Shown here piece after piece: positions 1 to 64,000 of a stretch of 64,000 nt of DNA. How positions within the stretch are numbered: the first letter of the stretch is position 1; each line of letters opens with the position of its first letter. The position numbers and the translations under genes are program-made. A model generated the notes under the pieces. It saw only the letters and a program-made list of their open reading frames with translations, was not told the origin of the DNA and ran no database searches. This DNA comes from Chitinophagaceae bacterium (GTDB lineage Bacteria; Bacteroidota; Bacteroidia; Chitinophagales; Chitinophagaceae): assembly GCA_019638475.1 (NCBI GenBank), contig JAHBTR010000005.1, forward strand, positions 1 to 64,000. Direction: 5' to 3'.

Positions 1-52
1 TGTGCAATTATTGACAATCCGCATCTCAATTACTACAGACAATTAAATCCGT

Positions 53-673
53 ATGGTTTATATGGACTTTTATAGCTTTAAAAAATGGCAACATCTATCT
101 TTTTTGATTGTTTTCTCAATATTTCTAACAAGTTGTAATCCAAAAAGTGATAAACCTATATGGAGCATGGCGACATTTGACACTAATATTTCAAAAGCAC
201 CTATTTATGCTCAACTTGACAAACAAAAAGAATTGTTTTCGGCATTTGAAAATCAGGATTCTACAATGAGGAGAACAAGCGATGTAGAATATTCCACAGG
301 CAAGACAATGAGTGTTGGAGAGTTCAATAATTTAAAAGTAAATAATTGTCGTGCATATTATCATCAATCAGATACCTTATCCATTGACATTGGAATCGGA
401 ACGGGTTTTGGCGGACAAGGATTTAGGATTGAGTATAAAGACAAAAAATTTTATACAGAACCATATTTTTCTACTGACGTAATTGTCCCTGGTGAACCTG
501 CCTCAACATACAAAATTGTTTATCAAAAACTAATATTGGATAAACAATTTTACGAACTTGGAGACAGTTTGTACGGACATATAGACTTTAGGTCAATTGA
601 AACCGACAAGGACAAAAATACAATAGAACATTGGGGAAAGGGCTATTTTAGGACAAGAGTAACCAAACGGTAA
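53..673 (+). CDS. Putative lipoprotein (cassette 1)
   Basis: This is a 206-residue protein of unknown function. It has an N-terminal hydrophobic signal and a lipobox ending FLTSC at Cys28, so it is probably lipid-anchored in the envelope. The mature part has no motif I recognise; its Gly-rich stretch (IGIGTGFGGQGF) and alternating pattern suggest a beta-rich fold. An alternative start lies three codons later. The stop codon touches the first arm of the following recombination site, so this gene is the only cargo of cassette 1. The lipoprotein call is seen in the sequence; the role is unknown. Confidence 0.7.
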   Translation: MVYMDFYSFKKWQHLSFLIVFSIFLTSCNPKSDKPIWSMATFDTNISKAPIYAQLDKQKELFSAFENQDSTMRRTSDVEYSTGKTMSVGEFNNLKVNNCRAYYHQSDTLSIDIGIGTGFGGQGFRIEYKDKKFYTEPYFSTDVIVPGEPASTYKIVYQKLILDKQFYELGDSLYGHIDFRSIETDKDKNTIEHWGKGYFRTRVTKR

Positions 674-874
674 ATGCACACAACAGGCGGCTTGGCTATA
701 TGGCGGCTGGACGAATATATCCTCGGCTTTTTGTTCGCTATTCAGCTTCAGTCCCGGCTGACGAATAACACCGGGCAATGGAATAAACAATGAACTTTTT
801 ATTATAAATTTAGCTTCGGTTACGGGCAGACGAATCACAGATTTCCGCCACATCGCCAAGCCGTACCGTTATGG
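674..874 (+). repeat. attC-like site 1 (long type)
   Basis: The left arm is TGCACACAAC and the right core is GTTATGG at 868-874. Inner stems pair a GGCTTGGC/TGGCGG side with a CCGCCA/GCCAAG side. It belongs to the long class, with a central region of about 130 nt. It ends cassette 1. No gene lies in 674-902. Confidence 0.8.
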
Positions 875-902
875 GCAAGTGTAAAACGACAGACAACAAC
901 TA

Positions 903-1712
903 ATGAACACATATTTATTTTTATGGAACCCTAAAAAGTGGACTTGGACGACACTTGAACAAGAGATTGAACAAGTGGATTTAACAGGTCGGTGTTCTCA
1001 ACGTTGGAGTTGTGGAAATACAAAATCAATTCAACCAGGCGACAGAATTTTTTTACTCAAAGTTGGGACAGAACCAAAAGGTATTATTGCAGCAGGATTT
1101 TCGACCTCGACACCATTTTACGAAAAACATTGGAGTGGAGAAAATAAAGACACATTATACATTGACGTTGACTTTGAAGTCTTACTCAATCCAGACCAAG
1201 AACCAATCTTGACAGTTGACATATTAAAAACTGGAAATTTAGCTCAACAAAATTGGCGACCTATGGCTTCTGGAATTTCCGTTAGACCTGAACTTGTTGA
1301 CGAACTTGAAGCTGTTTGGTTTGACTTTTTGACAACTCAAAAAATTAGACACAACCCTTTTATTCCGACAGACAATAACTCTCAAAAAACTTACACCGAA
1401 GGAACACCAAATCAAATTTCAGTAACAAAATATGAACGAAATCCTTTCGCAAGAAAAAAGTGTTTAGAGCATTTCGGTTACGCTTGTGTCGTTTGCGACT
1501 TCAATTTTGAGAAAACATACGGACAAATAGGAAAAGGTTTTATTCACGTTCATCATTTGACACAAGTTGCAACTGTTGGACAGACTTATGAAATTGACCC
1601 AATAAAGGATTTACGACCTGTTTGCCCAAACTGTCATTCAATAATTCACCGACAAAAAACACCTTTGACAATAGAGGAAGTAAGAATATTAATTAACGAA
1701 AATGCAGACTAA
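903..1712 (+). CDS. EVE-like domain plus HNH endonuclease (cassette 2)
   Basis: This 269-residue protein has an N-terminal part (about 1-140; LFLWNPKKW start, QPGDRIFLLKVG and GIIAAG) resembling the EVE/PUA-like fold, which in other proteins reads modified bases. The C-terminal part (about 185-250) is an HNH nuclease with CVVC at 195-198, HVHH at 215-218 and CPNCH at 241-245, consistent with a zinc-supported beta-beta-alpha metal fold. The family knowledge suggests a modification-dependent restriction enzyme that cuts DNA carrying altered bases, acting alone as a single-gene phage defence. It is the only gene in its cassette, and the start follows about 30 nt of conserved cassette leader. The HNH call is firm; the EVE assignment is probable and its target is inferred. 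Confidence 0.85.
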   Translation: MNTYLFLWNPKKWTWTTLEQEIEQVDLTGRCSQRWSCGNTKSIQPGDRIFLLKVGTEPKGIIAAGFSTSTPFYEKHWSGENKDTLYIDVDFEVLLNPDQEPILTVDILKTGNLAQQNWRPMASGISVRPELVDELEAVWFDFLTTQKIRHNPFIPTDNNSQKTYTEGTPNQISVTKYERNPFARKKCLEHFGYACVVCDFNFEKTYGQIGKGFIHVHHLTQVATVGQTYEIDPIKDLRPVCPNCHSIIHRQKTPLTIEEVRILINENAD

Positions 1713-1725
1713 AAACAGAACACCA

Positions 1726-1859
1726 GCCCATAACATCGGTTTAGCAATATGGCGGCTGAAGTGCTTCTATAAAACATTAGTGCAAGGTTCAACGGTAGTG
1801 ATTCTATTGAACTTTTGTGCTAAAAATCCGCCACATCGCTAAGCCGCAAACCGTTATCG
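1726..1859 (+). repeat. attC-like site 2
   Basis: The left arm GCCCATAAC complements the start of its own cassette (868-876). The right core is GTTATCG at 1853-1859. Inner stems pair GGTTTAGCAATATGGCGG with CCGCCACATCGCTAAGCC. The stretch from here to 2084 holds only the cassette 3 leader and an open stretch of about 50 codons without a usual start (1903-2055). Confidence 0.85.
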
Positions 1860-2084
1860 GTAACTCTATGACGACAGTGCAAAAAATAACGAACAACGAT
1901 AAATTGAACGAAATAATGATTTTGAAAAAGCCATTTGGCTATACTTCGCAAAGGCAAAAGAGAAGCAACGCTACCCACAAACCATCGCAAGTTGCTTCAC
2001 ATTTGCCATTGCCCCAACGCACCAAGACAGTTCTGCCGACAACGACACAGTTTGACGTATAGACCTATTATTATTACAGAAAAA

Positions 2085-2579
2085 ATGATAGACACTTTCA
2101 CAGCCATAGATTTTGAAACAGCACAAGGCAAGCGTTGGAGCATTTGCCAAGTTGGACTTATACGAGTAGAGAAGGGTATAATCAAAGACCAAGTTTCTAT
2201 TTTAGTGCAACCACCAAACAACTATTACTGGGACAACTTCATAGACATTCACGGAATAACGCCACAGCAGACAGCTAACGCACCGACTTTTGACAAAGTT
2301 TGGAAACAGATTGAGCCTTTTATCAAAAATCAAAATGTTGTTGCTCATAATGGTTTTTCGTTTGACTTCCATTGCATTAGCCAGACACTGGAATATTACG
2401 GCATTACCCCACCAAACTACACAGGACATTGCACATACAGAATTTTCAGGGACAACCTTGCTTCACTTTGCAGAGAACATAAAATCCCGTTAAACCACCA
2501 TAACGCTTTATCAGATGCTATGGCTTGTGCAAAATTATTTATGATTCATTCAGGTATTTATGACAGAGCAGCAAACTGA
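2085..2579 (+). CDS. DEDDh 3'-5' exonuclease (DnaQ-like, cassette 3)
   Basis: This is a 164-residue exonuclease-fold protein. Visible motifs are FTAIDFET (Asp9, Glu11), VVAHNGFSFDFH (His88, Asp94) and HHNALSDAM (His139, Asp144), which together give the DEDDh catalytic set of DnaQ/RNase T-type exonucleases. It has no polymerase or helicase attached. I chose the ATG at 2085 because homology starts there; the upstream open frame reads through unrelated sequence. It is the first gene of a six-gene operon and its 3' end overlaps the next gene by 20 bp, so the two are probably translationally coupled. Its role in nucleic-acid degradation during defence is inferred from the neighbours. Confidence 0.85.
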   Translation: MIDTFTAIDFETAQGKRWSICQVGLIRVEKGIIKDQVSILVQPPNNYYWDNFIDIHGITPQQTANAPTFDKVWKQIEPFIKNQNVVAHNGFSFDFHCISQTLEYYGITPPNYTGHCTYRIFRDNLASLCREHKIPLNHHNALSDAMACAKLFMIHSGIYDRAAN

Positions 2580-3378
2580 AATATTATATCCCATTTTCAA
2601 AAGTTTATCCGTTCAGAAAATCAAAACTGAAACGGAGCAGATAAATCATAACAAAAATTTAATAGCAAGTTTTGAAAGAATAAAATCAATGGAAGCAAGC
2701 GAAACGCTTGCTTCCATTGATAATGTGATATGTAACTATCAATTGATTAACGAAAAAATAAAAGAGAAAAATAAAACGCACAGCGTTTTATTCAACCCTC
2801 TCACTTTTTTCCCAATTGGCGAAACAATGCACAGCTTTTTAATTGCTAACCTGATTAACCCAAATGGAAAACACGGTCAAGGCAATTTATTTCTTAAAAC
2901 ATTTCTCAAACAATTGGATATTGAAGTTTTTGAAAACGATAACTGGATTGTAACAGCAGAAACAGGCAGAATAGATATTTTGCTTAGGCGATTACATCCA
3001 CATACTGTAATTGTAATTGAAAACAAATCAAATTATGCTAGCGACCAAGAAAATCAACTTTATCGTTATTGGTTTCAAGAAATCTACTTACCTAATCTTA
3101 AGCAATTTGGCGATAAAACTATTGAGCAAACATCGAACAACAATAATTATCAAATAATCTACTTAACGCCAGCAGATTGGAAACTACCAACTGATAGTAG
3201 TATGATAAAGCCCAATGGCTATGATGCTACTTTACCTTACAGAATACCAATTGAACCTAAAATTTGGTTATTTAATAAACATATAGTAAAATGGCTTAAT
3301 GACACAGTCAAAGAATTACATGAAGAAAATCACAGATTGAGGGAATACATTAAACAATACATTGAACTTTGGACATAA
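2560..3378 (+). CDS. PD-(D/E)XK nuclease family protein (PDDEXK_4-like, cassette 3)
   Basis: This 272-residue protein has the restriction-nuclease core: IGETMHSFL (Glu88), GRIDILL (Asp139) and VIVIENKSN (Glu154, Lys156). The layout, with long N-terminal helices before the core and QENQLYRYW after it, resembles the PDDEXK_4 family. It should be a metal-dependent DNA nuclease. The start overlaps the upstream exonuclease gene by 20 bp and the next gene follows after 9 bp, so it sits firmly in the operon. Pairing of an exonuclease, an endonuclease and an AAA+ ATPase suggests an anti-phage effector set. The nuclease fold is seen; the activity and target are inferred. Confidence 0.8.
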   Translation: MTEQQTEILYPIFKSLSVQKIKTETEQINHNKNLIASFERIKSMEASETLASIDNVICNYQLINEKIKEKNKTHSVLFNPLTFFPIGETMHSFLIANLINPNGKHGQGNLFLKTFLKQLDIEVFENDNWIVTAETGRIDILLRRLHPHTVIVIENKSNYASDQENQLYRYWFQEIYLPNLKQFGDKTIEQTSNNNNYQIIYLTPADWKLPTDSSMIKPNGYDATLPYRIPIEPKIWLFNKHIVKWLNDTVKELHEENHRLREYIKQYIELWT

Positions 3379-3387
3379 TAAAACACT

Positions 3388-3981
3388 ATGAATCAAGAAC
3401 TACTTAAACAAGCAAAAGCATTATTCGATTCGCCCGAAAAATGGAACGCATTTTTAGAATTGGTTTGGCAAAAAGATGAAATCAGAAATCAATGGTTCAT
3501 CAAACTCAAAGAAGAGGCCAACAAAATATTTACAACAGATGAATTTGTTGAAGGTTGGGTTTTTAATTCATGGGGTATTTGGGATATGCACTGGTATTTA
3601 AAAGAGCATGGGGACAAGTCTATTAGCTTACTTTTAGGTTGGTGGGGCGACATGACATTGTATTGTAATCCAGAGTTTTTCGATACAACCAAAATTCATG
3701 ACCTTTTGCGAACTGAAAGATTTTCTCCCCTATTAAGTTGTTTAAACAGAATTGACAGATTTTATGAAGGTGGAAGATTGGCAATTGAAGTGCGTAATTT
3801 CTCATTTGGGAGTCCTTACGACACAAAATTCGATACAGACAGATTAGCTTGGTTTGCAGGAAATCAAACAGAAATATTTTTAGACCAAATTGTTGAGAAG
3901 GTAAACAAGTTAAGAAAAGATGAACAACTCACTATGCTCCTTAACGAACTGAATCAACTAACAAAAATAAACAGAGAATAA
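3388..3981 (+). CDS. Conserved-looking protein of unknown function (cassette 3)
   Basis: This is a 197-residue soluble protein rich in Trp and aromatic residues (WGIWDMHWYL, LGWWGDM). It has no signal peptide or membrane segment and no motif I can name. It lies 9 bp after the PD-(D/E)XK gene, and its stop overlaps the next start (TAATG), so it is translated as part of the operon. Proteins of this kind beside PDDEXK_4 nucleases may be specificity or inhibitor partners, but that is a guess. Confidence 0.75.
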   Translation: MNQELLKQAKALFDSPEKWNAFLELVWQKDEIRNQWFIKLKEEANKIFTTDEFVEGWVFNSWGIWDMHWYLKEHGDKSISLLLGWWGDMTLYCNPEFFDTTKIHDLLRTERFSPLLSCLNRIDRFYEGGRLAIEVRNFSFGSPYDTKFDTDRLAWFAGNQTEIFLDQIVEKVNKLRKDEQLTMLLNELNQLTKINRE

Positions 3982-5462
3982 TGGCACAATTAAACCACAC
4001 AAAACCATTTCCAACTTTAAATAACATTCATGTTGATGATGAAGCAACAATAATTGAATTTCTAAACACCAACAGCAAGGCAATTGGTGCTTTGAAGTAT
4101 TTAGGCTCATTTGTTGACAATCTTAAAATCAAAAATGAAATTGGAATTAAAGCAAATCTTCAATTCCTAATCGTTGAACGCGAGGAACACTATAGAGAAA
4201 GAGCAGGAAGCGACTATGTGTTTAATGAAAAATATGTCAGGGAAATTTTTGAATATAAATATGACTTACCCGATACTTTTCCAACAACGCAAACCGAAGT
4301 TGAAGAATATACAATCCCATCAACAATAGAAACACACTCTTGTAATCCAAAACAAAAGTGCTCAAAATGTCATGCTTCGGGCAGATGTAGTAGTTGTGAT
4401 GGAAGCGGCTCAAAGTCTTGCAGCAGTTGTAGTGGAACAGGTAAAAAAGAACAAAGAGACGGTAATTATGCAAATGGTAAGCCCAAGTATAAAAAAGTAG
4501 CTTGTTATTCATGTGACGGTAGAGGAAGGAAATCTTGCTCATCTTGCAATGGTTCAGGTAAATGTTATAGATGTGAAGGAAGCGGAGAAGTTATTTGTAG
4601 TAGATGCGATGGAACAAGTAAATATCAGACCTATGTTTCATTTTCAAGTTCGTTTAAGCCAGTAAACGCCAAATTTCATTTTACAGAGTATGATGAATTA
4701 AACAACCTAATACCAAATACAAAAAACAAAATTGTTTTTGACGATGATTTAATTGAGTGGGAAAATCAAAGCTCTGTTTTGTTTGACAATAAAGACAGTG
4801 CAATTCGTGCAAACAAACATTCAAAGCAGTTTATCAATGAATTAGAAACATTAGCAGGTTTAAACTCAAGTCAAAAATTTGGCAGAATACATGTTGAAAT
4901 TGAAACTGTTCCAATTACAGTAATTGATTATTCATTTGAAGACAAAGAGTATCAAATTATAATAATTGGTGAGGATAATACTATTTGCTTTAAGGAAATA
5001 CCCAAAAAACATAGCTATAAGGCAAATATCTTCAAGCGTATCAAAAATTTCTTCACCAAAAAGAAACGACAAATTGCTTTTGTGCATATCGCTTCATATA
5101 TGTTTAACGCTGATGGTTCTATGGATGAACCTGAATTGAAATTGCTCGAATTGTTTTTGAATAACATTAAACTAAAGCAAGAGGAAAAGAATCTTTTGGT
5201 TGAAAACCTTAAACAACGAATGACAGTAGATGAACTGGCACCAAAAATAAAAAATATCACAGGAGATTTAAGGGCATTAGTTTTTGCATGGCAATGCGTA
5301 ATGCAAGACGGGCAAATAAACCAAACTGAAATAGACGCTTTTATGGAATTATCGAAACTATTTAAGGTCAAAGAAGAAGAATTAGAAAAGATAAAACATA
5401 AAGCAACAAAGTTTGCTCAATTAAAGGATAACGAAATGTTAGAAGAGTATTTCAAAGCATAA
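3981..5462 (+). CDS. DnaJ-type zinc-finger protein with TerB-like domain (cassette 3)
   Basis: This 493-residue protein has a central Cys-rich block (about 121-211) with repeated CxxCxGxG units, as in the zinc-binding region of DnaJ. The J domain itself is absent. The C-terminal part (about 370-480, with FNADGSMDEPELKLLELFL and MQDGQINQTEIDAFMELS) resembles the TerB-like helical domain, which binds metal and is found in tellurite-resistance and phage-defence contexts. The start overlaps the previous stop by one base. The protein may act as a scaffold or sensor that holds the nucleases and the AAA+ ATPase together. The domains are clear; the role is inferred. Confidence 0.8.
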   Translation: MAQLNHTKPFPTLNNIHVDDEATIIEFLNTNSKAIGALKYLGSFVDNLKIKNEIGIKANLQFLIVEREEHYRERAGSDYVFNEKYVREIFEYKYDLPDTFPTTQTEVEEYTIPSTIETHSCNPKQKCSKCHASGRCSSCDGSGSKSCSSCSGTGKKEQRDGNYANGKPKYKKVACYSCDGRGRKSCSSCNGSGKCYRCEGSGEVICSRCDGTSKYQTYVSFSSSFKPVNAKFHFTEYDELNNLIPNTKNKIVFDDDLIEWENQSSVLFDNKDSAIRANKHSKQFINELETLAGLNSSQKFGRIHVEIETVPITVIDYSFEDKEYQIIIIGEDNTICFKEIPKKHSYKANIFKRIKNFFTKKKRQIAFVHIASYMFNADGSMDEPELKLLELFLNNIKLKQEEKNLLVENLKQRMTVDELAPKIKNITGDLRALVFAWQCVMQDGQINQTEIDAFMELSKLFKVKEEELEKIKHKATKFAQLKDNEMLEEYFKA

Positions 5463-5465
5463 ACA

Positions 5466-7130
5466 ATGAAATCGGAAATTTTTATAGCAGCGGAAACAGG
5501 TAATATAAGTGCTTTGCGAACAGCATTAAGTAAGGGGGCTGATATTAACCAAGTTGACGAAAATGGAGCAACTCCACTAATGATTGCATGTAAACATGGT
5601 CATACGGCTTTGGTAAAATTTATACTTAGCAGAGGTGCGGAAATAAATATAGCAGACAATAAAGGCATGACAGCCGTTAAGAATGCAGAACTTACAAACA
5701 AAGATGAACTTATTGAATTGTTTCAGGAGTATGTTGACTTAAATTCTAACGCTGATTATTCCAATCTTCGAGAACATTTCATCTCAATTATAGATAATCT
5801 GTTTCCAGTATCTAAGCAGATTGAACCAATAGTAAAAGATTTAAACGAGGAACAACGAATGAAAATCAAAAACGATTTGATAAAAATACTACTGTTGTTC
5901 AGAAACGAAGATGAAATTTCTATTTACGATGGTTTTGGATTTGGTCTTTCAATTTTAGTCCTTTATTACCCTGACAAATACGCTGAAATGTTCAATAACA
6001 TTAAGCAACTTTCCGAAAATAAACAGATAGCTTTTGCAAAAGAGATTCTGCAATCTGAAGAAAAACATTTTGAGAAAAGTGATATTTCTTTTCAAAACTT
6101 TGTTTTAGAATCACCAAACGTCATTAGTTCGGATAATGCAGATAAAATAAAAAAGGCATTCTATGAATATGCAGAAATAATTGTAAAAGCAGACGGAGTA
6201 GTAACCGAGGAAGAATCAAAAAACTTAAAGTTCCTCTCTAAAACTTTTTTCAAAGAGCAGAAAACAGAAAGCAAACAGCAACAAGCTAAAGAGTTTTCAA
6301 AAAGTGAATTAGACTCTATTCTTGAAGAGCTTAACAATCTTGTCGGAATGGAGAATATCAAAAACGATATTCGTTCACTCATAAATATCATCAATGTAAA
6401 CAAATTAAGACGCAAAGAAGGTTTGCCAGAACAAAAGCTATCCCTACATTCTGTTTTCATAGGTCCTCCAGGAACAGGAAAAACAACAATTGCAAGAATA
6501 TTATCCAACATATACCATTCATTAGACCTTTTACCTGAAATCAACTTTGTTGAAACCGACAGAAGCGGATTAGTTGCTGGTTATGTCGGGCAGACGGCAA
6601 TCAAAACAGATGAAATTATCAATAAAGCAAGAAATGGAATCTTGTTTATAGACGAAGCATATACTCTAAAACGTAGTGATTCAGATAGTGATTATGGTCA
6701 GGAGGCAATTGACATTCTTCTTAAAAGAATGGAAGATTACAGAGACAATTTAATAATAATTGTTGCCGGTTATGAAAAGGAAATGAACCATTTCATTAAC
6801 TCAAATCCGGGACTGAAATCAAGATTCAATAGGTATTTTCAGTTTAAAGATTATCAACCATCTGAACTAACGGAAATATATAGAAGAATGGCAGACAAAT
6901 CAGGTTTTATTTTGAAAGAGGATGCACTAAAAACACTCAACGATTTATTTGAACATCTTTGTTCTAATAAGGATGACAGGTTTGGAAATGCCCGTTTAGC
7001 AAGAAATATTTTTGAAAAGACCTTTGAAAAACACGCAAATAGAACCGCAAGCATTGCTCCTATTACTAGGGAGATTTTAACAACTATTGAGGCAGAAGAT
7101 ATACCAGTTGAACAATTTTCAGTAAACTAA
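5466..7130 (+). CDS. Ankyrin-TerB-CbbX-type AAA+ ATPase (cassette 3)
   Basis: This 554-residue protein starts with two or three ankyrin repeats (about 1-90, with NGATPLMIACKHGHTALVKFIL). A TerB-like stretch follows (about 225-260, with KADGVVTEEESKNLKFLSK). The C-terminal part is an AAA+ ATPase of the CbbX/SpoVK group, with Walker A GPPGTGKT at 333-340, Walker B ILFIDEAY at 392-399 and a GLKSRFNRYF arginine-finger region. Such ATPases remodel protein or nucleoprotein targets as hexamers. It follows the zinc-finger gene by 3 nt. The ankyrin part probably recognises a partner and the motor probably drives the nuclease components, but this is inferred. Confidence 0.85.
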   Translation: MKSEIFIAAETGNISALRTALSKGADINQVDENGATPLMIACKHGHTALVKFILSRGAEINIADNKGMTAVKNAELTNKDELIELFQEYVDLNSNADYSNLREHFISIIDNLFPVSKQIEPIVKDLNEEQRMKIKNDLIKILLLFRNEDEISIYDGFGFGLSILVLYYPDKYAEMFNNIKQLSENKQIAFAKEILQSEEKHFEKSDISFQNFVLESPNVISSDNADKIKKAFYEYAEIIVKADGVVTEEESKNLKFLSKTFFKEQKTESKQQQAKEFSKSELDSILEELNNLVGMENIKNDIRSLINIINVNKLRRKEGLPEQKLSLHSVFIGPPGTGKTTIARILSNIYHSLDLLPEINFVETDRSGLVAGYVGQTAIKTDEIINKARNGILFIDEAYTLKRSDSDSDYGQEAIDILLKRMEDYRDNLIIIVAGYEKEMNHFINSNPGLKSRFNRYFQFKDYQPSELTEIYRRMADKSGFILKEDALKTLNDLFEHLCSNKDDRFGNARLARNIFEKTFEKHANRTASIAPITREILTTIEAEDIPVEQFSVN

Positions 7131-7134
7131 AACA

Positions 7135-7413
7135 ATGGAAAACATAGCGATATATTTTGGACTTTTTCTTTCGTTAGTTGCTGCAATTATAGCAGCAATA
7201 TTAGCGTGGAAGTTTGCAAACTTCTTTATTGCCAGACGTGAGTTTTATGTAAAAAGTCCTTACGACATTTTAATGAAAAAAATTGGATGGTGTGTATTTT
7301 GGTTTTTGTTTACACTGACAGTTGGCATTAAAATAGTTACTCCCAAACAACACATAGACAATAACGTGAAATCAAGTAAGCAATCAACAACTAAACATAA
7401 AGACAAACCATGA
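7135..7413 (+). CDS. Small two-span membrane protein (cassette 3)
   Basis: This 92-residue protein has two predicted membrane helices (about 4-30 and 48-65) and a basic, polar C-terminal tail. It has no known motif. It starts 4 nt after the AAA+ gene and closes the operon, and a hairpin of the second repeat family begins just after it. A membrane partner at the end of a nuclease/ATPase operon could anchor the complex or act as an effector, but the sequence does not show which. Confidence 0.7.
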   Translation: MENIAIYFGLFLSLVAAIIAAILAWKFANFFIARREFYVKSPYDILMKKIGWCVFWFLFTLTVGIKIVTPKQHIDNNVKSSKQSTTKHKDKP

Positions 7414-7423
7414 AACCACGCTT

Positions 7424-7488
7424 TTGCACTCACATTTGTCTTTGCTCCCACTCACATGCAAAACAAGCAAAGCCAAAAGAGAGTGCAA
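7424..7488 (+). repeat. ACA/AGA hairpin, copy A
   Basis: The outer stem TTGCACTC (7424-7431) pairs perfectly with GAGTGCAA (7481-7488). Then come the ACA/AGA internal loop, TTTG:CAAA, one mismatch, and inner stem CTTTGCT (7440-7446) with AGCAAAG (7466-7472). It lies right after the last gene of cassette 3. Nothing else is visible between it and site 3. Confidence 0.75.
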
Positions 7489-7561
7489 GCCAACGCACTT
7501 GGACGACAGTTAAAGCTAACAATATGCTATCAAGACCGACACAGACGAACGAAAGAAGAGC

Positions 7562-7699
7562 TACCGATAACCGCAGTTTGGCGTCATGCGGGGTGCAGTG
7601 CTTAAATTCAAGTGTAGTTTTTCGAACCAACTTTAGTGCAAGGGTGACAGCTTTGTGCTCCGTAATCCCGCACGAACGCCAAGCTGCCAACCGTTATAG
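7562..7699 (+). repeat. attC-like site 3
   Basis: The left arm TACCGATAAC complements the start of cassette 3, 5.7 kb upstream (1853-1862). The right core is GTTATAG at 7693-7699. Inner stems pair CAGTTTGGCGT with ACGCCAAGCTG. Confidence 0.85.
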
Positions 7700-7751
7700 G
7701 CAACCAAGCGACACCATTACACCAAAAGATGAACAATAGTAAAAACGAACA

Positions 7752-8489
7752 ATGACAAGTCTGTTGAACGACATACAAACAGAAAGCGACAACAAGAAAT
7801 TGGAAGAGTTGTTTCTTGCAATTTATTTCAACGACTTAGAAAAAGTTATTGATTTCAAAAAACAATTTCCCGAACTCTATGCAAAAAAGGAAAAGTTTCA
7901 AATAGACGAAAACACGACCTTTAACTTAATAAATTTGACTTTTTTCAACCAGACAATATGGTTTGACGGAGATTGGATAGACGACATAAAACCATTAGTT
8001 GAAAAGCACAGACAACGAACTAAACAAATGTTAGACTTTTGGCGTGCAGAACTTGGACAACAAGAAATCCATAGACAAATTGAATACAATCAATATCACG
8101 AACATTTTTTTTGTGACGACCCAAATGATTTTGAAGAAATCTTATCAGACCCAATTTCAATATATTTGGAAAAAGGGTTTAGAGAAATTGATTTAAAACT
8201 ATACAACCGTGCCCAATGTTTTGACTTTGCAGAAGCGAAAAAGCTATTAGAACAAGGTGCTAAACTTGACATTCACTTTGAAAATGACGGAGATAGTAGC
8301 ACCATTAGACGTATTTCAGACGAAGTTTCATTTTTGGCGACTTGTGAAGTTATTCCAAAGTATGAAGTATTTGAAACCAAAGGCTACAATAGAAATTTTG
8401 ACATAAGTAGAATGTTTGGCGACATACTTGGTTTGGCGGCACACGAAGAAATGTATCACTTATTGAAAAAATATGACAAAGAAGAATAA
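7752..8489 (+). CDS. Ankyrin-like protein of unknown function (cassette 4)
   Basis: This 245-residue soluble acidic protein is the only gene of cassette 4. The N-terminal part (FLAIYFNDLEKVIDFKKQFPELY) and a later part (FDFAEAKKLLEQGAKLDIHFENDGD) have the spacing of degenerate ankyrin repeats. It has no signal peptide. Small acidic ankyrin proteins in cassettes are often immunity-like or binding proteins, but no specific family is recognised. Confidence 0.65.
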   Translation: MTSLLNDIQTESDNKKLEELFLAIYFNDLEKVIDFKKQFPELYAKKEKFQIDENTTFNLINLTFFNQTIWFDGDWIDDIKPLVEKHRQRTKQMLDFWRAELGQQEIHRQIEYNQYHEHFFCDDPNDFEEILSDPISIYLEKGFREIDLKLYNRAQCFDFAEAKKLLEQGAKLDIHFENDGDSSTIRRISDEVSFLATCEVIPKYEVFETKGYNRNFDISRMFGDILGLAAHEEMYHLLKKYDKEE

Positions 8490-8499
8490 GTAATTTGGC

Positions 8500-8597
8500 T
8501 GCCTATAACACGGGTTTGGCGTCAGGCGGGCTGACGTTCAAGCGTGAAAGTTCCTGCGGACTTTCCCGCCCGAACGCCAAGCCCCGAACCGTTAGCA
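8500..8597 (+). repeat. attC-like site 4 (short GC-rich type)
   Basis: The left arm TGCCTATAAC complements 7693-7702. The right core is GTTAGCA at 8591-8597. It is a short variant whose inner stem pairs CGTGAAAGTTCC with GGACTTTCCCG. It is almost identical to site 6. Confidence 0.85.
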
Positions 8598-8618
8598 CCA
8601 ATTATAAATGACAGACCA

Positions 8619-9389
8619 ATGAGAAAAACAACAATCCAAATTTTAATCGCAACAATGTTATTGACAGGTTGCAAAAATTCTGTAAAACAGGCAGACGAGT
8701 ATTTTCAACAACAATCTGAAACTGTTATTGGAGACGAAATTATTTTCTTGACCTCTACAATTAATTTCCTCTATTACGCCAACCCGACTAATTACTGGTA
8801 TCCAGAAGAATATACTTTTCAGGACATACTTGACGATAAATACCAAAGAGGATACAGAGGTCTAACAAGGTTGGATGAAGAAATTCATACAATTCCCGAC
8901 TACGACACCGAAGTAACTGAAGCAATTACTGACTTAGAGAAAGAAATATCAGCCGCTAAAAAGGAAATAAAGAAAAAACAAAGTGCAATTGAAAATATGA
9001 ATGGTCTATTTGGAATGATGACATTTGGTGGTTTGTCAGGACTGATGGATTTCGGTAAAGCTCTAAGCACAGAAGAAGAAAGAGAGAAGGCAGAAGAACA
9101 AGGCAGAGCAATGCCGGAAAAAGTAAAAATCAGCTTAGAGAATTTGACGGATGTTCTATTTGGTAAATATCGAACATTAGCTGACAAAATGTATGAACTT
9201 GAAAATGGAGCTTTTGAAAAAGTCAAGCCTTCATTTGATGAAAAATCAAAAATTAGATACAACTTAAAAATGTTGGTAAGAGAGAAAGTTAGACAGCAAT
9301 ATAATTCTCAAGACACAATCAGCCGTGATGAAATGATAAAGCAGATATTTGACTATTATGACAAAGAATTTAAACTAACAAATCAATAA
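8619..9389 (+). CDS. Putative lipoprotein with coiled coil (cassette 5)
   Basis: This 256-residue protein starts MRKTTIQIL and has a lipobox MLLTGC at about residues 13-18, so it should be lipid-anchored. The middle (about 105-150) is a Lys/Glu-rich heptad region that looks like a coiled coil, followed by a Gly/Met-rich segment (GLFGMMTFGGLSG) that could insert into or touch a membrane. I chose the ATG at 8619 because the signal peptide begins there; the longer frame runs back into the recombination site. Function unknown. Confidence 0.7.
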   Translation: MRKTTIQILIATMLLTGCKNSVKQADEYFQQQSETVIGDEIIFLTSTINFLYYANPTNYWYPEEYTFQDILDDKYQRGYRGLTRLDEEIHTIPDYDTEVTEAITDLEKEISAAKKEIKKKQSAIENMNGLFGMMTFGGLSGLMDFGKALSTEEEREKAEEQGRAMPEKVKISLENLTDVLFGKYRTLADKMYELENGAFEKVKPSFDEKSKIRYNLKMLVREKVRQQYNSQDTISRDEMIKQIFDYYDKEFKLTNQ

Positions 9390-9393
9390 TTAT

Positions 9394-9570
9394 ATGCTAC
9401 TAAAAAATGACAGAGTTCGACATATTGACCCAGTAAAAGACCAAGAATTGGGCGTGCTGACAATTTTTGAAATAAAAAATGGTTTTGCAATTTGTGGTTA
9501 TTATGACTATTCAAGAATGCACTTGGGACCATGGACATTTAAGTTAGAAGAACTAAAAAAAGCAGAATAA
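9394..9570 (+). CDS. Small protein, 58 aa (cassette 5)
   Basis: This is a short gene 4 nt after the lipoprotein gene, coding MLLKNDRVRHIDP...KKAE. The stop lies just before the recombination site. The pattern of a charged start, a GVLTIFEI strand, an AICGYYDY strand and a final helix suggests a small beta-barrel of the SH3-like or YodC type. Being in the same cassette and nearly touching, it is probably co-expressed with the lipoprotein. Function unknown. Confidence 0.6.
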   Translation: MLLKNDRVRHIDPVKDQELGVLTIFEIKNGFAICGYYDYSRMHLGPWTFKLEELKKAE

Positions 9571-9571
9571 C

Positions 9572-9706
9572 TGGTGCTAACACGGGTTTTGCGTCAGGCG
9601 GGGTGACGTGCAAACTTGGAGCTTTGTGCCTCTATTCAAGTTCTGTGTTGGTTGACAGTTTTGTGCTCCGAAACCCGCCCGAACGCAAAGCCCGAAAACG
9701 TTATAG
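9572..9706 (+). repeat. attC-like site 5 (common type)
   Basis: The left arm TGGTGCTAAC complements 8591-8600. The right core is GTTATAG at 9700-9706. The inner stem pairs CGGGTTTTGCGT with ACGCAAAGCCCG. The body is nearly identical to sites 9, 14, 17 and 21. Confidence 0.85.
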
Positions 9707-9728
9707 GGCATTTTAGAACGACAACACA

Positions 9729-10367
9729 ATGGACAGATACAAAGAAACATTTGACACTTGGGACAACATTGCTTCTATTTATCAAGACAAGTTTATGGAC
9801 TTAGACTTGTACAACGATACTTATGACTACATCTGTAATTCTGTAACTAAACAAAAAGCAAAACTGTTAGAAATTGGTTGTGGACCCGGAAATATCACTA
9901 AGTATCTTTTAACTCAAAGACCCGACTTTGACATTTTCGGAATTGACATTGCACCAAATATGATTGAACTCGCAAAGAAAAATAATCCAACAGCAAATTT
10001 TGCCGTTATGGACAGCCGACAAATCCGCAGTCTTGACAAAAAATATGACGGAATTATTAGCGGATTTTGTTTACCATATTTGTCGCAAATAGAAAGTAAC
10101 GAACTAATTTCAAATTCCTATGACTTACTAAACGACAACGGACTGTTTTATTTAAGTTTTGTAGAAGGCGACCCCGACAAATCTGCTTTTAAAGTTGGTA
10201 GCGGTGGACGAGTTTACTTTAATTTTCACAATTTAGACGACTTAAAGACACAACTCATTAAGACAAAATTTGATGACATAAAAACTTTTAGAGTTAAATA
10301 CAAAACATCAGAAACAGAATTTGACATACATACAATACTAACAGCGAAAAAGAAAAACGCCCTATAA
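9729..10367 (+). CDS. SAM-dependent class I methyltransferase (cassette 6)
   Basis: This 212-residue protein shows the class I methyltransferase fold: motif I LEIGCGPG at about 48-55, the acidic end of beta-2 in FGIDIAPNMIELAKK, and a motif IV-like GIISGFCLPYL. The substrate is not evident; the small size and the MDRYKETFDTWDNIASIYQDKF start suit a small-molecule methyltransferase rather than a DNA enzyme. It is the only gene of cassette 6. Its stop codon lies inside the left arm of the next recombination site. Confidence 0.8.
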   Translation: MDRYKETFDTWDNIASIYQDKFMDLDLYNDTYDYICNSVTKQKAKLLEIGCGPGNITKYLLTQRPDFDIFGIDIAPNMIELAKKNNPTANFAVMDSRQIRSLDKKYDGIISGFCLPYLSQIESNELISNSYDLLNDNGLFYLSFVEGDPDKSAFKVGSGGRVYFNFHNLDDLKTQLIKTKFDDIKTFRVKYKTSETEFDIHTILTAKKKNAL

Positions 10368-10456
10368 CAAGGGTTTGGCGTCAGGCGGGCTGACGTTCAA
10401 ACGTGAAAGTTCCTGCGGACTTTCCCGCCCGAACGCAAAGCCCCGAACCGTTGGCT
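10359..10456 (+). repeat. attC-like site 6 (short GC-rich type)
   Basis: The left arm GCCCTATAAC complements 9700-9709. The right core is GTTGGCT at 10450-10456. It overlaps the methyltransferase stop. From here to 10772 lie the cassette 7 leader, hairpin copy B and a promoter. Confidence 0.85.
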
Positions 10457-10627
10457 GCAACCGTAGGGCAACAGTGCTACTATCAACGGACACGACAAAA
10501 AACGAACAGACATTTTTGCTGTAACCCGACACTGACCGACTTTGACTTGACCGACACACAAGCCGACCTGAAAGGTTTTTAAAATTTTCCCACCGCACAT
10601 TTTAAAAAATAATTTTAGCCAGCCCAC

Positions 10628-10662
10628 ATTGGCACATTTGGGGCTGCCCCAAAAGAGCCAAT
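10628..10662 (+). repeat. ACA/AGA hairpin, copy B
   Basis: The outer stem ATTGGC (10628-10633) pairs with GCCAAT (10657-10662). After the ACA/AGA loop, TTTGGGGC pairs with GCCCCAAA. It is the shortest copy, with almost no terminal loop. It lies at the start of the cassette 7 module. Confidence 0.65.
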
Positions 10663-10718
10663 CTTGCCAACACTCTTTTTAACTCACTGATTGTTGAAAA
10701 CTTTGTTTAAGACGAATT

Positions 10719-10748
10719 TTGTCCTTTCAAAAACAACCCTTACTTTTG
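10719..10748 (+). promoter_or_regulatory. Bacteroidota-type promoter for cassette 7
   Basis: TTG at 10719-10721 is followed after 19 nt by TACTTTTG at 10741-10748. This matches the TTG / TAnnTTTG pattern known for the Bacteroidota primary sigma factor. The regulator gene starts 24 nt downstream. Confidence 0.6.
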
Positions 10749-10772
10749 GGACGATATTTAACCAAATAGAAA

Positions 10773-11093
10773 ATGTCCAAACAAAAAATAACTTCATTTG
10801 GCGAGTTTATAAGGCAACTTCGTGAGGAAGCAGAATTACCGCTTAGAAAAGTTGCTGCACAGCTTGACATAGACCCTTCTTTATTAGGCAAAATTGAACG
10901 CAACGAAAGACAGCCGACAAAAGAAGTCATATCGGGTATTGCCAAAATCTTTAAGCAAGACGAAAAGAAATTACATCAGGAATATGTGAGCGACCAGCTT
11001 GCATACAGAGTAATTGACGAAGACGCAGACATTGAAGTCCTGAAAGTTGCAGAAAAAAAAGTTGAATACTTAAAAAAGAAACAAAATGGCTAA
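10773..11093 (+). CDS. XRE-family HTH regulator (cassette 7)
   Basis: This 106-residue protein has an N-terminal Cro/CI-type helix-turn-helix (about 6-62: FGEFIRQLREEAELPLRKVAAQLDIDPSLLGKIERNERQP). A basic helical tail follows. It overlaps the restriction-modification gene by 8 bp. This position is typical of a control protein that times expression of a restriction-modification system; it probably binds near its own promoter at 10719-10748. The fold is firm and the control role is inferred. Confidence 0.85.
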   Translation: MSKQKITSFGEFIRQLREEAELPLRKVAAQLDIDPSLLGKIERNERQPTKEVISGIAKIFKQDEKKLHQEYVSDQLAYRVIDEDADIEVLKVAEKKVEYLKKKQNG

Positions 11094-12861
11094 GACACCA
11101 GAAAATAAAATCATTGACTACATTTCAGGAATTGAGGTAAACGCAACGCCAGAAGAAGTTGAAGCCGTTCAGGTTTTCGCACGACAACTTGTTGAGGACT
11201 ACGGCTACAAGAAAGAGCAAATTCAGACCCGACCACAATTCAGGGTTAAGGTAAGACCGTCTGACACCAAAAAAGAATATCCTGTTGATATTGCCGTTTT
11301 CAAAGATAAAAAGAAAAACGAAGATGATGTTTACATCATTGTTGAGTGCAAAAAGAAAAATCGCAAAGACGGCAAAGGACAGTTGGAAGATTACCTGCGT
11401 TTTTCAAAAGCAAGTTTAGGAGTTTGGTTTAATGGCGATGAGCGTTTGTTTCTTCGCAAGTTTGAGAAAGACGGAAAAATAATTTTTCAGGAAATTCCGA
11501 ACATTCCTGTTGCAGGACAAAGAATTGAGGACATTGGTAAATTCAAACGGCAAGACCTAAAACCGACACACAACTTAAAAGCAATTTTCAAATCAATTCG
11601 TAATCACCTTGCGGCAAACACAGTTGGAGCAACAAGAGATGAAGTATTGGCACAACAACTCATCAACTTAATTTTCTGTAAACTCTATGATGAAAAGTTT
11701 ACGCCACCAAATGACATTGTTCGCTTTCGTGCAGGAGTTGATGAAAAACCGAAAGAAATTGAAGCGAGAATTACTGACATTTTCAAAGACGTAAAAGAAA
11801 ATGCACCCGAAGTAATTGACAACGAAGATAAAATTAGTTTAGACACAAATTCTATCGTGTATGTGGTTGGTGAGTTGCAAAACTATTCGTTGATGAACAG
11901 CGAAAGAGATGTTGTTGCAGACGCTTTTGAAACTTTTATCGGACACGCATTGAAAGGCGGACAAGGACAGTTTTTCACACCACGAAACGTAGTAAAAATG
12001 ATGGTTGATATTTTACAGCCGTCAGAAACCGATAAGATAATTGACCCTGCCTGCGGCAGTGGCGGTTTTCTTATTGACGCTTTAAAATACGTTTGGGACG
12101 TTGCCGATAAAAAATATAAAAAATTAGGTTGGACACCTGCACAAATCCAAAATCAGAAAATCAAAATTGCAACTACAAATTTCAGAGGGCTTGACAAAGA
12201 TTATTTTCTAAGCAAAGTTGCCAAAGCATATATGAATTTGGTTGGTGACGGAACAACAGGAATTTTTTGTGAGGATAGTTTGGAAAAATCAAAGAATTGG
12301 AAACAGGAAACGCAGTTAAAAATTCAACTTGGAACTTTTGACATTTTGCTCACTAATCCACCATTCGGAAGTAACATAAAAGTTGAGGGCGAAGAAAAAC
12401 TAAAACAGTTTGACTTAGCTCATCAATGGAAGAAAAACAAAGAAGATAACGAACTTGAAAAGCGAACGCTGAAAGAAAAAGAAGCACCGCAAATTCTTTT
12501 TATTGAAAGATGTTTGCAGTTGCTAAAAGAGGGTGGCAAAATGGCAATAGTTTTACCTGACGGAATTTTTGGAAACGAAAGTGATAGTTATGTAAGAAAT
12601 TGGATTTTGAAAAACGCAAAAATCGTTGCTGTTATTGATGTTCCGCTTGAAACATTTTTGCCGAATACAGGAACAAAAACGTCTATTCTTGTTTTGCAAA
12701 AACTACCAAAAACAAAAATCCCTGACAACTATCCTATCTTCTTGGCTTCGGCTGAATTTTGCGGACACGACCGCAGAGGGAAAGAAATTGAAAAAGACGA
12801 CATTATTCAAGTTGCGGGCGAATTTCACAAGTGGAAAAAAGAAACTAAAATTGATTTCTAA
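11086..12861 (+). CDS. BcgI-like fused nuclease-methyltransferase subunit (cassette 7)
   Basis: This 591-residue protein joins an N-terminal HsdR_N-like PD-(D/E)XK nuclease domain (EYPVDIAVF with Asp68, IIVECKKKN with Glu87 and Lys89) to an N6-adenine methyltransferase of the HsdM type (DPACGSGGF near 322, NPPFGS near 424). No separate HsdR helicase is present. This arrangement, with a separate specificity gene next door, fits two-subunit type IIB/IIG enzymes such as BcgI, which modify adenine and cut beside their site. A homologous system with a different specificity subunit lies in cassette 12. The domains are clear; the cleavage pattern is inferred. Confidence 0.85.
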   Translation: MAKTPENKIIDYISGIEVNATPEEVEAVQVFARQLVEDYGYKKEQIQTRPQFRVKVRPSDTKKEYPVDIAVFKDKKKNEDDVYIIVECKKKNRKDGKGQLEDYLRFSKASLGVWFNGDERLFLRKFEKDGKIIFQEIPNIPVAGQRIEDIGKFKRQDLKPTHNLKAIFKSIRNHLAANTVGATRDEVLAQQLINLIFCKLYDEKFTPPNDIVRFRAGVDEKPKEIEARITDIFKDVKENAPEVIDNEDKISLDTNSIVYVVGELQNYSLMNSERDVVADAFETFIGHALKGGQGQFFTPRNVVKMMVDILQPSETDKIIDPACGSGGFLIDALKYVWDVADKKYKKLGWTPAQIQNQKIKIATTNFRGLDKDYFLSKVAKAYMNLVGDGTTGIFCEDSLEKSKNWKQETQLKIQLGTFDILLTNPPFGSNIKVEGEEKLKQFDLAHQWKKNKEDNELEKRTLKEKEAPQILFIERCLQLLKEGGKMAIVLPDGIFGNESDSYVRNWILKNAKIVAVIDVPLETFLPNTGTKTSILVLQKLPKTKIPDNYPIFLASAEFCGHDRRGKEIEKDDIIQVAGEFHKWKKETKIDF

Positions 12862-14279
12862 TGGCATTACGAACACTAAATATTGACCTTAATAATCTCA
12901 AACAAGAACCGTTCAACAGGTTTGATGTAAAGTTCTATTTGGTAAGTGATTTTTTTGATACTATTTCAAAGAAATATCATTTATCGGTTGAGCCATTGAG
13001 CAAGCTAAAAGAAAGTATCATTAGCGGAAGTTACATTGACACTTATACAAACAAAGAAAACGGTATTCCTTATTTGAGAGTTGCCGACATTAAACCATTT
13101 TCTTTTGACGAAAACGAAGAAGATTTGGCTTACGTTTCAAAAAATGTTGCAGAGAAAATTAAAATCAAAGAGAACGACATTTTAGTTGCGAGAACACAGG
13201 CAACCATTGATAAATTAGGAACAGCGAGCATTGCCGACAAATCTATTGCGGGTTGGGCTACAAGCCAACACACAACAAGAATAACAGTTGATACGAAAAA
13301 ACTCTCACCGTTTTATTTAGCCGCTTATCTCAACTCAAAATTTTTCAAAGCACAGGCGGCATTAGCAAGTCACGGGGATACAAGAGTTGAAATGACACAT
13401 TCTCAACTTGGTCAGGTAAGAGTTTTCATTCCTGAAAAAAAAGTGCTTGACCCGATTATTGAAAAAGTAAGCAAGGTTATCAAATACAACCGTGAAGCAT
13501 TGGATTTGATTGAAGAAGCGAAGAAAGAGTTTTTATCAATCACAAAACTGAAAACAAAAGCTGTAAAAGAAAAATTCTTTTCAGGCGATTTAAAAACATT
13601 GACGGAGTTCGACATCTGGAATCCGACTTGTCATTTACCTTTCTATATTGAAAATGAAAAGAAGCTAAAAAAATCATTTAAAATTTTACCGCTTGGGCAA
13701 GTTGCCGACATCAAAAAAGGAAGTGAAGCAGGAAGCGATAATTACGAAATATACCTGAACAAAAAAGAAACAGATTTTGCGTTCATAAGAACATCGGACA
13801 TTATCAATAATGAAATTGATTTGTTTCCCGATTATTTTGTTTCACAAAAAATTACTTCATCATTAAATCAAGACCTGAAAGCGGGAGATGTTTTATTTAC
13901 CAAAGACGGGAAAATCGGACAAACGGCAATGGTTACAGAAAATGACCGTGCGTTGATTGCTTCGGGCGTTTCCCGAATACGACTGAAAAGAGAATTTGCA
14001 AAAGAACATAAGTTTACGCCTGAATACCTTTTTATTTGCTTGTCGGTGAAAGAAACAGGATTTTATCCTGCAATCCGCAGAACTGTTGTCGGCACAACAA
14101 TTCCTCATTTAAGAGAAGAAAGAATGAAGCAAATTTCTATTCCGATTTTAAGTGAAGAACAAATAAAATCACTTACTGAAAAAGTCAAAAAAGCGTTCAA
14201 ATTAAAATCAGAAAGAAAGAAACTGATTAACGAAGTGTTGCGGGAAATTGATAGTGAGTATGAGAAGTTTAATAGGTAA
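12861..14279 (+). CDS. Specificity subunit (HsdS-like, cassette 7)
   Basis: This 472-residue protein has two target-recognition halves (about 1-210 and 260-470). Each ends in a helical spacer, and the second half shows the usual GSEAGSDNY...FIRTSDI...LFTKDGKIGQ...TTIPHLREERMKQISIPI pattern of type I S subunits. It should choose the DNA sequence for the fused nuclease-methyltransferase. It overlaps that gene by one base (TAATG), so both are translated together. The second half is close to that of cassette 12, while the first half differs, which suggests domain exchange. Confidence 0.85.
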   Translation: MALRTLNIDLNNLKQEPFNRFDVKFYLVSDFFDTISKKYHLSVEPLSKLKESIISGSYIDTYTNKENGIPYLRVADIKPFSFDENEEDLAYVSKNVAEKIKIKENDILVARTQATIDKLGTASIADKSIAGWATSQHTTRITVDTKKLSPFYLAAYLNSKFFKAQAALASHGDTRVEMTHSQLGQVRVFIPEKKVLDPIIEKVSKVIKYNREALDLIEEAKKEFLSITKLKTKAVKEKFFSGDLKTLTEFDIWNPTCHLPFYIENEKKLKKSFKILPLGQVADIKKGSEAGSDNYEIYLNKKETDFAFIRTSDIINNEIDLFPDYFVSQKITSSLNQDLKAGDVLFTKDGKIGQTAMVTENDRALIASGVSRIRLKREFAKEHKFTPEYLFICLSVKETGFYPAIRRTVVGTTIPHLREERMKQISIPILSEEQIKSLTEKVKKAFKLKSERKKLINEVLREIDSEYEKFNR

Positions 14280-14290
14280 CAAAATCGTTT

Positions 14291-15088
14291 ATGGGTCAAA
14301 AATCAATAATATTTAGCGGTGTTGTTTGTTATGTAAATAACGAACAGGCAAATATTCAGTTGTTTCAAGACACATTAAAACAAAACGATGTTATCTTTCA
14401 AGGCGACCGTGTGCATAGCTACCAATTTGAGTTTATCAATAATTACTTAAAAATCAGTTTCTCTGATGGTTCTGCAAAGCCAAGAAACCCTAATGTTTTC
14501 AATGTGAAAACACACGAACAAGAACCAAATCCAAGACAAGCAGACCAAGCCGAACCAAAAGAGTTTTTTGGAGTATTGGATTTTTCAAATAGTTATTTGT
14601 GGTTAAGCAACACGCAGAAAAAAACGATGATAACCGATTACTTCAAAAATACTTTTCAAACTCAACAAATCGTCCTCAAAGATGTTTATGATGAAGCAAA
14701 GTTTATAGAAACATTAAAGGTATTAGATGCGGTTAAAATTTCTGCCGCACCGAACTTGTTTAGTGAAACAAATACACTTTCAAAAGCACTGAGCGAAGAA
14801 ATGCACGGTGCTTACGAAGCCACGTTAGACCTTAAATACAACAACGTTGTCATAAAGGATAATATATTGACTTGGATAAAGTCAATTTTTGGTAACAAAA
14901 ACAATTTCAAGAAAATTGTTATTGCGGGTAGAGATGAAAAAAATCTTGGAATACTTTTTAACAACAACTTATTTTCAAGAAAAATTGAGTTTAAAGCAGA
15001 GGTTGATGAAAACGAGATGTTCAGTCCAAACGATGTATTTACTAAGTTGATTTCAAAAATTGAAGAAGAAATAAATGCGGAAAAGTAA
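14291..15088 (+). CDS. Accessory protein of unknown function (cassette 7)
   Basis: This 265-residue soluble protein follows the specificity gene by 11 nt and overlaps the next gene by 14 bp. No motif is recognised. The second half (KALSEEMHGAYEATLDLKYNN...FKKIVIAGRDEKNLGILFNNNLFSRKIEF) alternates strands and helices. It has a membrane-protein partner right after it, an arrangement like a soluble sensor with a membrane effector. It may be a second small defence unit riding with the restriction system. Confidence 0.7.
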   Translation: MGQKSIIFSGVVCYVNNEQANIQLFQDTLKQNDVIFQGDRVHSYQFEFINNYLKISFSDGSAKPRNPNVFNVKTHEQEPNPRQADQAEPKEFFGVLDFSNSYLWLSNTQKKTMITDYFKNTFQTQQIVLKDVYDEAKFIETLKVLDAVKISAAPNLFSETNTLSKALSEEMHGAYEATLDLKYNNVVIKDNILTWIKSIFGNKNNFKKIVIAGRDEKNLGILFNNNLFSRKIEFKAEVDENEMFSPNDVFTKLISKIEEEINAEK

Positions 15089-15554
15089 GAAGATATTATT
15101 TGTCATTGTTTCAGTAATAGTAGTAATTGCTTTTGCTGCTTTTTTGAGTTTTGACAACTCAAAAGCGTTTGAAAGTATTATTACGTTTCTTTCTATCACA
15201 ACAGGTTTTACAATTACAGCACTATCAATAATAGCAAGTTCAACGTTTTCCAAACAACTTTATAGTATAGAAGAAGCCGAAGACAATTCAAAAACATTGC
15301 TGCATACGTTAGTTTATCAATTCAAAAATTCCACTCTATTATTTGTTGCGACAATCGCATTGATATTTTTATACTACTTTTTTGTAGAGGACGAGAAAAC
15401 GTGGAGAATTGCTGTAATCTTAAACCATAATTTTAGCTTTCCGATTATTCTGAAAGCCACAATTTGGTATCTGACAATTTTATCTTTTTGGAACTTCATA
15501 AACCTATTATTGCTCTTTTCAAAGTTCGTCATAAAAAATGCAACTAAGAATTAG
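15075..15554 (+). CDS. Membrane protein with about four helices (cassette 7)
   Basis: This 159-residue protein has hydrophobic segments at about 8-26, 32-54, 91-108 and 127-152, so it should sit in the inner membrane. It has no recognised family. Its start overlaps the 265-residue gene by 14 bp, which points to coupled translation and a joint function. The stop is followed at once by GCCAACGC and a hairpin of the second repeat family. It could be a membrane effector of the pair; this is inferred from layout alone. Confidence 0.7.
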   Translation: MRKSKKILFVIVSVIVVIAFAAFLSFDNSKAFESIITFLSITTGFTITALSIIASSTFSKQLYSIEEAEDNSKTLLHTLVYQFKNSTLLFVATIALIFLYYFFVEDEKTWRIAVILNHNFSFPIILKATIWYLTILSFWNFINLLLLFSKFVIKNATKN

Positions 15555-15569
15555 CCAACGCACAGGTGT

Positions 15570-15626
15570 AAGCACATTTGCAATTCGCACAAGCCAACAC
15601 ACTAACCAAAAATTGCAAAAGAGCTT
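15570..15626 (+). repeat. ACA/AGA hairpin, copy C
   Basis: Outer stem AAGC (15570-15573) pairs with GCTT (15623-15626). After the ACA/AGA loop, TTTGCAATT (15577-15585) pairs with AATTGCAAA (15611-15619). The loop contains AAGCCAAC. It starts just after the last stop codon of cassette 7 and is followed by an AAAATT-rich tail ending in a CCGCA-type motif. Confidence 0.75.
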
Positions 15627-15766
15627 CCTCCTTTCTCGACAGGAAAATTATTTTTTAAAATTCCTTCCCTTCAAAATTTCTAAAACCGCAATCGCACAAC
15701 CGATACGACACACCAAACACAAACCGACAATGACAGCGAAAAACATAATGAACGACAAGAACGGCA

Positions 15767-15900
15767 GCAGCCAACAGCGGTTTGGCGTAATGGGGGCGGA
15801 CATTCTTCGTATGAAATTTTGTGCTAAATTTGAACTGCGTGCTTCGTATGAACTTTAGTGCTGAAAAGCCCCCACTACGCAAAGCCGCAGCACGTTATTG
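15767..15900 (+). repeat. attC-like site 7
   Basis: The left arm GCAGCCAAC complements 10450-10458, 5.3 kb upstream. The right core is GTTATTG at 15894-15900. Inner stems pair GGTTTGGCGTAATGGGGG with CCCCCACTACGCAAAGCC. Confidence 0.85.
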
Positions 15901-15908
15901 GAAATTGC

Positions 15909-16406
15909 TTGCAGCCCTCCAAGTGTTCAGGAGCCGGTTGCCCGCCCTGGGGTGGACTTATAAGAAGCGGAGTTGACTCAATTGTAAAGACAGGAAGAAT
16001 GCCGGACTATTTTTTGGGACGACTTTGGAAGATTCAATCAAGGTCAACCGTTGGGAGCCGGCTGGTTGAAGTCGCCTTCAGGACAGACGGGGACGAACGG
16101 TTGACCGAAGTTAGAGGATTAAAAATTAAATATCCGTTTATAAGTGTTTAAGGTCGGCTAAAGACGGTAAAAAAATAGCCGGACATTATAAAAGTTAGAC
16201 AATGAGACAACGCCGCTTTACAGACTAATAGAACAGGGCGGTACAAAGACGACCACTTCGTAAATCACCCATTTAACGAAATGGTCATCTTTCAACCGGC
16301 TCCATGAACGGGAAGGGGCAGGCTGCAATCAACTACGTTGCATCAGGACGTAAGCAGTCTATAGAGACTGATAAAAATAAAAGGGTATGATTATTACTGA
16401 TGCAAC
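15909..16406 (+). ncRNA. Candidate structured RNA filling non-coding cassette 8
   Basis: Cassette 8 (15895-16494) has no convincing gene, but its sequence is richer in GC than its surroundings and folds into mutually compatible helices. I find 15909-15916 with 16321-16328 (8 bp), 15930-15940 with 16293-16303 (11 bp), 15956-15963 with 16138-16145 (8 bp), 16042-16052 with 16096-16106 (11 bp), 16153-16160 with 16176-16184 (one bulge), 16251-16265 with 16271-16286 (about 15 bp, one bulge, one mismatch), 16337-16346 with 16397-16406 (10 bp) and 16355-16360 with 16365-16370 (6 bp, ATAG loop). All are nested and none cross. This suggests a large ornate RNA of about 500 nt. Strand is assumed from the array's orientation. 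It does not match group I or II intron or retron layouts that I know. Confidence 0.55.
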
Positions 16407-16500
16407 TTCCAATAACATGGTATTTGCGCAATGCCGCTTCTAACATACTGTAGATTCAAGTTGATTCTCGCGTCACTACGCAAATACCTGTACGTTAGCT
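16407..16500 (+). repeat. attC-like site 8 (shortest)
   Basis: The left arm TTCCAATAAC complements 15894-15903. The right core is GTTAGCT at 16494-16500. The stem pairs GGTATTTGCG with CGCAAATACC; the centre is short and diverged. It closes the non-coding cassette 8. Confidence 0.8.
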
Positions 16501-16511
16501 GTTATTATATA

Positions 16512-17612
16512 ATGAACCTGCAAATGACTATGAAATTTTATATATTGACATTCCTCACAACAATTTCAAGCCTGACTTTATTTGGACAAAGTAATGATGC
16601 CTGGACTTATTTTTGGAATAAAGACTCGACATTGATTGGCTACAAAGACAAAAATGGTGTTGTGAAAATTGAACCAAAATTTACAGGTTTTACAAGTGCA
16701 GGAAAATTTGAAAATATTATTGCAGTTTCAGAAGAAAAGAATGGAAAGTGGAGTAGCTACTATCTGACAAAGAATGGTAGAATTGTTGGAAGAGACAGTT
16801 TACACATTTTCGATAACGGTTCTGATTGTGAAAGTGAGGGCTTTATCCGTTTTAGAGACCATAAAACTGACAAAGCTGGTATGTTTAATAAAAATGGGGA
16901 CATTGTAATTCCTGCAATTTATAACGACTTGACAAGAGTCAGAAATGGAATGATAATCGCATTGAAAGGTGCTGAAAAAAAATATTGGGCGGGCGGAGAG
17001 CATTATAGTTGGGTTGGAGGACAAGAGTTTCTTATTGATACCAACAACAATATACTCATTGACAACTTTAAACTTGACAACATGTTAAACTTCTTCACGT
17101 TTGAAAAAACAAACATCCCTCATTCGGACACGATAAGGAAATCATTTTTAGCAAGGGATGGCACTTATTACTCATTTGTTGACTTTGAAATGGAATTTAG
17201 GCAATGGATTACGAATGAATTACAAAACAACTTAACAGTTGAAAGGTTTATAAGTATTTCATATGACACCATAACTTGGGAATCCACAAATGGTTGGGCA
17301 AAAACTAATAAACAAAAACTAATAACAGAAAACTTTACAATTCTAAAAAACGGATTGCTAGAAATTTTGCAACCGAAAACTGATTACTTCATTTCAAGAG
17401 ACGGACTAAACCCCTTTATGTATGAAGGCGTAGAATTTGAGAAATATTACAATAATTGTGGCGAATCAAAAGATTGGATATATCCAACTATGTCAATAAT
17501 AATTTCTCATGGAACTAAACAAGACTTTTCACAAAATCATTATGAATTCTTGCGAACAGACAGCGGATATAAGCTAATTAGTTTGACAATTAGAAACGAG
17601 AAAATGAAATAA
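16512..17612 (+). CDS. Secreted WG-repeat protein (cassette 9)
   Basis: This protein of about 366 residues starts with a signal peptide (MKFYILTFLTTISSLTLFGQ, from an alternative start at 16530). The first half has WG-type beta repeats (LIGYKDKNGVVKIEPKFTGFTSAGKF, KAGMFNKNGDIVIPAIYNDLTRVRNGMIIAL), common in Bacteroidota envelope proteins. The second half has no known motif. It should act outside the cytoplasm, probably in binding. It is the only gene of cassette 9 and ends just before the next site. Exact role unknown. Confidence 0.75.
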   Translation: MNLQMTMKFYILTFLTTISSLTLFGQSNDAWTYFWNKDSTLIGYKDKNGVVKIEPKFTGFTSAGKFENIIAVSEEKNGKWSSYYLTKNGRIVGRDSLHIFDNGSDCESEGFIRFRDHKTDKAGMFNKNGDIVIPAIYNDLTRVRNGMIIALKGAEKKYWAGGEHYSWVGGQEFLIDTNNNILIDNFKLDNMLNFFTFEKTNIPHSDTIRKSFLARDGTYYSFVDFEMEFRQWITNELQNNLTVERFISISYDTITWESTNGWAKTNKQKLITENFTILKNGLLEILQPKTDYFISRDGLNPFMYEGVEFEKYYNNCGESKDWIYPTMSIIISHGTKQDFSQNHYEFLRTDSGYKLISLTIRNEKMK

Positions 17613-17613
17613 C

Positions 17614-17748
17614 AACAGCTAACACGGGTTTTGCGTCAGGCGGGCTGACGTGCAAACTTGAAGCTTTGTGCTTCTAATAAACTTTAGTAATAATTTGAAA
17701 CTTTGTGCTCCGAAACCCGCCCGAACGCAAAGCCCGAAACCGTTACAG
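17614..17748 (+). repeat. attC-like site 9 (common type)
   Basis: The left arm AACAGCTAAC complements 16494-16503. The right core is GTTACAG at 17742-17748. The inner stem pairs CGGGTTTTGCGT with ACGCAAAGCCCG. Up to 18087 follow the cassette 10 leader and hairpin copy D. Confidence 0.85.
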
Positions 17749-17917
17749 GTAAGTGTATGACGACACTGCCCAATAATCAACACTTGACAATAAATTTGAC
17801 ACTTGGAAAGGAACATATAAACAAACGACATTTCGGAAATCAACACACCGACCTAACCGTTATTTTTTATTTTTTTGCCAACGCTCATTTTTTAAAACTA
17901 ATTTTTGGCAGCCGCAC

Positions 17918-17981
17918 AAATGGCACATTTGGTTTTTACCGACACACAAGCCAACGCTTCAAAAAACCAAAAGAGCCATTT
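17918..17981 (+). repeat. ACA/AGA hairpin, copy D
   Basis: Outer stem AAATGGC (17918-17924) pairs with GCCATTT (17975-17981). After the ACA/AGA loop, TTTGGTTTTT (17928-17937) pairs with AAAAACCAAA (17962-17971). The loop holds ACACAAGCCAACGC. It opens the defence module of cassette 10. Confidence 0.8.
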
Positions 17982-18087
17982 TTTTCAACGCTAAATTTCA
18001 ACGAAAACAGAATTTTATACAGAATTTTTTGCTATTTTTGCTTTGCAAAAACCAAATAAAAACATTATATTGAGCAGATTTTAAAGA

Positions 18088-19332
18088 ATGGAAGAATTGA
18101 ACTACATAGATTTATTCGCTGGTGCTGGCGGACTGTCAGAGGGCTTTATCCGTTCTGGGTTCAATCCTATTGCTCACGTTGAAATGAACAAAGATGCTTG
18201 CGATACTTTGAGAACGAGAGCCGCTTATCATTGGTTGATGGAAAATGGAAAGGCTGATATTTATGAAAAGTATCTTAAATCTGCGAATAAAAATAAAGAA
18301 GAATTTTGGAAGGAAAATATCCCTGATAATATAATCAATTCTGTAATCAACACTGAAATTTCTAACAAAACAATAGGCAATATTTTCAATAAAATCGACA
18401 ACGAATTAGGGAAAAAGAAAATTGATTTAATCGTTGGAGGTCCGCCTTGTCAGGCGTATTCTGTTGCGGGAAGAGCCCGCAAGGATATGAGCAACGACCC
18501 AAGAAATACTTTGTATTTACACTATGTGAAGTTTTTGGAAAAATACCAGCCAAAAATGTTTGTGTTTGAAAATGTTCCTGGCATTTTATCAGCAAAAAAC
18601 GGAGAATATTTAGAAAAAATATTGATAGCCGTTAAAAAAGCTGGTTACGAAGTAAGTTTGCCAACGAACAAACAGCAATTTCTTAACGCAAAAGATTTTG
18701 GTGTCTTACAAGACAGAAAGCGTGTAATCATCATTGGTTGGAAAAAAGAATTGGGCTTGTCTTATCCTGAATTTAAAATCAAAGAAAATAATTTTCAGAT
18801 TTTAAAAGATTTATTTTCGGACTTAAAGCCATTAAAAAATGGCGAGGGAACTTTAAATGCCGTTGAGTATTTAAAACCAACAACGGACTATTTAAAACAG
18901 ACTAAAATTCGCAACGGATTAGATATTGTAACGCAACATATCGCACGACCAAACAACGAAAACGATTTGGAAATTTACCGTATTGCAGTTGATGAATGGA
19001 ACAACGGCAAACGTTTGAATTATTCAAAACTCCCAGAAAGACTAATCACACACTCGAATACAAATGTATTTACAAACCGTTTTCAAGTTGTGAACGGACA
19101 AGGTGTTTCGCATACCGTAGTTGCCCATATTGCAATGGACGGACATTATTACATACACCCCGACAAGAAACAAAACCGCTCAATTACAGTTAGAGAAGCC
19201 GCAAGAATACAGTCTTTTCCAGATGATTATTTTTTTGAAGGTAGCCGCACAGCCGCTTTTAAACAAATAGGTAATGCCGTTCCGCCTTTAATGGCTGAAA
19301 AAATTGCCGAAAAAATCAAGGAAATGATATGA
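18088..19332 (+). CDS. C5-cytosine DNA methyltransferase of an MZA-type system (cassette 10)
   Basis: This 414-residue protein shows the C5-methyltransferase motifs in order: I DLFAGAGGLSEGF (about 8-20), IV GGPPCQAYS (catalytic Cys near 121), VI FVFENVPG, VIII-like QDRKRVIIIGW, and X GNAVPPLMAEKIAEKI at the end. It transfers a methyl group to cytosine in DNA. It heads a five-gene operon whose next genes overlap by a few bases, and it probably marks self DNA so that the rest of the system attacks unmodified or foreign DNA. The enzyme class is firm; the role in the system is inferred from the known MZA and MORC-type neighbourhoods. Confidence 0.9.
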   Translation: MEELNYIDLFAGAGGLSEGFIRSGFNPIAHVEMNKDACDTLRTRAAYHWLMENGKADIYEKYLKSANKNKEEFWKENIPDNIINSVINTEISNKTIGNIFNKIDNELGKKKIDLIVGGPPCQAYSVAGRARKDMSNDPRNTLYLHYVKFLEKYQPKMFVFENVPGILSAKNGEYLEKILIAVKKAGYEVSLPTNKQQFLNAKDFGVLQDRKRVIIIGWKKELGLSYPEFKIKENNFQILKDLFSDLKPLKNGEGTLNAVEYLKPTTDYLKQTKIRNGLDIVTQHIARPNNENDLEIYRIAVDEWNNGKRLNYSKLPERLITHSNTNVFTNRFQVVNGQGVSHTVVAHIAMDGHYYIHPDKKQNRSITVREAARIQSFPDDYFFEGSRTAAFKQIGNAVPPLMAEKIAEKIKEMI

Positions 19333-20789
19333 ATGGATTTACAAAAGCGGAAATAGCCAAGCCCAATCCAAAATCAACAATCAATTCGTACAGAAGTTTT
19401 GGCTACAATCTTTCTACGGCTATTGCAGACATTATCGACAATTCCATTTCTGCAAATGCTGATGAAATTCGGCTTGAATACAAATGGAACGGACAAGATT
19501 CGTTTATTTCTATTTCCGATAACGGAATTGGAATGAACAAAGATGAACTGGTTTTGGCAATGACACCAGGCAGCAAAGACCCTGAAGAATTAAGAAGTGA
19601 AAAAGATTTAGGGCGTTTTGGAATGGGTTTGAAAACCGCTTCATTTTCACAATGCAAACGACTTACTTGTATTACAAAACGTGAAAATTACGCCACAATC
19701 AAACGTTGTTGGGATATTGATTACATCAATTCTGAAAATGAATGGCAGTTATTAGATTTCGTTTCTGACATTTCATTTTTGGAGAAAATTGAAAAGCAAA
19801 AATCGGGAACATTAGTTCTTTGGGAAAAGTTAGACCGAATTGTAGGTAATGCTGAAACCAGCAACGAAAGTGTGAAAAACGCTTTTTACCAGGAAATGGT
19901 AAATGTGAAAGAACATTTGAGTTTGGTTTTTCACAAGTTTATTGAAAGCAAACGAATAAAAATCTTCTTTCAAAATGAAGAAATTGAACCGTACAATCCT
20001 TTCTTATTAAACTTAAATCCGAAACCCGAAATGGGACAACCTGAAATTTTCGGTAATGTGGAAATAACTTATTTCATACTTCCGCATATGTCCGAAATTG
20101 GTAAAACTGATTATGAAAATTCGGGCGGTTCGTTGGGTTGGTTTAATGCACAAGGTTTTTATATTTATCGTGGCGACCGTTTGCTTGTTGCTGGCGATTG
20201 GCTTGGACTTGAAAAGAAACGTGATTATTCAAAGTTGGCAAGAATAATGGTAAATTTTACAAATGCAAATGATTTTAATTGGCATTTGGATATTAAAAAA
20301 TCAACCGCTACCCCACCGATAGAAATTAGACGAGAACTTTCTCGTATTGCGAAAATCGCAATAATGAAATCGGCTAAAATATATAATTGGCGAGGTCAAA
20401 AAACATTTTCCGAAAGCGGAAATATAAATCAAGAACCTTTGTGGACGGACGAAAAAACACGAGAGGGAATTAAGAAATATAAAATCAACAGAAAACATCC
20501 AATCATAAAATCGTTGTTGGAAGAAAACAACAAACTGGCTGGAAAAGCATTGAAATTGCTGGAAGAAAATGTTCCGATAGAATTGATTTTATCAAATCAA
20601 AATGAAGACCCAGCGTTTCACGAGTTGGAAAAACAAACAGACAAACCAACAGACGATTTAATCAATTTGGCTGTTGAGTTGTACAAAATAAATGTATCGC
20701 AAGGAGTACCGAAAGAATTGGCAAAACAACAAATTATGAGTTCAACGCCTTTCAATTTATTTCCACTAATCAACGAATATTTGAAATGA
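19329..20789 (+). CDS. MutL/Hsp90-type GHKL ATPase (MZA system, cassette 10)
   Basis: This 486-residue protein has the GHKL ATP-binding motifs: ADIIDNSISANADEI (N box), ISDNGIGM (G1) and DLGRFGMGLKTASFSQC (G2). This is the MutL-like/MORC-like branch found in bacterial restriction-type operons. Such proteins clamp and move on DNA through ATP-driven dimerisation. It overlaps the methyltransferase gene by 4 bp and the Z1 gene by 4 bp. The C-terminal third is helical and may contact the Z1 partner. Fold certain, mechanism inferred. Confidence 0.9.
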   Translation: MNGFTKAEIAKPNPKSTINSYRSFGYNLSTAIADIIDNSISANADEIRLEYKWNGQDSFISISDNGIGMNKDELVLAMTPGSKDPEELRSEKDLGRFGMGLKTASFSQCKRLTCITKRENYATIKRCWDIDYINSENEWQLLDFVSDISFLEKIEKQKSGTLVLWEKLDRIVGNAETSNESVKNAFYQEMVNVKEHLSLVFHKFIESKRIKIFFQNEEIEPYNPFLLNLNPKPEMGQPEIFGNVEITYFILPHMSEIGKTDYENSGGSLGWFNAQGFYIYRGDRLLVAGDWLGLEKKRDYSKLARIMVNFTNANDFNWHLDIKKSTATPPIEIRRELSRIAKIAIMKSAKIYNWRGQKTFSESGNINQEPLWTDEKTREGIKKYKINRKHPIIKSLLEENNKLAGKALKLLEENVPIELILSNQNEDPAFHELEKQTDKPTDDLINLAVELYKINVSQGVPKELAKQQIMSSTPFNLFPLINEYLK

Positions 20790-23638
20790 GTAGTATGTTA
20801 GAAAATGCAAGAGGGATTTCTCACACAATCTTAGAACATCATAAAAAAGCAGGCAAAGAAATTACCGATGAGCTTATTTCATCTGTTATTGAACAAGTGT
20901 CTGCTATCAATATATTTGAAGGACTTATGTTTGACAAGCAAGAATTGTTTGAAATTTTGCGTGCTGATTATAGCGTAGGAAAAGGCGAAATCACAATTTT
21001 ATCTGATGATGTTGAACCTTGGCTAAATGATGAAAAAGCCAACATCAATTTTGAATTGTGGAACAGATATAAATTGTATATGTCGGAAAATGACCCGTCA
21101 TTTCCTGTAAATGATTTAGACGACTTCACGGATAAAATTCTTGATAAATGTGTTAATCCCAAAAAAGCAGGAACTTGGGATAGACGAGGAATGGTTGTCG
21201 GACACGTTCAATCGGGCAAAACTTCCAACTATGTTGGTTTGATAAACAAAGCCACAGATGCAGGTTACAAAGTAATCATTATCATTGCTGGTACAATTAG
21301 TTCACTTCGCAGACAAACACAGGAAAGAATTGATTCTGGTTACATTGGCAGAAACAGTTCTGCATTTATCCGAGAAAATCAAAACCGACTTATTGGAGTT
21401 GGTAAATACAAATCGGAAACCGATATTTATTCTTTGACTTCTTCGTATTATAAAAGCGGAGATGAAGGCGATTTTAGTCAATCCGTTGCCAACAGATTAA
21501 ACATTCCGATTGGGAAAAATCCTGTTGTTTTCGTTATCAAAAAGAACAAAAGTATTCTTGAAAATCTGATTGACTGGTTTTCAAAAAACGAAAATATCCG
21601 TGAAGTGGACGGAACGCCAAAATTGTTTGATGTTCCTGCATTGATAATTGACGATGAAGCAGATGCGGCTTCTGTAAACGCTTCACGAGATATAAACGAC
21701 ATTAAAACGATAAATCGTTTAATACGAACTTTATTAAATATTTTCAATCAAAATACTTTTATTGGTTACACCGCTACGCCCTATGCAAACTTGTTTATTC
21801 CGCAGGATTACAACGAAGAACAAACGACTGTCGTAAAAAACAAAACATACAAAATCGGAGAAGATTTATTTCCGAGAGATTTTATCATCAACATAAAAGC
21901 ACCAACCAATTACATTGGTGCGGCTAAAATTTTTGGTTACGAAAATGCAAATCCTGAACTCACAAAAGAGCCTTTGGATATTTTCAGAGAAATCAGCGAT
22001 TACGACCCGCCATTTTTCAGAACAATCAACCGAGAAAACAAGGATATTTTACCTGAATATCTTCCGCCAAGTTTAGAACGTGCAATAAAATCATTTATTC
22101 TTACTTGTGCCATTCGCAGAGTGCGAGGACACGAGAATAAACACAATTCAATGTTGGTTCACGTTGCTTTATTGGTGCGTTGGATTGACCGAGTTGCATA
22201 TTTAGTAAATGAGAAAACAAAAGAATATAAAAATGCTATTCAAAGCGAAGATGCAACTTTGCTGAACGAGTTGAAAAATTTGTACGAAACAGATTTTTTG
22301 CCAACAACAAAAAACGTGTTGGACAATTTGGATTATACCGACATCAGAATAAAAGAACACACTTGGGAACAAATTAAGAAAGAACTCAAAAATGCTGTTT
22401 TAAAAATTGATGTTCGTTCGGTTCACGGCACACGCTCAACAACAAATTTAGAATACCACAACATTGAAGAAATTGACTACAACCGACACGAAAACGGTTT
22501 GTCAGTTATTGCCGTTGGTGGTAGCCGTTTGTCAAGAGGAATTACACTTGAAGGATTATCCATTTCCTATTACATCAGAACAACAAGAATGTACGATTCG
22601 CTTATGCAAATGGGACGTTGGTTTGGTTATCGCCCTGGTTATGTTGATTTGTGCAGATTATATACAACCAACCAGATTTTTGAATGGTTCAACCATATCA
22701 CAATGGCAACCGAAGAAATGAGAAACGACTTTGACGAAATGACGGCAACACATCAACGACCAAAAGATTTTCGTTTAAAAGTTAGAAATCATCACGGTTT
22801 GCTGACCATTACGAGCTTGAACAAACTTTATTTTTCACAAGATATTGAAATTTCATTTTCGGGAGAAAATCCGCAAACGTATTGCTTGCTGAAAACAAAA
22901 TCAGCGATTGAAAATAATTTTAATGCTTTAAAAACTTTGGTTTCAACAATTGGTTTTCCTACAAAAGAAAATAGAATTGAAAACAAAGGAAAAACAAGGT
23001 ATTTGTTTTATCCGAACACAAGTATTGATGCACTTTGTAGTTTTATTGATGCGTACAAAATTGAACAACCAAGCATTAACAATGCAACATTAAGCGATTA
23101 CATCAGAACGCAGTCCAAAGCCAATAAAATCAAAGAATGGAGCATTTGCATTATTTCCAACACTGACGAAAAAATATTTATTGATTTCAAAGGTAAAACA
23201 CCAAGAAACGAACGAAAATCAAATGCAAGTCTTGCAACTTTTGAATTGCAGCACAACAAAGAAATTATCACAATGGGTTGCAGTGTTCGTAATCAACAAA
23301 TCGGGCGTGGTGGCGAGTATTATTTGATTTCAAAAAATCAGATTGACCAAACAGGCGACAGATATTTTGACCTGTCAAAAGATAAAGATTATTCTAAAAT
23401 GGCTTATGCGGAAATTAAAGCACAACGACAAGCCGAAAAGAAAGGTCTTTTACTGATTTACGCATTAGATGAAAGAGGAACACCAAATGTAAATAATGGT
23501 ATTCCGATTGTGGGTTACAGTTTACATTTCCCAAGAATTGACGATGAAATAAAAGTTTCCTATACAACAACCATCAATAGAGAATTTGATGTTGAAGTTA
23601 TGGACGATGATGATAACCCTGAAACTGAAAACGAATGA
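20786..23638 (+). CDS. Z1-domain NTPase (MZA system, cassette 10)
   Basis: This 950-residue protein has a helicase-like NTPase core with a Walker A-like GHVQSGKTSNYVGL (near 138), a DEAD-like IIDDEADAAS, GYTATPYANLF, and later GGSRLSRGITLEGLSISYY and MGRWFGYRPGYVDLCRLY. These are the hallmarks of the Z1 family, linked to superfamily 2. It should couple ATP hydrolysis to DNA remodelling or movement. It overlaps both neighbours by 4 bp. It is the largest part of the system. Confidence 0.9.
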   Translation: MSSMLENARGISHTILEHHKKAGKEITDELISSVIEQVSAINIFEGLMFDKQELFEILRADYSVGKGEITILSDDVEPWLNDEKANINFELWNRYKLYMSENDPSFPVNDLDDFTDKILDKCVNPKKAGTWDRRGMVVGHVQSGKTSNYVGLINKATDAGYKVIIIIAGTISSLRRQTQERIDSGYIGRNSSAFIRENQNRLIGVGKYKSETDIYSLTSSYYKSGDEGDFSQSVANRLNIPIGKNPVVFVIKKNKSILENLIDWFSKNENIREVDGTPKLFDVPALIIDDEADAASVNASRDINDIKTINRLIRTLLNIFNQNTFIGYTATPYANLFIPQDYNEEQTTVVKNKTYKIGEDLFPRDFIINIKAPTNYIGAAKIFGYENANPELTKEPLDIFREISDYDPPFFRTINRENKDILPEYLPPSLERAIKSFILTCAIRRVRGHENKHNSMLVHVALLVRWIDRVAYLVNEKTKEYKNAIQSEDATLLNELKNLYETDFLPTTKNVLDNLDYTDIRIKEHTWEQIKKELKNAVLKIDVRSVHGTRSTTNLEYHNIEEIDYNRHENGLSVIAVGGSRLSRGITLEGLSISYYIRTTRMYDSLMQMGRWFGYRPGYVDLCRLYTTNQIFEWFNHITMATEEMRNDFDEMTATHQRPKDFRLKVRNHHGLLTITSLNKLYFSQDIEISFSGENPQTYCLLKTKSAIENNFNALKTLVSTIGFPTKENRIENKGKTRYLFYPNTSIDALCSFIDAYKIEQPSINNATLSDYIRTQSKANKIKEWSICIISNTDEKIFIDFKGKTPRNERKSNASLATFELQHNKEIITMGCSVRNQQIGRGGEYYLISKNQIDQTGDRYFDLSKDKDYSKMAYAEIKAQRQAEKKGLLLIYALDERGTPNVNNGIPIVGYSLHFPRIDDEIKVSYTTTINREFDVEVMDDDDNPETENE

Positions 23639-24612
23639 TAAACATTAAGTCAATATGGGAAAGTCAAAAGCCAACAGGCGAAGTCATCATCAGAACAAGG
23701 ATTGATGAAATTCCGCATTTGAAATGTTTTGCGGCTACAAACCACATTACAGGACAACATTTGTACATAATGTCTGTTTCAAACAATGTCGCAATTCCTG
23801 AACTGAAAAATTATCGTTTCAAAGGTGTTGAAATTTATACTTTGCCTATTGAAACCGAAAACAAAATTGAATTTTACATTTATCTTTTAGATAATGAACT
23901 GAAAGATATTTTTTCGTTATTCATTCAAAATATTCTGGAAGATATTGAGCCAAGTGTTACAGAAAGTGAAGCCATTACAACAACGCTGAATGTAGTTTCC
24001 AAATGGAAAAAATTGTTTGATAAAATCAATTTCAATGGCTTATCATTAGAGCAACAAAAAGGATTGATTGGAGAATTGTTGTTTTTAAATTACCTTTTGA
24101 ATGATGAGAAAACATCTGCAAATGCTGTAAATGCGTGGACTGGTGCGGAAATGGAATTTCAGGCAAAAGATTTTACTTTGGGTTCAGTAGGAGTTGAGAT
24201 TAAATTTACTTCATCGAAACAACCCAGGATTAAAGTTTCAAACGAAAGGCAATTAGATGCTGAAAATTTAAGTGATTTGTTTTTGGTTTTGTATTCAACC
24301 GAAGCCGTGAAAGACAACGGTTTTTCGCTTAATTCGTTGGTAGCACAAACCCGACAAACAATTTCAACCGAAGAAGAACGTAGTGTTTTCAATGCAAAAT
24401 TGCAATTAAACGGTTACTTTGATGAAGATAGCGAGCATTATGGCAGAATGTATTCACTCAAAAAAACATTTGGCTTTTCGGTAACTCCTGACTTTCCTAA
24501 AATCGTAAAAAATCAGTTGCCTTTGGGAATTTACGATACTTCGTATTCAATAGAAATTTCAGCCGTAGAAAGTTTTATTGTGGAACTCGATAAAATACTT
24601 GCAAAGATTTAG
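23635..24612 (+). CDS. PD-(D/E)XK-type DUF4420 protein (MZA system, cassette 10)
   Basis: This 325-residue protein shows GLIGELLFLNYLL, AWTGAEMEFQAKDF and VGVEIKFTSSKQPRIKVSNERQL. These fit the DUF4420 family, a PD-(D/E)XK-like fold with Glu and Lys in the VEIKF strand. It is the probable DNA-cutting subunit of the system. It overlaps the Z1 gene by 4 bp and the AIPR gene follows after 3 nt. Family call probable, nuclease activity inferred. Confidence 0.85.
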   Translation: MINIKSIWESQKPTGEVIIRTRIDEIPHLKCFAATNHITGQHLYIMSVSNNVAIPELKNYRFKGVEIYTLPIETENKIEFYIYLLDNELKDIFSLFIQNILEDIEPSVTESEAITTTLNVVSKWKKLFDKINFNGLSLEQQKGLIGELLFLNYLLNDEKTSANAVNAWTGAEMEFQAKDFTLGSVGVEIKFTSSKQPRIKVSNERQLDAENLSDLFLVLYSTEAVKDNGFSLNSLVAQTRQTISTEEERSVFNAKLQLNGYFDEDSEHYGRMYSLKKTFGFSVTPDFPKIVKNQLPLGIYDTSYSIEISAVESFIVELDKILAKI

Positions 24613-24615
24613 TGA

Positions 24616-26988
24616 ATGGAAAGAGCGTTAGAAAATTATATTGAAGAATTAAAATCTGATGTCGCTTCACGGGTTTATTCGGAGGGCGAAGGAGCGAGTT
24701 TTGAAGATAAGTTTACAGAATATTGCATTGAGGTTTTAGAAAGTATCGGTAAATCCGAAGGAGCAAGAGTTTTATCATACATTAACCCAAACAGTCAAGG
24801 CGGAATTGACTGGAAAATAAATGGGTTTTGTCTGAAAGATTTTGCCAAAGACGAAAACAAAAAGGAGTATTACGAAACGTTAGATTTGTTCATCACTTTT
24901 TACAAAAACGAATACGATTACAACATTACAAAAGACGATTACACCAAGTCGCTCAATCAGATAAAACGTTTCATTAATTCAGCATTAAAACGTCATATCG
25001 ATTACATTGACAAAGCACATACAGAACTTTATTACTTAATCGAAACCATCGGAAAACAAGGTAAAGATTTTGACCGTATCAATGTTTATTTTTTGATAAA
25101 TGGTTTTTCAAATCACGATAAAGAAAAAATTGAAATTCCAGATGCTGATGTTTTCGTTCACACTTGGGACATTTCACGGTTGTTCAAAATCAATGAAAGC
25201 AATAGTGTTCACGAACCGATAGAAATAGAATTTGAAAATTTTAGCGAAGACGGAAAGGGTTTACAATGCTTGCAAGTTCCGAGTATTGATGAAATGTACG
25301 ATTGTTATTTGGCAATCGTTCCGGGCGAAATTTTAGCGAAGCTGTACAAAGAATTTTCAAATGAATTATTGGAAAGCAATGTTCGTGCATTTTTGGGACA
25401 GGCTGGAAAATTCAACAAAGGAATTAGAGATACTATTCGCAACAAACCGCAAATGTTTTTGCCGTACAACAACGGAATTACAGCAACAGCCGAAAGTGTT
25501 GAAACGAAATTTATAGATAAACAACTTGTCATTACACGACTTTTTGATTTTCAAATTGTGAACGGTGGACAAACAACGGCTTCGCTTTATCACACGCAAA
25601 AGAAATTTAAAGATGCTGATTTGAGCAAAATTTTTGTTCAAATGAAACTGACAGTTATCAAAGATAAAGAACAGAAAAATATTGAAGTCCCGAACATTTC
25701 ACGCTTTGCAAACAGTCAAAACAAAGTTTCGGAATTGGATTTATCTTCAAACAATCCGTATTTCGTACAAATTGAAAACTTGTCGAGAAAGAAATACGTT
25801 GTCAATCCTGAAAATAAAAATCAATCTCGCTTGTGGTTCTTTGAACGTGCCAACGGACAATATCGGGAAACGCTGAATAAACAAACGCCAGCACAGCAAA
25901 AAAAATTCAAAGAGCAAAATCCGCCAACTTTGAAATTTGTAAAATCGGACGTTGCAAAATTTATCAACGGTTGGGAATTAGAACCGCATTTTGTTGCACA
26001 AGGTTCACAGAAAAACTTTATTCATTACACGAAAAAAATTACCGATTTAGTCAGCAAAAACAAACTGCCAGGCGAGAATTTTTACCGCAAACTGATTGCA
26101 AATGCAATTTTGTTTAAAACCATTGACCAACTATTCGGAAGAAAAGGAGTTAATGCGATTGGCGACACGAGTTTGAAAGCTCTTTCGGTTGCTTACACAG
26201 TTTCATATTTCCACCATTTGACCAATAACAGAATTGATTTGTGGAAGATTTACGAAGAACAAAAAATTGATGATTTTGTAAGCAGTCATTTGTCAAAATT
26301 GCTTGTGTTTGTGTACAATCATATTGTCACAGAAGCAAGCGGAAGTTTAATTTCCGAATATGCAAAACGTGCTACTTCGTGGGAAAAATTGAAGAATACA
26401 AAGTATTCAGAAAATTTGATTTCGGTGTTGAGTGATTATTTAATTTCGGAAGAAGAAAAAACGCAACGTGAAAATGAGAAAGAAATTGACACGAACAACA
26501 TCGAAGATTCTGTTTTTGTAATCAGCGAAATTCAAAAAATGGGATTAAAATTTTGGGACGGTTTCAGAATTTACATTGACACCAATAAACCTGACGGTTT
26601 CGATTGGGTGATAGCTTTTGATTTGGTAAGCAGACTTTCCAAAAATAAAAACCTGACAACGAGAGAAATTACTTTTGGTAAAAAAGTGTTGGACTATGTT
26701 CAAGAAAAATCACAGCTTATTGACGAAGTAAAAACCTTATCAAAACTTGCTGAAACCGAAATAGTAGAAGTGAAATTTATCTACGACAAACTTTTACTGA
26801 TTTCAAAAGACGACTGGAAACGAATTATAGATGTAGCAAGTCAAACAAAAGTATTTGACAACCTTGAATTAGCCAATGTAAAAACCGTTCAAACCGCATT
26901 AGCCAAAAAGGAAAAAATCAAAGAACAAGCACTGATTAGGGCTTATGAATCTTTGAAAAAACTAAAAAAGTTTGGGATTAAAATATAA
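24616..26988 (+). CDS. AIPR family abortive-infection protein (MZA system, cassette 10)
   Basis: This 790-residue protein has the AIPR core: MFLPYNNGITATAE, FQIVNGGQTTASLYH, then PNISRFANSQNKVSELDLSSN and SRLWFFERANGQYR. AIPR proteins were first tied to abortive phage resistance and occur with Z1 and MutL-like genes. Within the operon it may be an RNA/DNA-acting effector. Its stop TAA is directly followed by GCCAACGC and hairpin copy E, so the module ends at the gene end. Confidence 0.9.
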   Translation: MERALENYIEELKSDVASRVYSEGEGASFEDKFTEYCIEVLESIGKSEGARVLSYINPNSQGGIDWKINGFCLKDFAKDENKKEYYETLDLFITFYKNEYDYNITKDDYTKSLNQIKRFINSALKRHIDYIDKAHTELYYLIETIGKQGKDFDRINVYFLINGFSNHDKEKIEIPDADVFVHTWDISRLFKINESNSVHEPIEIEFENFSEDGKGLQCLQVPSIDEMYDCYLAIVPGEILAKLYKEFSNELLESNVRAFLGQAGKFNKGIRDTIRNKPQMFLPYNNGITATAESVETKFIDKQLVITRLFDFQIVNGGQTTASLYHTQKKFKDADLSKIFVQMKLTVIKDKEQKNIEVPNISRFANSQNKVSELDLSSNNPYFVQIENLSRKKYVVNPENKNQSRLWFFERANGQYRETLNKQTPAQQKKFKEQNPPTLKFVKSDVAKFINGWELEPHFVAQGSQKNFIHYTKKITDLVSKNKLPGENFYRKLIANAILFKTIDQLFGRKGVNAIGDTSLKALSVAYTVSYFHHLTNNRIDLWKIYEEQKIDDFVSSHLSKLLVFVYNHIVTEASGSLISEYAKRATSWEKLKNTKYSENLISVLSDYLISEEEKTQRENEKEIDTNNIEDSVFVISEIQKMGLKFWDGFRIYIDTNKPDGFDWVIAFDLVSRLSKNKNLTTREITFGKKVLDYVQEKSQLIDEVKTLSKLAETEIVEVKFIYDKLLLISKDDWKRIIDVASQTKVFDNLELANVKTVQTALAKKEKIKEQALIRAYESLKKLKKFGIKI

Positions 26989-26998
26989 GCCAACGCTA

Positions 26999-27068
26999 TT
27001 TGCAAGCACATTGTCAAAGTCGAACAAGCCAACAACACAGAGCCAAACTTTGCCAAAGAGCTTGCAAA
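26999..27068 (+). repeat. ACA/AGA hairpin, copy E
   Basis: Outer stem TTTGCAAGC (26999-27007) pairs with GCTTGCAAA (27060-27068). After the ACA/AGA loop there are only three pairs (TTG:CAA), a coupled deletion on both sides, then one mismatch and CAAAGT (27015-27020) with ACTTTG (27047-27052). It closes the cassette 10 module. Confidence 0.8.
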
Positions 27069-27188
27069 ACCAACGCAAAGAAAATTAGTTTTAAAAAATT
27101 TCCCGACCCTTCTGAAAAAATAAAAAATGCAACCGCACGACAGACAAAAAGACTTGAAAACATTGGACGACACGACCGAAAGAACACC

Positions 27189-27324
27189 TACCTGTAACAG
27201 GGGTTTTGTGAAATTGCCGAAAAACGGCTTCAATTGAAATTTTTGTGCTAAATTTGAAGTTGGTACTTCGATTGAAAGTTCGTGCTAACAATCGGCAACT
27301 TCACAAAACCCCGAAACGTTGTAG
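27189..27324 (+). repeat. attC-like site 10
   Basis: The left arm TACCTGTAAC complements 17742-17751, 9.4 kb upstream. The right core is GTTGTAG at 27318-27324. The stem pairs GGGGTTTTGTGAA(A)TTGCCGA with TCGGCAACTTCACAAAACCCC. Confidence 0.85.
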
Positions 27325-27416
27325 GCAAGCGTAAAAGACGACACCGCAACCAAAAACGGACAGACAGAAGAACGAAATATTAACTTTGAACCCGTAAGAA
27401 AAAAGTAAACGACATA

Positions 27417-28418
27417 ATGACTGAGAAAGCACAGAATAAAAATCTAAATCAAGCGAAGACCAATAAAAAGGACGAGTTTTATACACAGCTTTCCGACATT
27501 GAAAGAGAGTTAAAGTATTACAAGAAGCACTTTAAAGACAAAGTTGTTTATTGCAACTGTGACGACCCACGAGTTAGCAACTTCTTTCATTTCTTCTCAT
27601 ACAACTTTGAGAAACTTGGACTGAAAAAACTTATTGCAACTTGCTACAAAAGTCAAGATATGGACTTATTCAGTCAAAACAATTCTGAACAGGCAATCTA
27701 CTTAGAATACACAGGCGACAAAAACGGAAATAACATTCCCGACCCAAACGAAATCGGAATTAAGAAACTCAAAGGTGACGGAGATTTTAGAAGTAAAGAA
27801 TGTATCGAACTTTTGAAACAAGCCGACATTGTTGTTACAAATCCGCCTTTTTCACTTTTCCGTGAATATGTTGCCCAACTCATTGAATATGATAAAAAAT
27901 TTGTGGTTGTTGGTCATCAAAACGCAATTACATACAAAGAAATATTTCCGTTAATCAAAGACAACAAGCTTTGGTTAGGTTATGGTTTTAAAGGTGGTGC
28001 AGGACATTTCATAAATGAACATTACGAAGACTACGCAACTGCAACAGACCGAAAAGAAGGAATGATAAGAGTTTCGGGCGTTCATTGGTTCACCAATCTT
28101 GAAATTAATAAGCGACACGAAGATTTAATCCTTTACAAAAATTATACACCCGAAGAGTATCCGAAATACGACAATTATGATGCTATTGAAGTATCAAAAA
28201 CAAAAGATATTCCTATGGACTATGACGGAGTAATGGGAGTTCCGATAACATTTATGGATAAATATAATCCAGACCAATTTGAGATACTTGGTGCTACTGA
28301 AAGTGAAGGAAAAGGATTTTCAAATGGTCTTTGGGATGAAAAAAGTAAAGTTGCTCAACCTTTAATAAATCAAAAAAAGGTTTATAAAAGGATTTTCATC
28401 AAAAATAAAAAATTATGA
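27417..28418 (+). CDS. EcoRI-type adenine-specific DNA methyltransferase (cassette 11)
   Basis: This 333-residue protein resembles the EcoRI methylase family. It has VVYCNCDDPRVSNFFHFF near the start, TNPPFSLFREYV (motif IV, catalytic NPPF) and VVVGHQNAITYKEIFPLIKDNKLWLGYGF. It should methylate adenine N6 and protect host DNA from the restriction partner. It is the first of three genes in cassette 11; the next gene overlaps by 4 bp. With the DUF262-HNH gene two places downstream it probably forms a restriction-modification pair. Confidence 0.85.
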   Translation: MTEKAQNKNLNQAKTNKKDEFYTQLSDIERELKYYKKHFKDKVVYCNCDDPRVSNFFHFFSYNFEKLGLKKLIATCYKSQDMDLFSQNNSEQAIYLEYTGDKNGNNIPDPNEIGIKKLKGDGDFRSKECIELLKQADIVVTNPPFSLFREYVAQLIEYDKKFVVVGHQNAITYKEIFPLIKDNKLWLGYGFKGGAGHFINEHYEDYATATDRKEGMIRVSGVHWFTNLEINKRHEDLILYKNYTPEEYPKYDNYDAIEVSKTKDIPMDYDGVMGVPITFMDKYNPDQFEILGATESEGKGFSNGLWDEKSKVAQPLINQKKVYKRIFIKNKKL

Positions 28419-29284
28419 TTCCAATCAAAATAAAAGCACTTTTTGAATTTATAGACTTTCTTGATAAAAACAAGGAAAATTATAAAACAAACTACTTGCC
28501 TCTTATTAAAGAGTTGGAAATTCTTGGTAATAAAAGAAGTGAATTAAAACCAATTGACAATTATTCTAAAAAGCAAGAATATGATGTAATTCAAAAACAA
28601 ATAGAAGAAAAATTTCCAACAATTACAGAAAACATCTATAAACCAATAACTAATAAGTTACTTGAATTAGAAATATGGACAGGAGATGATGCTTTCAGTA
28701 GTATTTGGAATGGAAACATCGAAGCTATATCTCAATTCAAAAATGATTTTGAAAGTGCAGACGTTGAACTTGTAATGAATTACAAAATAAAGTATTTGAA
28801 TTTCAGAATAGAAACACACAATAACTTTTTGTGTTTGGGTCTCATTTTTCAAGAATTAGACGAGATTTTTAAGGAGCTTTTTGATTTTTTTAAAGATACT
28901 AATGAAAATGAATTTAAATCTTTTGAAGCAAAGGAATTAAAAGTTAGTAGCGTTGAAGAGCTGATAAATTCAATTTCAGAAAATAATAACAGGAATATAA
29001 AATACTCATTGCCAATAGAGTCATTTATGGAAAAAAAAGAACAACCGAATAATACGAACAGTTTCATTTTTAATAATTACGAAACCACTTTGGGTGATAA
29101 AATTATTGCAGAGAACATTCCAAACAATAGCGGTGTAATTAATATAGCAAGTAAAAACAAAAAAAATGAACAAAATCCAAAAGACAACCTTGCAATAAAA
29201 TCATTTAATTGGCAAAAGTTCGGTATTATCTCAGCGACTATTTTGGCAATCGTTGCAATAATTGTAGCAATAATTTATAGTTAG
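28415..29284 (+). CDS. Helical protein with C-terminal membrane anchor (cassette 11)
   Basis: This 289-residue protein is Lys/Glu-rich and mostly helical, with a single hydrophobic segment at the very C-terminus (FGIISATILAIVAIIVAIIYS), as in tail-anchored proteins. No known motif. It overlaps the methyltransferase gene by 4 bp and is followed after 4 nt by the DUF262-HNH gene, so it belongs to the same operon. A membrane-tethered factor inside a restriction operon is unusual; it might place the nuclease near the site of DNA entry, but this is speculation. Confidence 0.7.
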   Translation: MIPIKIKALFEFIDFLDKNKENYKTNYLPLIKELEILGNKRSELKPIDNYSKKQEYDVIQKQIEEKFPTITENIYKPITNKLLELEIWTGDDAFSSIWNGNIEAISQFKNDFESADVELVMNYKIKYLNFRIETHNNFLCLGLIFQELDEIFKELFDFFKDTNENEFKSFEAKELKVSSVEELINSISENNNRNIKYSLPIESFMEKKEQPNNTNSFIFNNYETTLGDKIIAENIPNNSGVINIASKNKKNEQNPKDNLAIKSFNWQKFGIISATILAIVAIIVAIIYS

Positions 29285-29288
29285 AAAA

Positions 29289-30371
29289 ATGAAAATTGAA
29301 CTTAAAGAAATAACAGTCCGAGACCTAACAAACGGTTACGAGGACAATCAAGAAAATGGAGTAATCGGTTACGGTGGCAAATTAGACATTCGCCCACCCT
29401 ACCAACGTGAATTTATTTACAAAGACAAACAACGTGAAGCCGTAATAGACACTATTACAAAAGATTATCCTTTGAACGTAATGTATTGGGCAGTTCGGGA
29501 AGATGGAAATTTTGAAGTAATTGACGGACAGCAACGAACAATTTCAATAAGTCAATTCGTTGAAGGAGATTTTGCATTTAAAAGTAGATACTTTCACAAC
29601 TTACAGAAAGACGAACAAGAGCAAATTTTGAACTACAAAATTATGGTCTATCTGTGTAGCGGAACAGACAGCGAAAAATTAGAGTGGTTCAAAACAATCA
29701 ACATTGCAGGAGAAAAATTAACAGACCAAGAATTAAGAAATGCTGTTTATTCAGGTTCGTGGGTTTCAGACGCAAAAAGATATTTCAGTAAAAATGGTTG
29801 TGCAGCTTACGGTTTGGGTGGCGACTACTTAAACGGAACACCAATAAGACAAGACTATTTAGAAACAACAATCAAGTGGATAAGCAATGACGATATTGAG
29901 CATTATATGGCAAAGCAACAACACGAGCCAAATGCAAATGACTTGTGGTTGTATTTTCAAAGCGTAATAAATTGGGTTAAAGTGGTTTTTCCAAAGTATC
30001 GCAAAGAAATGAAAGGCATACAATGGGGTTTTCTATACAACGAGTTTAAGGACAAGAAATTTGACCACAAAAAACTTGAAGAAGAAATCACCAAATTAAT
30101 GCAAGACGAAGACGTGACCAACAAAAAAGGGATTTACGAATACGTTTTGACACGCAAAGAAAGATTTTTAAATATTCGTGCATTTACAGACAATCAAAAA
30201 CGAGAAGCATACGAAAGACAAAAAGGAATTTGCCCGGTATGCACCGAAGAATATAAAATTGAAGAAATGGAAGCCGACCACATTACACCTTGGCATTTAG
30301 GCGGACAGACAAGTGCTGAAAATTGCCAAATGTTGTGTAAGGACGACAACAGAAGAAAGAGCGGAAAATAA
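29289..30371 (+). CDS. DUF262-HNH endonuclease (GmrSD/BrxU-like, cassette 11)
   Basis: This 360-residue protein has an N-terminal DUF262 (ParB-like NTPase) domain with IRPPYQREFIY and FEVIDGQQRTISI (the DGQQR motif near 79-83). At the C-terminus is an HNH nuclease (about 315-357) with ICPVCTEE, MEADHITPWHLGG and NCQMLCKDDNRRK. Proteins of this layout are related to GmrSD-type restriction enzymes that cut modified DNA. Here it lies with an EcoRI-type methyltransferase, so it may instead be a nuclease blocked by methylation. The domains are firm, the substrate is open. Confidence 0.85.
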   Translation: MKIELKEITVRDLTNGYEDNQENGVIGYGGKLDIRPPYQREFIYKDKQREAVIDTITKDYPLNVMYWAVREDGNFEVIDGQQRTISISQFVEGDFAFKSRYFHNLQKDEQEQILNYKIMVYLCSGTDSEKLEWFKTINIAGEKLTDQELRNAVYSGSWVSDAKRYFSKNGCAAYGLGGDYLNGTPIRQDYLETTIKWISNDDIEHYMAKQQHEPNANDLWLYFQSVINWVKVVFPKYRKEMKGIQWGFLYNEFKDKKFDHKKLEEEITKLMQDEDVTNKKGIYEYVLTRKERFLNIRAFTDNQKREAYERQKGICPVCTEEYKIEEMEADHITPWHLGGQTSAENCQMLCKDDNRRKSGK

Positions 30372-30402
30372 TGAATATCAACGACATAGAACAAGAACGC
30401 CA

Positions 30403-30537
30403 GCCTACAACAGCCGTTTTGCGTAATGGCGGGTGCAGTGCTTCGTATGACAGTTTTGTGCTAAGTTTAAGTGAAGTCCTTCGATTGAACTTTTGTGCTA
30501 AAAATCCGCCACTACGCAAAGCGGCAAAACGTTGGTG
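30403..30537 (+). repeat. attC-like site 11
   Basis: The left arm GCCTACAAC complements 27318-27326. The right core is GTTGGTG at 30531-30537. The stem pairs CCGTTTTGCGTAATGGCGG with CCGCCACTACGCAAAGCGG. Confidence 0.85.
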
Positions 30538-30624
30538 GCAATGCTAACGGACGACCGTGCTAAATTGAAAGTTCGGACATAAAACAACCGTGAACATTTG
30601 CTACCGTAAATCGGAAAACGGCAA

Positions 30625-32430
30625 ATGATAACAACAGAAACAGAAGAACTAAAAGACGGTTATATTCTTGACTACATATCGGGCGAAAAAGTAAAAGCAA
30701 CACCAGAAGAAATTGAAGCGGTGCAAGTCTTTTCAAAAATCCTTGTAGAAGACTACAATTATCCGAAATCACAAATTCAAACACGACCTCAATACAGAGT
30801 GAAAATTCGTCCTTCGGACGTGAAAAAAGAATATCCAATTGATATTGCAATTTTCAACGCAACTGAACACACGGAAGACAACATTCAAATTATTGTTGAG
30901 TGCAAAAAGAAAAATCGTAAAGACGGACGAAGTCAGTTAGAAGATTATTTACGATTTTCAAAGGCTAATCTTGGAGTTTGGTTTAATGGTGAAGAACGAT
31001 TTTTTATTCGCAAAATTGAAAAAAACGGAAATGTTATTTTCAATGAAATCCCAAACATTCCAAAATTTGGACAACGAATTGAAGATATTGGCTTATTCAA
31101 ACGCAAGGACTTAAAACCAACTCACAATTTAAAATCTACATTCAAAGCAATTAGAAATCATTTAGCGGCAAACGCTGTTGCCGCTACAAGAGATGAAGCA
31201 TTAGCACAACAACTTATCAATTTGATTTTTTGTAAAATCTATGATGAAAAATGGACGAAGCCAAACGATATGGTTCAGTTTCGTGTTGGAATTGACGAAA
31301 ATCCGCAAGAAGTACAAAAGCGAATTTTAGAATTATTTGAATCCGTAAAGTACAAATACAAAGAAGTTTTTGAACAAAACGATAGCATTTCGTTAGACGC
31401 AAATTCTATTGTTTATATTGTTGGAGAATTACAAAACTATTGTGTAATTGAGGCGGAGCGTGATGTAATTGCTGATGCTTTTGAAACTTTTATCGGACAC
31501 GCATTAAAAGGTGGGCAAGGTCAATTTTTCACACCAAGAAATGTTGTGAAAATGATGGTTGATATTCTTAACCCAGACGAAAACGATACTGTTCTTGACC
31601 CAGCTTGTGGAAGTGGCGGTTTCATCATTGAAGCATTACGCCACATTTGGAATCAGTTGGAAGAAAAAGCCAAAGAACTGAAAATGTCGGGAGAGAATTT
31701 GCGTGAAGAACAAATTGACCGAGCAAATACTTGTATTCGTGGAATTGACAAAGATTCGTTTTTGGCGAAAATCGCCAAAGCGTATATGGCAATTATGGGA
31801 GACGGAAAAAGCGGTGTTGTGAATGAAGATAGTTTGGAACAACTTGAAAATTGGAAAACAATTTCAAAAACAAAAATTCACCTAAACGATTTTAGCGTAA
31901 TTCTTACTAATCCGCCTTTTGGCTCGAAAATTCCTGTAAGTGGTGCTACAAAATTAGCTCAATACGAACTTGCCCACAAGTGGAAACAAGATAAAAAAAC
32001 AGGAGATTGGGAAAAAGGAAAATTAGCCGACAAAGAAGCACCACAAATTTTATTTATCGAACGTTGCTTGCAGTTTTTACGTGTTGGTGGTCGTATGGCA
32101 GTTGTTTTGCCTGACGGAATTTTTGGGAATAACAAATTGGGATATATCAGACGGTTTATAATGAAACAAGCTCGAATAGTTGCGGTTATTGACATTCCGC
32201 TTGAAACATTTATGCCAAATACAGGAACAAAAACAAGTATTTTGATTGTTCAAAAATTACCACCCGACCAAATCCCCGAAGATTATCCCGTTTTTATGTG
32301 TGTTGCTGAAACTTGCGGACACGACCGCAGAGGAAACATAAAAGAGGAAGATGATATTTCTGAAATCGCTACCGAATTTAAAAAATGGGCAAAAGAACAC
32401 AATTTTAGTTTTACGAAAAATGGCAAATAA
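30625..32430 (+). CDS. BcgI-like fused nuclease-methyltransferase subunit (cassette 12)
   Basis: This 601-residue protein is a close relative of the cassette 7 enzyme over its whole length, with the same opening DYISGEKVKATPEEIEAVQV. It has the N-terminal PD-(D/E)XK domain (EYPIDIAIF, IIVECKKKN) and the N6-adenine methyltransferase (DPACGSGGF, NPPFGSK). No HsdR partner exists. It should work with the specificity subunit that overlaps it by 11 bp. Unlike cassette 7, this system has no control protein and no accessory genes. Confidence 0.85.
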   Translation: MITTETEELKDGYILDYISGEKVKATPEEIEAVQVFSKILVEDYNYPKSQIQTRPQYRVKIRPSDVKKEYPIDIAIFNATEHTEDNIQIIVECKKKNRKDGRSQLEDYLRFSKANLGVWFNGEERFFIRKIEKNGNVIFNEIPNIPKFGQRIEDIGLFKRKDLKPTHNLKSTFKAIRNHLAANAVAATRDEALAQQLINLIFCKIYDEKWTKPNDMVQFRVGIDENPQEVQKRILELFESVKYKYKEVFEQNDSISLDANSIVYIVGELQNYCVIEAERDVIADAFETFIGHALKGGQGQFFTPRNVVKMMVDILNPDENDTVLDPACGSGGFIIEALRHIWNQLEEKAKELKMSGENLREEQIDRANTCIRGIDKDSFLAKIAKAYMAIMGDGKSGVVNEDSLEQLENWKTISKTKIHLNDFSVILTNPPFGSKIPVSGATKLAQYELAHKWKQDKKTGDWEKGKLADKEAPQILFIERCLQFLRVGGRMAVVLPDGIFGNNKLGYIRRFIMKQARIVAVIDIPLETFMPNTGTKTSILIVQKLPPDQIPEDYPVFMCVAETCGHDRRGNIKEEDDISEIATEFKKWAKEHNFSFTKNGK

Positions 32431-33823
32431 AATCACAACTACATATCGTTCTGAAATTGATAAAAATGCTCGCTTTGAATCACGATATTTTTACAATCGG
32501 AATTTATTGACTTCAACTTTTGAAAAATACGGTTACAAAACAATCAATCAAATTGCCGATTTAAAAAGTGGTTCAACGCCCGAACATTCTGACGAAAAGA
32601 AAAATATTGACGACAATTTTTTCATAAAGTCGGCAGATGTAAAACGCTATAATTTGAACGAAAATACAATCAGTTACGTTACATCAGAAATACATAAATC
32701 AAGAAAAACGAAACTCGTTTTTCCGAACGATATACTTGTTTCAAACACAGGAAAATATTTAGGTTTTGCTTGTGTTGTTCCCGAAGAAATTACAGAAAGC
32801 ACCACGAATCAAAACATTTCAATTTTAAAACTTTTCAAAGAGGAAAAAGATTTTACACCTTATTTCATTACCGCTTATCTCAATTCATTGTTTGGTCAAA
32901 GAGAAATTGAATCGCTTTTAACCTTGACGGGTCAAAAGTATTTGAACAGCTCAAATTTTAAAAAACTTCGTATTCCAAAAGTTGAAAATAAATTGATAAA
33001 AAATGTTTCTGACAAAATGCAACTTGCCATTTCAAAGGAAACCGAAGCAATGAAATTATTTGAACAAGCAAAATCATTGCTGTATAAAAAACTCAATGTT
33101 GATTTTGCAAAAATTGAAAAGCAAAAATACTTTTCTACAAGTTTGAGCAACTTTGAAAAAGCCGATTTATGGATTCCGCTTTACTCTTATCCCCTATTCG
33201 TAAACACTTTAAAAGAAGTTCAAAAAAAGTTTCAAACTGTTTCATTGGGTTCAATTGCCACAATAAAAAAAGGCGATGAAACAGGAAGTGAAAATTATAT
33301 CGGTTATATTGAAAAAAGAAAATTTGATATTCCGTTTGTTCGTACTTCAGACATAGTAAACTACGAAACAGACCAATATCCCGACTTTTACATTCCAAAA
33401 GAAGTTTACAACGAGTTAGGACAAGAACTTTCAGCAGGAGAAGTTTTGTTTACAAAAGACGGAAAAATCGGAATGGTTGGAATGATTACCGAAAACGATA
33501 AAACGATTGTTGCTTCGGGATTGGCAAGAATAAAACTGAAAAAAGAAGCGAAACAATACAACATCACTTCTGAATTTTTATTTTTAATTTTAGCGTTAAA
33601 GGAATTTGGAATTTACGGCTCAAAACGTAGAACTGTTGTTGCTTCTACAATTCCACATTTACGAGAAGAACGATTAAAAGAAATTGAAATTCCAATTTTG
33701 GACAAAACTTCTATTGACGAAATTACAGCAATCGTAAAACAAGCATTTGAACTAAAAGACGAAAGGAAATTGCTAATTCGAGAGGTGCGAGAAAGCATAG
33801 ACAAATATTTTGAGAACACATAA
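32420..33823 (+). CDS. Specificity subunit (HsdS-like, cassette 12)
   Basis: This 467-residue protein has two target-recognition halves. The first (IADLKSGSTPEHSDEKKN...IKSADVKRY) differs from cassette 7. The second (IATIKKGDETGSENYIGYIEKRKF...VRTSDIVNY...LFTKDGKIGMVGM...TIPHLREERLKEIEIPIL) is closely related to the cassette 7 second half. I chose the ATG at 32420, which starts MANKITTTYRSEIDKNARFESRYFYNRNLL and overlaps the previous gene by 11 bp. It sets the DNA sequence recognised. Confidence 0.85.
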   Translation: MANKITTTYRSEIDKNARFESRYFYNRNLLTSTFEKYGYKTINQIADLKSGSTPEHSDEKKNIDDNFFIKSADVKRYNLNENTISYVTSEIHKSRKTKLVFPNDILVSNTGKYLGFACVVPEEITESTTNQNISILKLFKEEKDFTPYFITAYLNSLFGQREIESLLTLTGQKYLNSSNFKKLRIPKVENKLIKNVSDKMQLAISKETEAMKLFEQAKSLLYKKLNVDFAKIEKQKYFSTSLSNFEKADLWIPLYSYPLFVNTLKEVQKKFQTVSLGSIATIKKGDETGSENYIGYIEKRKFDIPFVRTSDIVNYETDQYPDFYIPKEVYNELGQELSAGEVLFTKDGKIGMVGMITENDKTIVASGLARIKLKKEAKQYNITSEFLFLILALKEFGIYGSKRRTVVASTIPHLREERLKEIEIPILDKTSIDEITAIVKQAFELKDERKLLIREVRESIDKYFENT

Positions 33824-33830
33824 CAGCACA

Positions 33831-33966
33831 GCCACCAACAAGCAGTTTTGCAATAGCGGGGCGGAAGTGCAAAATTGAACATTTGTACTTCTATTAAACT
33901 TTTGTACATTAGCCGAACGGAAGTGCTTCGATTGCCCCGCCATCGCAAAGCTGCCGGACGTTGTGC
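33831..33966 (+). repeat. attC-like site 12
   Basis: The left arm GCCACCAAC complements 30531-30539. The right core is GTTGTGC at 33960-33966. The stem pairs GCAGTTTTGCAATAGCGGGG with CCCCGCCATCGCAAAGCTGC. Confidence 0.85.
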
Positions 33967-34123
33967 GTCAGCATATAACCATTGTTCGTCTAAAAAAATC
34001 GACTTTGAATGCAGAACGACAAATTTTGAAATAGCGACAAATTAACTTTGGCTTTACAAAATAATTAGTTAACAAGTACTCGAAAAAACAAAATCATAAC
34101 GAAAATAACTGACATTTTTTTCG

Positions 34124-34131
34124 TAAATTTG
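34124..34131 (+). promoter_or_regulatory. Promoter -7 element of the cassette 13 pair
   Basis: TAAATTTG fits the Bacteroidota TAnnTTTG -7 box. It lies only 4 nt before the ATG at 34136, so the transcript would be leaderless or nearly so. No clear TTG -33 box is visible. Confidence 0.45.
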
Positions 34132-34135
34132 AAAA

Positions 34136-34663
34136 ATGAAAAAGCCAAAACAAACAGAGTTAGACTTCATAATTGACAGATTGACCAACTCAATTATAAA
34201 CGTAATTTCGGGAGATAGTTTTCAAACCGAAGTGGCTCGCTTGTCTAAGGCTGACTTAAAAAACATCACAAAAAATAATGGTTGGAATTTCAATTGGAAA
34301 TCCGAATTTCAAGACATCTCAAAAGAAGTTTACAAATTGACAATTGTTGGAAATCCTACAATTATTCAAGGTTTGTTGAGCATCAGTATAATGAATGACC
34401 ACGTATATATGAATTTGTTAGAAAATGCACCTTTCAACATTGGAAAAGCAAAATTATATGAAGGTGTAACCGGAAATTTGGTGGCTTATGCCTGTAAGGT
34501 TTCGTTTCAAAAAGGTTTTGATGGATATGTAGCTTTTGTTGCAAAATCAAAATTGATACAACACTACGAAAAAACACTCGGAGCATATCATTTTAAAGAC
34601 CAAAAAATGTTTATCGAAACAGAACCAGCAAAATTATTAGTTGAAAAATATTTTAAAGAATAA
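34136..34663 (+). CDS. GNAT-like protein, probable toxin of a toxin-antitoxin pair (cassette 13)
   Basis: This 175-residue protein has a C-terminal half resembling a GNAT acetyltransferase (KLYEGVTGNLVAYACKVSFQKGFDGYVAFVAKSKLIQHYEKTLGAYHF), with the usual final LLVEKYF helix. The N-terminal half (LDFIIDRLTNSIINVISGDSFQTEVARLS) is a helical addition. A small charged gene follows after 4 nt. The two-gene cassette with its own promoter suggests a toxin-antitoxin unit in which the GNAT part would acetylate a target such as aminoacyl-tRNA. The fold is probable and the toxin role is inferred. Confidence 0.6.
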   Translation: MKKPKQTELDFIIDRLTNSIINVISGDSFQTEVARLSKADLKNITKNNGWNFNWKSEFQDISKEVYKLTIVGNPTIIQGLLSISIMNDHVYMNLLENAPFNIGKAKLYEGVTGNLVAYACKVSFQKGFDGYVAFVAKSKLIQHYEKTLGAYHFKDQKMFIETEPAKLLVEKYFKE

Positions 34664-34667
34664 CATT

Positions 34668-34841
34668 ATGGGAATTGTAAGAGAACCCAAAGGTGTAGAT
34701 TTTATCATTCAAAGTCCACCTTTAACCAAAGAAGAACAAAAAGAAATCAGCGAATTTATAAAACTTCGTAAGCAACAACGTATTGCCGAACAAAAAACCA
34801 AGCGAACAAAACGTGTAATAACCTCAAAAACAAAAGATTAA
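34668..34841 (+). CDS. Small charged protein, probable antitoxin (cassette 13)
   Basis: This is a 57-residue protein, MGIVREPKGVDF...TSKTKD, with a helical Lys/Arg/Glu-rich C-terminus (KEEQKEISEFIKLRKQQRIAEQ). It begins 4 nt after the GNAT-like gene; I chose the ATG at 34668, since the longer frame overlaps that gene in another frame. Size, charge and position fit an antitoxin that binds the upstream protein. No DNA-binding fold is evident. Confidence 0.6.
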   Translation: MGIVREPKGVDFIIQSPPLTKEEQKEISEFIKLRKQQRIAEQKTKRTKRVITSKTKD

Positions 34842-34859
34842 CGGCACAATAATGCCGAA

Positions 34860-34993
34860 CGCACAACAGCTCGTTTGGCAAAAGCGGCAGGAAACGTCTT
34901 CGATTGAAAATTTTTCGTAAATCTGAAATCTTTTCTTCGGTTGAAATTCCGTACTAAAAGTGCCGCCTTCGCCAAGCGAGTCAGACGTTGTGG
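34860..34993 (+). repeat. attC-like site 13
   Basis: The left arm CGCACAAC complements 33960-33967. The right core is GTTGTGG at 34987-34993. The stem pairs GCTCGTTTGGCAAAAGCGGC with GCCGCCTTCGCCAAGCGAG. Confidence 0.85.
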
Positions 34994-35093
34994 GCAAGTT
35001 TACGGACAACGCCCAGAAAAATGGAGACCAGAAACCATTTGAAAACGGGGCGAAACCGAAAAGCCAAATGAGTAGGACGAAAAAAAGAAAAAA

Positions 35094-35714
35094 ATGAACA
35101 TTTCAAAAACAATCTTGACAATTAGTTTATTTGTCGCAACAGCTTTACAAAGTAAGGCACAAGAGAAATTTACAACGTATGACAACACTTATGTAGAAAA
35201 GTCATACGACATTCAAATTTCAGCAAAAGAAAAAGAAAAATTTACGCTCTACATTGACGCTATGTCGTTTGACAAAATGCACGAAAAAGGTGGAATATCT
35301 ATTGACCAAAAACAACACCAAGAATTTTTGAATGCGTTATCAGAGGCGAAGTTAAAATATGAAGAATGGGTAAAAACAGCAAAAGATAACAACGTCAAAG
35401 AGCTTTCCAAATCAATGACAATAAAAAGTAAAGCAGGCGGTTATTTTTTATATGGCAGTAAATGGAACTTTCAATTTTTAGTAAACCTAAAATTTGATTT
35501 TAGAATTTTGGAAAGCAAGGGCGAAACCAAATATTTGTTACTTGTCAAAACAGGCGAACTACAATCTTCAAGCAATCAGTTTATGAAAGTTGACGGATTT
35601 GCATTAGTGTTTTCGTCTTCAACAGAAATTGACGATTTTGTAAAAGCTATTTCGACAGAAAAAATTACAGAGTTTACGAATAAGCCGAAAAAAGATGACT
35701 TGTTCAAAGATTAA
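35094..35714 (+). CDS. Periplasmic/secreted protein of unknown function (cassette 14)
   Basis: This 206-residue protein has a signal peptide (MNISKTILTISLFVATALQSKA, cleaved before QEKF). The mature part is mixed helix and strand, without Cys clusters or known motifs. It is the only gene of cassette 14. It should act in the periplasm. Confidence 0.7.
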   Translation: MNISKTILTISLFVATALQSKAQEKFTTYDNTYVEKSYDIQISAKEKEKFTLYIDAMSFDKMHEKGGISIDQKQHQEFLNALSEAKLKYEEWVKTAKDNNVKELSKSMTIKSKAGGYFLYGSKWNFQFLVNLKFDFRILESKGETKYLLLVKTGELQSSSNQFMKVDGFALVFSSSTEIDDFVKAISTEKITEFTNKPKKDDLFKD

Positions 35715-35721
35715 AAAACCA

Positions 35722-35855
35722 GCCCACAACACGGGTTTTGCGTCAGGCGGGCTGACGTGCAGACTTGGAGCTTCGTGCTTCTATTCAAGTTCAGTGCTTA
35801 TTGACAGTTTTGTGCTCCGAAACCCGCCCGAACGCAAAGCCCGAAACCGTTGGCA
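35722..35855 (+). repeat. attC-like site 14 (common type)
   Basis: The left arm GCCCACAAC complements 34987-34995. The right core is GTTGGCA at 35849-35855. The body is nearly identical to sites 5, 9, 17 and 21. Confidence 0.85.
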
Positions 35856-35874
35856 GTAATTTTTTGACACCCAA

Positions 35875-37248
35875 ATGAAGCACATAACATCAATCAATTT
35901 CGACATTCCTTCCGTAGGAGAATTCAATGATTTCTTTAACTCCAAAAAATCTTTGGACGACAGCGATATTGTAGTTTTTAAAACATTTGACTATTATTCG
36001 GGCATTGACAGTCAATATCAAGGAAAAGACAGCTTCAACGAAACCTCTTCAAATACAATAAAAGAAGACACTACATATTGGCGAAATGAACTAAAGTCAT
36101 TCGCAGAAACAGGAAAAAATATATTCATAATAACAAGTAAGGTGTATGACTTTTATGTAAAAACTGGTAAGTATGAATATTCTGGAACAGGTCGTAATGC
36201 AAGAAGGACAGACTATGTAGAAGACTTTCACAATTATAAATTCTTAAAAAACAGTGAAACTAAAATAACCAATGCAAATGGCAGCAGTTTCAAAGTGAAA
36301 GATAGCGTTATGAGTGGCTTTCTAAAAGATTTTGAAAGCATAATATCATTTCAATGCTACTTGACAAATAACTCAATGACACCACTTTTAACTACTAAAA
36401 ATGGTCGGGAAGTTGTTTCAGGAATAGTAAGTTACGGCAAAGGAAACATGATATTTCTACCTTTCATTGATTTTGAGGATTTAACCACAACAAAAAACGG
36501 GAAAGAAGTTTGGTCGGCAGAAGCAATTAAACTTGGTAAAAAGCTTCTTCATTTTATTGCAGAATTAGATGACAAAATTCAAAAGAATCAAGAAAAATCA
36601 ATTAAACCTACATGGCTGTCAAATGAACTATACGAATTAGAAGTAGAAAAGGAATTAGTTGCAAAAATTACCAAGAATAATCAAAGAATTGAACAGCTGA
36701 ATAAAGAAAATGAAAATCTTAGAATAAAAATCGAAGAAGAAACAATCATAAAAGGGCTTTTATACGAAACTGGAAAACCACTTGAATTTTCAGTAATCAA
36801 AGCACTTGAAATACTTGGATATACTGCAGAAAATTTCACTAATGGCAAACTTGAACTAGACGCCGTAATTATCTCACCAGAAGGCGAACGCATTATTGGT
36901 GAGTGCGAAGGGAAAGAAACAAAAGATATAGACATTTCTAAGTTTAGACAACTGACTGATTCATTATTAGAAGACTTTGAAAGACCAGAAGTTGAAGAAA
37001 AAGCCAAAGGAATAATTTTTGGAAATCCTCAAAGGTTACTGGACATTCCTGAACGGACATTAGATTTCACATTGAAATGTAAAAACGGAGCAGCAAGAGA
37101 AAAAATTGCTCTAATTAAGACAAGCGACTTATTTGACATTTGTAAATATTTAATGAACTCTGACAACGAAACGTTCAGAAAAATGTGTAGAGAATCCATT
37201 AGTTCACAGTTCGGCGATATTGTGAAATTTCCAAAAATTCCAGAGTAA
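35875..37248 (+). CDS. PD-(D/E)XK-like protein with coiled coil, candidate single-gene defence (cassette 15)
   Basis: This 457-residue protein has three parts. The N-terminal part (about 1-240) alternates strands and helices (DIVVFKTFDYYSG, GKNIFIITSKVYDF, GKGNMIFLPFIDFED), in a pattern like class I glutamine-amidotransferase-type folds. A coiled coil follows (about 258-295, LVAKITKNNQRIEQLNKENENLRIKIEEE). The C-terminal part resembles an Mrr-like restriction domain (FSVIKALEILGYTAEN, KLELDAVII, ERIIGECEGKETKDI). It stands alone in its cassette, which fits a self-contained restriction or abortive-infection protein. The nuclease-like fold is probable; the function is inferred. Confidence 0.65.
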   Translation: MKHITSINFDIPSVGEFNDFFNSKKSLDDSDIVVFKTFDYYSGIDSQYQGKDSFNETSSNTIKEDTTYWRNELKSFAETGKNIFIITSKVYDFYVKTGKYEYSGTGRNARRTDYVEDFHNYKFLKNSETKITNANGSSFKVKDSVMSGFLKDFESIISFQCYLTNNSMTPLLTTKNGREVVSGIVSYGKGNMIFLPFIDFEDLTTTKNGKEVWSAEAIKLGKKLLHFIAELDDKIQKNQEKSIKPTWLSNELYELEVEKELVAKITKNNQRIEQLNKENENLRIKIEEETIIKGLLYETGKPLEFSVIKALEILGYTAENFTNGKLELDAVIISPEGERIIGECEGKETKDIDISKFRQLTDSLLEDFERPEVEEKAKGIIFGNPQRLLDIPERTLDFTLKCKNGAAREKIALIKTSDLFDICKYLMNSDNETFRKMCRESISSQFGDIVKFPKIPE

Positions 37249-37251
37249 AAC

Positions 37252-37449
37252 TACTGCCAACAAAAGTATTTGCAAAAGCAGGGCTGGACATCCTAACATC
37301 AGCTATTTGCAGGCATCAGCAGCGGTTCGGGCTCGACGTTCATGTTCAGCATTAGTTCTTAACTTCAACAATATATTTTCAAATGGGCATTTGTACCGGG
37401 CTGGACAATCAATGAATTCCCTGCCTTCGCAAATACTCGAACGTTGGCA
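37252..37449 (+). repeat. attC-like site 15 (long type)
   Basis: The left arm TACTGCCAAC complements 35849-35858. The right core is GTTGGCA at 37443-37449. Inner stems pair AGTATTTGCAAAAGCAGGG with CCCTGCCTTCGCAAATACT around a centre of about 140 nt. No gene lies in 37249-37539. Confidence 0.85.
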
Positions 37450-37539
37450 GCAATATTGTTGGACACTTCGCAAAAACTAAAATTGACGACAACAATACAA
37501 TTAGACAAATAATTTTTTTGACCAAACAAAACAAATTTT

Positions 37540-37923
37540 ATGGACACCATTACATGTTCAAAAATCAAAAAAATGAGTCCGCAACTCCTTGTTGTTAACA
37601 TTGACGCTTCAATTGAATTTTATACAAAACAAATCGGCTTTGACTTGGACTTTCGTTACGAAGACTTCTATGCAGGAGTTAGCAAGGACGGATATTCCAT
37701 CCATTTAAAATCAGGAAAGCCTTCATTTGAAGAAAGACAAAACAAATTGGCAAACGATGACCTTGATATTGTTTTTTCAATAGAAGGTGTTGAAGATTTA
37801 TATAGTGACTTTGTAAGCAAGTCTATACAAATCACGCAGCCATTGTGCGACAGACCATATGGTAAAGAGTTTTACATTGCTGACCCTGACGGATATATTC
37901 TTGCGTTTTTGGAAGAAGCATAA
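37540..37923 (+). CDS. Glyoxalase/bleomycin-resistance (VOC) family protein (cassette 16)
   Basis: This 127-residue protein has the VOC fold: a LLVVNIDASIEFYTKQIGFDLDFRYEDFYAGVSKDGYSIHL first module and a YGKEFYIADPDGYILAFLEE second module with the typical DPDG turn and terminal Glu. Members bind metal or antibiotics, or isomerise small molecules. An alternative start lies 11 codons later (MSPQLLVV). It is the sole gene of its cassette, as in many integrons where VOC proteins give drug resistance; the ligand is unknown here. Confidence 0.85.
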   Translation: MDTITCSKIKKMSPQLLVVNIDASIEFYTKQIGFDLDFRYEDFYAGVSKDGYSIHLKSGKPSFEERQNKLANDDLDIVFSIEGVEDLYSDFVSKSIQITQPLCDRPYGKEFYIADPDGYILAFLEEA

Positions 37924-37961
37924 TAAATCCACTATTGACAATTTCCGTACGCAAAAAATAC

Positions 37962-38159
37962 TGCTGCCAACATTGGGTTTTATGCAAGTTGGGCTGACGG
38001 AATAAGCCTCATCTTTTGTACAAATCCCGGCTTCAGTTCCGGCTTGACGAATAACTATCAGCTTTTGTACTTAACTTCATCAACATATTTTCAATCAGCA
38101 GCGGTTATCGGCAGACGGAATACTAATTCCCAACCTGCATAAAGCCCTGCTCGTTACCA
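37962..38159 (+). repeat. attC-like site 16 (long type)
   Basis: The left arm TGCTGCCAAC complements 37443-37452. The right core is GTTACCA at 38153-38159. The stem pairs GGGTTTTATGCAAGTTGGG with CCCAACCTGCATAAAGCCC. Confidence 0.85.
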
Positions 38160-38203
38160 GTAACCCTAAGACGACAGAACGACAATTTTAACACTATAAA
38201 AAT

Positions 38204-38950
38204 ATGGCAAAATACTTACGGACATCAGGAATTTCAGCAGTAGTTGAAGAACTTATCAGAGAAGCTAAAGAACGACTTTACATTATCAGCCCTTATCTCA
38301 AATTATCTGATAATATCAAGGAACTGTTCAATGATAAGGAAAGAGAAAAAGCAGAAGTTCGAATTATTTTTGGTAAACAAGAGCTCAATCCAACAGAAAT
38401 GAGTTATCTACAAAATCTCAAATATGTTCGCCTTTATTTCTCGAAAAATTTACATGCAAAGTGCTATCTGAACGAAAAGAAAATGATTATATCATCCATG
38501 AATCTGTACGAGTTCTCACAACAAAACAATAGAGAAATGGGGATTTTAATTGAGCGGGACAATGAAGCAGATAAACAGGTTTACGAAGATGCTTGGAAAG
38601 ACATTGAATCAATTTTGAATAACGCAACTGATTTCGCCTATGTTGAAGCACCAAAGGAAGTAGAGAAATCGAAAAGTGCTCCACAAAAACAAACAACATC
38701 AAAGTTTGAGAACAAAGCATCTGACAACAAGTCAAAAGGTTATTGCATACGGACTGGAGTTGAAATTCCATTCAATATTGAAAAGCCAATGAGCTATGAA
38801 GCATACAAATCTTGGAGTAAATATAGCGACCCTGACTATGCCGAAAAATTTTGCCACTTCTCTGGTGAACCCTCAAACGGTGAGACAAGTATAAGCCGAC
38901 CAATACTAAAAAAGAACTGGAAGAAAGCGAAGGAACTGTTTGACTTATGA
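38204..38950 (+). CDS. Phospholipase D-like nuclease domain protein (cassette 17)
   Basis: This 248-residue protein has one PLD-type half-site: HAKCYLNEKKMIISSMNL with His84, Lys86 and Asn100, preceded by RLYIISPYLKL and VRIIFGKQ strands. With one HxK motif it should dimerise to make an active site, as single-domain PLD nucleases do. After a polar linker (about 155-185) comes a small C-terminal domain (GYCIRTGVEIPF ... FCHFSGEPSNGET) with spaced Cys residues that may bind zinc. It may cleave DNA or RNA. It is alone in its cassette. Confidence 0.8.
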   Translation: MAKYLRTSGISAVVEELIREAKERLYIISPYLKLSDNIKELFNDKEREKAEVRIIFGKQELNPTEMSYLQNLKYVRLYFSKNLHAKCYLNEKKMIISSMNLYEFSQQNNREMGILIERDNEADKQVYEDAWKDIESILNNATDFAYVEAPKEVEKSKSAPQKQTTSKFENKASDNKSKGYCIRTGVEIPFNIEKPMSYEAYKSWSKYSDPDYAEKFCHFSGEPSNGETSISRPILKKNWKKAKELFDL

Positions 38951-38969
38951 CACGACTGACAAAAAGGGC

Positions 38970-39104
38970 TACTGGTAACACGGGTTTTGCGTCAGGCGGG
39001 CTGATGTGCAAACTTGGAGCTTTGTGCTTCTATTCGAGTTCAGTGCTGGCAGACAGTTTTGTGCTCCGAAACCCGCCCGAACGCAAAGCCCGAGAACGTT
39101 AGCG
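38970..39104 (+). repeat. attC-like site 17 (common type)
   Basis: The left arm TACTGGTAAC complements 38153-38162. The right core is GTTAGCG at 39098-39104. The body is nearly identical to sites 5, 9, 14 and 21. Confidence 0.85.
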
Positions 39105-39155
39105 GTCAGGCTACAAAGACACCCTAAGCAAATAGAAACGACCTAAAAATTTACA

Positions 39156-39803
39156 ATGGATAAACTAAAAAAAATATGGGAAGCAATTCTTAAAATTTGG
39201 AAAGACCCTGTTTGGAGTAAAGTAATATCAGCAGGTATTATTTTACTTATAGCAACAATTTGGGCAAGATATAGTAATTATTCTTGGCAAGAAATATATG
39301 ATTTTTTCATTTTACTTTTGACTTACAAATTACCAATCTTTGTTTTTTTGTCAATTATTGGTTTATACTTTTTGACAAAACTTCTAATTAGACTTTTCAA
39401 GAAAAAAATTGACCCGATTTGGGACGAACAAGTAGGGAATTATAAATTCAAAGAATTATATCAAATTTTATCAAATCAAAATTTTCCAGTTGAAACAGTT
39501 GGAATGAGCTGGTCAGGAAGAAAACCACCAGAAGAAGACTTATTGACAATGTTTCACAGCTATATCACTTTTTTTAATAGAGGACTTAATCTTGACGACA
39601 ATTTAGATGATGGAGGATACTTATACGGTGTGCTTGCTCCAAAACTTGTTGGCTATGGTTTATTGGACAAAATTGAAACCAAAAATTTACAAATTGATGT
39701 TATGGACATTAAGTATCAGACATCAGAAATTGGACAAAAATTTTACGCATTATTAGAAAAAACATTATACTTAAAATCGAACAAAAAAAGCCCGAACCGC
39801 TAA
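39156..39803 (+). CDS. Two-span membrane protein with cytosolic domain (cassette 18)
   Basis: This 215-residue protein has two hydrophobic helices (about 20-40 and 52-75), then a soluble C-terminal domain of about 130 residues (WDEQVGNYKFKELYQILSNQNFPVETVGMSWSGRKPPEEDLLTMFHSYITFFNRG). The domain has a winged-helix-like strand and helix order but no known signature. It is the only gene of its cassette and the stop falls inside the next site's left arm. Function unknown. Confidence 0.7.
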   Translation: MDKLKKIWEAILKIWKDPVWSKVISAGIILLIATIWARYSNYSWQEIYDFFILLLTYKLPIFVFLSIIGLYFLTKLLIRLFKKKIDPIWDEQVGNYKFKELYQILSNQNFPVETVGMSWSGRKPPEEDLLTMFHSYITFFNRGLNLDDNLDDGGYLYGVLAPKLVGYGLLDKIETKNLQIDVMDIKYQTSEIGQKFYALLEKTLYLKSNKKSPNR

Positions 39804-39932
39804 CAAGCAGTTTGGCGTTATGGCGGGTGAACGGCTTCGATTGAACGTTCTCGGTAAATTGAAAGTTCGTTCTTCGATTGAAGTTTATCGGTTAAAATCC
39901 GCCACAAACGCCAAGCTGCCAAAACGTAAGGT
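39796..39932 (+). repeat. attC-like site 18 with variant core GTAAGGT
   Basis: The left arm ACCGCTAAC complements 39098-39106. The right core is GTAAGGT at 39926-39932 instead of GTTR. It belongs to cassette 19, whose own end carries CCTTAC, so the change is compensated. The stem pairs GCAGTTTGGCGTTATGGCGG with CCGCCACAAACGCCAAGCTGC. Confidence 0.85.
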
Positions 39933-40533
39933 GCAATACCAAAGGAGAAAAACTTTCATAAAAAAATCTTCAAAACATTTTTCAGACTTTTTTCGGCGGA
40001 CGGTTTTCGGTTGACAATTTTCAGGAGACAATTTTCAGGAGATAATTTTTTTACCATTTCAGCTTTTCGCAGCTCAAAAAAAGTGAAAATTATTTTTCTC
40101 GTTTTTTCGTAGCACTTTTCGGCGGACAGGAAAATTTATTTTGTTGCCGCACATTTTGTTTGACAGAAAAAATTAAGCCGAACATTTTACTTTTTCTGTT
40201 TTCTTTTTTCGGTTGGACAGGAAAATTATTTTTAAGTTCTTTTTATCGTGAGACAAACAAAAAACATTTTTCGCTTCTCTGTTGTACTTTTCGGGAGAGA
40301 CAAAAAAATATTTTTATTGCCTGACAATTTTTTTAAGAGCAAAGAAAATAAGCACAAACGTTTAATTTTCTTCGCACACATTTTTTCGGTGGACAGAAAA
40401 GCGGTTTTATAGTTTCAGACTTTTTTGTCGCGAGACAATTTGAGATTCTAAAAACAAAAACCTTGCGTATTTGTTGCTTTACTGTGCAGGACAGAAAACA
40501 TTTCAGGCGGAAAGAACTTTAACGACATGGTAC
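39927..40533 (+). other. Non-coding, T-rich repeat cassette 19
   Basis: About 600 nt lie between two sites without a convincing gene on either strand. The + strand is strongly T-rich and carries loosely repeated blocks: GGACAGGAAAATT at 40134-40146 and 40215-40227, a tandem 14-mer GACAATTTTCAGGA at 40013-40026 and 40027-40040, and several TTTTTCGG...GACAGAAAA units (near 40390 and 40490). Similar GACAGGAAAATT sequence occurs in the tail after hairpin copy C (near 15640). It may be an RNA, a regulatory region or a decayed cassette. Confidence 0.55.
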
Positions 40534-40733
40534 TGCACCTTACAGCAGGTTTGGCGATAGCGGGGGCTGACGTGCATTTCATCGGCTTTTGTTCGCTGTT
40601 CATCAGTAGTTCCGGGCTGAAAATTCTTTAATGAACTTTTGTACTTATTCTGTACTTTTATTTCTTTATTCGGCTGACGTTCGGGCGGAAGAATATAAAT
40701 TTCCCCGCCATCGCCAAGCCCTAAACGTTGGTG
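40534..40733 (+). repeat. attC-like site 19 (long type, variant arm)
   Basis: The left arm TGCACCTTAC complements the variant start at 39926-39935; the pairing extends to 14 of 15 bases. The right core is GTTGGTG at 40727-40733. The centre of about 140 nt resembles site 26. Confidence 0.85.
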
Positions 40734-40794
40734 GCAAGCATAAAGAACAGCCACTCTAAAAACAAACGGACAAATTCAAAAATTTAGACAGATT

Positions 40795-41712
40795 ATGAAC
40801 AAATTCAACATTTTACTATTTTTCACTCTGCTAATTCTCCTAACTTCTTGCGACAAATCATATAAGTATGTCGAGAAAGTTAGTGAAGAAAGTATTTTTG
40901 GTGGAACAGACATAAAAGAGAAAGACGAAATAACGATAAAAGCAAAGAATGATTCTACGGCATACTTGGAAGCATTTAAAAAGTTTTGCATTTCAGTTAA
41001 AGTAAATAAGGATATGGCTCAATCAATGGGCAAAACATATTCAACTCCTTTAAGTTTTAAACTTTTAAATGACAAAGGAGAAGACATAACAAATACGACA
41101 TTGTTTGCAAGTCGAGTTCAATGTGAAAAAGAAATTGAAGAACAGATATTTTCAATGAGAAACAGTATTCAAGATGCTGTTGACAATAATGAGAAAGAAA
41201 AAGCAGAAGAATTTAAGCAAACTGCAAAAATTGACTCAGCAAAAATTAAAGAGTTGAAGCCATTTTTCAAAATTAGTAAAGACGAATTTTCTACAACAGG
41301 AAAAACTTGGTATAAACCTAAATCAGCTCCAAACTATACTAATCGGAACGGATTATATTGCTATTTTCAGACAGTGAACGATATACCGAGTAATTTGAGA
41401 TTTAGAATGCAATATTATTCGGACGATTGGTTGTTTTTTAGCAAAGTTCAGTTTTCAATTGATGGTAAAGCTTATGAGTTTATTCCTATGAACACAGAAA
41501 CTGATAGTGGAGATGGTGGATACATTTGGGAATGGTTTGACGAAAGTGTTTCTGAAAGCGATAAAGAACTAATAAATGCCTTAGCAAATGCTAAATCAGC
41601 TAAAATGAAATTAATAGGTAGGCAATATTATGACGTGAAAAACATAACGCAAGACCAAATAAAAAATATTAAACGAACATTAGAATTATACGAAGCAATG
41701 GGTGGAAAATAG
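40795..41712 (+). CDS. Putative lipoprotein (cassette 20)
   Basis: This 305-residue protein has an N-terminal signal and lipobox LILLTSC (Cys near 19), so it should be lipid-anchored. The middle has a Lys/Glu-rich helical part (about 115-160). The C-terminal half has strands with Trp/Tyr-rich segments (YYSDDWLFFSKVQFSIDGKAYEF) resembling an envelope ligand-binding domain. No known family. Sole gene of its cassette. Confidence 0.75.
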   Translation: MNKFNILLFFTLLILLTSCDKSYKYVEKVSEESIFGGTDIKEKDEITIKAKNDSTAYLEAFKKFCISVKVNKDMAQSMGKTYSTPLSFKLLNDKGEDITNTTLFASRVQCEKEIEEQIFSMRNSIQDAVDNNEKEKAEEFKQTAKIDSAKIKELKPFFKISKDEFSTTGKTWYKPKSAPNYTNRNGLYCYFQTVNDIPSNLRFRMQYYSDDWLFFSKVQFSIDGKAYEFIPMNTETDSGDGGYIWEWFDESVSESDKELINALANAKSAKMKLIGRQYYDVKNITQDQIKNIKRTLELYEAMGGK

Positions 41713-41719
41713 AATGCCA

Positions 41720-41855
41720 GCCACCAACAAGGGTTTGGCGTCAGGCGGGCTGACGTGCTATCCTCAACATTTGTGCTACTATTAAACTTTTGTACTTTTA
41801 CCCAGCTTTTGTGCTTCGATTGCCCGCCCGAACGCAAAGCTGCAAAACGTTAGCG
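41720..41855 (+). repeat. attC-like site 20
   Basis: The left arm GCCACCAAC complements 40727-40735. The right core is GTTAGCG at 41849-41855. The stem pairs GGGTTTGGCGTCAGGCGGGC with GCCCGCCCGAACGCAAAGCT. Confidence 0.85.
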
Positions 41856-41900
41856 GTAATTTTAGTGACACCAACAGGACAAATCAAGACAGGTTACACA

Positions 41901-42410
41901 ATGACAAAATATTCACTTGACGACATAAAGAAAAAAGTTGACGAACTTGCTTTTAAAATTAATGCTCCGACAAATTTATTACCGAGTTACGGACAACAAA
42001 CTTGGGACGCTCATCCTTACATTGAAGTTGATAGTCTTGGATTTATGCTTTATATAATTTCAGAGCGTGGACAAGAATATGAAAGGAAAATGACCGACAA
42101 AATTGACGACTTACTTTATTGGATTTTTGCGAGTGTTACGTTTTCTATGGCTTGCGACTTTGAACTAAAAAACAGAATTGAAGACAAGGATTGCAGACGA
42201 ATTATGTTTGACAAACAAGAGCAGTTACTTGGACAACTCAATGAAAATTGGAGACAAAAGGAAAATGCCGAACATCAAAGCATTTTAAAAACCCATCCAT
42301 TTGACGACTTAGCAGGACTTCGAGCTACTTACTGCGGACAACTCAGACAACAAGGACTTTCGGAGACAGAAATAAACAAATTGGCGTATGCAAAATATCC
42401 AGAGAACTGA
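41901..42410 (+). CDS. Imm63-family immunity protein (cassette 21)
   Basis: This 169-residue protein matches the Imm63 pattern: KKVDELAFKINAPTNLLPSYG, HPYIEVDSLGFMLYIISERGQEYERK, DDLLYWIFASVTFSMACDFELKNRIE, RRIMFDKQEQLLGQLN and HPFDD. Imm63 proteins neutralise polymorphic toxins delivered by rival bacteria. No toxin gene is in the cassette, so it is an orphan immunity gene that could protect against neighbours. I chose the ATG at 41901; the longer frame runs back into the site. Confidence 0.85.
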   Translation: MTKYSLDDIKKKVDELAFKINAPTNLLPSYGQQTWDAHPYIEVDSLGFMLYIISERGQEYERKMTDKIDDLLYWIFASVTFSMACDFELKNRIEDKDCRRIMFDKQEQLLGQLNENWRQKENAEHQSILKTHPFDDLAGLRATYCGQLRQQGLSETEINKLAYAKYPEN

Positions 42411-42419
42411 AAGAAAAAC

Positions 42420-42554
42420 TACCGCTAACACGGGTTTTGCGTCAGGCGGGGTGACGTGCAAACTTGGAGCTTTGTGCTTCTATTCAAGTTCAGTGCTGGT
42501 TGACAGTTTTGTGCTCCGAAACCCGCCCGAACGCAAAGCCCCGAAACGTTGGCG
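42420..42554 (+). repeat. attC-like site 21 (common type)
   Basis: The left arm TACCGCTAAC complements 41849-41858. The right core is GTTGGCG at 42548-42554. The stem pairs CGGGTTTTGCGTCAGGCGGG with CCCGCCCGAACGCAAAGCCC, leaving one or two unpaired bases on one strand as in integron attC sites. Confidence 0.85.
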
Positions 42555-42706
42555 GTCATTCTACGGGCGACACTGCAAACATTGAACATACGACAAAAAA
42601 TGAAGAGAAAAACCAAGCCCACCCACCACCCGAAAATGTAAATAATTGACGAAACAGAAAATTAAAGACGATATATTTCTAACTTTGCAGAAACGAAAAA
42701 TAAGAG

Positions 42707-43657
42707 ATGAACATATTCCAACGACTTGAAGCATTTGTAACAAAGACATTCAAAACGACAGTAGAAATTTTCTTGGAAGCACTCAAAATGAGCCCAAATG
42801 CACAAGGCTACGTTAGTGGTTCAATCACCGAACTTTTATTGAAGAAAAAATTAGAAGATGAAGGTTACGAAGTAAAACGTATCAGAGAAAAATGGGAAGG
42901 TAAAAAACACCCGAATCATCACGGTGATTTTTACTTCAAAAGCAAAAATAATTGGTTTGTTTTGGAATCAAAAGGCGTAAAATCAAACTCTGAAAAGTGG
43001 CACAAACTCTACAATTACAACAATCTCAAAAACTTTTTCTATACGCACAGCGACAAAATTTCGTGGGTAAATCCGAAAAATGATATTGAACCGCAAATCG
43101 TGAATTGGCTGAAAATAGAATTACCGAACTTGAACGATACAACAGCCGATTTATACGACTACGAAGAAATTCAAAAGTATTCAGCACCTAAGAGGGAAAC
43201 TACAAAATCTACGGCTATTGCAGCGTTAAGAAGTTTCAGCAGAGAAGAAATACAAACTAAAATTCAGGAACGATTGGACTATATAATGAGCAAAGTCCGT
43301 GTTTTAGAAACACACTTTGTTTCGGGAACTTCCGGTTCAAGCGACAGAACGCAAGCAACACCAAGAAAAGACGAGTTTAATTTGATTTCTATTGACATTT
43401 TTCTGCGTTTTTCTGAACACAAATTTTTGTTTGCAAATCCGAAACAACTTGCTTCTTCGGGCGATGATGAAAACCATTTGCAACAAAACTACATTATGGG
43501 TTTTGTGTTTCCACAACCAAACGGAACGCTAAAACTTGACCTTTCGGACGAATGGAATGAAAGTTTTAAAGAGGCTTATGAAACGCTTAAACCTGCTGAT
43601 GCCGTGAATGAAAACGAAATGCAAATTGACAACAGAAACATTATAGTTGAAAATTAA
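42707..43657 (+). CDS. PD-(D/E)XK restriction endonuclease (cassette 22)
   Basis: This 316-residue protein has GSITELLLKKKLEDEGYEVKRI (helix with Glu), HHGDFYFKSKNNWFVLESKGVKS (Asp in GDFYF, Glu and Lys in LESKG), the PD-(D/E)XK core of restriction nucleases. The rest is helical (about 165-215) with a strand-rich end. It lies 51 nt before a methyltransferase-specificity fusion gene and is probably the cutting partner of that enzyme. The fold is probable, the pairing inferred from the shared cassette. Confidence 0.8.
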   Translation: MNIFQRLEAFVTKTFKTTVEIFLEALKMSPNAQGYVSGSITELLLKKKLEDEGYEVKRIREKWEGKKHPNHHGDFYFKSKNNWFVLESKGVKSNSEKWHKLYNYNNLKNFFYTHSDKISWVNPKNDIEPQIVNWLKIELPNLNDTTADLYDYEEIQKYSAPKRETTKSTAIAALRSFSREEIQTKIQERLDYIMSKVRVLETHFVSGTSGSSDRTQATPRKDEFNLISIDIFLRFSEHKFLFANPKQLASSGDDENHLQQNYIMGFVFPQPNGTLKLDLSDEWNESFKEAYETLKPADAVNENEMQIDNRNIIVEN

Positions 43658-43659
43658 AA

Positions 43660-43704
43660 TTGCAATTTTACACAAATGTGTACTATCTTTGCCACAAATG
43701 TGTA
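43660..43704 (+). promoter_or_regulatory. Internal promoter with two 12-bp operator-like repeats (cassette 22)
   Basis: TTG at 43660-43662, a 21-nt gap, then TATCTTTG at 43684-43691 gives a good Bacteroidota promoter between the nuclease and the methyltransferase gene. CACAAATGTGTA occurs twice exactly (43671-43682 and 43693-43704), 22 bp apart, and each copy is a near palindrome (ACACA/TGTGT). One overlaps the spacer and one lies just after the -7 box, a layout suited to repression of the methyltransferase gene, perhaps by its own product. Confidence 0.6.
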
Positions 43705-43708
43705 AAAT

Positions 43709-45694
43709 ATGGATTTGCTTTTTGACATTGAACTTTCCAAAGAAGACAACCTTTTAAAAAGGTTTGAGGAAATTCACGACTTTATTTATGCCAATGACGG
43801 CTTGTCGCCACAACAAACTTTGGAAGAGTTTGTAAAAATTCTGTTCATCAAAATTTTTGACGAAAACGAAAAACTGAAACAATTTTCCGTTTCTTCTGAT
43901 GAATGGAACGACATAAAATCGGGGAAAAATGTTTCTTCATTTTCCGACAGAATAACTGCGTTATTTGACAAAACACAAAAAGAATATCAAGATATTTTTG
44001 ATACAGACGACCGCATAAAGTTAAGTCAAAACGCACTTGGTTTTACAGTCAATAAATTACAAGGAATTTCTTTACTTGGTTCTTCACAAGACGCAAAAGG
44101 TTTGGCTTTTCAAAAGTTTTTATCGCACCACGAAAAAGACGGACGAGGACAATTTTTTACGCCTGAACCTGTAATTGATTTTTGCGTTGCAATGATGCAA
44201 CCAAAACCAAACGAAACTATAACCGACCCTGCCTGCGGCAGTGGCGGTTTTCTTATGTCGGCTTTGAAATATCTGCAAGCAAACAATCAAAAGTTAAACA
44301 CATCAAAAGTCGTTTCGCAAAACATTTTCGGCTTGGATATTAACCGTAGCATTGCCCGAATTGCCAAAATGAAATTGCTTTTGGAAGCCAACGGAAAAAC
44401 AAATATTCTTTGCACCAATTCGTTGGAAGATTTAGACAGTATTAAACTTTCGTTAGGACAAAAAAATGGTTTTGATTTAATTTTGACTAATCCGCCTTTC
44501 GGTGCAAAAATTACGCAATCGTCCGTTTTGTCAAAGTTTGATTTGGGTTACAAATGGTCAAGCCACGAAAACGAGTTTTACAAAACAAGAACTGTTTACG
44601 CTAATCAAAATGCTGAAATTCTTTTTATTGAACGTTGCTTGCAACTCTTGAAAGAAGGCGGACGAATGGCAATCGTTTTGCCAAATGGAAATTTTGAAAA
44701 TCCGTCTTTGGATTATTTGCGTTTTTACATCAAACAAAAAGCAAAAGTTTTGGCGATTGTGAATTTACCGCAGGAAACTTTTATTCCTTACGGAACAGGC
44801 GTAAAAACTTCATTGTTGTTTTTGGAAAAAGACAGCAAAAACGAAGAACGCCAATATCCGATTTTCTTCGGCAGAGTTACAAAATTAGGTTATCAAGGAA
44901 ACAAAAACGGAACGCCACTTTACCAAAAAGACAAATACGGACAAATCGTAAAAGATAAAAATGGACAGTCAATTTTGGACGAAGATTTTACGATAATTAT
45001 CGAGGCATACAAAGCGTTTCAAAAAGGCAAAAAAAATGAAACCGAAAATTCATTTTCAATTCAGTTTAATGAACTAAACGGACGTTTTGACTTCGATTTT
45101 TATTCACCTGAAAATCGTAAAATGTTTTCCAATCTGAACAAAACAAAAACAGTTCGCTTAGGTGACATCTGCGAAATCGTAAAAGTAAAAAGCAGAAAAC
45201 TGAAAGACCCGAATTTGACAGTTGAATATGTTGAACTTTCTGACATCAATACACATTCTTACGAAATTATTAACTCAACAACTTACCAAGTTCACGAATT
45301 GCCAAGTAGAGCAAGTTACGAAATTCAACAAGGCGACATCATTACAGCCATTGCAGGGAATTCCGTAGGAACACGAAAACACGCTACTGCATTGGTAACA
45401 GACGACTTTGCAGGAAGTATTTGCACAAATGGTTTTAGAGTTTTGCGTAACTTCAAAATTGACAGTTACTATTTACTTTACTATTTGAAATCGGAACTAT
45501 TTTTGAAACAAATGTTTATGTATCGGACAGGTGCAGCAATTCCAAACGTTTCAGACATTGACTTGGCGAACATAGTAATTCACTTCACCGACAAAAAAAC
45601 GATAGCTGAAATTAGCGACAAAATGAAAAAAGCGTTTGACTTGCGACAAGCATCAAAACAACAAATTGAAAGTATAAATTTAGAACTTGCATAA
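43709..45694 (+). CDS. N6-adenine methyltransferase fused to specificity domain (cassette 22)
   Basis: This 661-residue protein has an HsdM-like part (about 1-460; DPACGSGGFLMSAL motif I and LTNPPFGAK motif IV). It is followed by one type I S-type recognition domain (about 475-660; TVRLGDICEIVKVKSRK ... GDIITAIAGNSVGTRKHATALV ... NVSDIDLANIVIHF) with a final helix. It should both recognise and methylate DNA as one chain. The ATG follows the promoter at 43660-43691 closely. Together with the upstream nuclease it makes a compact restriction system unlike the classic type I HsdRMS. Confidence 0.85.
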   Translation: MDLLFDIELSKEDNLLKRFEEIHDFIYANDGLSPQQTLEEFVKILFIKIFDENEKLKQFSVSSDEWNDIKSGKNVSSFSDRITALFDKTQKEYQDIFDTDDRIKLSQNALGFTVNKLQGISLLGSSQDAKGLAFQKFLSHHEKDGRGQFFTPEPVIDFCVAMMQPKPNETITDPACGSGGFLMSALKYLQANNQKLNTSKVVSQNIFGLDINRSIARIAKMKLLLEANGKTNILCTNSLEDLDSIKLSLGQKNGFDLILTNPPFGAKITQSSVLSKFDLGYKWSSHENEFYKTRTVYANQNAEILFIERCLQLLKEGGRMAIVLPNGNFENPSLDYLRFYIKQKAKVLAIVNLPQETFIPYGTGVKTSLLFLEKDSKNEERQYPIFFGRVTKLGYQGNKNGTPLYQKDKYGQIVKDKNGQSILDEDFTIIIEAYKAFQKGKKNETENSFSIQFNELNGRFDFDFYSPENRKMFSNLNKTKTVRLGDICEIVKVKSRKLKDPNLTVEYVELSDINTHSYEIINSTTYQVHELPSRASYEIQQGDIITAIAGNSVGTRKHATALVTDDFAGSICTNGFRVLRNFKIDSYYLLYYLKSELFLKQMFMYRTGAAIPNVSDIDLANIVIHFTDKKTIAEISDKMKKAFDLRQASKQQIESINLELA

Positions 45695-45712
45695 CGACAA
45701 AAAAAAGAACGA

Positions 45713-45846
45713 ACCGCCAACATCGGTTTTGCGTAATGGCGGGTGACGGATTTCTATTGAACATTTTTGCTAAATTGAACGATAGTAATTCTAATCAACG
45801 GCAGTGCTAAAATGCCGCCACTACGCAAAGCCCTAATCCGTTAGCG
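45713..45846 (+). repeat. attC-like site 22
   Basis: The left arm ACCGCCAAC complements 42548-42556. The right core is GTTAGCG at 45840-45846. The stem pairs GGTTTTGCGTAATGGCGG with CCGCCACTACGCAAAGCC. Confidence 0.85.
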
Positions 45847-46016
45847 GAAACCCTAAGGGCGACCGTGCAAGCATTTACAGACAGACCAAAACAGAAATGA
45901 CGACAGAACAAACGAACATAGCAACAAAGACTTTGGGCGGACACAAAAGCCAACGCAAAGAAGTTTTATTTTTTGCCAACGCTCATTTTTTGTTTTTTAA
46001 TTTTATGCAACCGCAC

Positions 46017-46082
46017 ATTGCACACATTTGTCTGCCACCCTACGCTCAAAACCAACGCAAGTGGCAGTCAAAAGAGTGCAAT
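46017..46082 (+). repeat. ACA/AGA hairpin, copy F
   Basis: Outer stem ATTGCAC (46017-46023) pairs with GTGCAAT (46076-46082). After the ACA/AGA loop come TTTG:CAAA, a T/T mismatch, and CTGCCAC (46032-46038) with GTGGCAG (46061-46067). It opens the cassette 23 module. Confidence 0.8.
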
Positions 46083-46114
46083 CGCCAAACACTTTTAATA
46101 AATCAATTTATCCG

Positions 46115-47197
46115 ATGAATAGCATTAGCAAGACATATATTATTTTACTAACCACACTTCTTTTATCAGCTTGTGTATCTACTAAGCAATATAGTGTTGT
46201 ATTGAATCAACAAAACCAATTGCAACATTCACTTGACAGCATAACTAAAACTTACATTTATGAAGTTACGACATACAGAGACAGTTTAATAGCAACTAAT
46301 TTAAGAGCAGATACACTTTCTTTCAAAAATCAAATTTTAGAAACTCGCATTGATAGTATAGAAAACGTGCTTAAAAATTTAAACGATAGCATTATCAATC
46401 TTCAAAAAACCGCACTTTCTAACAAGGAACAAATAGACAAACTTGAAAAAGAGATAAAGAGAATCAATCAAAAAATAATAGAGCTAAACAAAAAAAGCAA
46501 TAGTCCTTCTTCATCTGAATCAAAATCAAAGGCGGATAAAATCTCACATAACGAACACTCATTTGATATTTACAAGGTAGATTTTCCAAATGAAACAGTT
46601 CAATTTTATTGGAAAGACAACGTTGGGGGAAAATTAATGAGTATCACAAGCCTAAAGAAATATGTTGAAACCAAAGGTCAAGAATTAGTATTCGCTACAA
46701 ATGCAGGTATGTATATGCCCGATAATTCACCACAAGGATTATATGTTGAAAATAAAAAAGAATTGATACCAATTGACCTTGATATTAAAGAATATGGCAA
46801 TTTTTATATGCAGCCCAACGGAATATTTTTAATTACAAAAACAGAAGTTAAAGTAGTGCCTTCTTCGGACTATCATAAATATAAAAACAACGTGTTGTAT
46901 GCTACGCAATCGGGACCAATGCTTGTGATTAATGGTGAGATAAATTCAAAGTTTACAAAAGGTTCTTCTAATACATACATTCGTAGTGGTGTCGGCATAA
47001 CGAAAGAGGGGATACCTGTTTTTGCAATATCAAATGAGCCAGTAAATTTTTATGATTTTGCTACTCTATTTAAAGAAAAATTGAAGTGCGATAATGCTTT
47101 ATATCTTGACGGAGCAATATCAAAAATGTATATACCGAAACTTAACAGGCTTGAATTAGGCGGGAACTTTGGTGCGATGATAGGAATTACTAAATGA
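46115..47197 (+). CDS. Lipoprotein with coiled coil and phosphodiester-glycosidase (NAGPA-like) domain (cassette 23)
   Basis: This protein of about 360 residues starts MNSISKTYIILLTTLLLSAC, a lipoprotein signal. A long coiled coil (about 30-135) follows, then a C-terminal NAGPA/DUF2233-like domain (about 150-360; ELVFATNAGMYMPDNSPQGLYVEN, YMQPNGIFLIT, ATQSGPMLVINGEIN, YIRSGVGITKEGIPVFAIS, ALYLDGAISKMYIP). Such domains hydrolyse phosphodiester-linked sugars in the envelope. I chose the ATG at 46115 because the signal starts there. The next two genes carry related but more diverged domains. Confidence 0.8.
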   Translation: MNSISKTYIILLTTLLLSACVSTKQYSVVLNQQNQLQHSLDSITKTYIYEVTTYRDSLIATNLRADTLSFKNQILETRIDSIENVLKNLNDSIINLQKTALSNKEQIDKLEKEIKRINQKIIELNKKSNSPSSSESKSKADKISHNEHSFDIYKVDFPNETVQFYWKDNVGGKLMSITSLKKYVETKGQELVFATNAGMYMPDNSPQGLYVENKKELIPIDLDIKEYGNFYMQPNGIFLITKTEVKVVPSSDYHKYKNNVLYATQSGPMLVINGEINSKFTKGSSNTYIRSGVGITKEGIPVFAISNEPVNFYDFATLFKEKLKCDNALYLDGAISKMYIPKLNRLELGGNFGAMIGITK

Positions 47198-48831
47198 ACA
47201 TTAAGAGAATGAAGAAGTCACTGTTATATCTTTTCTTTCTAATCGCTTTTTCAAAACAAGCGATTGGTTTTGATATGCGGTCATACATCAATCAACATCA
47301 AAATCAAAACCTGCAAGTATTTTTAGAAAATTTTCCGTATTCTGAATATTTAAAGACAGTAGCATTCACCGATTTTTCTATTATTCAAGAACACCGATTT
47401 TTTGTTTGGCAACAATTTCAAGAGGGAGATGGTTTTCTATATTACTTAGCTGATAATTTTTTAAATCAATATCCAGTAACACTTAATCAGCTTCACGATA
47501 AAATTTCAATCGGTGAGGCATATCTTAATCCTTTAAAAACTCTTGGAAATCCAAGCCAACCCAATCTTGAAGGGAATCCAAATTTTAAAAGAAATACAGA
47601 TGAAGCATACCATATAATTGGATATTATATTTTAAGTAAAGTTGCAGAAAAAATAGAGGAAGGACACCGCAATAAAAATTTCAACATAAATGACAAAACA
47701 AACATTTCTTACTTAGATAGATTAAAGGACAAAAAGGTATTTGTTTCATTTGAAGAAAGTAGCGGGCAAAAAATCATAAAAAATATTCAACAGGGAAGAT
47801 TTGATTATTTATGGAACAGACTTATACTCAAAACACAACCTATACTTTGTAAGGCAGGAATATTTATATGGATTTTAATTGGAGTTCTTGTCGTGTTGAT
47901 GTTCACAGAAATTTGGGGAATAGTTAAGGTTTTTCTTTTTCTAATTTCCATAATGTTGTTAATACTTAAACTTTCAATAAACTGTAACACTACCCCAAAA
48001 AATACTGTTTCCACGACACCAAGTTTTAAACAAATTCCATTCAGAAGTTTTTATCCAATAAGTCAGACTGAAAATTTAGTTGACATATACCAATTAAAGG
48101 ATAATTCAGGGAATGTAATCGGTCATTCTATTTGGATGAAAAGACCACATATAAAAGCTGATTATTTCTCTTTTTCACCAACACAAAAATTTCAAAGTCT
48201 AAAAGCTAATAAGAATATAATTTTAGCAACTTCTGGAGGATATACAACTAACAATTCAGGGGATGTTAAACCAGACGGATTCACAGTTGAAAATGGAGAC
48301 TTGCGTAATGCTGTTCTATTGCACGATAGACAAGGGTTGGCTCTATTTTCAAATACAGGGGTGAGAGCAATAAACTTAAAATCAAACATTCGGCTACCAA
48401 ATGGGAATACATTGGAAAGTCCTTTTAATAGCTTATTAGCATATTCTAAATTGCTAAAATGGTGTAAGGATAACAAAGCGACTGTTTTTCAAACACATTT
48501 ACTTGCTTATGGTGATTCAATTCTAATTAGTCCGTCCAAAGCCCCACCCCAACAAAGAGAAAGAAGGCTCTTAGCTTTGTTTAGTGATAAAAATGGAAAT
48601 GTTATTCACTCTATTTTTGATATTACCTCACCTTACGACTTAGCGTTAATCACACAAGAAATTTTCAATATTATTGCGAGCAGAGGATTAAAAGTAGAGG
48701 GAATTTTAAATCTTGATACAGGGGCTTACAACATTTTAAATATCTTTGATGAGAACGGAAGTTTACTTACAGATGTAATAGGTCCCGTAAATGTTTCATC
48801 AGCAACAAACTTAGTGGTTTACTATAAATAG
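47194..48831 (+). CDS. Membrane protein with NAGPA-like C-terminal domain (cassette 23)
   Basis: This 545-residue protein has a signal-like start, a soluble part (about 25-215), then two close membrane helices (about 221-238 and 244-262). The C-terminal half (about 280-545) contains IILATSGGYTTNNSGDVKPDGFTVENG, THLLAYGDSILIS and GLKVEGILNLDTGAYNI, which parallel the glycosidase-like motifs of the upstream protein (NAGMY, LDGA). It overlaps the upstream gene by 4 bp. The AbiE genes lie further downstream in the same cassette. Domain relationship probable, activity uncertain. Confidence 0.7.
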   Translation: MNIKRMKKSLLYLFFLIAFSKQAIGFDMRSYINQHQNQNLQVFLENFPYSEYLKTVAFTDFSIIQEHRFFVWQQFQEGDGFLYYLADNFLNQYPVTLNQLHDKISIGEAYLNPLKTLGNPSQPNLEGNPNFKRNTDEAYHIIGYYILSKVAEKIEEGHRNKNFNINDKTNISYLDRLKDKKVFVSFEESSGQKIIKNIQQGRFDYLWNRLILKTQPILCKAGIFIWILIGVLVVLMFTEIWGIVKVFLFLISIMLLILKLSINCNTTPKNTVSTTPSFKQIPFRSFYPISQTENLVDIYQLKDNSGNVIGHSIWMKRPHIKADYFSFSPTQKFQSLKANKNIILATSGGYTTNNSGDVKPDGFTVENGDLRNAVLLHDRQGLALFSNTGVRAINLKSNIRLPNGNTLESPFNSLLAYSKLLKWCKDNKATVFQTHLLAYGDSILISPSKAPPQQRERRLLALFSDKNGNVIHSIFDITSPYDLALITQEIFNIIASRGLKVEGILNLDTGAYNILNIFDENGSLLTDVIGPVNVSSATNLVVYYK

Positions 48832-48838
48832 AACTTCA

Positions 48839-49918
48839 ATGGCAACTAAAAACAAAAATAAATATACAATAATCATATTAACTCTTTGCTTACTTGGAGC
48901 AATTGGGTTTATTGTGTATCAGAATTATCCAAGTATTCAGCAAAAGATAGGCTTTTCCCCTATGCAATCTAACAATCAAAATACACCAATTAATTCATCG
49001 TCAGAATTTGAGAGTAACTTAAATAGCTTTTTTCAAGAACTAAATAGCAATGAAGAAGTTTCAAAATCGCAAATAGATTTTTTCAACTTCATTAAAAAAG
49101 AAGAAAATTTTCCTTCAAAGGATGAATATTTGAAATTGATAAATACCCAAAAAATTCCCACTGACTACAAATACTTTTTCAACGAATGTTTTCCAAGTTA
49201 TTTGCAAAATATAAGTTCATCCACCAATCAACTAAAAGGGACAAATATTCTCTTTTCTTCAAATTCGGATTCAATTAAAAGTGTTTATTTATTGTTCAAT
49301 AAAGAGAAGCAATCATCAACAGCATTAGTTAAAAATTTGCCCAACGCAAAGAATAGAATAGTTATTTCGGGGACTTATACATCGCCATACAGTTTACCAG
49401 CAGGTTTAGCAGTTGACAAAGGAGAAACTATAAATCCGTATATTCAAAAATGGGACGGATTATTGCTTATTGACAAGAATAGTAAGCCCCATATCTTAAA
49501 CATTGAAGAACTAAGTTTCAATTTTAAATCTTTCAAAATAAAAAGTAATTTTTCTGATTACTTGAAATTTGTAGAAGTTTTGAAGGAGAATAAAATTTCT
49601 ATAATTCAGTCTCATTTGATAGTTTACAACGATACAATTTGCGTTGAAAAAGATTTAAAGCAGGCGAAAACGAGACGTAGAGCAATATTTGAAACAAAAG
49701 ATAAGGGGATTCATATTTTTGATTCATTTGATAAAAATTTCAGCTTATACGAATTGGCAGATTATGTTATAGAAAATTACGGAGCTACACGAGCCATCAA
49801 TATTGATATGGGAGATTACAATTATTGCAAGATATTTGAAAATTCTGTTCAGAAAAAGGATTACAGCACTTTAGGCAAGGGAGTTACATTATCTAATTTC
49901 ATAGTAATTGATTATTAA
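48839..49918 (+). CDS. Single-span membrane protein with diverged NAGPA-like domain (cassette 23)
   Basis: This 359-residue protein has one N-terminal membrane helix (about 9-27) and an outward-facing or cytosolic remainder. The C-terminal part has RIVISGTYTSPYSLPAGLAVDKGE, SIIQSHLIVYNDTICVE, RRAIFETKDKGIHIF and GATRAINIDMGDYNYCKIF, lined up with motifs in the two upstream proteins. It begins 7 nt after the previous stop. The three genes look like a paralogous set that may form one envelope complex. Confidence 0.7.
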   Translation: MATKNKNKYTIIILTLCLLGAIGFIVYQNYPSIQQKIGFSPMQSNNQNTPINSSSEFESNLNSFFQELNSNEEVSKSQIDFFNFIKKEENFPSKDEYLKLINTQKIPTDYKYFFNECFPSYLQNISSSTNQLKGTNILFSSNSDSIKSVYLLFNKEKQSSTALVKNLPNAKNRIVISGTYTSPYSLPAGLAVDKGETINPYIQKWDGLLLIDKNSKPHILNIEELSFNFKSFKIKSNFSDYLKFVEVLKENKISIIQSHLIVYNDTICVEKDLKQAKTRRRAIFETKDKGIHIFDSFDKNFSLYELADYVIENYGATRAINIDMGDYNYCKIFENSVQKKDYSTLGKGVTLSNFIVIDY

Positions 49919-49981
49919 ATCCATTGCGGTTTGAGCTTTCTCAAACATTTGCCACCTTTTTCATTTTGCTATCTTTTGTTT

Positions 49982-50081
49982 GAAATGTCAAGTTTTCTGC
50001 ACCAAATACCTGACATTTCAAGCCGCTCACTAAATATTTGTCCAGTTTTTTATCAAATAAACTGGACATTTGCTATCTTTG
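49982..50081 (+). promoter_or_regulatory. abiE promoter with two inverted-repeat operators
   Basis: Two inverted repeats precede the AbiEi-like gene: GAAATGTCA (49982-49990) with TGACATTTC (50011-50019), and TGTCCAGTTT (50039-50048) with AAACTGGACA (50059-50068). The -7 box TATCTTTG lies at 50074-50081, 7 nt before the ATG, so the transcript would be leaderless or nearly so. In studied AbiE systems the antitoxin represses its own operon by binding two inverted repeats, and the layout here is the same. Confidence 0.65.
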
Positions 50082-50088
50082 TAGCCGA

Positions 50089-50814
50089 ATGAAAGTATCC
50101 GAATACATATCGTTTACCATAGATAGGCTACCAAAGGGCTACATCTTTACCTATTCCGACTTTGATACAGAGCAGAACAGCAAGGAAGCCATTATCAAAG
50201 CCCTGAACCGTTTGGCTACTTCGGGCAAAATTGTAAAACTGTCCAAAGGCAAGTTTTACAAACCCGAAATAACGCCTTTCGGAAAGTTACAACCCAACCA
50301 AAGCCAAATTGTAAAAGACCTTTTGGAAACGGACGGCAAAGTAACAGGCTACTTGACAGGTTTCAGCATTTACAATCAGTTGGGTTTGACAACGCAAATC
50401 AGTAATACGATACAAGTAGGCAAAAATGAAGTTCGCCCAACGTTCATGCGGGAACGATATATCATTTCGTTTATTAAGCAAAAGAACACCATTACCAAAG
50501 AAAACATTCCTTTGCTTCAATTATTAGACACTATTCGTTACATCAAAAAAATTCCTGACACAAATATTGTTTCGGCTTGCAAGAGGTTTTTAGCAATCGT
50601 AAAAAAGTTTTCCGAGAAAGATAAAAACACGTTGGTAAGATTGGCGTTGAAATATCCGCCTGCAACAAGAGCGTTGGTTGGTGCATTATTGGAAACAACA
50701 CATAAAGCGGAATTGACAGAGCCTTTGCGAAAATCGTTAAACCCGATTACTGTTTACAAATTATCAGGCGTAAACAAAGTTTTGCCTGTTGCTGAAAAAT
50801 GGAATATCAAATGA
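50089..50814 (+). CDS. abiEi: AbiEi-like antitoxin/repressor, DUF6088 type (cassette 23)
   Basis: This 241-residue protein has an N-terminal winged helix (about 1-60; MKVSEYISFTIDRLPKGYIFTYSDF, ALNRLATSGKIVKLSKGKFYKP), typical of AbiEi and DUF6088 antitoxins. A C-terminal part of alternating strands and helices follows. It should neutralise the downstream nucleotidyltransferase and repress the operon through the inverted repeats upstream. I chose the ATG at 50089 because the winged helix starts there and the -7 box lies just before it. It overlaps the toxin gene by 4 bp. Confidence 0.8.
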   Translation: MKVSEYISFTIDRLPKGYIFTYSDFDTEQNSKEAIIKALNRLATSGKIVKLSKGKFYKPEITPFGKLQPNQSQIVKDLLETDGKVTGYLTGFSIYNQLGLTTQISNTIQVGKNEVRPTFMRERYIISFIKQKNTITKENIPLLQLLDTIRYIKKIPDTNIVSACKRFLAIVKKFSEKDKNTLVRLALKYPPATRALVGALLETTHKAELTEPLRKSLNPITVYKLSGVNKVLPVAEKWNIK

Positions 50815-51791
50815 GATTACACGAAAATAAACAGCTATTTATGCAAGCGGTAGAATTTACCGCACAGGAAAAGAAAATCCTTCCGATTTATGTTGAAAAG
50901 GACTATTGGGTAACGTATGCTTTGCATACCATTTTCAAAAACAAAATTGGCGAAGAAGCAGTTTTCAAAGGTGGAACAGCGTTGTTGAAATGTTACAATT
51001 TGATACAACGTTTTTCGGAAGATATTGACTTGGTTGTTTTAAGAAGAGAAGGTGAAAGCAACAACAAATTGACGACCAAAATCAGACAAATAAGCGGTGT
51101 GGTAAGTGCTGTTTTGCCCGAAGTGGACATTCCCGAACTAACACAGAAAATGGGAATGAACCGCAAAACGGCACATACTTACGCAAAGGAATTTACTGAC
51201 GATTACGGACAAGTAAGAGATGTGATAATTGTTGAGGCAACTTGGTTAGGTTACTACGAACCATACACGACAAAAGCGGTGAGTTCCTTCATCTATGAAA
51301 TGATGATAAAAACAGGACAGCAAGCAATAGCAGAAGAATACGGCTTACAACCTCTTGAGGTAAAAGTGTTAGAGCCAAAGCGGACACTTTGCGAAAAAAT
51401 TATGAGTTTGGTAAGGTTTTCTTACACCGAAGAACCTTTAAAAGATTTGCAAGTAAAAATCCGACACACTTACGACCTGCATCAACTTTTGAAAGACAAA
51501 GAACTTGTTGATTTTTTCAACACATCTGCGTTTGACGAAATGCTTTTGAAAGTGGGAAATGATGACGTAGCAAGTTTTAAGAATAATAACGACTGGCTAA
51601 TTCATCATCCAAACCAATCTTTGATGTTTCGTGAATTAGAAACCGTTTGGAACGAGTTACAGCCAATATACATTGGAGATTTCAGAAAATTGGTATTCGC
51701 TGACTTTCCGTATGACACAGACGTTTTAGCGACTTTACAACAAATAAAACAACGACTTTCTTCTATTGAATGGACAATAAAATTAGAATAA
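50811..51791 (+). CDS. abiEii: AbiEii-type nucleotidyltransferase toxin (cassette 23)
   Basis: This protein of about 326 residues shows IYVEKDYWVTYALHTIF, VFKGGTALLKCYNLIQRFSEDIDLVVL (nucleotidyltransferase GG...DxD-type motif) and a later LEPKRTLCEKIMSLVRFSY. These are marks of AbiEii (MenT-like) toxins, which add nucleotides to tRNA and stop growth upon phage infection. The ATG at 50811 overlaps the antitoxin stop (ATGA); another start lies 12 nt upstream. Its stop is directly followed by GCCAACAC and hairpin copy G. Confidence 0.9.
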   Translation: MRLHENKQLFMQAVEFTAQEKKILPIYVEKDYWVTYALHTIFKNKIGEEAVFKGGTALLKCYNLIQRFSEDIDLVVLRREGESNNKLTTKIRQISGVVSAVLPEVDIPELTQKMGMNRKTAHTYAKEFTDDYGQVRDVIIVEATWLGYYEPYTTKAVSSFIYEMMIKTGQQAIAEEYGLQPLEVKVLEPKRTLCEKIMSLVRFSYTEEPLKDLQVKIRHTYDLHQLLKDKELVDFFNTSAFDEMLLKVGNDDVASFKNNNDWLIHHPNQSLMFRELETVWNELQPIYIGDFRKLVFADFPYDTDVLATLQQIKQRLSSIEWTIKLE

Positions 51792-51802
51792 GCCAACACG
51801 CA

Positions 51803-51872
51803 AAAGCATACACATTTTACAGCCGCTACAAGCCGACACACAAACCAAAGCTGCAAAAAGAGTATGCTTTTT
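51803..51872 (+). repeat. ACA/AGA hairpin, copy G
   Basis: Outer stem AAAAGCATAC (51803-51812) pairs perfectly with GTATGCTTTT (51863-51872). After the ACA/AGA loop there is TTTT:AAAA instead of TTTG:CAAA, a compensated change. One mismatch and CAGC with GCTG follow. It closes the cassette 23 module. Confidence 0.8.
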
Positions 51873-51988
51873 GCCAACCCAAGAAAAATTAAAAAACAAA
51901 AAATTTCCTACGCTTCTAAAAATAAAACTTCGCAACCGCACAACCCACGACAGATAACAACTTGACAGGACATAGACGAAGAAGGGCA

Positions 51989-52123
51989 TCCGCTAACAAG
52001 GTATTGCCGCAATGGGGGCTGACGTAATTCTATTGAACATTTGTGCTATATTTGAAGTGTAGTATTTCTAATCAACAGTGGTGCTAAAACTCCCCCACTG
52101 CGGCAATACCCGAACCGTTGGTG
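51989..52123 (+). repeat. attC-like site 23
   Basis: The left arm TCCGCTAAC complements 45840-45848, 6.1 kb upstream. The right core is GTTGGTG at 52117-52123. The stem pairs GGTATTGCCGCAATGGGGG with CCCCCACTGCGGCAATACC. Confidence 0.85.
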
Positions 52124-52168
52124 GCAACCCTATGACGACCGTGCATAAAACAAACAGACGACTAAAAA

Positions 52169-52690
52169 ATGAAAAGTGAATGGAACAAATTCAGCCAATA
52201 TTTTAAACGACAGGAAATTCCTGCGAAGACAATATTGTTGGAAGAGGGGAAAATTTCAAAAACAATCTTCTTCATTGAAAAAGGTTGTTTGCGGACTTGG
52301 GTAAATGTTAATGGCAAAGAGATTACTACTCAATTCTTTTTTGAGGGAGATAAAATTTCATCTATTGAAAGTTTTAGAACAAAACAACCAAGTTTGTACA
52401 CCATAGAAAGTTTAGAACCTTGTGTTTTACAGACCATTTCACAAAAAGATTTTCAGAGCATTTTAGAAAGTTCGCCCGAAATAAGAGAAGAAATACAAGA
52501 ACATTTATACAAACGACTTGTACAAAGTCAAAAACTTTTCTTTTCGTTTTTAAAAAATACGCCTCAACAACGTTATCAAGAGTTGATAGAGAAACAACCT
52601 CAAATAATTCAGCGAGTTCCACAGCATTACATCGCTTCATATTTAGGAATTACATCGGTTTCTTTAAGCAGAATTAGAAACAGACGATAA
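52169..52690 (+). CDS. Crp/Fnr-family transcriptional regulator (cassette 24)
   Basis: This 173-residue protein has a cyclic-nucleotide-binding-type barrel (about 15-110; PAKTILLEEGKISKTIFFIEKGCLRTWV) and a short C-terminal helix-turn-helix (about 140-173; RVPQHYIASYLGITSVSLSRIRNRR). This is the compact Bacteroidota form. It probably controls the reductase gene 88 nt downstream; the gap contains a small palindrome. Confidence 0.85.
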   Translation: MKSEWNKFSQYFKRQEIPAKTILLEEGKISKTIFFIEKGCLRTWVNVNGKEITTQFFFEGDKISSIESFRTKQPSLYTIESLEPCVLQTISQKDFQSILESSPEIREEIQEHLYKRLVQSQKLFFSFLKNTPQQRYQELIEKQPQIIQRVPQHYIASYLGITSVSLSRIRNRR

Positions 52691-52756
52691 TTTTAGCATC
52701 AAAGCATTTCTTTACAATTGTTATCGTCCGATAGCGTTTTGACTTCTCAATTTTGC

Positions 52757-52773
52757 ACTGTATTTAACACAGT
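52757..52773 (+). promoter_or_regulatory. Candidate operator palindrome (cassette 24)
   Basis: ACTGT (52757-52761) and ACAGT (52769-52773) form a palindrome with a 7-nt gap, just before the reductase gene. Crp/Fnr proteins bind short palindromes of this kind, so it may be the site of the upstream regulator. Evidence is limited to symmetry and position. Confidence 0.35.
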
Positions 52774-52778
52774 AAAAA

Positions 52779-53375
52779 ATGAGAACAGTAATTGTATTCA
52801 ATCATCCTTACGAGGGAAGCTACTGCAACGCAATCTTAAACGCAGTAACAAAAGGACTTCAAAAAGCGAATCACGAAATTGACTTAATGCACCTTGACAA
52901 TGACGGGTTTAATCCTGTAATGTCAAAGGCAGACCTAAAAGCATTTGTAAAACACAAACCAATTGACCCACAAGTAATAGACTACAACGAACGCTTGAAA
53001 ATAGCCGACAACCTGATTTTTATTTTCCCGATTTGGTGGGACATAATGCCGGCAACAACCAAAGGTTTTGTTGACAGAGTTTTAAGTCCGGGAGTTGTGT
53101 ATGACCATCATCCGAGAGGTTTTGGATTAGTTCCGCTTTTGAAAAATCTGAAAAGTGTAACCGTAATTACGACAATGAACAAACCCAAAATAATGTATTC
53201 TTTACTCATTGGAAATTTAATCAAAAAGGCAATGATAAAAAGCGTTTTCAAAACAATGGGTTACAAAAATCTCAATTGGATAAGTTTTGCATCTGTAAAA
53301 TCTGTAAGCCAAGAAAAGCGAGTTAAATGGTTGGCTGACCTTGAAAAACGATTTTCAAAACGGGTTGGACAATAA
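52779..53375 (+). CDS. NAD(P)H dehydrogenase (quinone), flavodoxin-like fold (cassette 24)
   Basis: This 198-residue protein has the MdaB/NQO-type pattern: VIVFNHPYEGSYCNAIL, LIFIFPIWWDIMPATTKGFVDRVLSPGVVYD and GLVPLLKNLKSVTVITT. It should bind FAD or FMN and reduce quinones or similar electrophiles, protecting against oxidative or drug stress. With the regulator in the same cassette it forms a self-contained stress-response unit. Confidence 0.85.
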   Translation: MRTVIVFNHPYEGSYCNAILNAVTKGLQKANHEIDLMHLDNDGFNPVMSKADLKAFVKHKPIDPQVIDYNERLKIADNLIFIFPIWWDIMPATTKGFVDRVLSPGVVYDHHPRGFGLVPLLKNLKSVTVITTMNKPKIMYSLLIGNLIKKAMIKSVFKTMGYKNLNWISFASVKSVSQEKRVKWLADLEKRFSKRVGQ

Positions 53376-53380
53376 GGGCA

Positions 53381-53449
53381 GCCACCAACATCGGTTTTGC
53401 GTAATGGCGGGTTAAGTGCTAAATTCAACTTTTGTACTTCTATACCGCC
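53381..53449 (+). repeat. Truncated attC-like site 24 (left half only)
   Basis: The left arm GCCACCAAC complements 52117-52125 and is followed by CATCGGTTTTGCGTAATGGCGGG and a normal centre. After CCGCC the sequence departs from all other sites: the ACTACGCAAAGCC arm and GTT core are missing. A deletion has joined the site to the body of the next cassette. Confidence 0.75.
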
Positions 53450-53489
53450 AATGGTAGGACAACCGAACCAAACGATAGAATTATAGAGA

Positions 53490-54305
53490 ATGGACAGTAT
53501 TAAATTGAATGACATATTACGACTTGACAACCTTAACAATGTTAAGATTCGTTTCAATTTGATGTTTGCTCAGAATTGGAATCCAATCGAACTTTTTAAA
53601 AATAGCGACATTTCAACAATGCTTGCCGGACAATACTGGAATTACAACAAAAACAAGTCATACAAAGAAGGACAAATAACTATTGGACTCGTAAAAATTA
53701 AACCCAAAGAAGACCTTTGGTTACTTTTTCACATTGGACAAGTGACTAAAGACTTGAATATTCTTAATGGTGTCGGTTACGAATATCAAGACGTACCAGA
53801 ATATGAAAAATACGTTGGACGTTTAATCATAAAATTTAAGAACAAGGCACAAACAATGATTCGTAACGCTGAATCAGTAATTGAAGACTGTTTTGTATCT
53901 CAAATTTTACCCGACACTTTTGACAACGATTTGTTTCCTGGTTATGAAAAAGTAAATATATCGTGGGACGAGATGAAACGTGTTTTAGAGAAAGACAACT
54001 GGAAAACTGCATTACAAAATCAAAAAGGTGTTTATCTGTTGACTGACAAATCGAATGGGAAAATGTATGTAGGCTCGGCTTATGGAGAAAATATGATTTT
54101 AGGACGTTGGAGAGCATATGTTACAACTGGACACGGTGGAAACGTTGGACTTAAACGACTAACTTTTGACCATATAAAACAACATTTTAAATATTCAATT
54201 CTTGACATTTACAAATCAACAACGGACGACCAAATCATAATTGAAAGGGAAAGCTGGTGGAAAGAAATTTTACACAGCAGACAATTTGGATACAATGAAA
54301 ACTAA
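53490..54305 (+). CDS. GIY-YIG nuclease domain protein (cassette 25)
   Basis: This 271-residue protein ends in a GIY-YIG nuclease (about 178-265; GVYLLTDKSNGKMYVGSAYG, then GRWRAYVTTGH and IIIERESWWKEILHSR with the catalytic Arg and Glu). The N-terminal part (about 1-165) is an uncharacterised mixed fold that may give target choice. It is the only gene of its cassette, whose left border has been lost, so it may now lack its native leader. The domain call is firm; the role in DNA restriction is inferred. Confidence 0.85.
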   Translation: MDSIKLNDILRLDNLNNVKIRFNLMFAQNWNPIELFKNSDISTMLAGQYWNYNKNKSYKEGQITIGLVKIKPKEDLWLLFHIGQVTKDLNILNGVGYEYQDVPEYEKYVGRLIIKFKNKAQTMIRNAESVIEDCFVSQILPDTFDNDLFPGYEKVNISWDEMKRVLEKDNWKTALQNQKGVYLLTDKSNGKMYVGSAYGENMILGRWRAYVTTGHGGNVGLKRLTFDHIKQHFKYSILDIYKSTTDDQIIIERESWWKEILHSRQFGYNEN

Positions 54306-54319
54306 CGTACGACAAAGAA

Positions 54320-54461
54320 CCACTGGCTATAACGGGCAGTTTGGCAAAATGGCGGATTTAGTGCTAAATTCAACGGTAGTTCTTCGATTAAACTTTTGTG
54401 CAAAATTTGAGCTGACTTTCCCTGATTTCCGCCACTTCGCCAAGCTGCAAAAACGTTATGT
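54320..54461 (+). repeat. attC-like site 25
   Basis: The left arm CCACTGGCTATAAC has no intact partner because the start of cassette 25 was lost. TTATAG at 53481-53486 may be a remnant. The right core is GTTATGT at 54455-54461. The stem pairs GCAGTTTGGCAAAATGGCGG with CCGCCACTTCGCCAAGCTGC. Confidence 0.8.
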
Positions 54462-54489
54462 GGCATTCCTTAACAACAACAAAATTAAC

Positions 54490-55263
54490 ATGCGAACACT
54501 TTTCATATTCTTAACTGTAAGTTTTGCAACTTCAATTGCTTCTTACGCTCAAAGAGACTCTCTTTGGAGTCAGGATGACATTTCAAATGTTACAGTCTTT
54601 CTTTACCAAGAGATTTCTGACATGAGTGCACAATCCGGGTCAGGAACAATTATTAATCATAATGGAAAATATTTTTTACTTACTGCAAACCATGTAGCGA
54701 AAGAAATGCGAAATGACGCTAAGGTAGTTTTTCGTATAGCTGGCGATAAACCTGGCATTGTTGACCTACTTGCCTTAAGTAAAACCCATTCATTAAAATG
54801 GACAACTCATCCGATTGCAGATTTATCTTTAATGGAACTGGCAACAACCAATAAAGAGATTGAACAGAGATTAAAAGAATGGTCCTTTCCGTCATATTTG
54901 ATATATGGCGGTAGAGAAACCGCACCAAAAGACGTCGATATAACTTTCCTCGGATATCCACTATTAGACTTACAATTAGAACATTTTTCCCCTTTAATTT
55001 TTACAAGTCATTTAGCAAGTGGACTAATAACACAAAGGAGAGCAGATACAAAGACAAAATGTACTTTTTTTTATTTAGACCTTCCAAGCATGCAAGGTTG
55101 TAGTGGCTCTGGTGTATATTATTCTGTGAAAAAAGCAATGTTTATTGGTGGAAATAAAACAATATTCTTAGGAGTTGTACATGGCACACAAGCAGACAAT
55201 ACAGGTGGTAAACTTGCAGCCATTACACCATCATATTATATTTGGGACATATTGAAAGACTGA
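54490..55263 (+). CDS. Trypsin-like serine protease, exported (cassette 26)
   Basis: This 257-residue protein starts with a signal peptide (MRTLFIFLTVSFATSIASYAQ). The trypsin-fold catalytic triad is visible: TANHVA (His68), PIADLSLM (Asp111) and MQGCSGSGVY (Ser206). It lacks PDZ domains, unlike HtrA. It should act in the periplasm or outside. I chose the ATG at 54490 because the signal starts there. Sole gene of its cassette. Confidence 0.85.
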   Translation: MRTLFIFLTVSFATSIASYAQRDSLWSQDDISNVTVFLYQEISDMSAQSGSGTIINHNGKYFLLTANHVAKEMRNDAKVVFRIAGDKPGIVDLLALSKTHSLKWTTHPIADLSLMELATTNKEIEQRLKEWSFPSYLIYGGRETAPKDVDITFLGYPLLDLQLEHFSPLIFTSHLASGLITQRRADTKTKCTFFYLDLPSMQGCSGSGVYYSVKKAMFIGGNKTIFLGVVHGTQADNTGGKLAAITPSYYIWDILKD

Positions 55264-55266
55264 ACA

Positions 55267-55468
55267 CCACATAACAAGCGCATTGGCAATAGCAGGGCTG
55301 ACGTGCATTTCATCAGCTTTTTGTTCGCTAATGGGCTGTAGTTCCGGGCTGAAAATTATCTATTGAGCAACAGAATAAAAATATCAACTTTTTGTTCGTT
55401 TACTGTACTTTTGTTCCGGCTGAAAGTTCATTGAATGCCCAGCCATCGCCAATGCGTAAACGTTATGC
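55267..55468 (+). repeat. attC-like site 26 (long type)
   Basis: The left arm CCACATAAC complements 54455-54463. The right core is GTTATGC at 55462-55468. The stem pairs CGCATTGGCAATAGCAGGGC with GCCCAGCCATCGCCAATGCG. The long centre resembles site 19. Hairpin copy H and the cassette leader fill the space up to 55641. Confidence 0.85.
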
Positions 55469-55553
55469 GTCACCCTATGACCGACAGTGCTAACATTAAA
55501 CAGACAGAACAAATGAACAGAAATACATACAAGACAGAAAAGCCAACCGCACA

Positions 55554-55615
55554 TTTAGCACATTTGGTTTTGCCCGACACACAAACCGCCCCTTCGCAAA
55601 ACCAAAAGAACTAAA
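55554..55615 (+). repeat. ACA/AGA hairpin, copy H
   Basis: Outer stem TTTAG (55554-55558) pairs with CTAAA (55611-55615), with a C/A mismatch next to it. After the ACA/AGA loop, TTTGGTTTTGC (55563-55573) pairs with GCAAAACCAAA (55596-55606). It opens the cassette 27 module. Confidence 0.75.
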
Positions 55616-55641
55616 TTTACCCAACGCACCATTTAGACAGT

Positions 55642-58600
55642 ATGGAATTAACAGAGAAACTTTTAACAGAATTACAAAGACGACTGAAAATCGGGAATCG
55701 CAGAGGCGTTCATTTAAACGCTATTCCTGCAAATTCAAGATATAAGTTCGACTTAAATAGACTTTCTCATATTGACAAAAACCTGCCCGACAACTTCGTA
55801 AAAGCATTACTTTCTGAATTACCACTAAAGTTTAGAATTAGTTGGAAAGATAATGTGCCTGACCTAAACTCACTTTTTGAGGAAGACCAATCGCAATTGG
55901 TAAGAATTACAAAAGCATTTGAAAATCTTATCAATCAGACCGAAGCAATTGAATCTGAAAAAGGCATAAATACTTTCGGTTTTGGCTTTCCAATTTTAGC
56001 AAGACGAGACAGAGCAGACAACAAATTGACCGTTGCTCCTATTCTGATTTGGTCGTTACGAATCAAAAGAACTAAAGAGTTCAATACATGGGAAATATTA
56101 AGAAATGAAGAAGACCCAATTTACATAAATGAAGTTTTAATAAATCATTTACAAAGCGATGCAAATGTTGAAATAGAACAGATACCAAGTGATATGCTTG
56201 ACGATGGACTAATCAATAAAAATGAACTTATAGAAATTTGCTCAAAGCTAATTAGAACTGTAAACACTACAACGCCAGACGATTTAGAAGAAACATTCAA
56301 AAAGAAACTTGATAAAATTACATCTATCGGGGATAAAGCCCATTATGATAAACTTCCGCTAAATTCATCAAACTCCTTTATTGACTTTGGTGGATTGTTT
56401 TCAATTTTTGAAGTCCAAAAGCAAAACATTATTAATGACTACGGCAACCTTATGGAGCTTGAAGGAATTAATATTGACCTTGAAGATTTAGAAGGACATT
56501 CGTTTCAACCGATTTCATCGGTTGAAACCGACCCTTCTCAACAAAGTATTTTACATTCCTTAGAAGCCACAAGAAATATTTTAATCCAAGGTCCTCCAGG
56601 AACAGGAAAAAGTCAAACGCTTACAGCGGTTCTTATCAATGCACTTGAAAACAATAAGAAAACAATTGTAGTATGTGAAAAAAGAACAGCACTTGAGGTT
56701 TTACATAATGCACTTATTGAAAAAGGCTTGAATTATCATTGTGTATTAGTTCGAGATATTGTAAAAGACCGCAAAACGGTTGTTGATTCTGTTAGAGACC
56801 GAGTTGATAACTCTGAATACAAACGATACCGATACAGCTACTCAAAAGAATCTTTGGACAATTTGATTCAAAAAGCCAAAGATTTAATCACCAACATAAA
56901 TAACAAGCATCAAAAACTTGATAAAAAACTAATTGGAAATAAATCTTGGTCTGACGTTGTTGGAAATTTATTAACCGAAATAAAGGGCAACACAGACGAC
57001 AGCAATTTGAATATTGAAAAGACCTTGTTCAATTATTCAACGCAGGAACTTAACACTTTGCTTGACCTTGTTCAAAAAGGTCAAATACTCTATACGGAAT
57101 TTTTACCAATAGAATCAACATCTTTCATCAATTCTTTAAAACTGGTTGGCGACAATCCGTATCTAATTGAGCAAAGTATAAATGAGGACTTCGATGTTTA
57201 TTCAAAGCAACTTGAACAAATAAAAATTCTTTTAGAAGCAAACAGAAGTGAATTTATAAGTTTAAGAAAATCAGAACTGAAAAATCAAATTACTTCAATT
57301 GGAAATTGTATTGAAAACACAATAGCGAAGGAAAATGAATTGAGTGCTTTGGTTTCAAACGCTAAAGATGATTTCAGCAATTTTAGAAATATTGAATTTG
57401 CCCAACAGCTTGAAAGCATATCTCAAATTCTTTCTCAGATTGATACCATTTTCAGTAACAACCAAAACAATCCAGACCTAACAAATAGCGACAAAGTCAA
57501 TGGTTTGGGTTATAAATTTTTATCTGTTTTTTCTAAAAGTAAGAAACAAACCATTGCCGACCACATTGAATTGCAAAGCAACTCTGCAAAACTTGAAGAG
57601 TGTTTGAAAATCTCAAAAGATTTTGCAACACTCAATTTTAGTGGCAGTTTGGAAGCAAAGAAAAATTCTTTGCCAACACTGAAAACTGAAATAACGAGTA
57701 TTAAAAACAGTTTTAGCGACAAAATTGAAAACGAGTTTGCTTTATTCAATCTTAATTCTGTATTAGATACAAATTATAACGGCAAACATTTTCACGCTAT
57801 ACAATCGGTAATAAACAATTCAGATAATTCCGAAAAATTTAGAACAAAACTGCAATCAATTCAAACCACTTTCAAAAGTTATCTATCTGAAATAGATTCA
57901 TCATTTCAAGCACTTTCAAAAGAATTAGCAGAAAGCAAAGACATTAAACTGAACCACACATTTGATAAGCCTTTCCCAGAGAATAAGGAAGCGGTGTCAG
58001 AATTGAAAGCAAAAATAGAATTGATTAAAACAGACTTCGATTCTAAAATTCAAAATGAATTTCAACAAATAAGTTTGCTAAAAGCAAATCCCAACGAGAT
58101 TGAAATTAAGAGCCTTCCAATACTTCAAGAAAAAGTAAATGCTTTAGCCGACAAAATAAAAGGCGATAGTTGGACGGTTGAAAAAGTGAAATTCACGGAA
58201 TTTTACAAATTTATTTCAGACATCGAAACGCTAATCCGTAACAAAAACGAATACTTTAAAGCAGAGAAAGATTTATTTACAATAGAATTTAAGTGGTTTC
58301 AGTTTTATAATGGCTTGTCAGAAATAAACAAAACAATTGTAAATGAATTAAAACCAAAAAGCAATTGGAGAAAATCATTTTTGGTGTTCTATCTTAACTC
58401 AATGCTTGTAAATTCTGCAAACTTGGATTTACCAACAAATGACGATGAACACAAGGAACTTGACAAAACATTAAACGGAGTTGAAAAGGAACAATTAAAT
58501 TTCATCAAAGAATTTTGGTTTTCAAAGCAGATAGACGCTACAAGAGAATTTGAACAAAAAAACGTAACCCTTTCAGTTGAGAATTTATACAACAAGCGAA

Positions 58601-60468
58601 GTAGTAACCGATTCAAAAGACTTTCATTAAGGCAAATTGTTCAGTATGATGCAAATCTTTTCACTAACTTTTTTCCAATAATTCTGACTTCGCCTGATGT
58701 GGCAAGTAATTTATTCAAAGGAATGAATGGATATTTTGACATCGTAATGTTTGACGAAGCCAGTCAATTACGACTTGAAGATAACTTGCCAGCAATTTTG
58801 AAAGGAAAGCAAATTATTATTGCAGGAGACGAGCATCAAATGCCACCATCAAATTATTTTAGTAAAGTTTTTGACGGTGCAGTTGAAGATGAAGAAGATT
58901 TAGAAGAAGAAAATGAAATTGTTGTTGACAAGGACAATATTCTGCTGTCTTGTGAATCTTTGTTGGATTTTGGTTCAGAACTAAATTTTCAAAGAAAACA
59001 CTTGGATTTTCACTATCGTTCAAGGCATCCATTTTTAATTGACTTTTCTAACTATGCCTTTTACAATCAAAGACTAAAACCTTTACCAAACAACTTTGAT
59101 TATGTGCCGATAAAATATGTTCAAGTAAACGGAACATTTTCAGAGCATACAAATGAAGCAGAAGCTGAAATGGTTTTATCAATCATTGACAAAAATATTA
59201 ACAGATTACCAAACGGAGAATATCCGACCGTTGGAATTGCAACGTTTAATATTGCTCAACGAAATTTGATTAAGAGCAAAATATTAGAAAGACAAAAGTT
59301 TTCAAAATTCGAGGAGTTCAACGCTAAAATTCAAGAGTTAGAGGAAAAAGGAATGTTTATCAAAAACTTGGAGAACATTCAAGGAGATGAAAGGGATGTA
59401 ATTATTCTTTCTACAACATACGGAATAGGAAAAGACAGAAAATTTGCTCAAAGATTTGGCCCGATAAATCATTCCAAAGGTTACAAACTATTAAACGTAA
59501 TTATTACACGAGCAAAGTTTAAAGTTTATTGCTGTTCTTCTATTCCAGAACAAGTATTTATGAACTATAAAGAATACTTGACAACAGAAGGTTCAAATAA
59601 TAAAAGAGCCGTTTTATACGCATATTTAGCCTATTGCAAAGCAGTAAGCGAATCTAATAATGACTTGCGTTTATCAGTCCTTACAACACTTGCAGAGAAT
59701 ACAACAAAGAGTGCTGGTTTTGATTCATTCAAGGGAGGAGATTTAGAATCGCCCTTTGAAGAAGAAGTTTATCAAAGTTTAGCCGACCATTTAGGAACTG
59801 AAAAGTTAATTCCTCAATTACAGTTTGCAGGATTTAGAATTGATATTGTTTATGACCCAAAAGTAGTTGGAGTGCCTAAAGTTGCTATTGAATGTGACGG
59901 AGCAAAATATCATTCAAGCAGAGAAGCATATTTGTATGACCGACACAGGCAAAAAATATTAGAGAATCACGGTTTTGTGTTTCATAGAATTTGGAGCACA
60001 AATTGGTGGCGTAATTCAAGTAGAGAAACAACCAAACTTGTTGACTATATTAAACAAATTGAATCAACAACAAATCCAAACTACAAAGACCATTCTCATA
60101 CGGCATTTGCTTTTACGGACGACATTGTAATTATTGAGGACTATGTTTCGCAGACATCTTTCATTGACATTGAAAAGGACAATGAAACAATTCAGGCAAT
60201 TGAAAAAGTTGCTCCTGCTCATACAAAGATTTTTACAGATGAGGTAAAACTAAACAGTAAAGTGCAAGTAAAGTATGTGAATAATGGCAAGGACATTAGC
60301 ATTCATATTGTATCAACAGAGAATAACAAAAATGACAAGTCAGACGGTATTCAAAAGGTTTATTACAAATCACCTTTAGCTCATTCCTTACTTGGACAAA
60401 CAGTTGGCGACATTGTAAAAATCGGCAACCTTGACAATTTTGTAGAAATATTAAAAATAACAAACTAA
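55642..60468 (+). CDS. Giant superfamily 1 helicase with C-terminal PD-(D/E)XK nuclease (cassette 27)
   Basis: This 1608-residue protein has a helicase core split by a long coiled-coil insertion. Walker A ILIQGPPGTGKSQTL lies near 314-328, coiled coil fills about 400-1000, Walker B MFDEASQLRLED near 1036, then IIIAGDEHQMPP and NIQGDERDVIILSTTYG. The C-terminal nuclease (about 1370-1465; FEEEVYQSLADHL, GFRIDIVYD, VAIECDGAKYHSSREAYLYDRHRQKILENHGF) fits the MTES_1575/Vsr-like type. Helicase-nuclease giants of this type act as single-gene phage defences such as Hhe. Fold firm, defence role inferred. Confidence 0.85.
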   Translation: MELTEKLLTELQRRLKIGNRRGVHLNAIPANSRYKFDLNRLSHIDKNLPDNFVKALLSELPLKFRISWKDNVPDLNSLFEEDQSQLVRITKAFENLINQTEAIESEKGINTFGFGFPILARRDRADNKLTVAPILIWSLRIKRTKEFNTWEILRNEEDPIYINEVLINHLQSDANVEIEQIPSDMLDDGLINKNELIEICSKLIRTVNTTTPDDLEETFKKKLDKITSIGDKAHYDKLPLNSSNSFIDFGGLFSIFEVQKQNIINDYGNLMELEGINIDLEDLEGHSFQPISSVETDPSQQSILHSLEATRNILIQGPPGTGKSQTLTAVLINALENNKKTIVVCEKRTALEVLHNALIEKGLNYHCVLVRDIVKDRKTVVDSVRDRVDNSEYKRYRYSYSKESLDNLIQKAKDLITNINNKHQKLDKKLIGNKSWSDVVGNLLTEIKGNTDDSNLNIEKTLFNYSTQELNTLLDLVQKGQILYTEFLPIESTSFINSLKLVGDNPYLIEQSINEDFDVYSKQLEQIKILLEANRSEFISLRKSELKNQITSIGNCIENTIAKENELSALVSNAKDDFSNFRNIEFAQQLESISQILSQIDTIFSNNQNNPDLTNSDKVNGLGYKFLSVFSKSKKQTIADHIELQSNSAKLEECLKISKDFATLNFSGSLEAKKNSLPTLKTEITSIKNSFSDKIENEFALFNLNSVLDTNYNGKHFHAIQSVINNSDNSEKFRTKLQSIQTTFKSYLSEIDSSFQALSKELAESKDIKLNHTFDKPFPENKEAVSELKAKIELIKTDFDSKIQNEFQQISLLKANPNEIEIKSLPILQEKVNALADKIKGDSWTVEKVKFTEFYKFISDIETLIRNKNEYFKAEKDLFTIEFKWFQFYNGLSEINKTIVNELKPKSNWRKSFLVFYLNSMLVNSANLDLPTNDDEHKELDKTLNGVEKEQLNFIKEFWFSKQIDATREFEQKNVTLSVENLYNKRSSNRFKRLSLRQIVQYDANLFTNFFPIILTSPDVASNLFKGMNGYFDIVMFDEASQLRLEDNLPAILKGKQIIIAGDEHQMPPSNYFSKVFDGAVEDEEDLEEENEIVVDKDNILLSCESLLDFGSELNFQRKHLDFHYRSRHPFLIDFSNYAFYNQRLKPLPNNFDYVPIKYVQVNGTFSEHTNEAEAEMVLSIIDKNINRLPNGEYPTVGIATFNIAQRNLIKSKILERQKFSKFEEFNAKIQELEEKGMFIKNLENIQGDERDVIILSTTYGIGKDRKFAQRFGPINHSKGYKLLNVIITRAKFKVYCCSSIPEQVFMNYKEYLTTEGSNNKRAVLYAYLAYCKAVSESNNDLRLSVLTTLAENTTKSAGFDSFKGGDLESPFEEEVYQSLADHLGTEKLIPQLQFAGFRIDIVYDPKVVGVPKVAIECDGAKYHSSREAYLYDRHRQKILENHGFVFHRIWSTNWWRNSSRETTKLVDYIKQIESTTNPNYKDHSHTAFAFTDDIVIIEDYVSQTSFIDIEKDNETIQAIEKVAPAHTKIFTDEVKLNSKVQVKYVNNGKDISIHIVSTENNKNDKSDGIQKVYYKSPLAHSLLGQTVGDIVKIGNLDNFVEILKITN

Positions 60469-60480
60469 TGCCGACACTTC

Positions 60481-60548
60481 GCAGTCATACACATTTGCAA
60501 GCCACACAAGCCAACGCACAGACCAAAGCTTGCAAAAGAGTATGCCTG
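60481..60548 (+). repeat. ACA/AGA hairpin, copy I
   Basis: Outer stem GCAGTCATAC (60481-60490) pairs with GTATGCCTGC (from 60540) with one mismatch. After the ACA/AGA loop, TTTGCAAGC (60494-60502) pairs with GCTTGCAAA (60528-60536). The loop holds ACACAAGCCAACGCAC. It closes the cassette 27 module just after the helicase gene. Confidence 0.8.
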
Positions 60549-60609
60549 CCCAACCGCACAGACACAGCGACATTGGACAGACAAGCAACAACCGAGAAAG
60601 AAGGGCGAA

Positions 60610-60742
60610 CGCATAACAGCGGTTTGGCAAAAGTGGCGGTTTCGTTCTCCGCAGACAGTTTTGTGGTTAATCAAACATTGGTTCTCCGCATCAAATTTAG
60701 TGGTAAAAATCGCCACCTTCGCCAAGCCGCAAACCGTTGGCA
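60610..60742 (+). repeat. attC-like site 27
   Basis: The left arm CGCATAAC complements 55462-55469. The right core is GTTGGCA at 60736-60742. The stem pairs GCGGTTTGGCAAAAGTGGCG with CGCCACCTTCGCCAAGCCGC. Confidence 0.85.
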
Positions 60743-60766
60743 GTAATTTTATGTAACCGACACTGA

Positions 60767-61885
60767 ATGAAAAAAAATGACCAAATAGATTTCTTGCGAA
60801 AAAAGAGTTACGTCTTTCAAAGTGAAATTGGACAAGGCGGAACAGGTAAAACCATTCTTATTAAAGACGAATTAATAAACGAAGTTTTTGTTTGCAAAAA
60901 ATATTCTCCATACTACCCTGAACACAAAGACCTTTACTTCAAATATTTTTTAGACGAAATCAAGCTCCTACACAAGATTTACCATAAAAATATAGTCAGA
61001 GTTTTCAATTATTACATATATCCAGAGCAATTGACTGGATATATACTTATGGAATTCGTTAAAGGACAAAATATAGATGAATATATTTCAGAAAATCCAG
61101 ACAGATTGAATGACTTATTTGTTCAGACCATAAATGGTTTTACATATTTAGAAGAGAATAAAATTCTTCATCGTGACATTAGACCTGACAATATCCTTGT
61201 AACAGAACAAGGAATAACGAAAATAATTGACTTTGGATTTGGAAAATCAATTGACTTTGATAACACAGATAATAGCATTTCTCTAAACTGGCGTTATCCA
61301 AAACCTGATGAATTCAATCAAAAAATCTATGACACAAAGACAGAAATATATTTTGTAGGAAAGTTGTTTGAAGAAATCCTAGTAAACTTTGAAAATATAG
61401 ATTTCAAATATACCGGATTAGTTTCAAGAATGATTGCAAGCTACTCTGAACGAATTCCTGCCTTTTTTGATGCTTACAGAGAAATTGTCAAAGAAGCCAA
61501 ATCAGAAATAAATTTTTCTGATACTGAGAAAACTACATATAGAGAATTTGCTGATAGCCTTGTAGGATTAGTTTCTAAAATGCCATACAACACAAAATAC
61601 AAAAGAGACATTAACCAAATAATTAAGTCTTTAGAAGAAGTCTATAAAAACTCTCTACTAGAAGTACATATACAAAACAATAATAAATTGACAGCTATAT
61701 TTTTGGATGGTCAGTATTCGTATTTTCCTAAAAAGCTATTCAAGGTTGACATTTTAAATTCGATGATTAAGTTGCTGAAATCAAGTTCTGATGATAGAAG
61801 GAAAGTGATTTTAAACAACCTATGGGAAAGATTTGATAAAGTCGAAAAATATTATGAACAAAATGATGACGACTTACCATTTTAG
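60767..61885 (+). CDS. Ser/Thr protein kinase (cassette 28)
   Basis: This 372-residue protein has an N-terminal kinase domain: IGQGGTGKT (Gly loop), FVCKKY (Lys near 48), HRDIRPDNIL (catalytic loop near 135-144) and IIDFGFGKS (near 154). The C-terminal 130 residues form a helical then strand-rich tail. There is no membrane anchor or sensor domain. A lone kinase in a defence-rich array could trigger abortive infection by phosphorylating host proteins, as described for some phage-defence kinases. Enzyme class firm, purpose inferred. Confidence 0.85.
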   Translation: MKKNDQIDFLRKKSYVFQSEIGQGGTGKTILIKDELINEVFVCKKYSPYYPEHKDLYFKYFLDEIKLLHKIYHKNIVRVFNYYIYPEQLTGYILMEFVKGQNIDEYISENPDRLNDLFVQTINGFTYLEENKILHRDIRPDNILVTEQGITKIIDFGFGKSIDFDNTDNSISLNWRYPKPDEFNQKIYDTKTEIYFVGKLFEEILVNFENIDFKYTGLVSRMIASYSERIPAFFDAYREIVKEAKSEINFSDTEKTTYREFADSLVGLVSKMPYNTKYKRDINQIIKSLEEVYKNSLLEVHIQNNNKLTAIFLDGQYSYFPKKLFKVDILNSMIKLLKSSSDDRRKVILNNLWERFDKVEKYYEQNDDDLPF

Positions 61886-61894
61886 AAGAAAAAC

Positions 61895-62029
61895 TACTGC
61901 CAACAGCCGTTTTGCAAAAGCGGGGGTTTCGTTCTTCTATGGCAATGAAGTGCTAAATCTAAGTTTTGTGCATCTAATAAAGTTTAGTGCTAAAAATCCC
62001 CGCCTTCGGCAATACCCAGACCGTTGGCA
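61895..62029 (+). repeat. attC-like site 28 (hybrid arms)
   Basis: The left arm TACTGCCAAC complements 60736-60745. The right core is GTTGGCA at 62023-62029. The left inner arm (CCGTTTTGCAAAAGCGGGG) and right inner arm (CCCCGCCTTCGGCAATACCCAG) pair poorly at the base, so the two halves seem to come from different sites. Confidence 0.8.
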
Positions 62030-62053
62030 GCAATTTTACCCGACACAGTCCGT

Positions 62054-62569
62054 ATGCAAAACGTAACGACAGACAACAGAAAATGGTATGTATTGACAAC
62101 CAAGCCGAAAGCTGAAAAACAAGTAAGCAAACGGTTGACAGAAAACCGTGTTGAAAATTTTCTGCCGTTACAGCGACAGTTGAGAACTTGGCACGACCGA
62201 AAAAAATGGATAGAAACACCACTTTTCAACTCATACATTTTTGTAAAGACAGAAGACAAATTACGAAGTAAAGTTTTTGAAGTTGGCGGACTTATAAAAT
62301 ACGTTTCCATTGGCGGACAAATCTGTATTTTGACAGAACAAGAAGTAGAGCGGGTAAGACGGCTTTGCAGTTACAGCGAACCCGTAACAGTTGGACACGA
62401 AAACTTTGAAAGAGGAGAAGAAGTAGAAATTTTGGAAGGACATTTTGTTGGGTTTTGTGGACAACTTCTCGAAAACGGAGACAAACATAAATTGAAAATT
62501 TCCATTGCAGGACTTGGTTGTTTTGCAACGGTGTTTATAGACAAAAATATTGTGCGGAAAATTTTGTAA
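62054..62569 (+). CDS. NusG-like (UpxY-type) transcription factor (cassette 29)
   Basis: This 171-residue protein has the NusG N-terminal domain (KWYVLTTKPKAEKQVSKRLTENRVENFLPLQRQLRTWHDRKKWIETPLFNSYIFV) and a C-terminal KOW-like part (FERGEEVEILEGHFVGFCGQL). In Bacteroidota such NusG paralogues (UpxY) prevent early termination in long operons. Here it is alone in its cassette, with no polysaccharide operon nearby, so its target is elsewhere. I chose the ATG at 62054. Confidence 0.85.
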   Translation: MQNVTTDNRKWYVLTTKPKAEKQVSKRLTENRVENFLPLQRQLRTWHDRKKWIETPLFNSYIFVKTEDKLRSKVFEVGGLIKYVSIGGQICILTEQEVERVRRLCSYSEPVTVGHENFERGEEVEILEGHFVGFCGQLLENGDKHKLKISIAGLGCFATVFIDKNIVRKIL

Positions 62570-62693
62570 GTAAATCCTGACACAGTATTTTTAACGACAT
62601 AAAAAAAGGTTGGTAACTTTTGGACTGTTACTGACGATGGCGAAGCCGTGAATAAGATGAAAGGACAAACAAAAACATCTGGGGACAAAAACC

Positions 62694-62828
62694 TGCTGCC
62701 AACATCGGCTTGCTACAAGCGGGGCGACAGTGGTAAATTGAACATTTGTGCTTCTAATAAACATTTGTGCTATGTTGAAAGTTAGTGCTTCTAAGCCCCG
62801 CCTGACAGCAAGCCGCCGGACGTTATAG
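62694..62828 (+). repeat. attC-like site 29
   Basis: The left arm TGCTGCCAAC complements 62023-62032. The right core is GTTATAG at 62822-62828. The stem pairs CGGCTTGCTACAAGCGGGGC with GCCCCGCCTGACAGCAAGCCG. Confidence 0.85.
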
Positions 62829-62848
62829 GGCATTTTAAGTAAACAATT

Positions 62849-63892
62849 ATGAAATTCGCAAAATATAGCCTTTTGTCTTTATGTTTATTTTTGTTTGGGG
62901 TTGTACATGCTCAAAACTTAAAACTATTCGGACTAATTCATCATTTGATTGAGGACAAAGAGCTTGGTACCATTAATTTTTACATTACAGACTCACTGCA
63001 CACATTAAGGAAGCCTTTATTATTATACCTTGACGGTTCGGGTGATAATCCACTATTCACTGTAGAATCAGACATCAATGGTGGTTTTAAAAAATATTCA
63101 TCCATCCCATTTGACTACAAATCCATTTCTACTAAATATCACGTTGTCTTTATAAGTAAACCAAATGTTCCATTAGTTGACACTATAAGGACTAAAGACC
63201 TTTCAATTACAAATTTCAAATACAATCAATTACTAAGTGCCGAATGGAGAGTAAATTCGGCACTAATGGTTTTGAAGTACATACAAAAAAAATACCCAGT
63301 TGATTCAAAGAAAATAGTTGTGTTTGGCTACTCAGAAGGGGCACAAATTGCCCCAATAATTGCTAATAAAAATAAAAAGGTAACACACTGTATTGCCTTG
63401 GTTGGAGGCGGATTAAATCAGTTTTTTAATCAGATTATTGATTTTCGAATTGCTGCTAAAAAAAATGAAATTAGTCAAGCAGATGCACAGAACAAAATTG
63501 ACAGCATTTACAATGAATTCGAAAAAATTTATAGTAATCCTAAGTCAACAAGTGAGTTTTGGTTTGGACACACATATTTACGTTGGAGTAGTTTTTGTGC
63601 CGTACCAACAATTGAATACTTATCCAATTTGTCAATTCCTATCTATATAGCACAAGGAACAGATGACGAAAGTACAAGCATTTTAAGTGCAGATTATATA
63701 CGAATGGAATTTTTAAGATTAGGAAAACAAAATCTGACTCAAAAAATTTACCCTAATTGTGACCATATATTTAATAGAAAATCTATAAATAATGGGGTAG
63801 CTGAATACGATAATATTATGGATATTGTGTTGGAAGATGCTTTTAATTGGATAAATGAAAAAAATAAACTCAAAAATATTAATACGAGATGA
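62849..63892 (+). CDS. Exported alpha/beta hydrolase (cassette 30)
   Basis: This 347-residue protein has a signal peptide (MKFAKYSLLSLCLFLFGVVHAQ). The hydrolase fold is marked by LLLYLDGSGD, FGYSEGAQIAP (nucleophile Ser162), QGTDDEST (acid) and NCDHIFN (His). It should cleave an ester or peptide bond in the periplasm. Its stop overlaps the next start (ATGA), so the two genes are coupled. Confidence 0.8.
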   Translation: MKFAKYSLLSLCLFLFGVVHAQNLKLFGLIHHLIEDKELGTINFYITDSLHTLRKPLLLYLDGSGDNPLFTVESDINGGFKKYSSIPFDYKSISTKYHVVFISKPNVPLVDTIRTKDLSITNFKYNQLLSAEWRVNSALMVLKYIQKKYPVDSKKIVVFGYSEGAQIAPIIANKNKKVTHCIALVGGGLNQFFNQIIDFRIAAKKNEISQADAQNKIDSIYNEFEKIYSNPKSTSEFWFGHTYLRWSSFCAVPTIEYLSNLSIPIYIAQGTDDESTSILSADYIRMEFLRLGKQNLTQKIYPNCDHIFNRKSINNGVAEYDNIMDIVLEDAFNWINEKNKLKNINTR

Positions 63893-64000
63893 CAGGATTT
63901 AAAATAACAACACAAGATGGACAAGAAATAAAGTTTGAATTATATCTTGACGATGCACCGGTAACATCGAGAGCATTTCTAAGTATTTTGCCATTTAATA
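63889..64000 (+). CDS. DUF3830/cyclophilin-like protein, cut by the window end (cassette 30)
   Basis: The first 37 residues read MTGFKITTQDGQEIKFELYLDDAPVTSRAFLSILPFN. This resembles the start of DUF3830 and cyclophilin-like domains, where a strand leads into DDAPVTSRAF. The start overlaps the hydrolase stop (ATGA). The rest lies beyond the window. Confidence 0.6.
   Translation, partial: MTGFKITTQDGQEIKFELYLDDAPVTSRAFLSILPFN

Follow-up and report, generated by a model that had tools for sequence, protein, structure and literature searches.

A probable integron-type cassette array in a Chitinophagaceae bacterium, with cassettes matched to their own ends and a recombinase lacking the IntI additional domain

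A chromosomal cassette array of about 95,000 bases in a Chitinophagaceae bacterium (GenBank assembly GCA_019638475.1) is in all probability of integron type (roughly 0.87 in our estimate, as judged by sequence comparison): almost every cassette has at its start an arm of about 15 bases that, one fixed position excepted, is the reverse complement of its own end, the cassette would be excised as a GTT-joined circle, and re-insertion would take place at attI, probably by a tyrosine recombinase without the additional domain of the known integron integrases (IntI). The data are best read as a Bacteroidota system of integron type that has an integrase lineage of its own. The window analysed in this study comprises the first 64,000 nucleotides of contig JAHBTR010000005.1 (C8); the remainder of C8, a second contig of the same assembly (C7) and loci from other genomes were also included.

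A total of 42 attC-like sites, every one on the + strand, were mapped on C8 from 682 to 95147 with a site model derived from this genome's own sites, and 29 of them, delimiting 28 complete cassettes, fall within the window (Table 1). The sites have the form AAC...GTT, range from 83 to 192 bp and include three non-canonical cores; in the stem, changes on both sides were found in 11 of the 13 predicted pairs. The cassettes thus share one orientation and are each closed by a foldable attC, as expected of an integron. They reach 9.5 kb and five genes, and several hold sets of predicted anti-phage genes.

Table 1. Cassettes and attC-like sites in the window of contig C8
Feature	Position	Strand	Remark
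Partial first cassette	1..684	+	contig begins 4 nt inside; end arm GTTGTGTGCATTT fits start TGTGCAATT
attC-like site 1 (AAC..GTT)	682..869	+	37.5 bits, site model
Cassette, HNH protein	867..1734	+	
attC-like site	1732..1855	+	site model
5.7-kb cassette: PDDEXK_4 (PDC-S26), TerB/DnaJ-like, ankyrin-AAA, others	1853..7571	+	
attC-like site	7569..7695	+	site model
Cassette, protein without Pfam match	7693..8509	+	
Short attC-like site, 87 bp	8507..8593	+	site model
Cassette	8591..9581	+	arms GTTAGCACCA / TGGTGCTAAC
attC-like site	9579..9702	+	site model
Cassette, methyltransferase	9700..10368	+	
Short attC-like site	10366..10452	+	site model
5.3-kb cassette: HTH, HSDR_N/N6 methylase, specificity subunit (restriction-modification type)	10450..15775	+	
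attC-like site	15773..15896	+	site model
Short cassette	15894..16416	+	
Short attC-like site, 83 bp	16414..16496	+	35.2 bits, site model
Cassette, WG-repeat protein	16494..17623	+	
attC-like site	17621..17744	+	site model
9.5-kb five-gene cassette: C5 DNA methylase and MzaB, MzaC, MzaD, MzaE homologues	17742..27198	+	arm GTTACAGGTA matched by own end
attC-like site	27196..27320	+	site model
Cassette: EcoRI-type methylase, unknown, GmrSD/HNH restriction enzyme-like	27318..30411	+	
attC-like site	30409..30533	+	site model
Cassette: N6 methylase and specificity subunit	30531..33839	+	
attC-like site	33837..33962	+	site model
Cassette	33960..34867	+	
attC-like site	34865..34989	+	site model
Cassette with DUF805 RNA motif	34987..35730	+	
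attC-like site	35728..35851	+	site model
Cassette	35849..37261	+	
Long attC-like site, 187 bp	37259..37445	+	88-93% identity in nine other genomes
Cassette, glyoxalase	37443..37971	+	full cargo 87% identical in G016
Long attC-like site	37969..38155	+	27.7 bits, site model
Cassette, PLD-like domain	38153..38979	+	
attC-like site	38977..39100	+	site model
Cassette	39098..39804	+	
attC-like site, right core GTA	39802..39928	+	site model
Cassette with compensated core	39926..40543	+	GTA...TAC for GTT...AAC
attC-like site, left core TAC	40541..40729	+	site model
Cassette	40727..41728	+	
attC-like site	41726..41851	+	site model
Cassette	41849..42429	+	
attC-like site	42427..42550	+	site model
Cassette, N6 methylase	42548..45721	+	
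attC-like site	45719..45842	+	site model
6.2-kb cassette, including AbiEi and AbiEii homologues	45840..51997	+	
attC-like site	51995..52119	+	site model
Cassette: cNMP-binding protein, flavodoxin-like	52117..53389	+	
Damaged attC-like site, right core GAT	53387..53476	+	site model
Damaged-start cassette, GIY-YIG	53474..54333	+	start GATAGAA; own-end exception
attC-like site	54331..54457	+	site model
Cassette, trypsin-like (under Pfam cut-off)	54455..55275	+	
Long attC-like site, 192 bp	55273..55464	+	site model
5.2-kb cassette, helicase/nuclease (PDC-S37)	55462..60617	+	
attC-like site	60615..60738	+	site model
Cassette, protein kinase	60736..61904	+	
attC-like site	61902..62025	+	site model
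Cassette, NusG-like	62023..62703	+	
attC-like site	62701..62824	+	site model
Cassette, continues to contig position 64352	62822..64000 (window end)	+	

An earlier sequence-only reading of the window had claimed that the bases after GTT at a cassette start are complementary to those before the cassette's own closing AAC. Its three example pairs were found in place, and the match was confirmed over 6-7 consecutive bases past the core in 27 of the 28 complete cassettes, the damaged one being the single exception, as claimed. Against shuffled pairs, 323 of 410 positions matched in the 41 cassettes of the whole contig (permuted mean 157.8, SD 9.3, maximum 203 in 20,000 shuffles, z 17.7), and the own end was best or joint best among 42 ends for 36 of the 41 starts and the unique best for 27. 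Within the array, the left and right arms of a single site matched only at the level of random pairs, which also agrees with that reading. Beyond the match of about 10 bases reported there, a second paired block was found past position 11: position 11 itself matched in none of the 41 cassettes; with a 1-nt bulge permitted, 39 of them have A at the start opposite G in the reversed end, and three or more of the four bases that follow matched in 39 cassettes, against a mean of 11.4 and a maximum of 22 over 2000 shuffles. Arm runs of at least 5 were found in 14 of 24 consecutive pairs from other genomes and in 2 of 3 on C7, these counts being drawn from incomplete site lists after 8 further pairs with non-canonical cores had been dropped. 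Class 1 cassettes, and arrays next to true IntI in the same phylum, likewise showed own-end complementarity, so the cassette interpretation is right and not new in itself; own-end pairing as such is ordinary, and what is new is its surroundings, namely the wobble described below, the second block, the recombinase, attI, the sites with their scarcity of single extrahelical bases, and cassettes of up to 9.5 kb. The rule provides a simple tool for locating exact cassette bounds and attI. Adjoining arms matched at 0.49 where the hairpin bodies were at least 85% identical and at 0.43 where they were dissimilar (r 0.12).

Folding, like the arm tests, indicated that a cassette's own start and own end make up the R stem. 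In 37 of 41 cases the bottom strand folded more stably when own-joined than in its array setting, with mean energies of -31.8 (own-joined), -24.2 (in-array) and -24.1 kcal/mol (random partner), and the bottom strand outfolded the top in only 31 of 41; we infer that hairpin and arms fold in a single bottom strand. Single extrahelical bases on the L'' side of the attC bottom strand, which all 16 sites next to true IntI of the same phylum and all 6 class 1 sites showed, occurred in only 5 of the 41 folds here and were absent from 36, and only 3 of 41 starts fit the canonical core GTTRRRY. On the bottom strand, position 11 is a G·T wobble in 39 of 41 cassettes; with an A·C mismatch on the top strand, it may help to mark the strand or the bound in the absence of the extrahelical bases that known sites have. 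Recombination would join G and TT, a bond position taken from known integrons, since nearly all sites share CGTT and the exact G^TT bond is unreadable from these sequences.

The assembly consists of 12 contigs and the array terminates at contig ends. C8 starts 4 nt into a cassette, and C7, which starts within an attC, carries the same attC-like sites at C7:1-10241, all on the minus strand; the two contigs probably form a single array. An attI motif lies on C7 at 11146-11162, the first C7 cassette obeys the arm rule, and an open frame at C7:11302-12429 (+) encodes a divergent tyrosine recombinase (PF00589, 135.6 bits), whose relatives show the catalytic R-K-H..R-H-Y pattern in 76 of 79 cases. 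Against the IntI model TIGR02249 it scored 191 bits, under the curated cut-off of 265. The spacing from KG.K.R to H.LRHS was 64 residues in all 72 measurable relatives (of 79) versus 106 in 11 IntI rows, two of which are the same gene; the IntI additional domain, 42 residues, is thus missing. In the tree, IntI and the new type fell into separate clades (support 100/100 and 100/98), and the top rank in Foldseek was the integron integrase 2a3v. By the title of a 2001 study by Messier and Roy, the additional domain is reportedly necessary for integrase activity. This domain has served for picking out integron integrases (PMC2426708), and residues of its region in VchIntIA contact the attC extrahelical bases (PMC3053210). 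A further domain at the N-terminus, marked by a W motif and present in 72 of the 79 relatives, may read the longer arm.

These data make it unlikely that the array is a fossil, in which the arms of once-mobile cassettes persist as inherited relics without present recombination. Besides the damaged cassette, four of the 41, all among the 13 outside the window (69742, 77068, 81386 and 94233), have weaker or unmatched first blocks, with the cassette at 81386-88003 matching at just 2 of 10 positions, which speaks for such decay; however, most arms are exact over 6-7 bases past the core, one core has been compensated, the recombinase gene has an open frame and nearly all relatives keep the catalytic pattern.

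The recombinase, attI and outward sites recur in other Bacteroidota. Among the 80 named loci that carry this recombinase type, 35 have sites, and 81 of 82 sites point away; as in integrons, attI lies beside the recombinase, the first cassette is inserted there and the array points away. No site was detected at the other 45 loci, 13 of which belong to the 36 loci that have 4 kb or more of upstream sequence. The arm rule located the first-cassette start at a conserved attI motif in this genome and in 14 of 16 loci tried (out of 25 divergent loci), no attI being found in L092 and L116, and a model of the motif ranked it first in 14 of 15 leave-one-out tests (19th in L117). Across 10 co-directional loci, where attI was named without arm information, arm runs were 10 bases (GTT included) in six and 6-7 bases in two, with no match in two; the motif model missed attI in L140 and L163, and L100 and L103 share identical upstream sequence and are therefore not independent. 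That cassettes are GTT-bounded units, as first proposed, gains support from this prediction of attI as well as from the own-joined folds. Within attI, TATATTTG resembles the Bacteroidota -7 promoter box, so attI conservation may be partly that of a promoter.

The same loci bear on whether this is a canonical integron with an intI that the assembly does not contain, in which case the recombinase on C7 would be an unrelated neighbour. In favour of this, integrons in general have own-end arms and attC-like hairpins, and the assembly is split into 12 contigs, at whose ends the array stops. Such an account is nevertheless very unlikely, as IntI exceeded the cut-off in only one of 59 genomes, this one included, and that genome (G052) had no match to the site model, whereas the C7 recombinase type is repeatedly flanked by outward sites and the attI motif, and the sites mostly lack the extrahelical bases of true-IntI sites.

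Another genus (G016) carries a full copy of the cargo at 37443-37971, starting at GTT and ending one base past AAC, and the site model matched nothing in the 15 kb around it. Its bounds speak for the integron-type reading as well. Such a copy would suit transposon-like elements with 15-bp terminal inverted repeats, the attC-like bodies being separate intervening repeats, and so would the finding that arm matching barely tracks body identity. We consider this explanation highly improbable: the units lie head to tail and each is separated from the next by a hairpin body, the first units begin at the attI motif, and just one lone copy was found. The decoupling is explained on the integron-type reading, in which the hairpin bodies become homogenised along the array and the arms would stay matched because the attC of the circle is selected for its ability to fold.

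In Bacteroidetes, integrons are described as rare (PMC9024848), at first with only integrases without cassettes and then with one complete integron, in Salinibacter ruber. We lean, by a modest degree, towards a wider proposal: a second integron lineage of Bacteroidota, missed by IntI-based searches, whose recombinase may have lost or never had the domain reading extrahelical bases, in whose sites those bases are missing and a wobble-marked arm of about 15 bp is present instead, which would move operon-sized defence systems as single cassettes, and in which hairpin bodies and cargo arms would evolve as separable modules. If true, integron anatomy without the additional domain, in sites mostly devoid of the extrahelical bases that true-IntI sites of the phylum retain, would separate the needs of integron recombination from the habits of IntI, Bacteroidetes integrons would have been partly overlooked, arrays with multi-gene defence sets in single cassettes would be defence libraries, and separable bodies and arms would give a handle on how cassettes arise.

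The array resembles the sedentary chromosomal IntI integrons of Vibrio and Xanthomonas, and class 1 as their mobile form, in the integrase next to attI, the head-to-tail cassettes each with a hairpin attC and AAC/GTT cores, the own-end complementarity and much cargo of unknown function. It differs from all of these in the recombinase, core and extrahelical-base features given above, in arms reaching about 15 bp with a fixed wobble, and in cassette size, since integron cassettes generally have one ORF, sometimes two, as outlined in PMC12444791. The new recombinases share the catalytic-domain fold and spacing of Xer/XerA-type enzymes (NF040815; PDB 5hxy, 4a8e), with 64 residues versus 68 in this genome's XerC, but have the extra N-terminal W-motif domain and adjoin attI and attC arrays.

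IntI integrons of other classes within the phylum are also similar, having outward sites of about 110-125 bp with a one-sided spacer; in 8 stretches, 16 such sites matched their own ends over 8-14 bases, counting GTT. Their IntI, in contrast, carries the insert; each of the 16 folds had one or more single extrahelical bases, and 15 had three; position 11 matched at 0.69 and the second block was absent. A one-sided bulge between the arm and the L box was considered as a special mark of the new sites and rejected, being present in true-IntI sites too.

The window makes up the initial 64 kb of the C8 contig (JAHBTR010000005.1, 222.5 kb, one of 12 contigs in the 2.59-Mb genome). C8 was searched up to 144 kb with a covariance model of attC-like sites built from 30 sites, 28 from C8 and two from C7, a second contig of the same genome, and sites of the form AAC...GTT with complementary L boxes were listed by a box scan. 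A total of 42 sites were identified on C8, two of them by the box scan only, and their coordinates are listed in the table together with those of the other features. The sequence-only reading had proposed that the start of each cassette is the reverse complement of its own end, and the bases following GTT were therefore compared with the reverse complement of those preceding the cassette's own closing AAC. This rule held, with 6-7 matching bases beyond the core, in 27 of the 28 complete window cassettes, and the example cassettes and counts of that reading were correct; the two arms of one array site matched beyond the core no better than chance. In 41 cassettes, 323 of 410 positions matched, whereas permuted pairs gave a mean of 157.8 (SD 9.3, maximum 203, n=20,000). 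The bottom strand was more stable when joined to its own start in 37 of the 41 cassettes, with a mean fold of -31.8 kcal/mol, compared with -24.2 for the array arrangement and -24.1 when the partner was drawn at random.

Coordinates of the features described for the array, its cargo and its recombinase
Feature	Location	Observation
attC-like sites (42)	C8: 682 to 95147	+ strand throughout
Sites missed by the model	C8: 37259 and 65956	found by box scan
Lone attC-like site	G000:C6:125145-125269	apart from the array
Tyrosine recombinase	C7:11302-12429	open frame of 376 residues; faces away from the C7 sites
Cassette with compensated core	window 39926-40543	core altered at both ends together (GTA...TAC), arms still matching
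Long cassette	C8: 81386-88003	ends unmatched; may be two cassettes
Restriction-modification cassettes	window 11086-14279 and 30625-33823	DNA similarity of about 70% across parts of their methylase and specificity genes
DUF805 RNA motif	window 35016-35082	RF03081, 81.5 bits; just within the start of cassette 34987-35730
Cargo shared with another genus	window 37443-37971; G016:C19:57220-57739 (L211, L235)	whole cargo, 87% identical

Own-end pairing is not new and is ordinary integron behaviour, since start and end paired over 7 to 12 bases, counting GTT, in 6 of 12 class 1 resistance cassettes examined, and in arrays adjoining true IntI (the canonical integrase) from other classes of the same phylum the own start matched 8-14 bases in 16 of 20 weak site-model matches. 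What goes beyond this behaviour is a fixed wobble and a second paired block. Position 11 of the arms matched in none of the 41 cassettes, being A in the start and G in the reversed end in 39 (1-nt bulge permitted), and at least three of the next four bases matched in 39 (shuffled mean 11.4, maximum 22, n=2000). Because the pair is a G·T wobble on the bottom strand (A·C mismatch on the top strand), the arm there is a single stem of about 15 bp. Among 16 further cassettes, 14 from other genomes and two on C7, taken in for an arm run of at least five bases, the match was 0 at position 11 and 0.75-0.94 over the next four, whereas the corresponding values were 0.69 and 0.31-0.38 in IntI arrays of the phylum and 0.50 and 0-0.33 in class 1 cassettes, neither of which had a fixed mismatch or a second block.

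The first 10 kb of C7 carried the same attC-like sites, oriented toward the contig start. The start of C7 lies within an attC body (116 of 124 model positions), and that of C8 lies four bases into a cassette with a fitting end arm; on the simplest reading, the two contigs would belong to a single array, about 105 kb long, that is interrupted at a repeat. The C7 recombinase matched the integron-integrase family in two stretches (191 bits, cut-off 265), its model (pLDDT 82.8, pTM 0.51) had integron integrase 2a3v as the top Foldseek rank, although XerA, XerH and IntIA came out level with one another in VIA-align. The recombinase lacks the insert between KG.K.R and H.LRHS: the distance between these motifs was 64 residues in all 72 measurable sequences among 79 relatives, versus 106 residues in the IntI of the phylum (11 rows, two of which represent one gene), a further 21 IntI loci having yielded no frame by the motifs used. 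The tree divided the sequences into one clade of the new type (26 rows, support 100/98) and another of IntI (11 rows, 100/100); read as unrooted, it is compatible with either loss or original absence of the insert. K209, Y210, W219, P232, H240 and H241 are reported among the VchIntIA residues touching extrahelical bases (PMC3053210), and by our reading of the alignment such contact residues would fall within or beside the missing insert. This agrees with the folded sites of the C8 array, 36 of 41 of which lacked single extrahelical bases on the L'' side, whereas at least one was found in 16 of 16 sites adjoining true IntI (three in 15) and in 6 of 6 class 1 sites. These 16 folded sites come from the IntI arrays L188, L194, L195, L196, L199, L201, L202 and L204, in other classes of the phylum, and in 15 of them the three bases were evenly placed. 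A spacer bulge on one side, mostly 3-4 nt long, was common to the C8 and IntI arrays and thus does not distinguish them.

When named genomes were scanned with seven recombinases of this type, at least 565 coding stretches were found, from which 80 loci were kept; their labels are those of Bacteroidota lineages, apart from one MAG given as Phycisphaerales. The site model found sites at 35 of these loci (25 divergent arrays and 10 co-directional), 81 of 82 sites being directed away from the recombinase after removal of overlapping hits, and found none at the other 45, 23 of which have less than 1.5 kb upstream. In a comparison set of 59 whole genomes, at least 298 model hits were obtained in 40 genomes, at most 60 candidates being scored per genome. 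More distant W-motif recombinases shared a stretch with such sites in G013:C1, G032:C57, G016:C18, G054:C20 and G028:C45 (L085, L077, L076, L078 and L082); in the first four, the array follows the recombinase downstream and is co-directional with it. The integrase family thus seems to extend beyond the clade to which the studied genome's recombinase belongs.

An attI is a prediction of the own-end rule, and it is largely borne out in other genomes. With the arm of the first attC used to find its partner near the recombinase, the first-cassette start was located on C7 and in 14 of the 16 divergent loci tried (of 25), roughly 64-230 bp from the recombinase and with 8-10 matching bases, GTT included. 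A motif like TTGCGTATATTTGNGN preceded every located start and ranked first in 14 of 15 leave-one-out trials (19th in L117; two of the 15 have shared upstream sequence). When attI was named by the motif model without arm information at the 10 co-directional loci, the start so named matched the first attC arm over 10 bases in six, over 6-7 in two and not at all in two. The exact motif occurs at two places in the studied genome, one being the C7 attI. Its TATATTTG part resembles a Bacteroidota promoter box, and the promoter of the cassettes may therefore lie in attI as well.

Judged from sequence, the system would work like an integron, and the platform features tested were found in it. Their presence, together with the absence of the tested features of canonical IntI integrons (additional domain, score over the curated cut-off, extrahelical bases and GTTRRRY), points to an integron-type system of Bacteroidota with its own recombinase lineage and its own attC architecture. 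Of the 296 genomes in the phylum sample, 84 had an IntI over the cut-off, and 83 of these belong to classes other than that of the studied genome. The authors of IntegronFinder, whose method uses a profile specific to IntI and applies a threshold, report a single complete integron for Bacteroidetes proper (PMC9024848), which fits the new type having been missed.

The GTT-to-AAC distance had a median of 1129 bp and a maximum of 9456 in the 41 cassettes, 11 of which were 3 kb or longer, including the one with unmatched ends. Cargo was named by profile only, 46 window frames being scanned with Pfam and 20 of these with PADLOC. On this basis the largest cassette encodes a C5 DNA methylase together with MzaB, MzaC, MzaD and MzaE homologues, while others carry genes for restriction-modification, homologues of AbiEi/AbiEii and further proteins that are candidates for a role in defence. 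The cargo copy in G016, a genome of another genus, lies alone between two other frames, spans GTT to one base past AAC and has no site-model match within 15 kb. Arms adjoining bodies that share 85% identity or more (19 pairs, maximum 97%) matched at 0.49 versus 0.43 for dissimilar bodies (r 0.12), and one 187-bp body recurred with 88-93% identity at 10 places, spread over nine other genomes among the 248 searched. Body homogenisation combined with selection on the arms would explain these findings.
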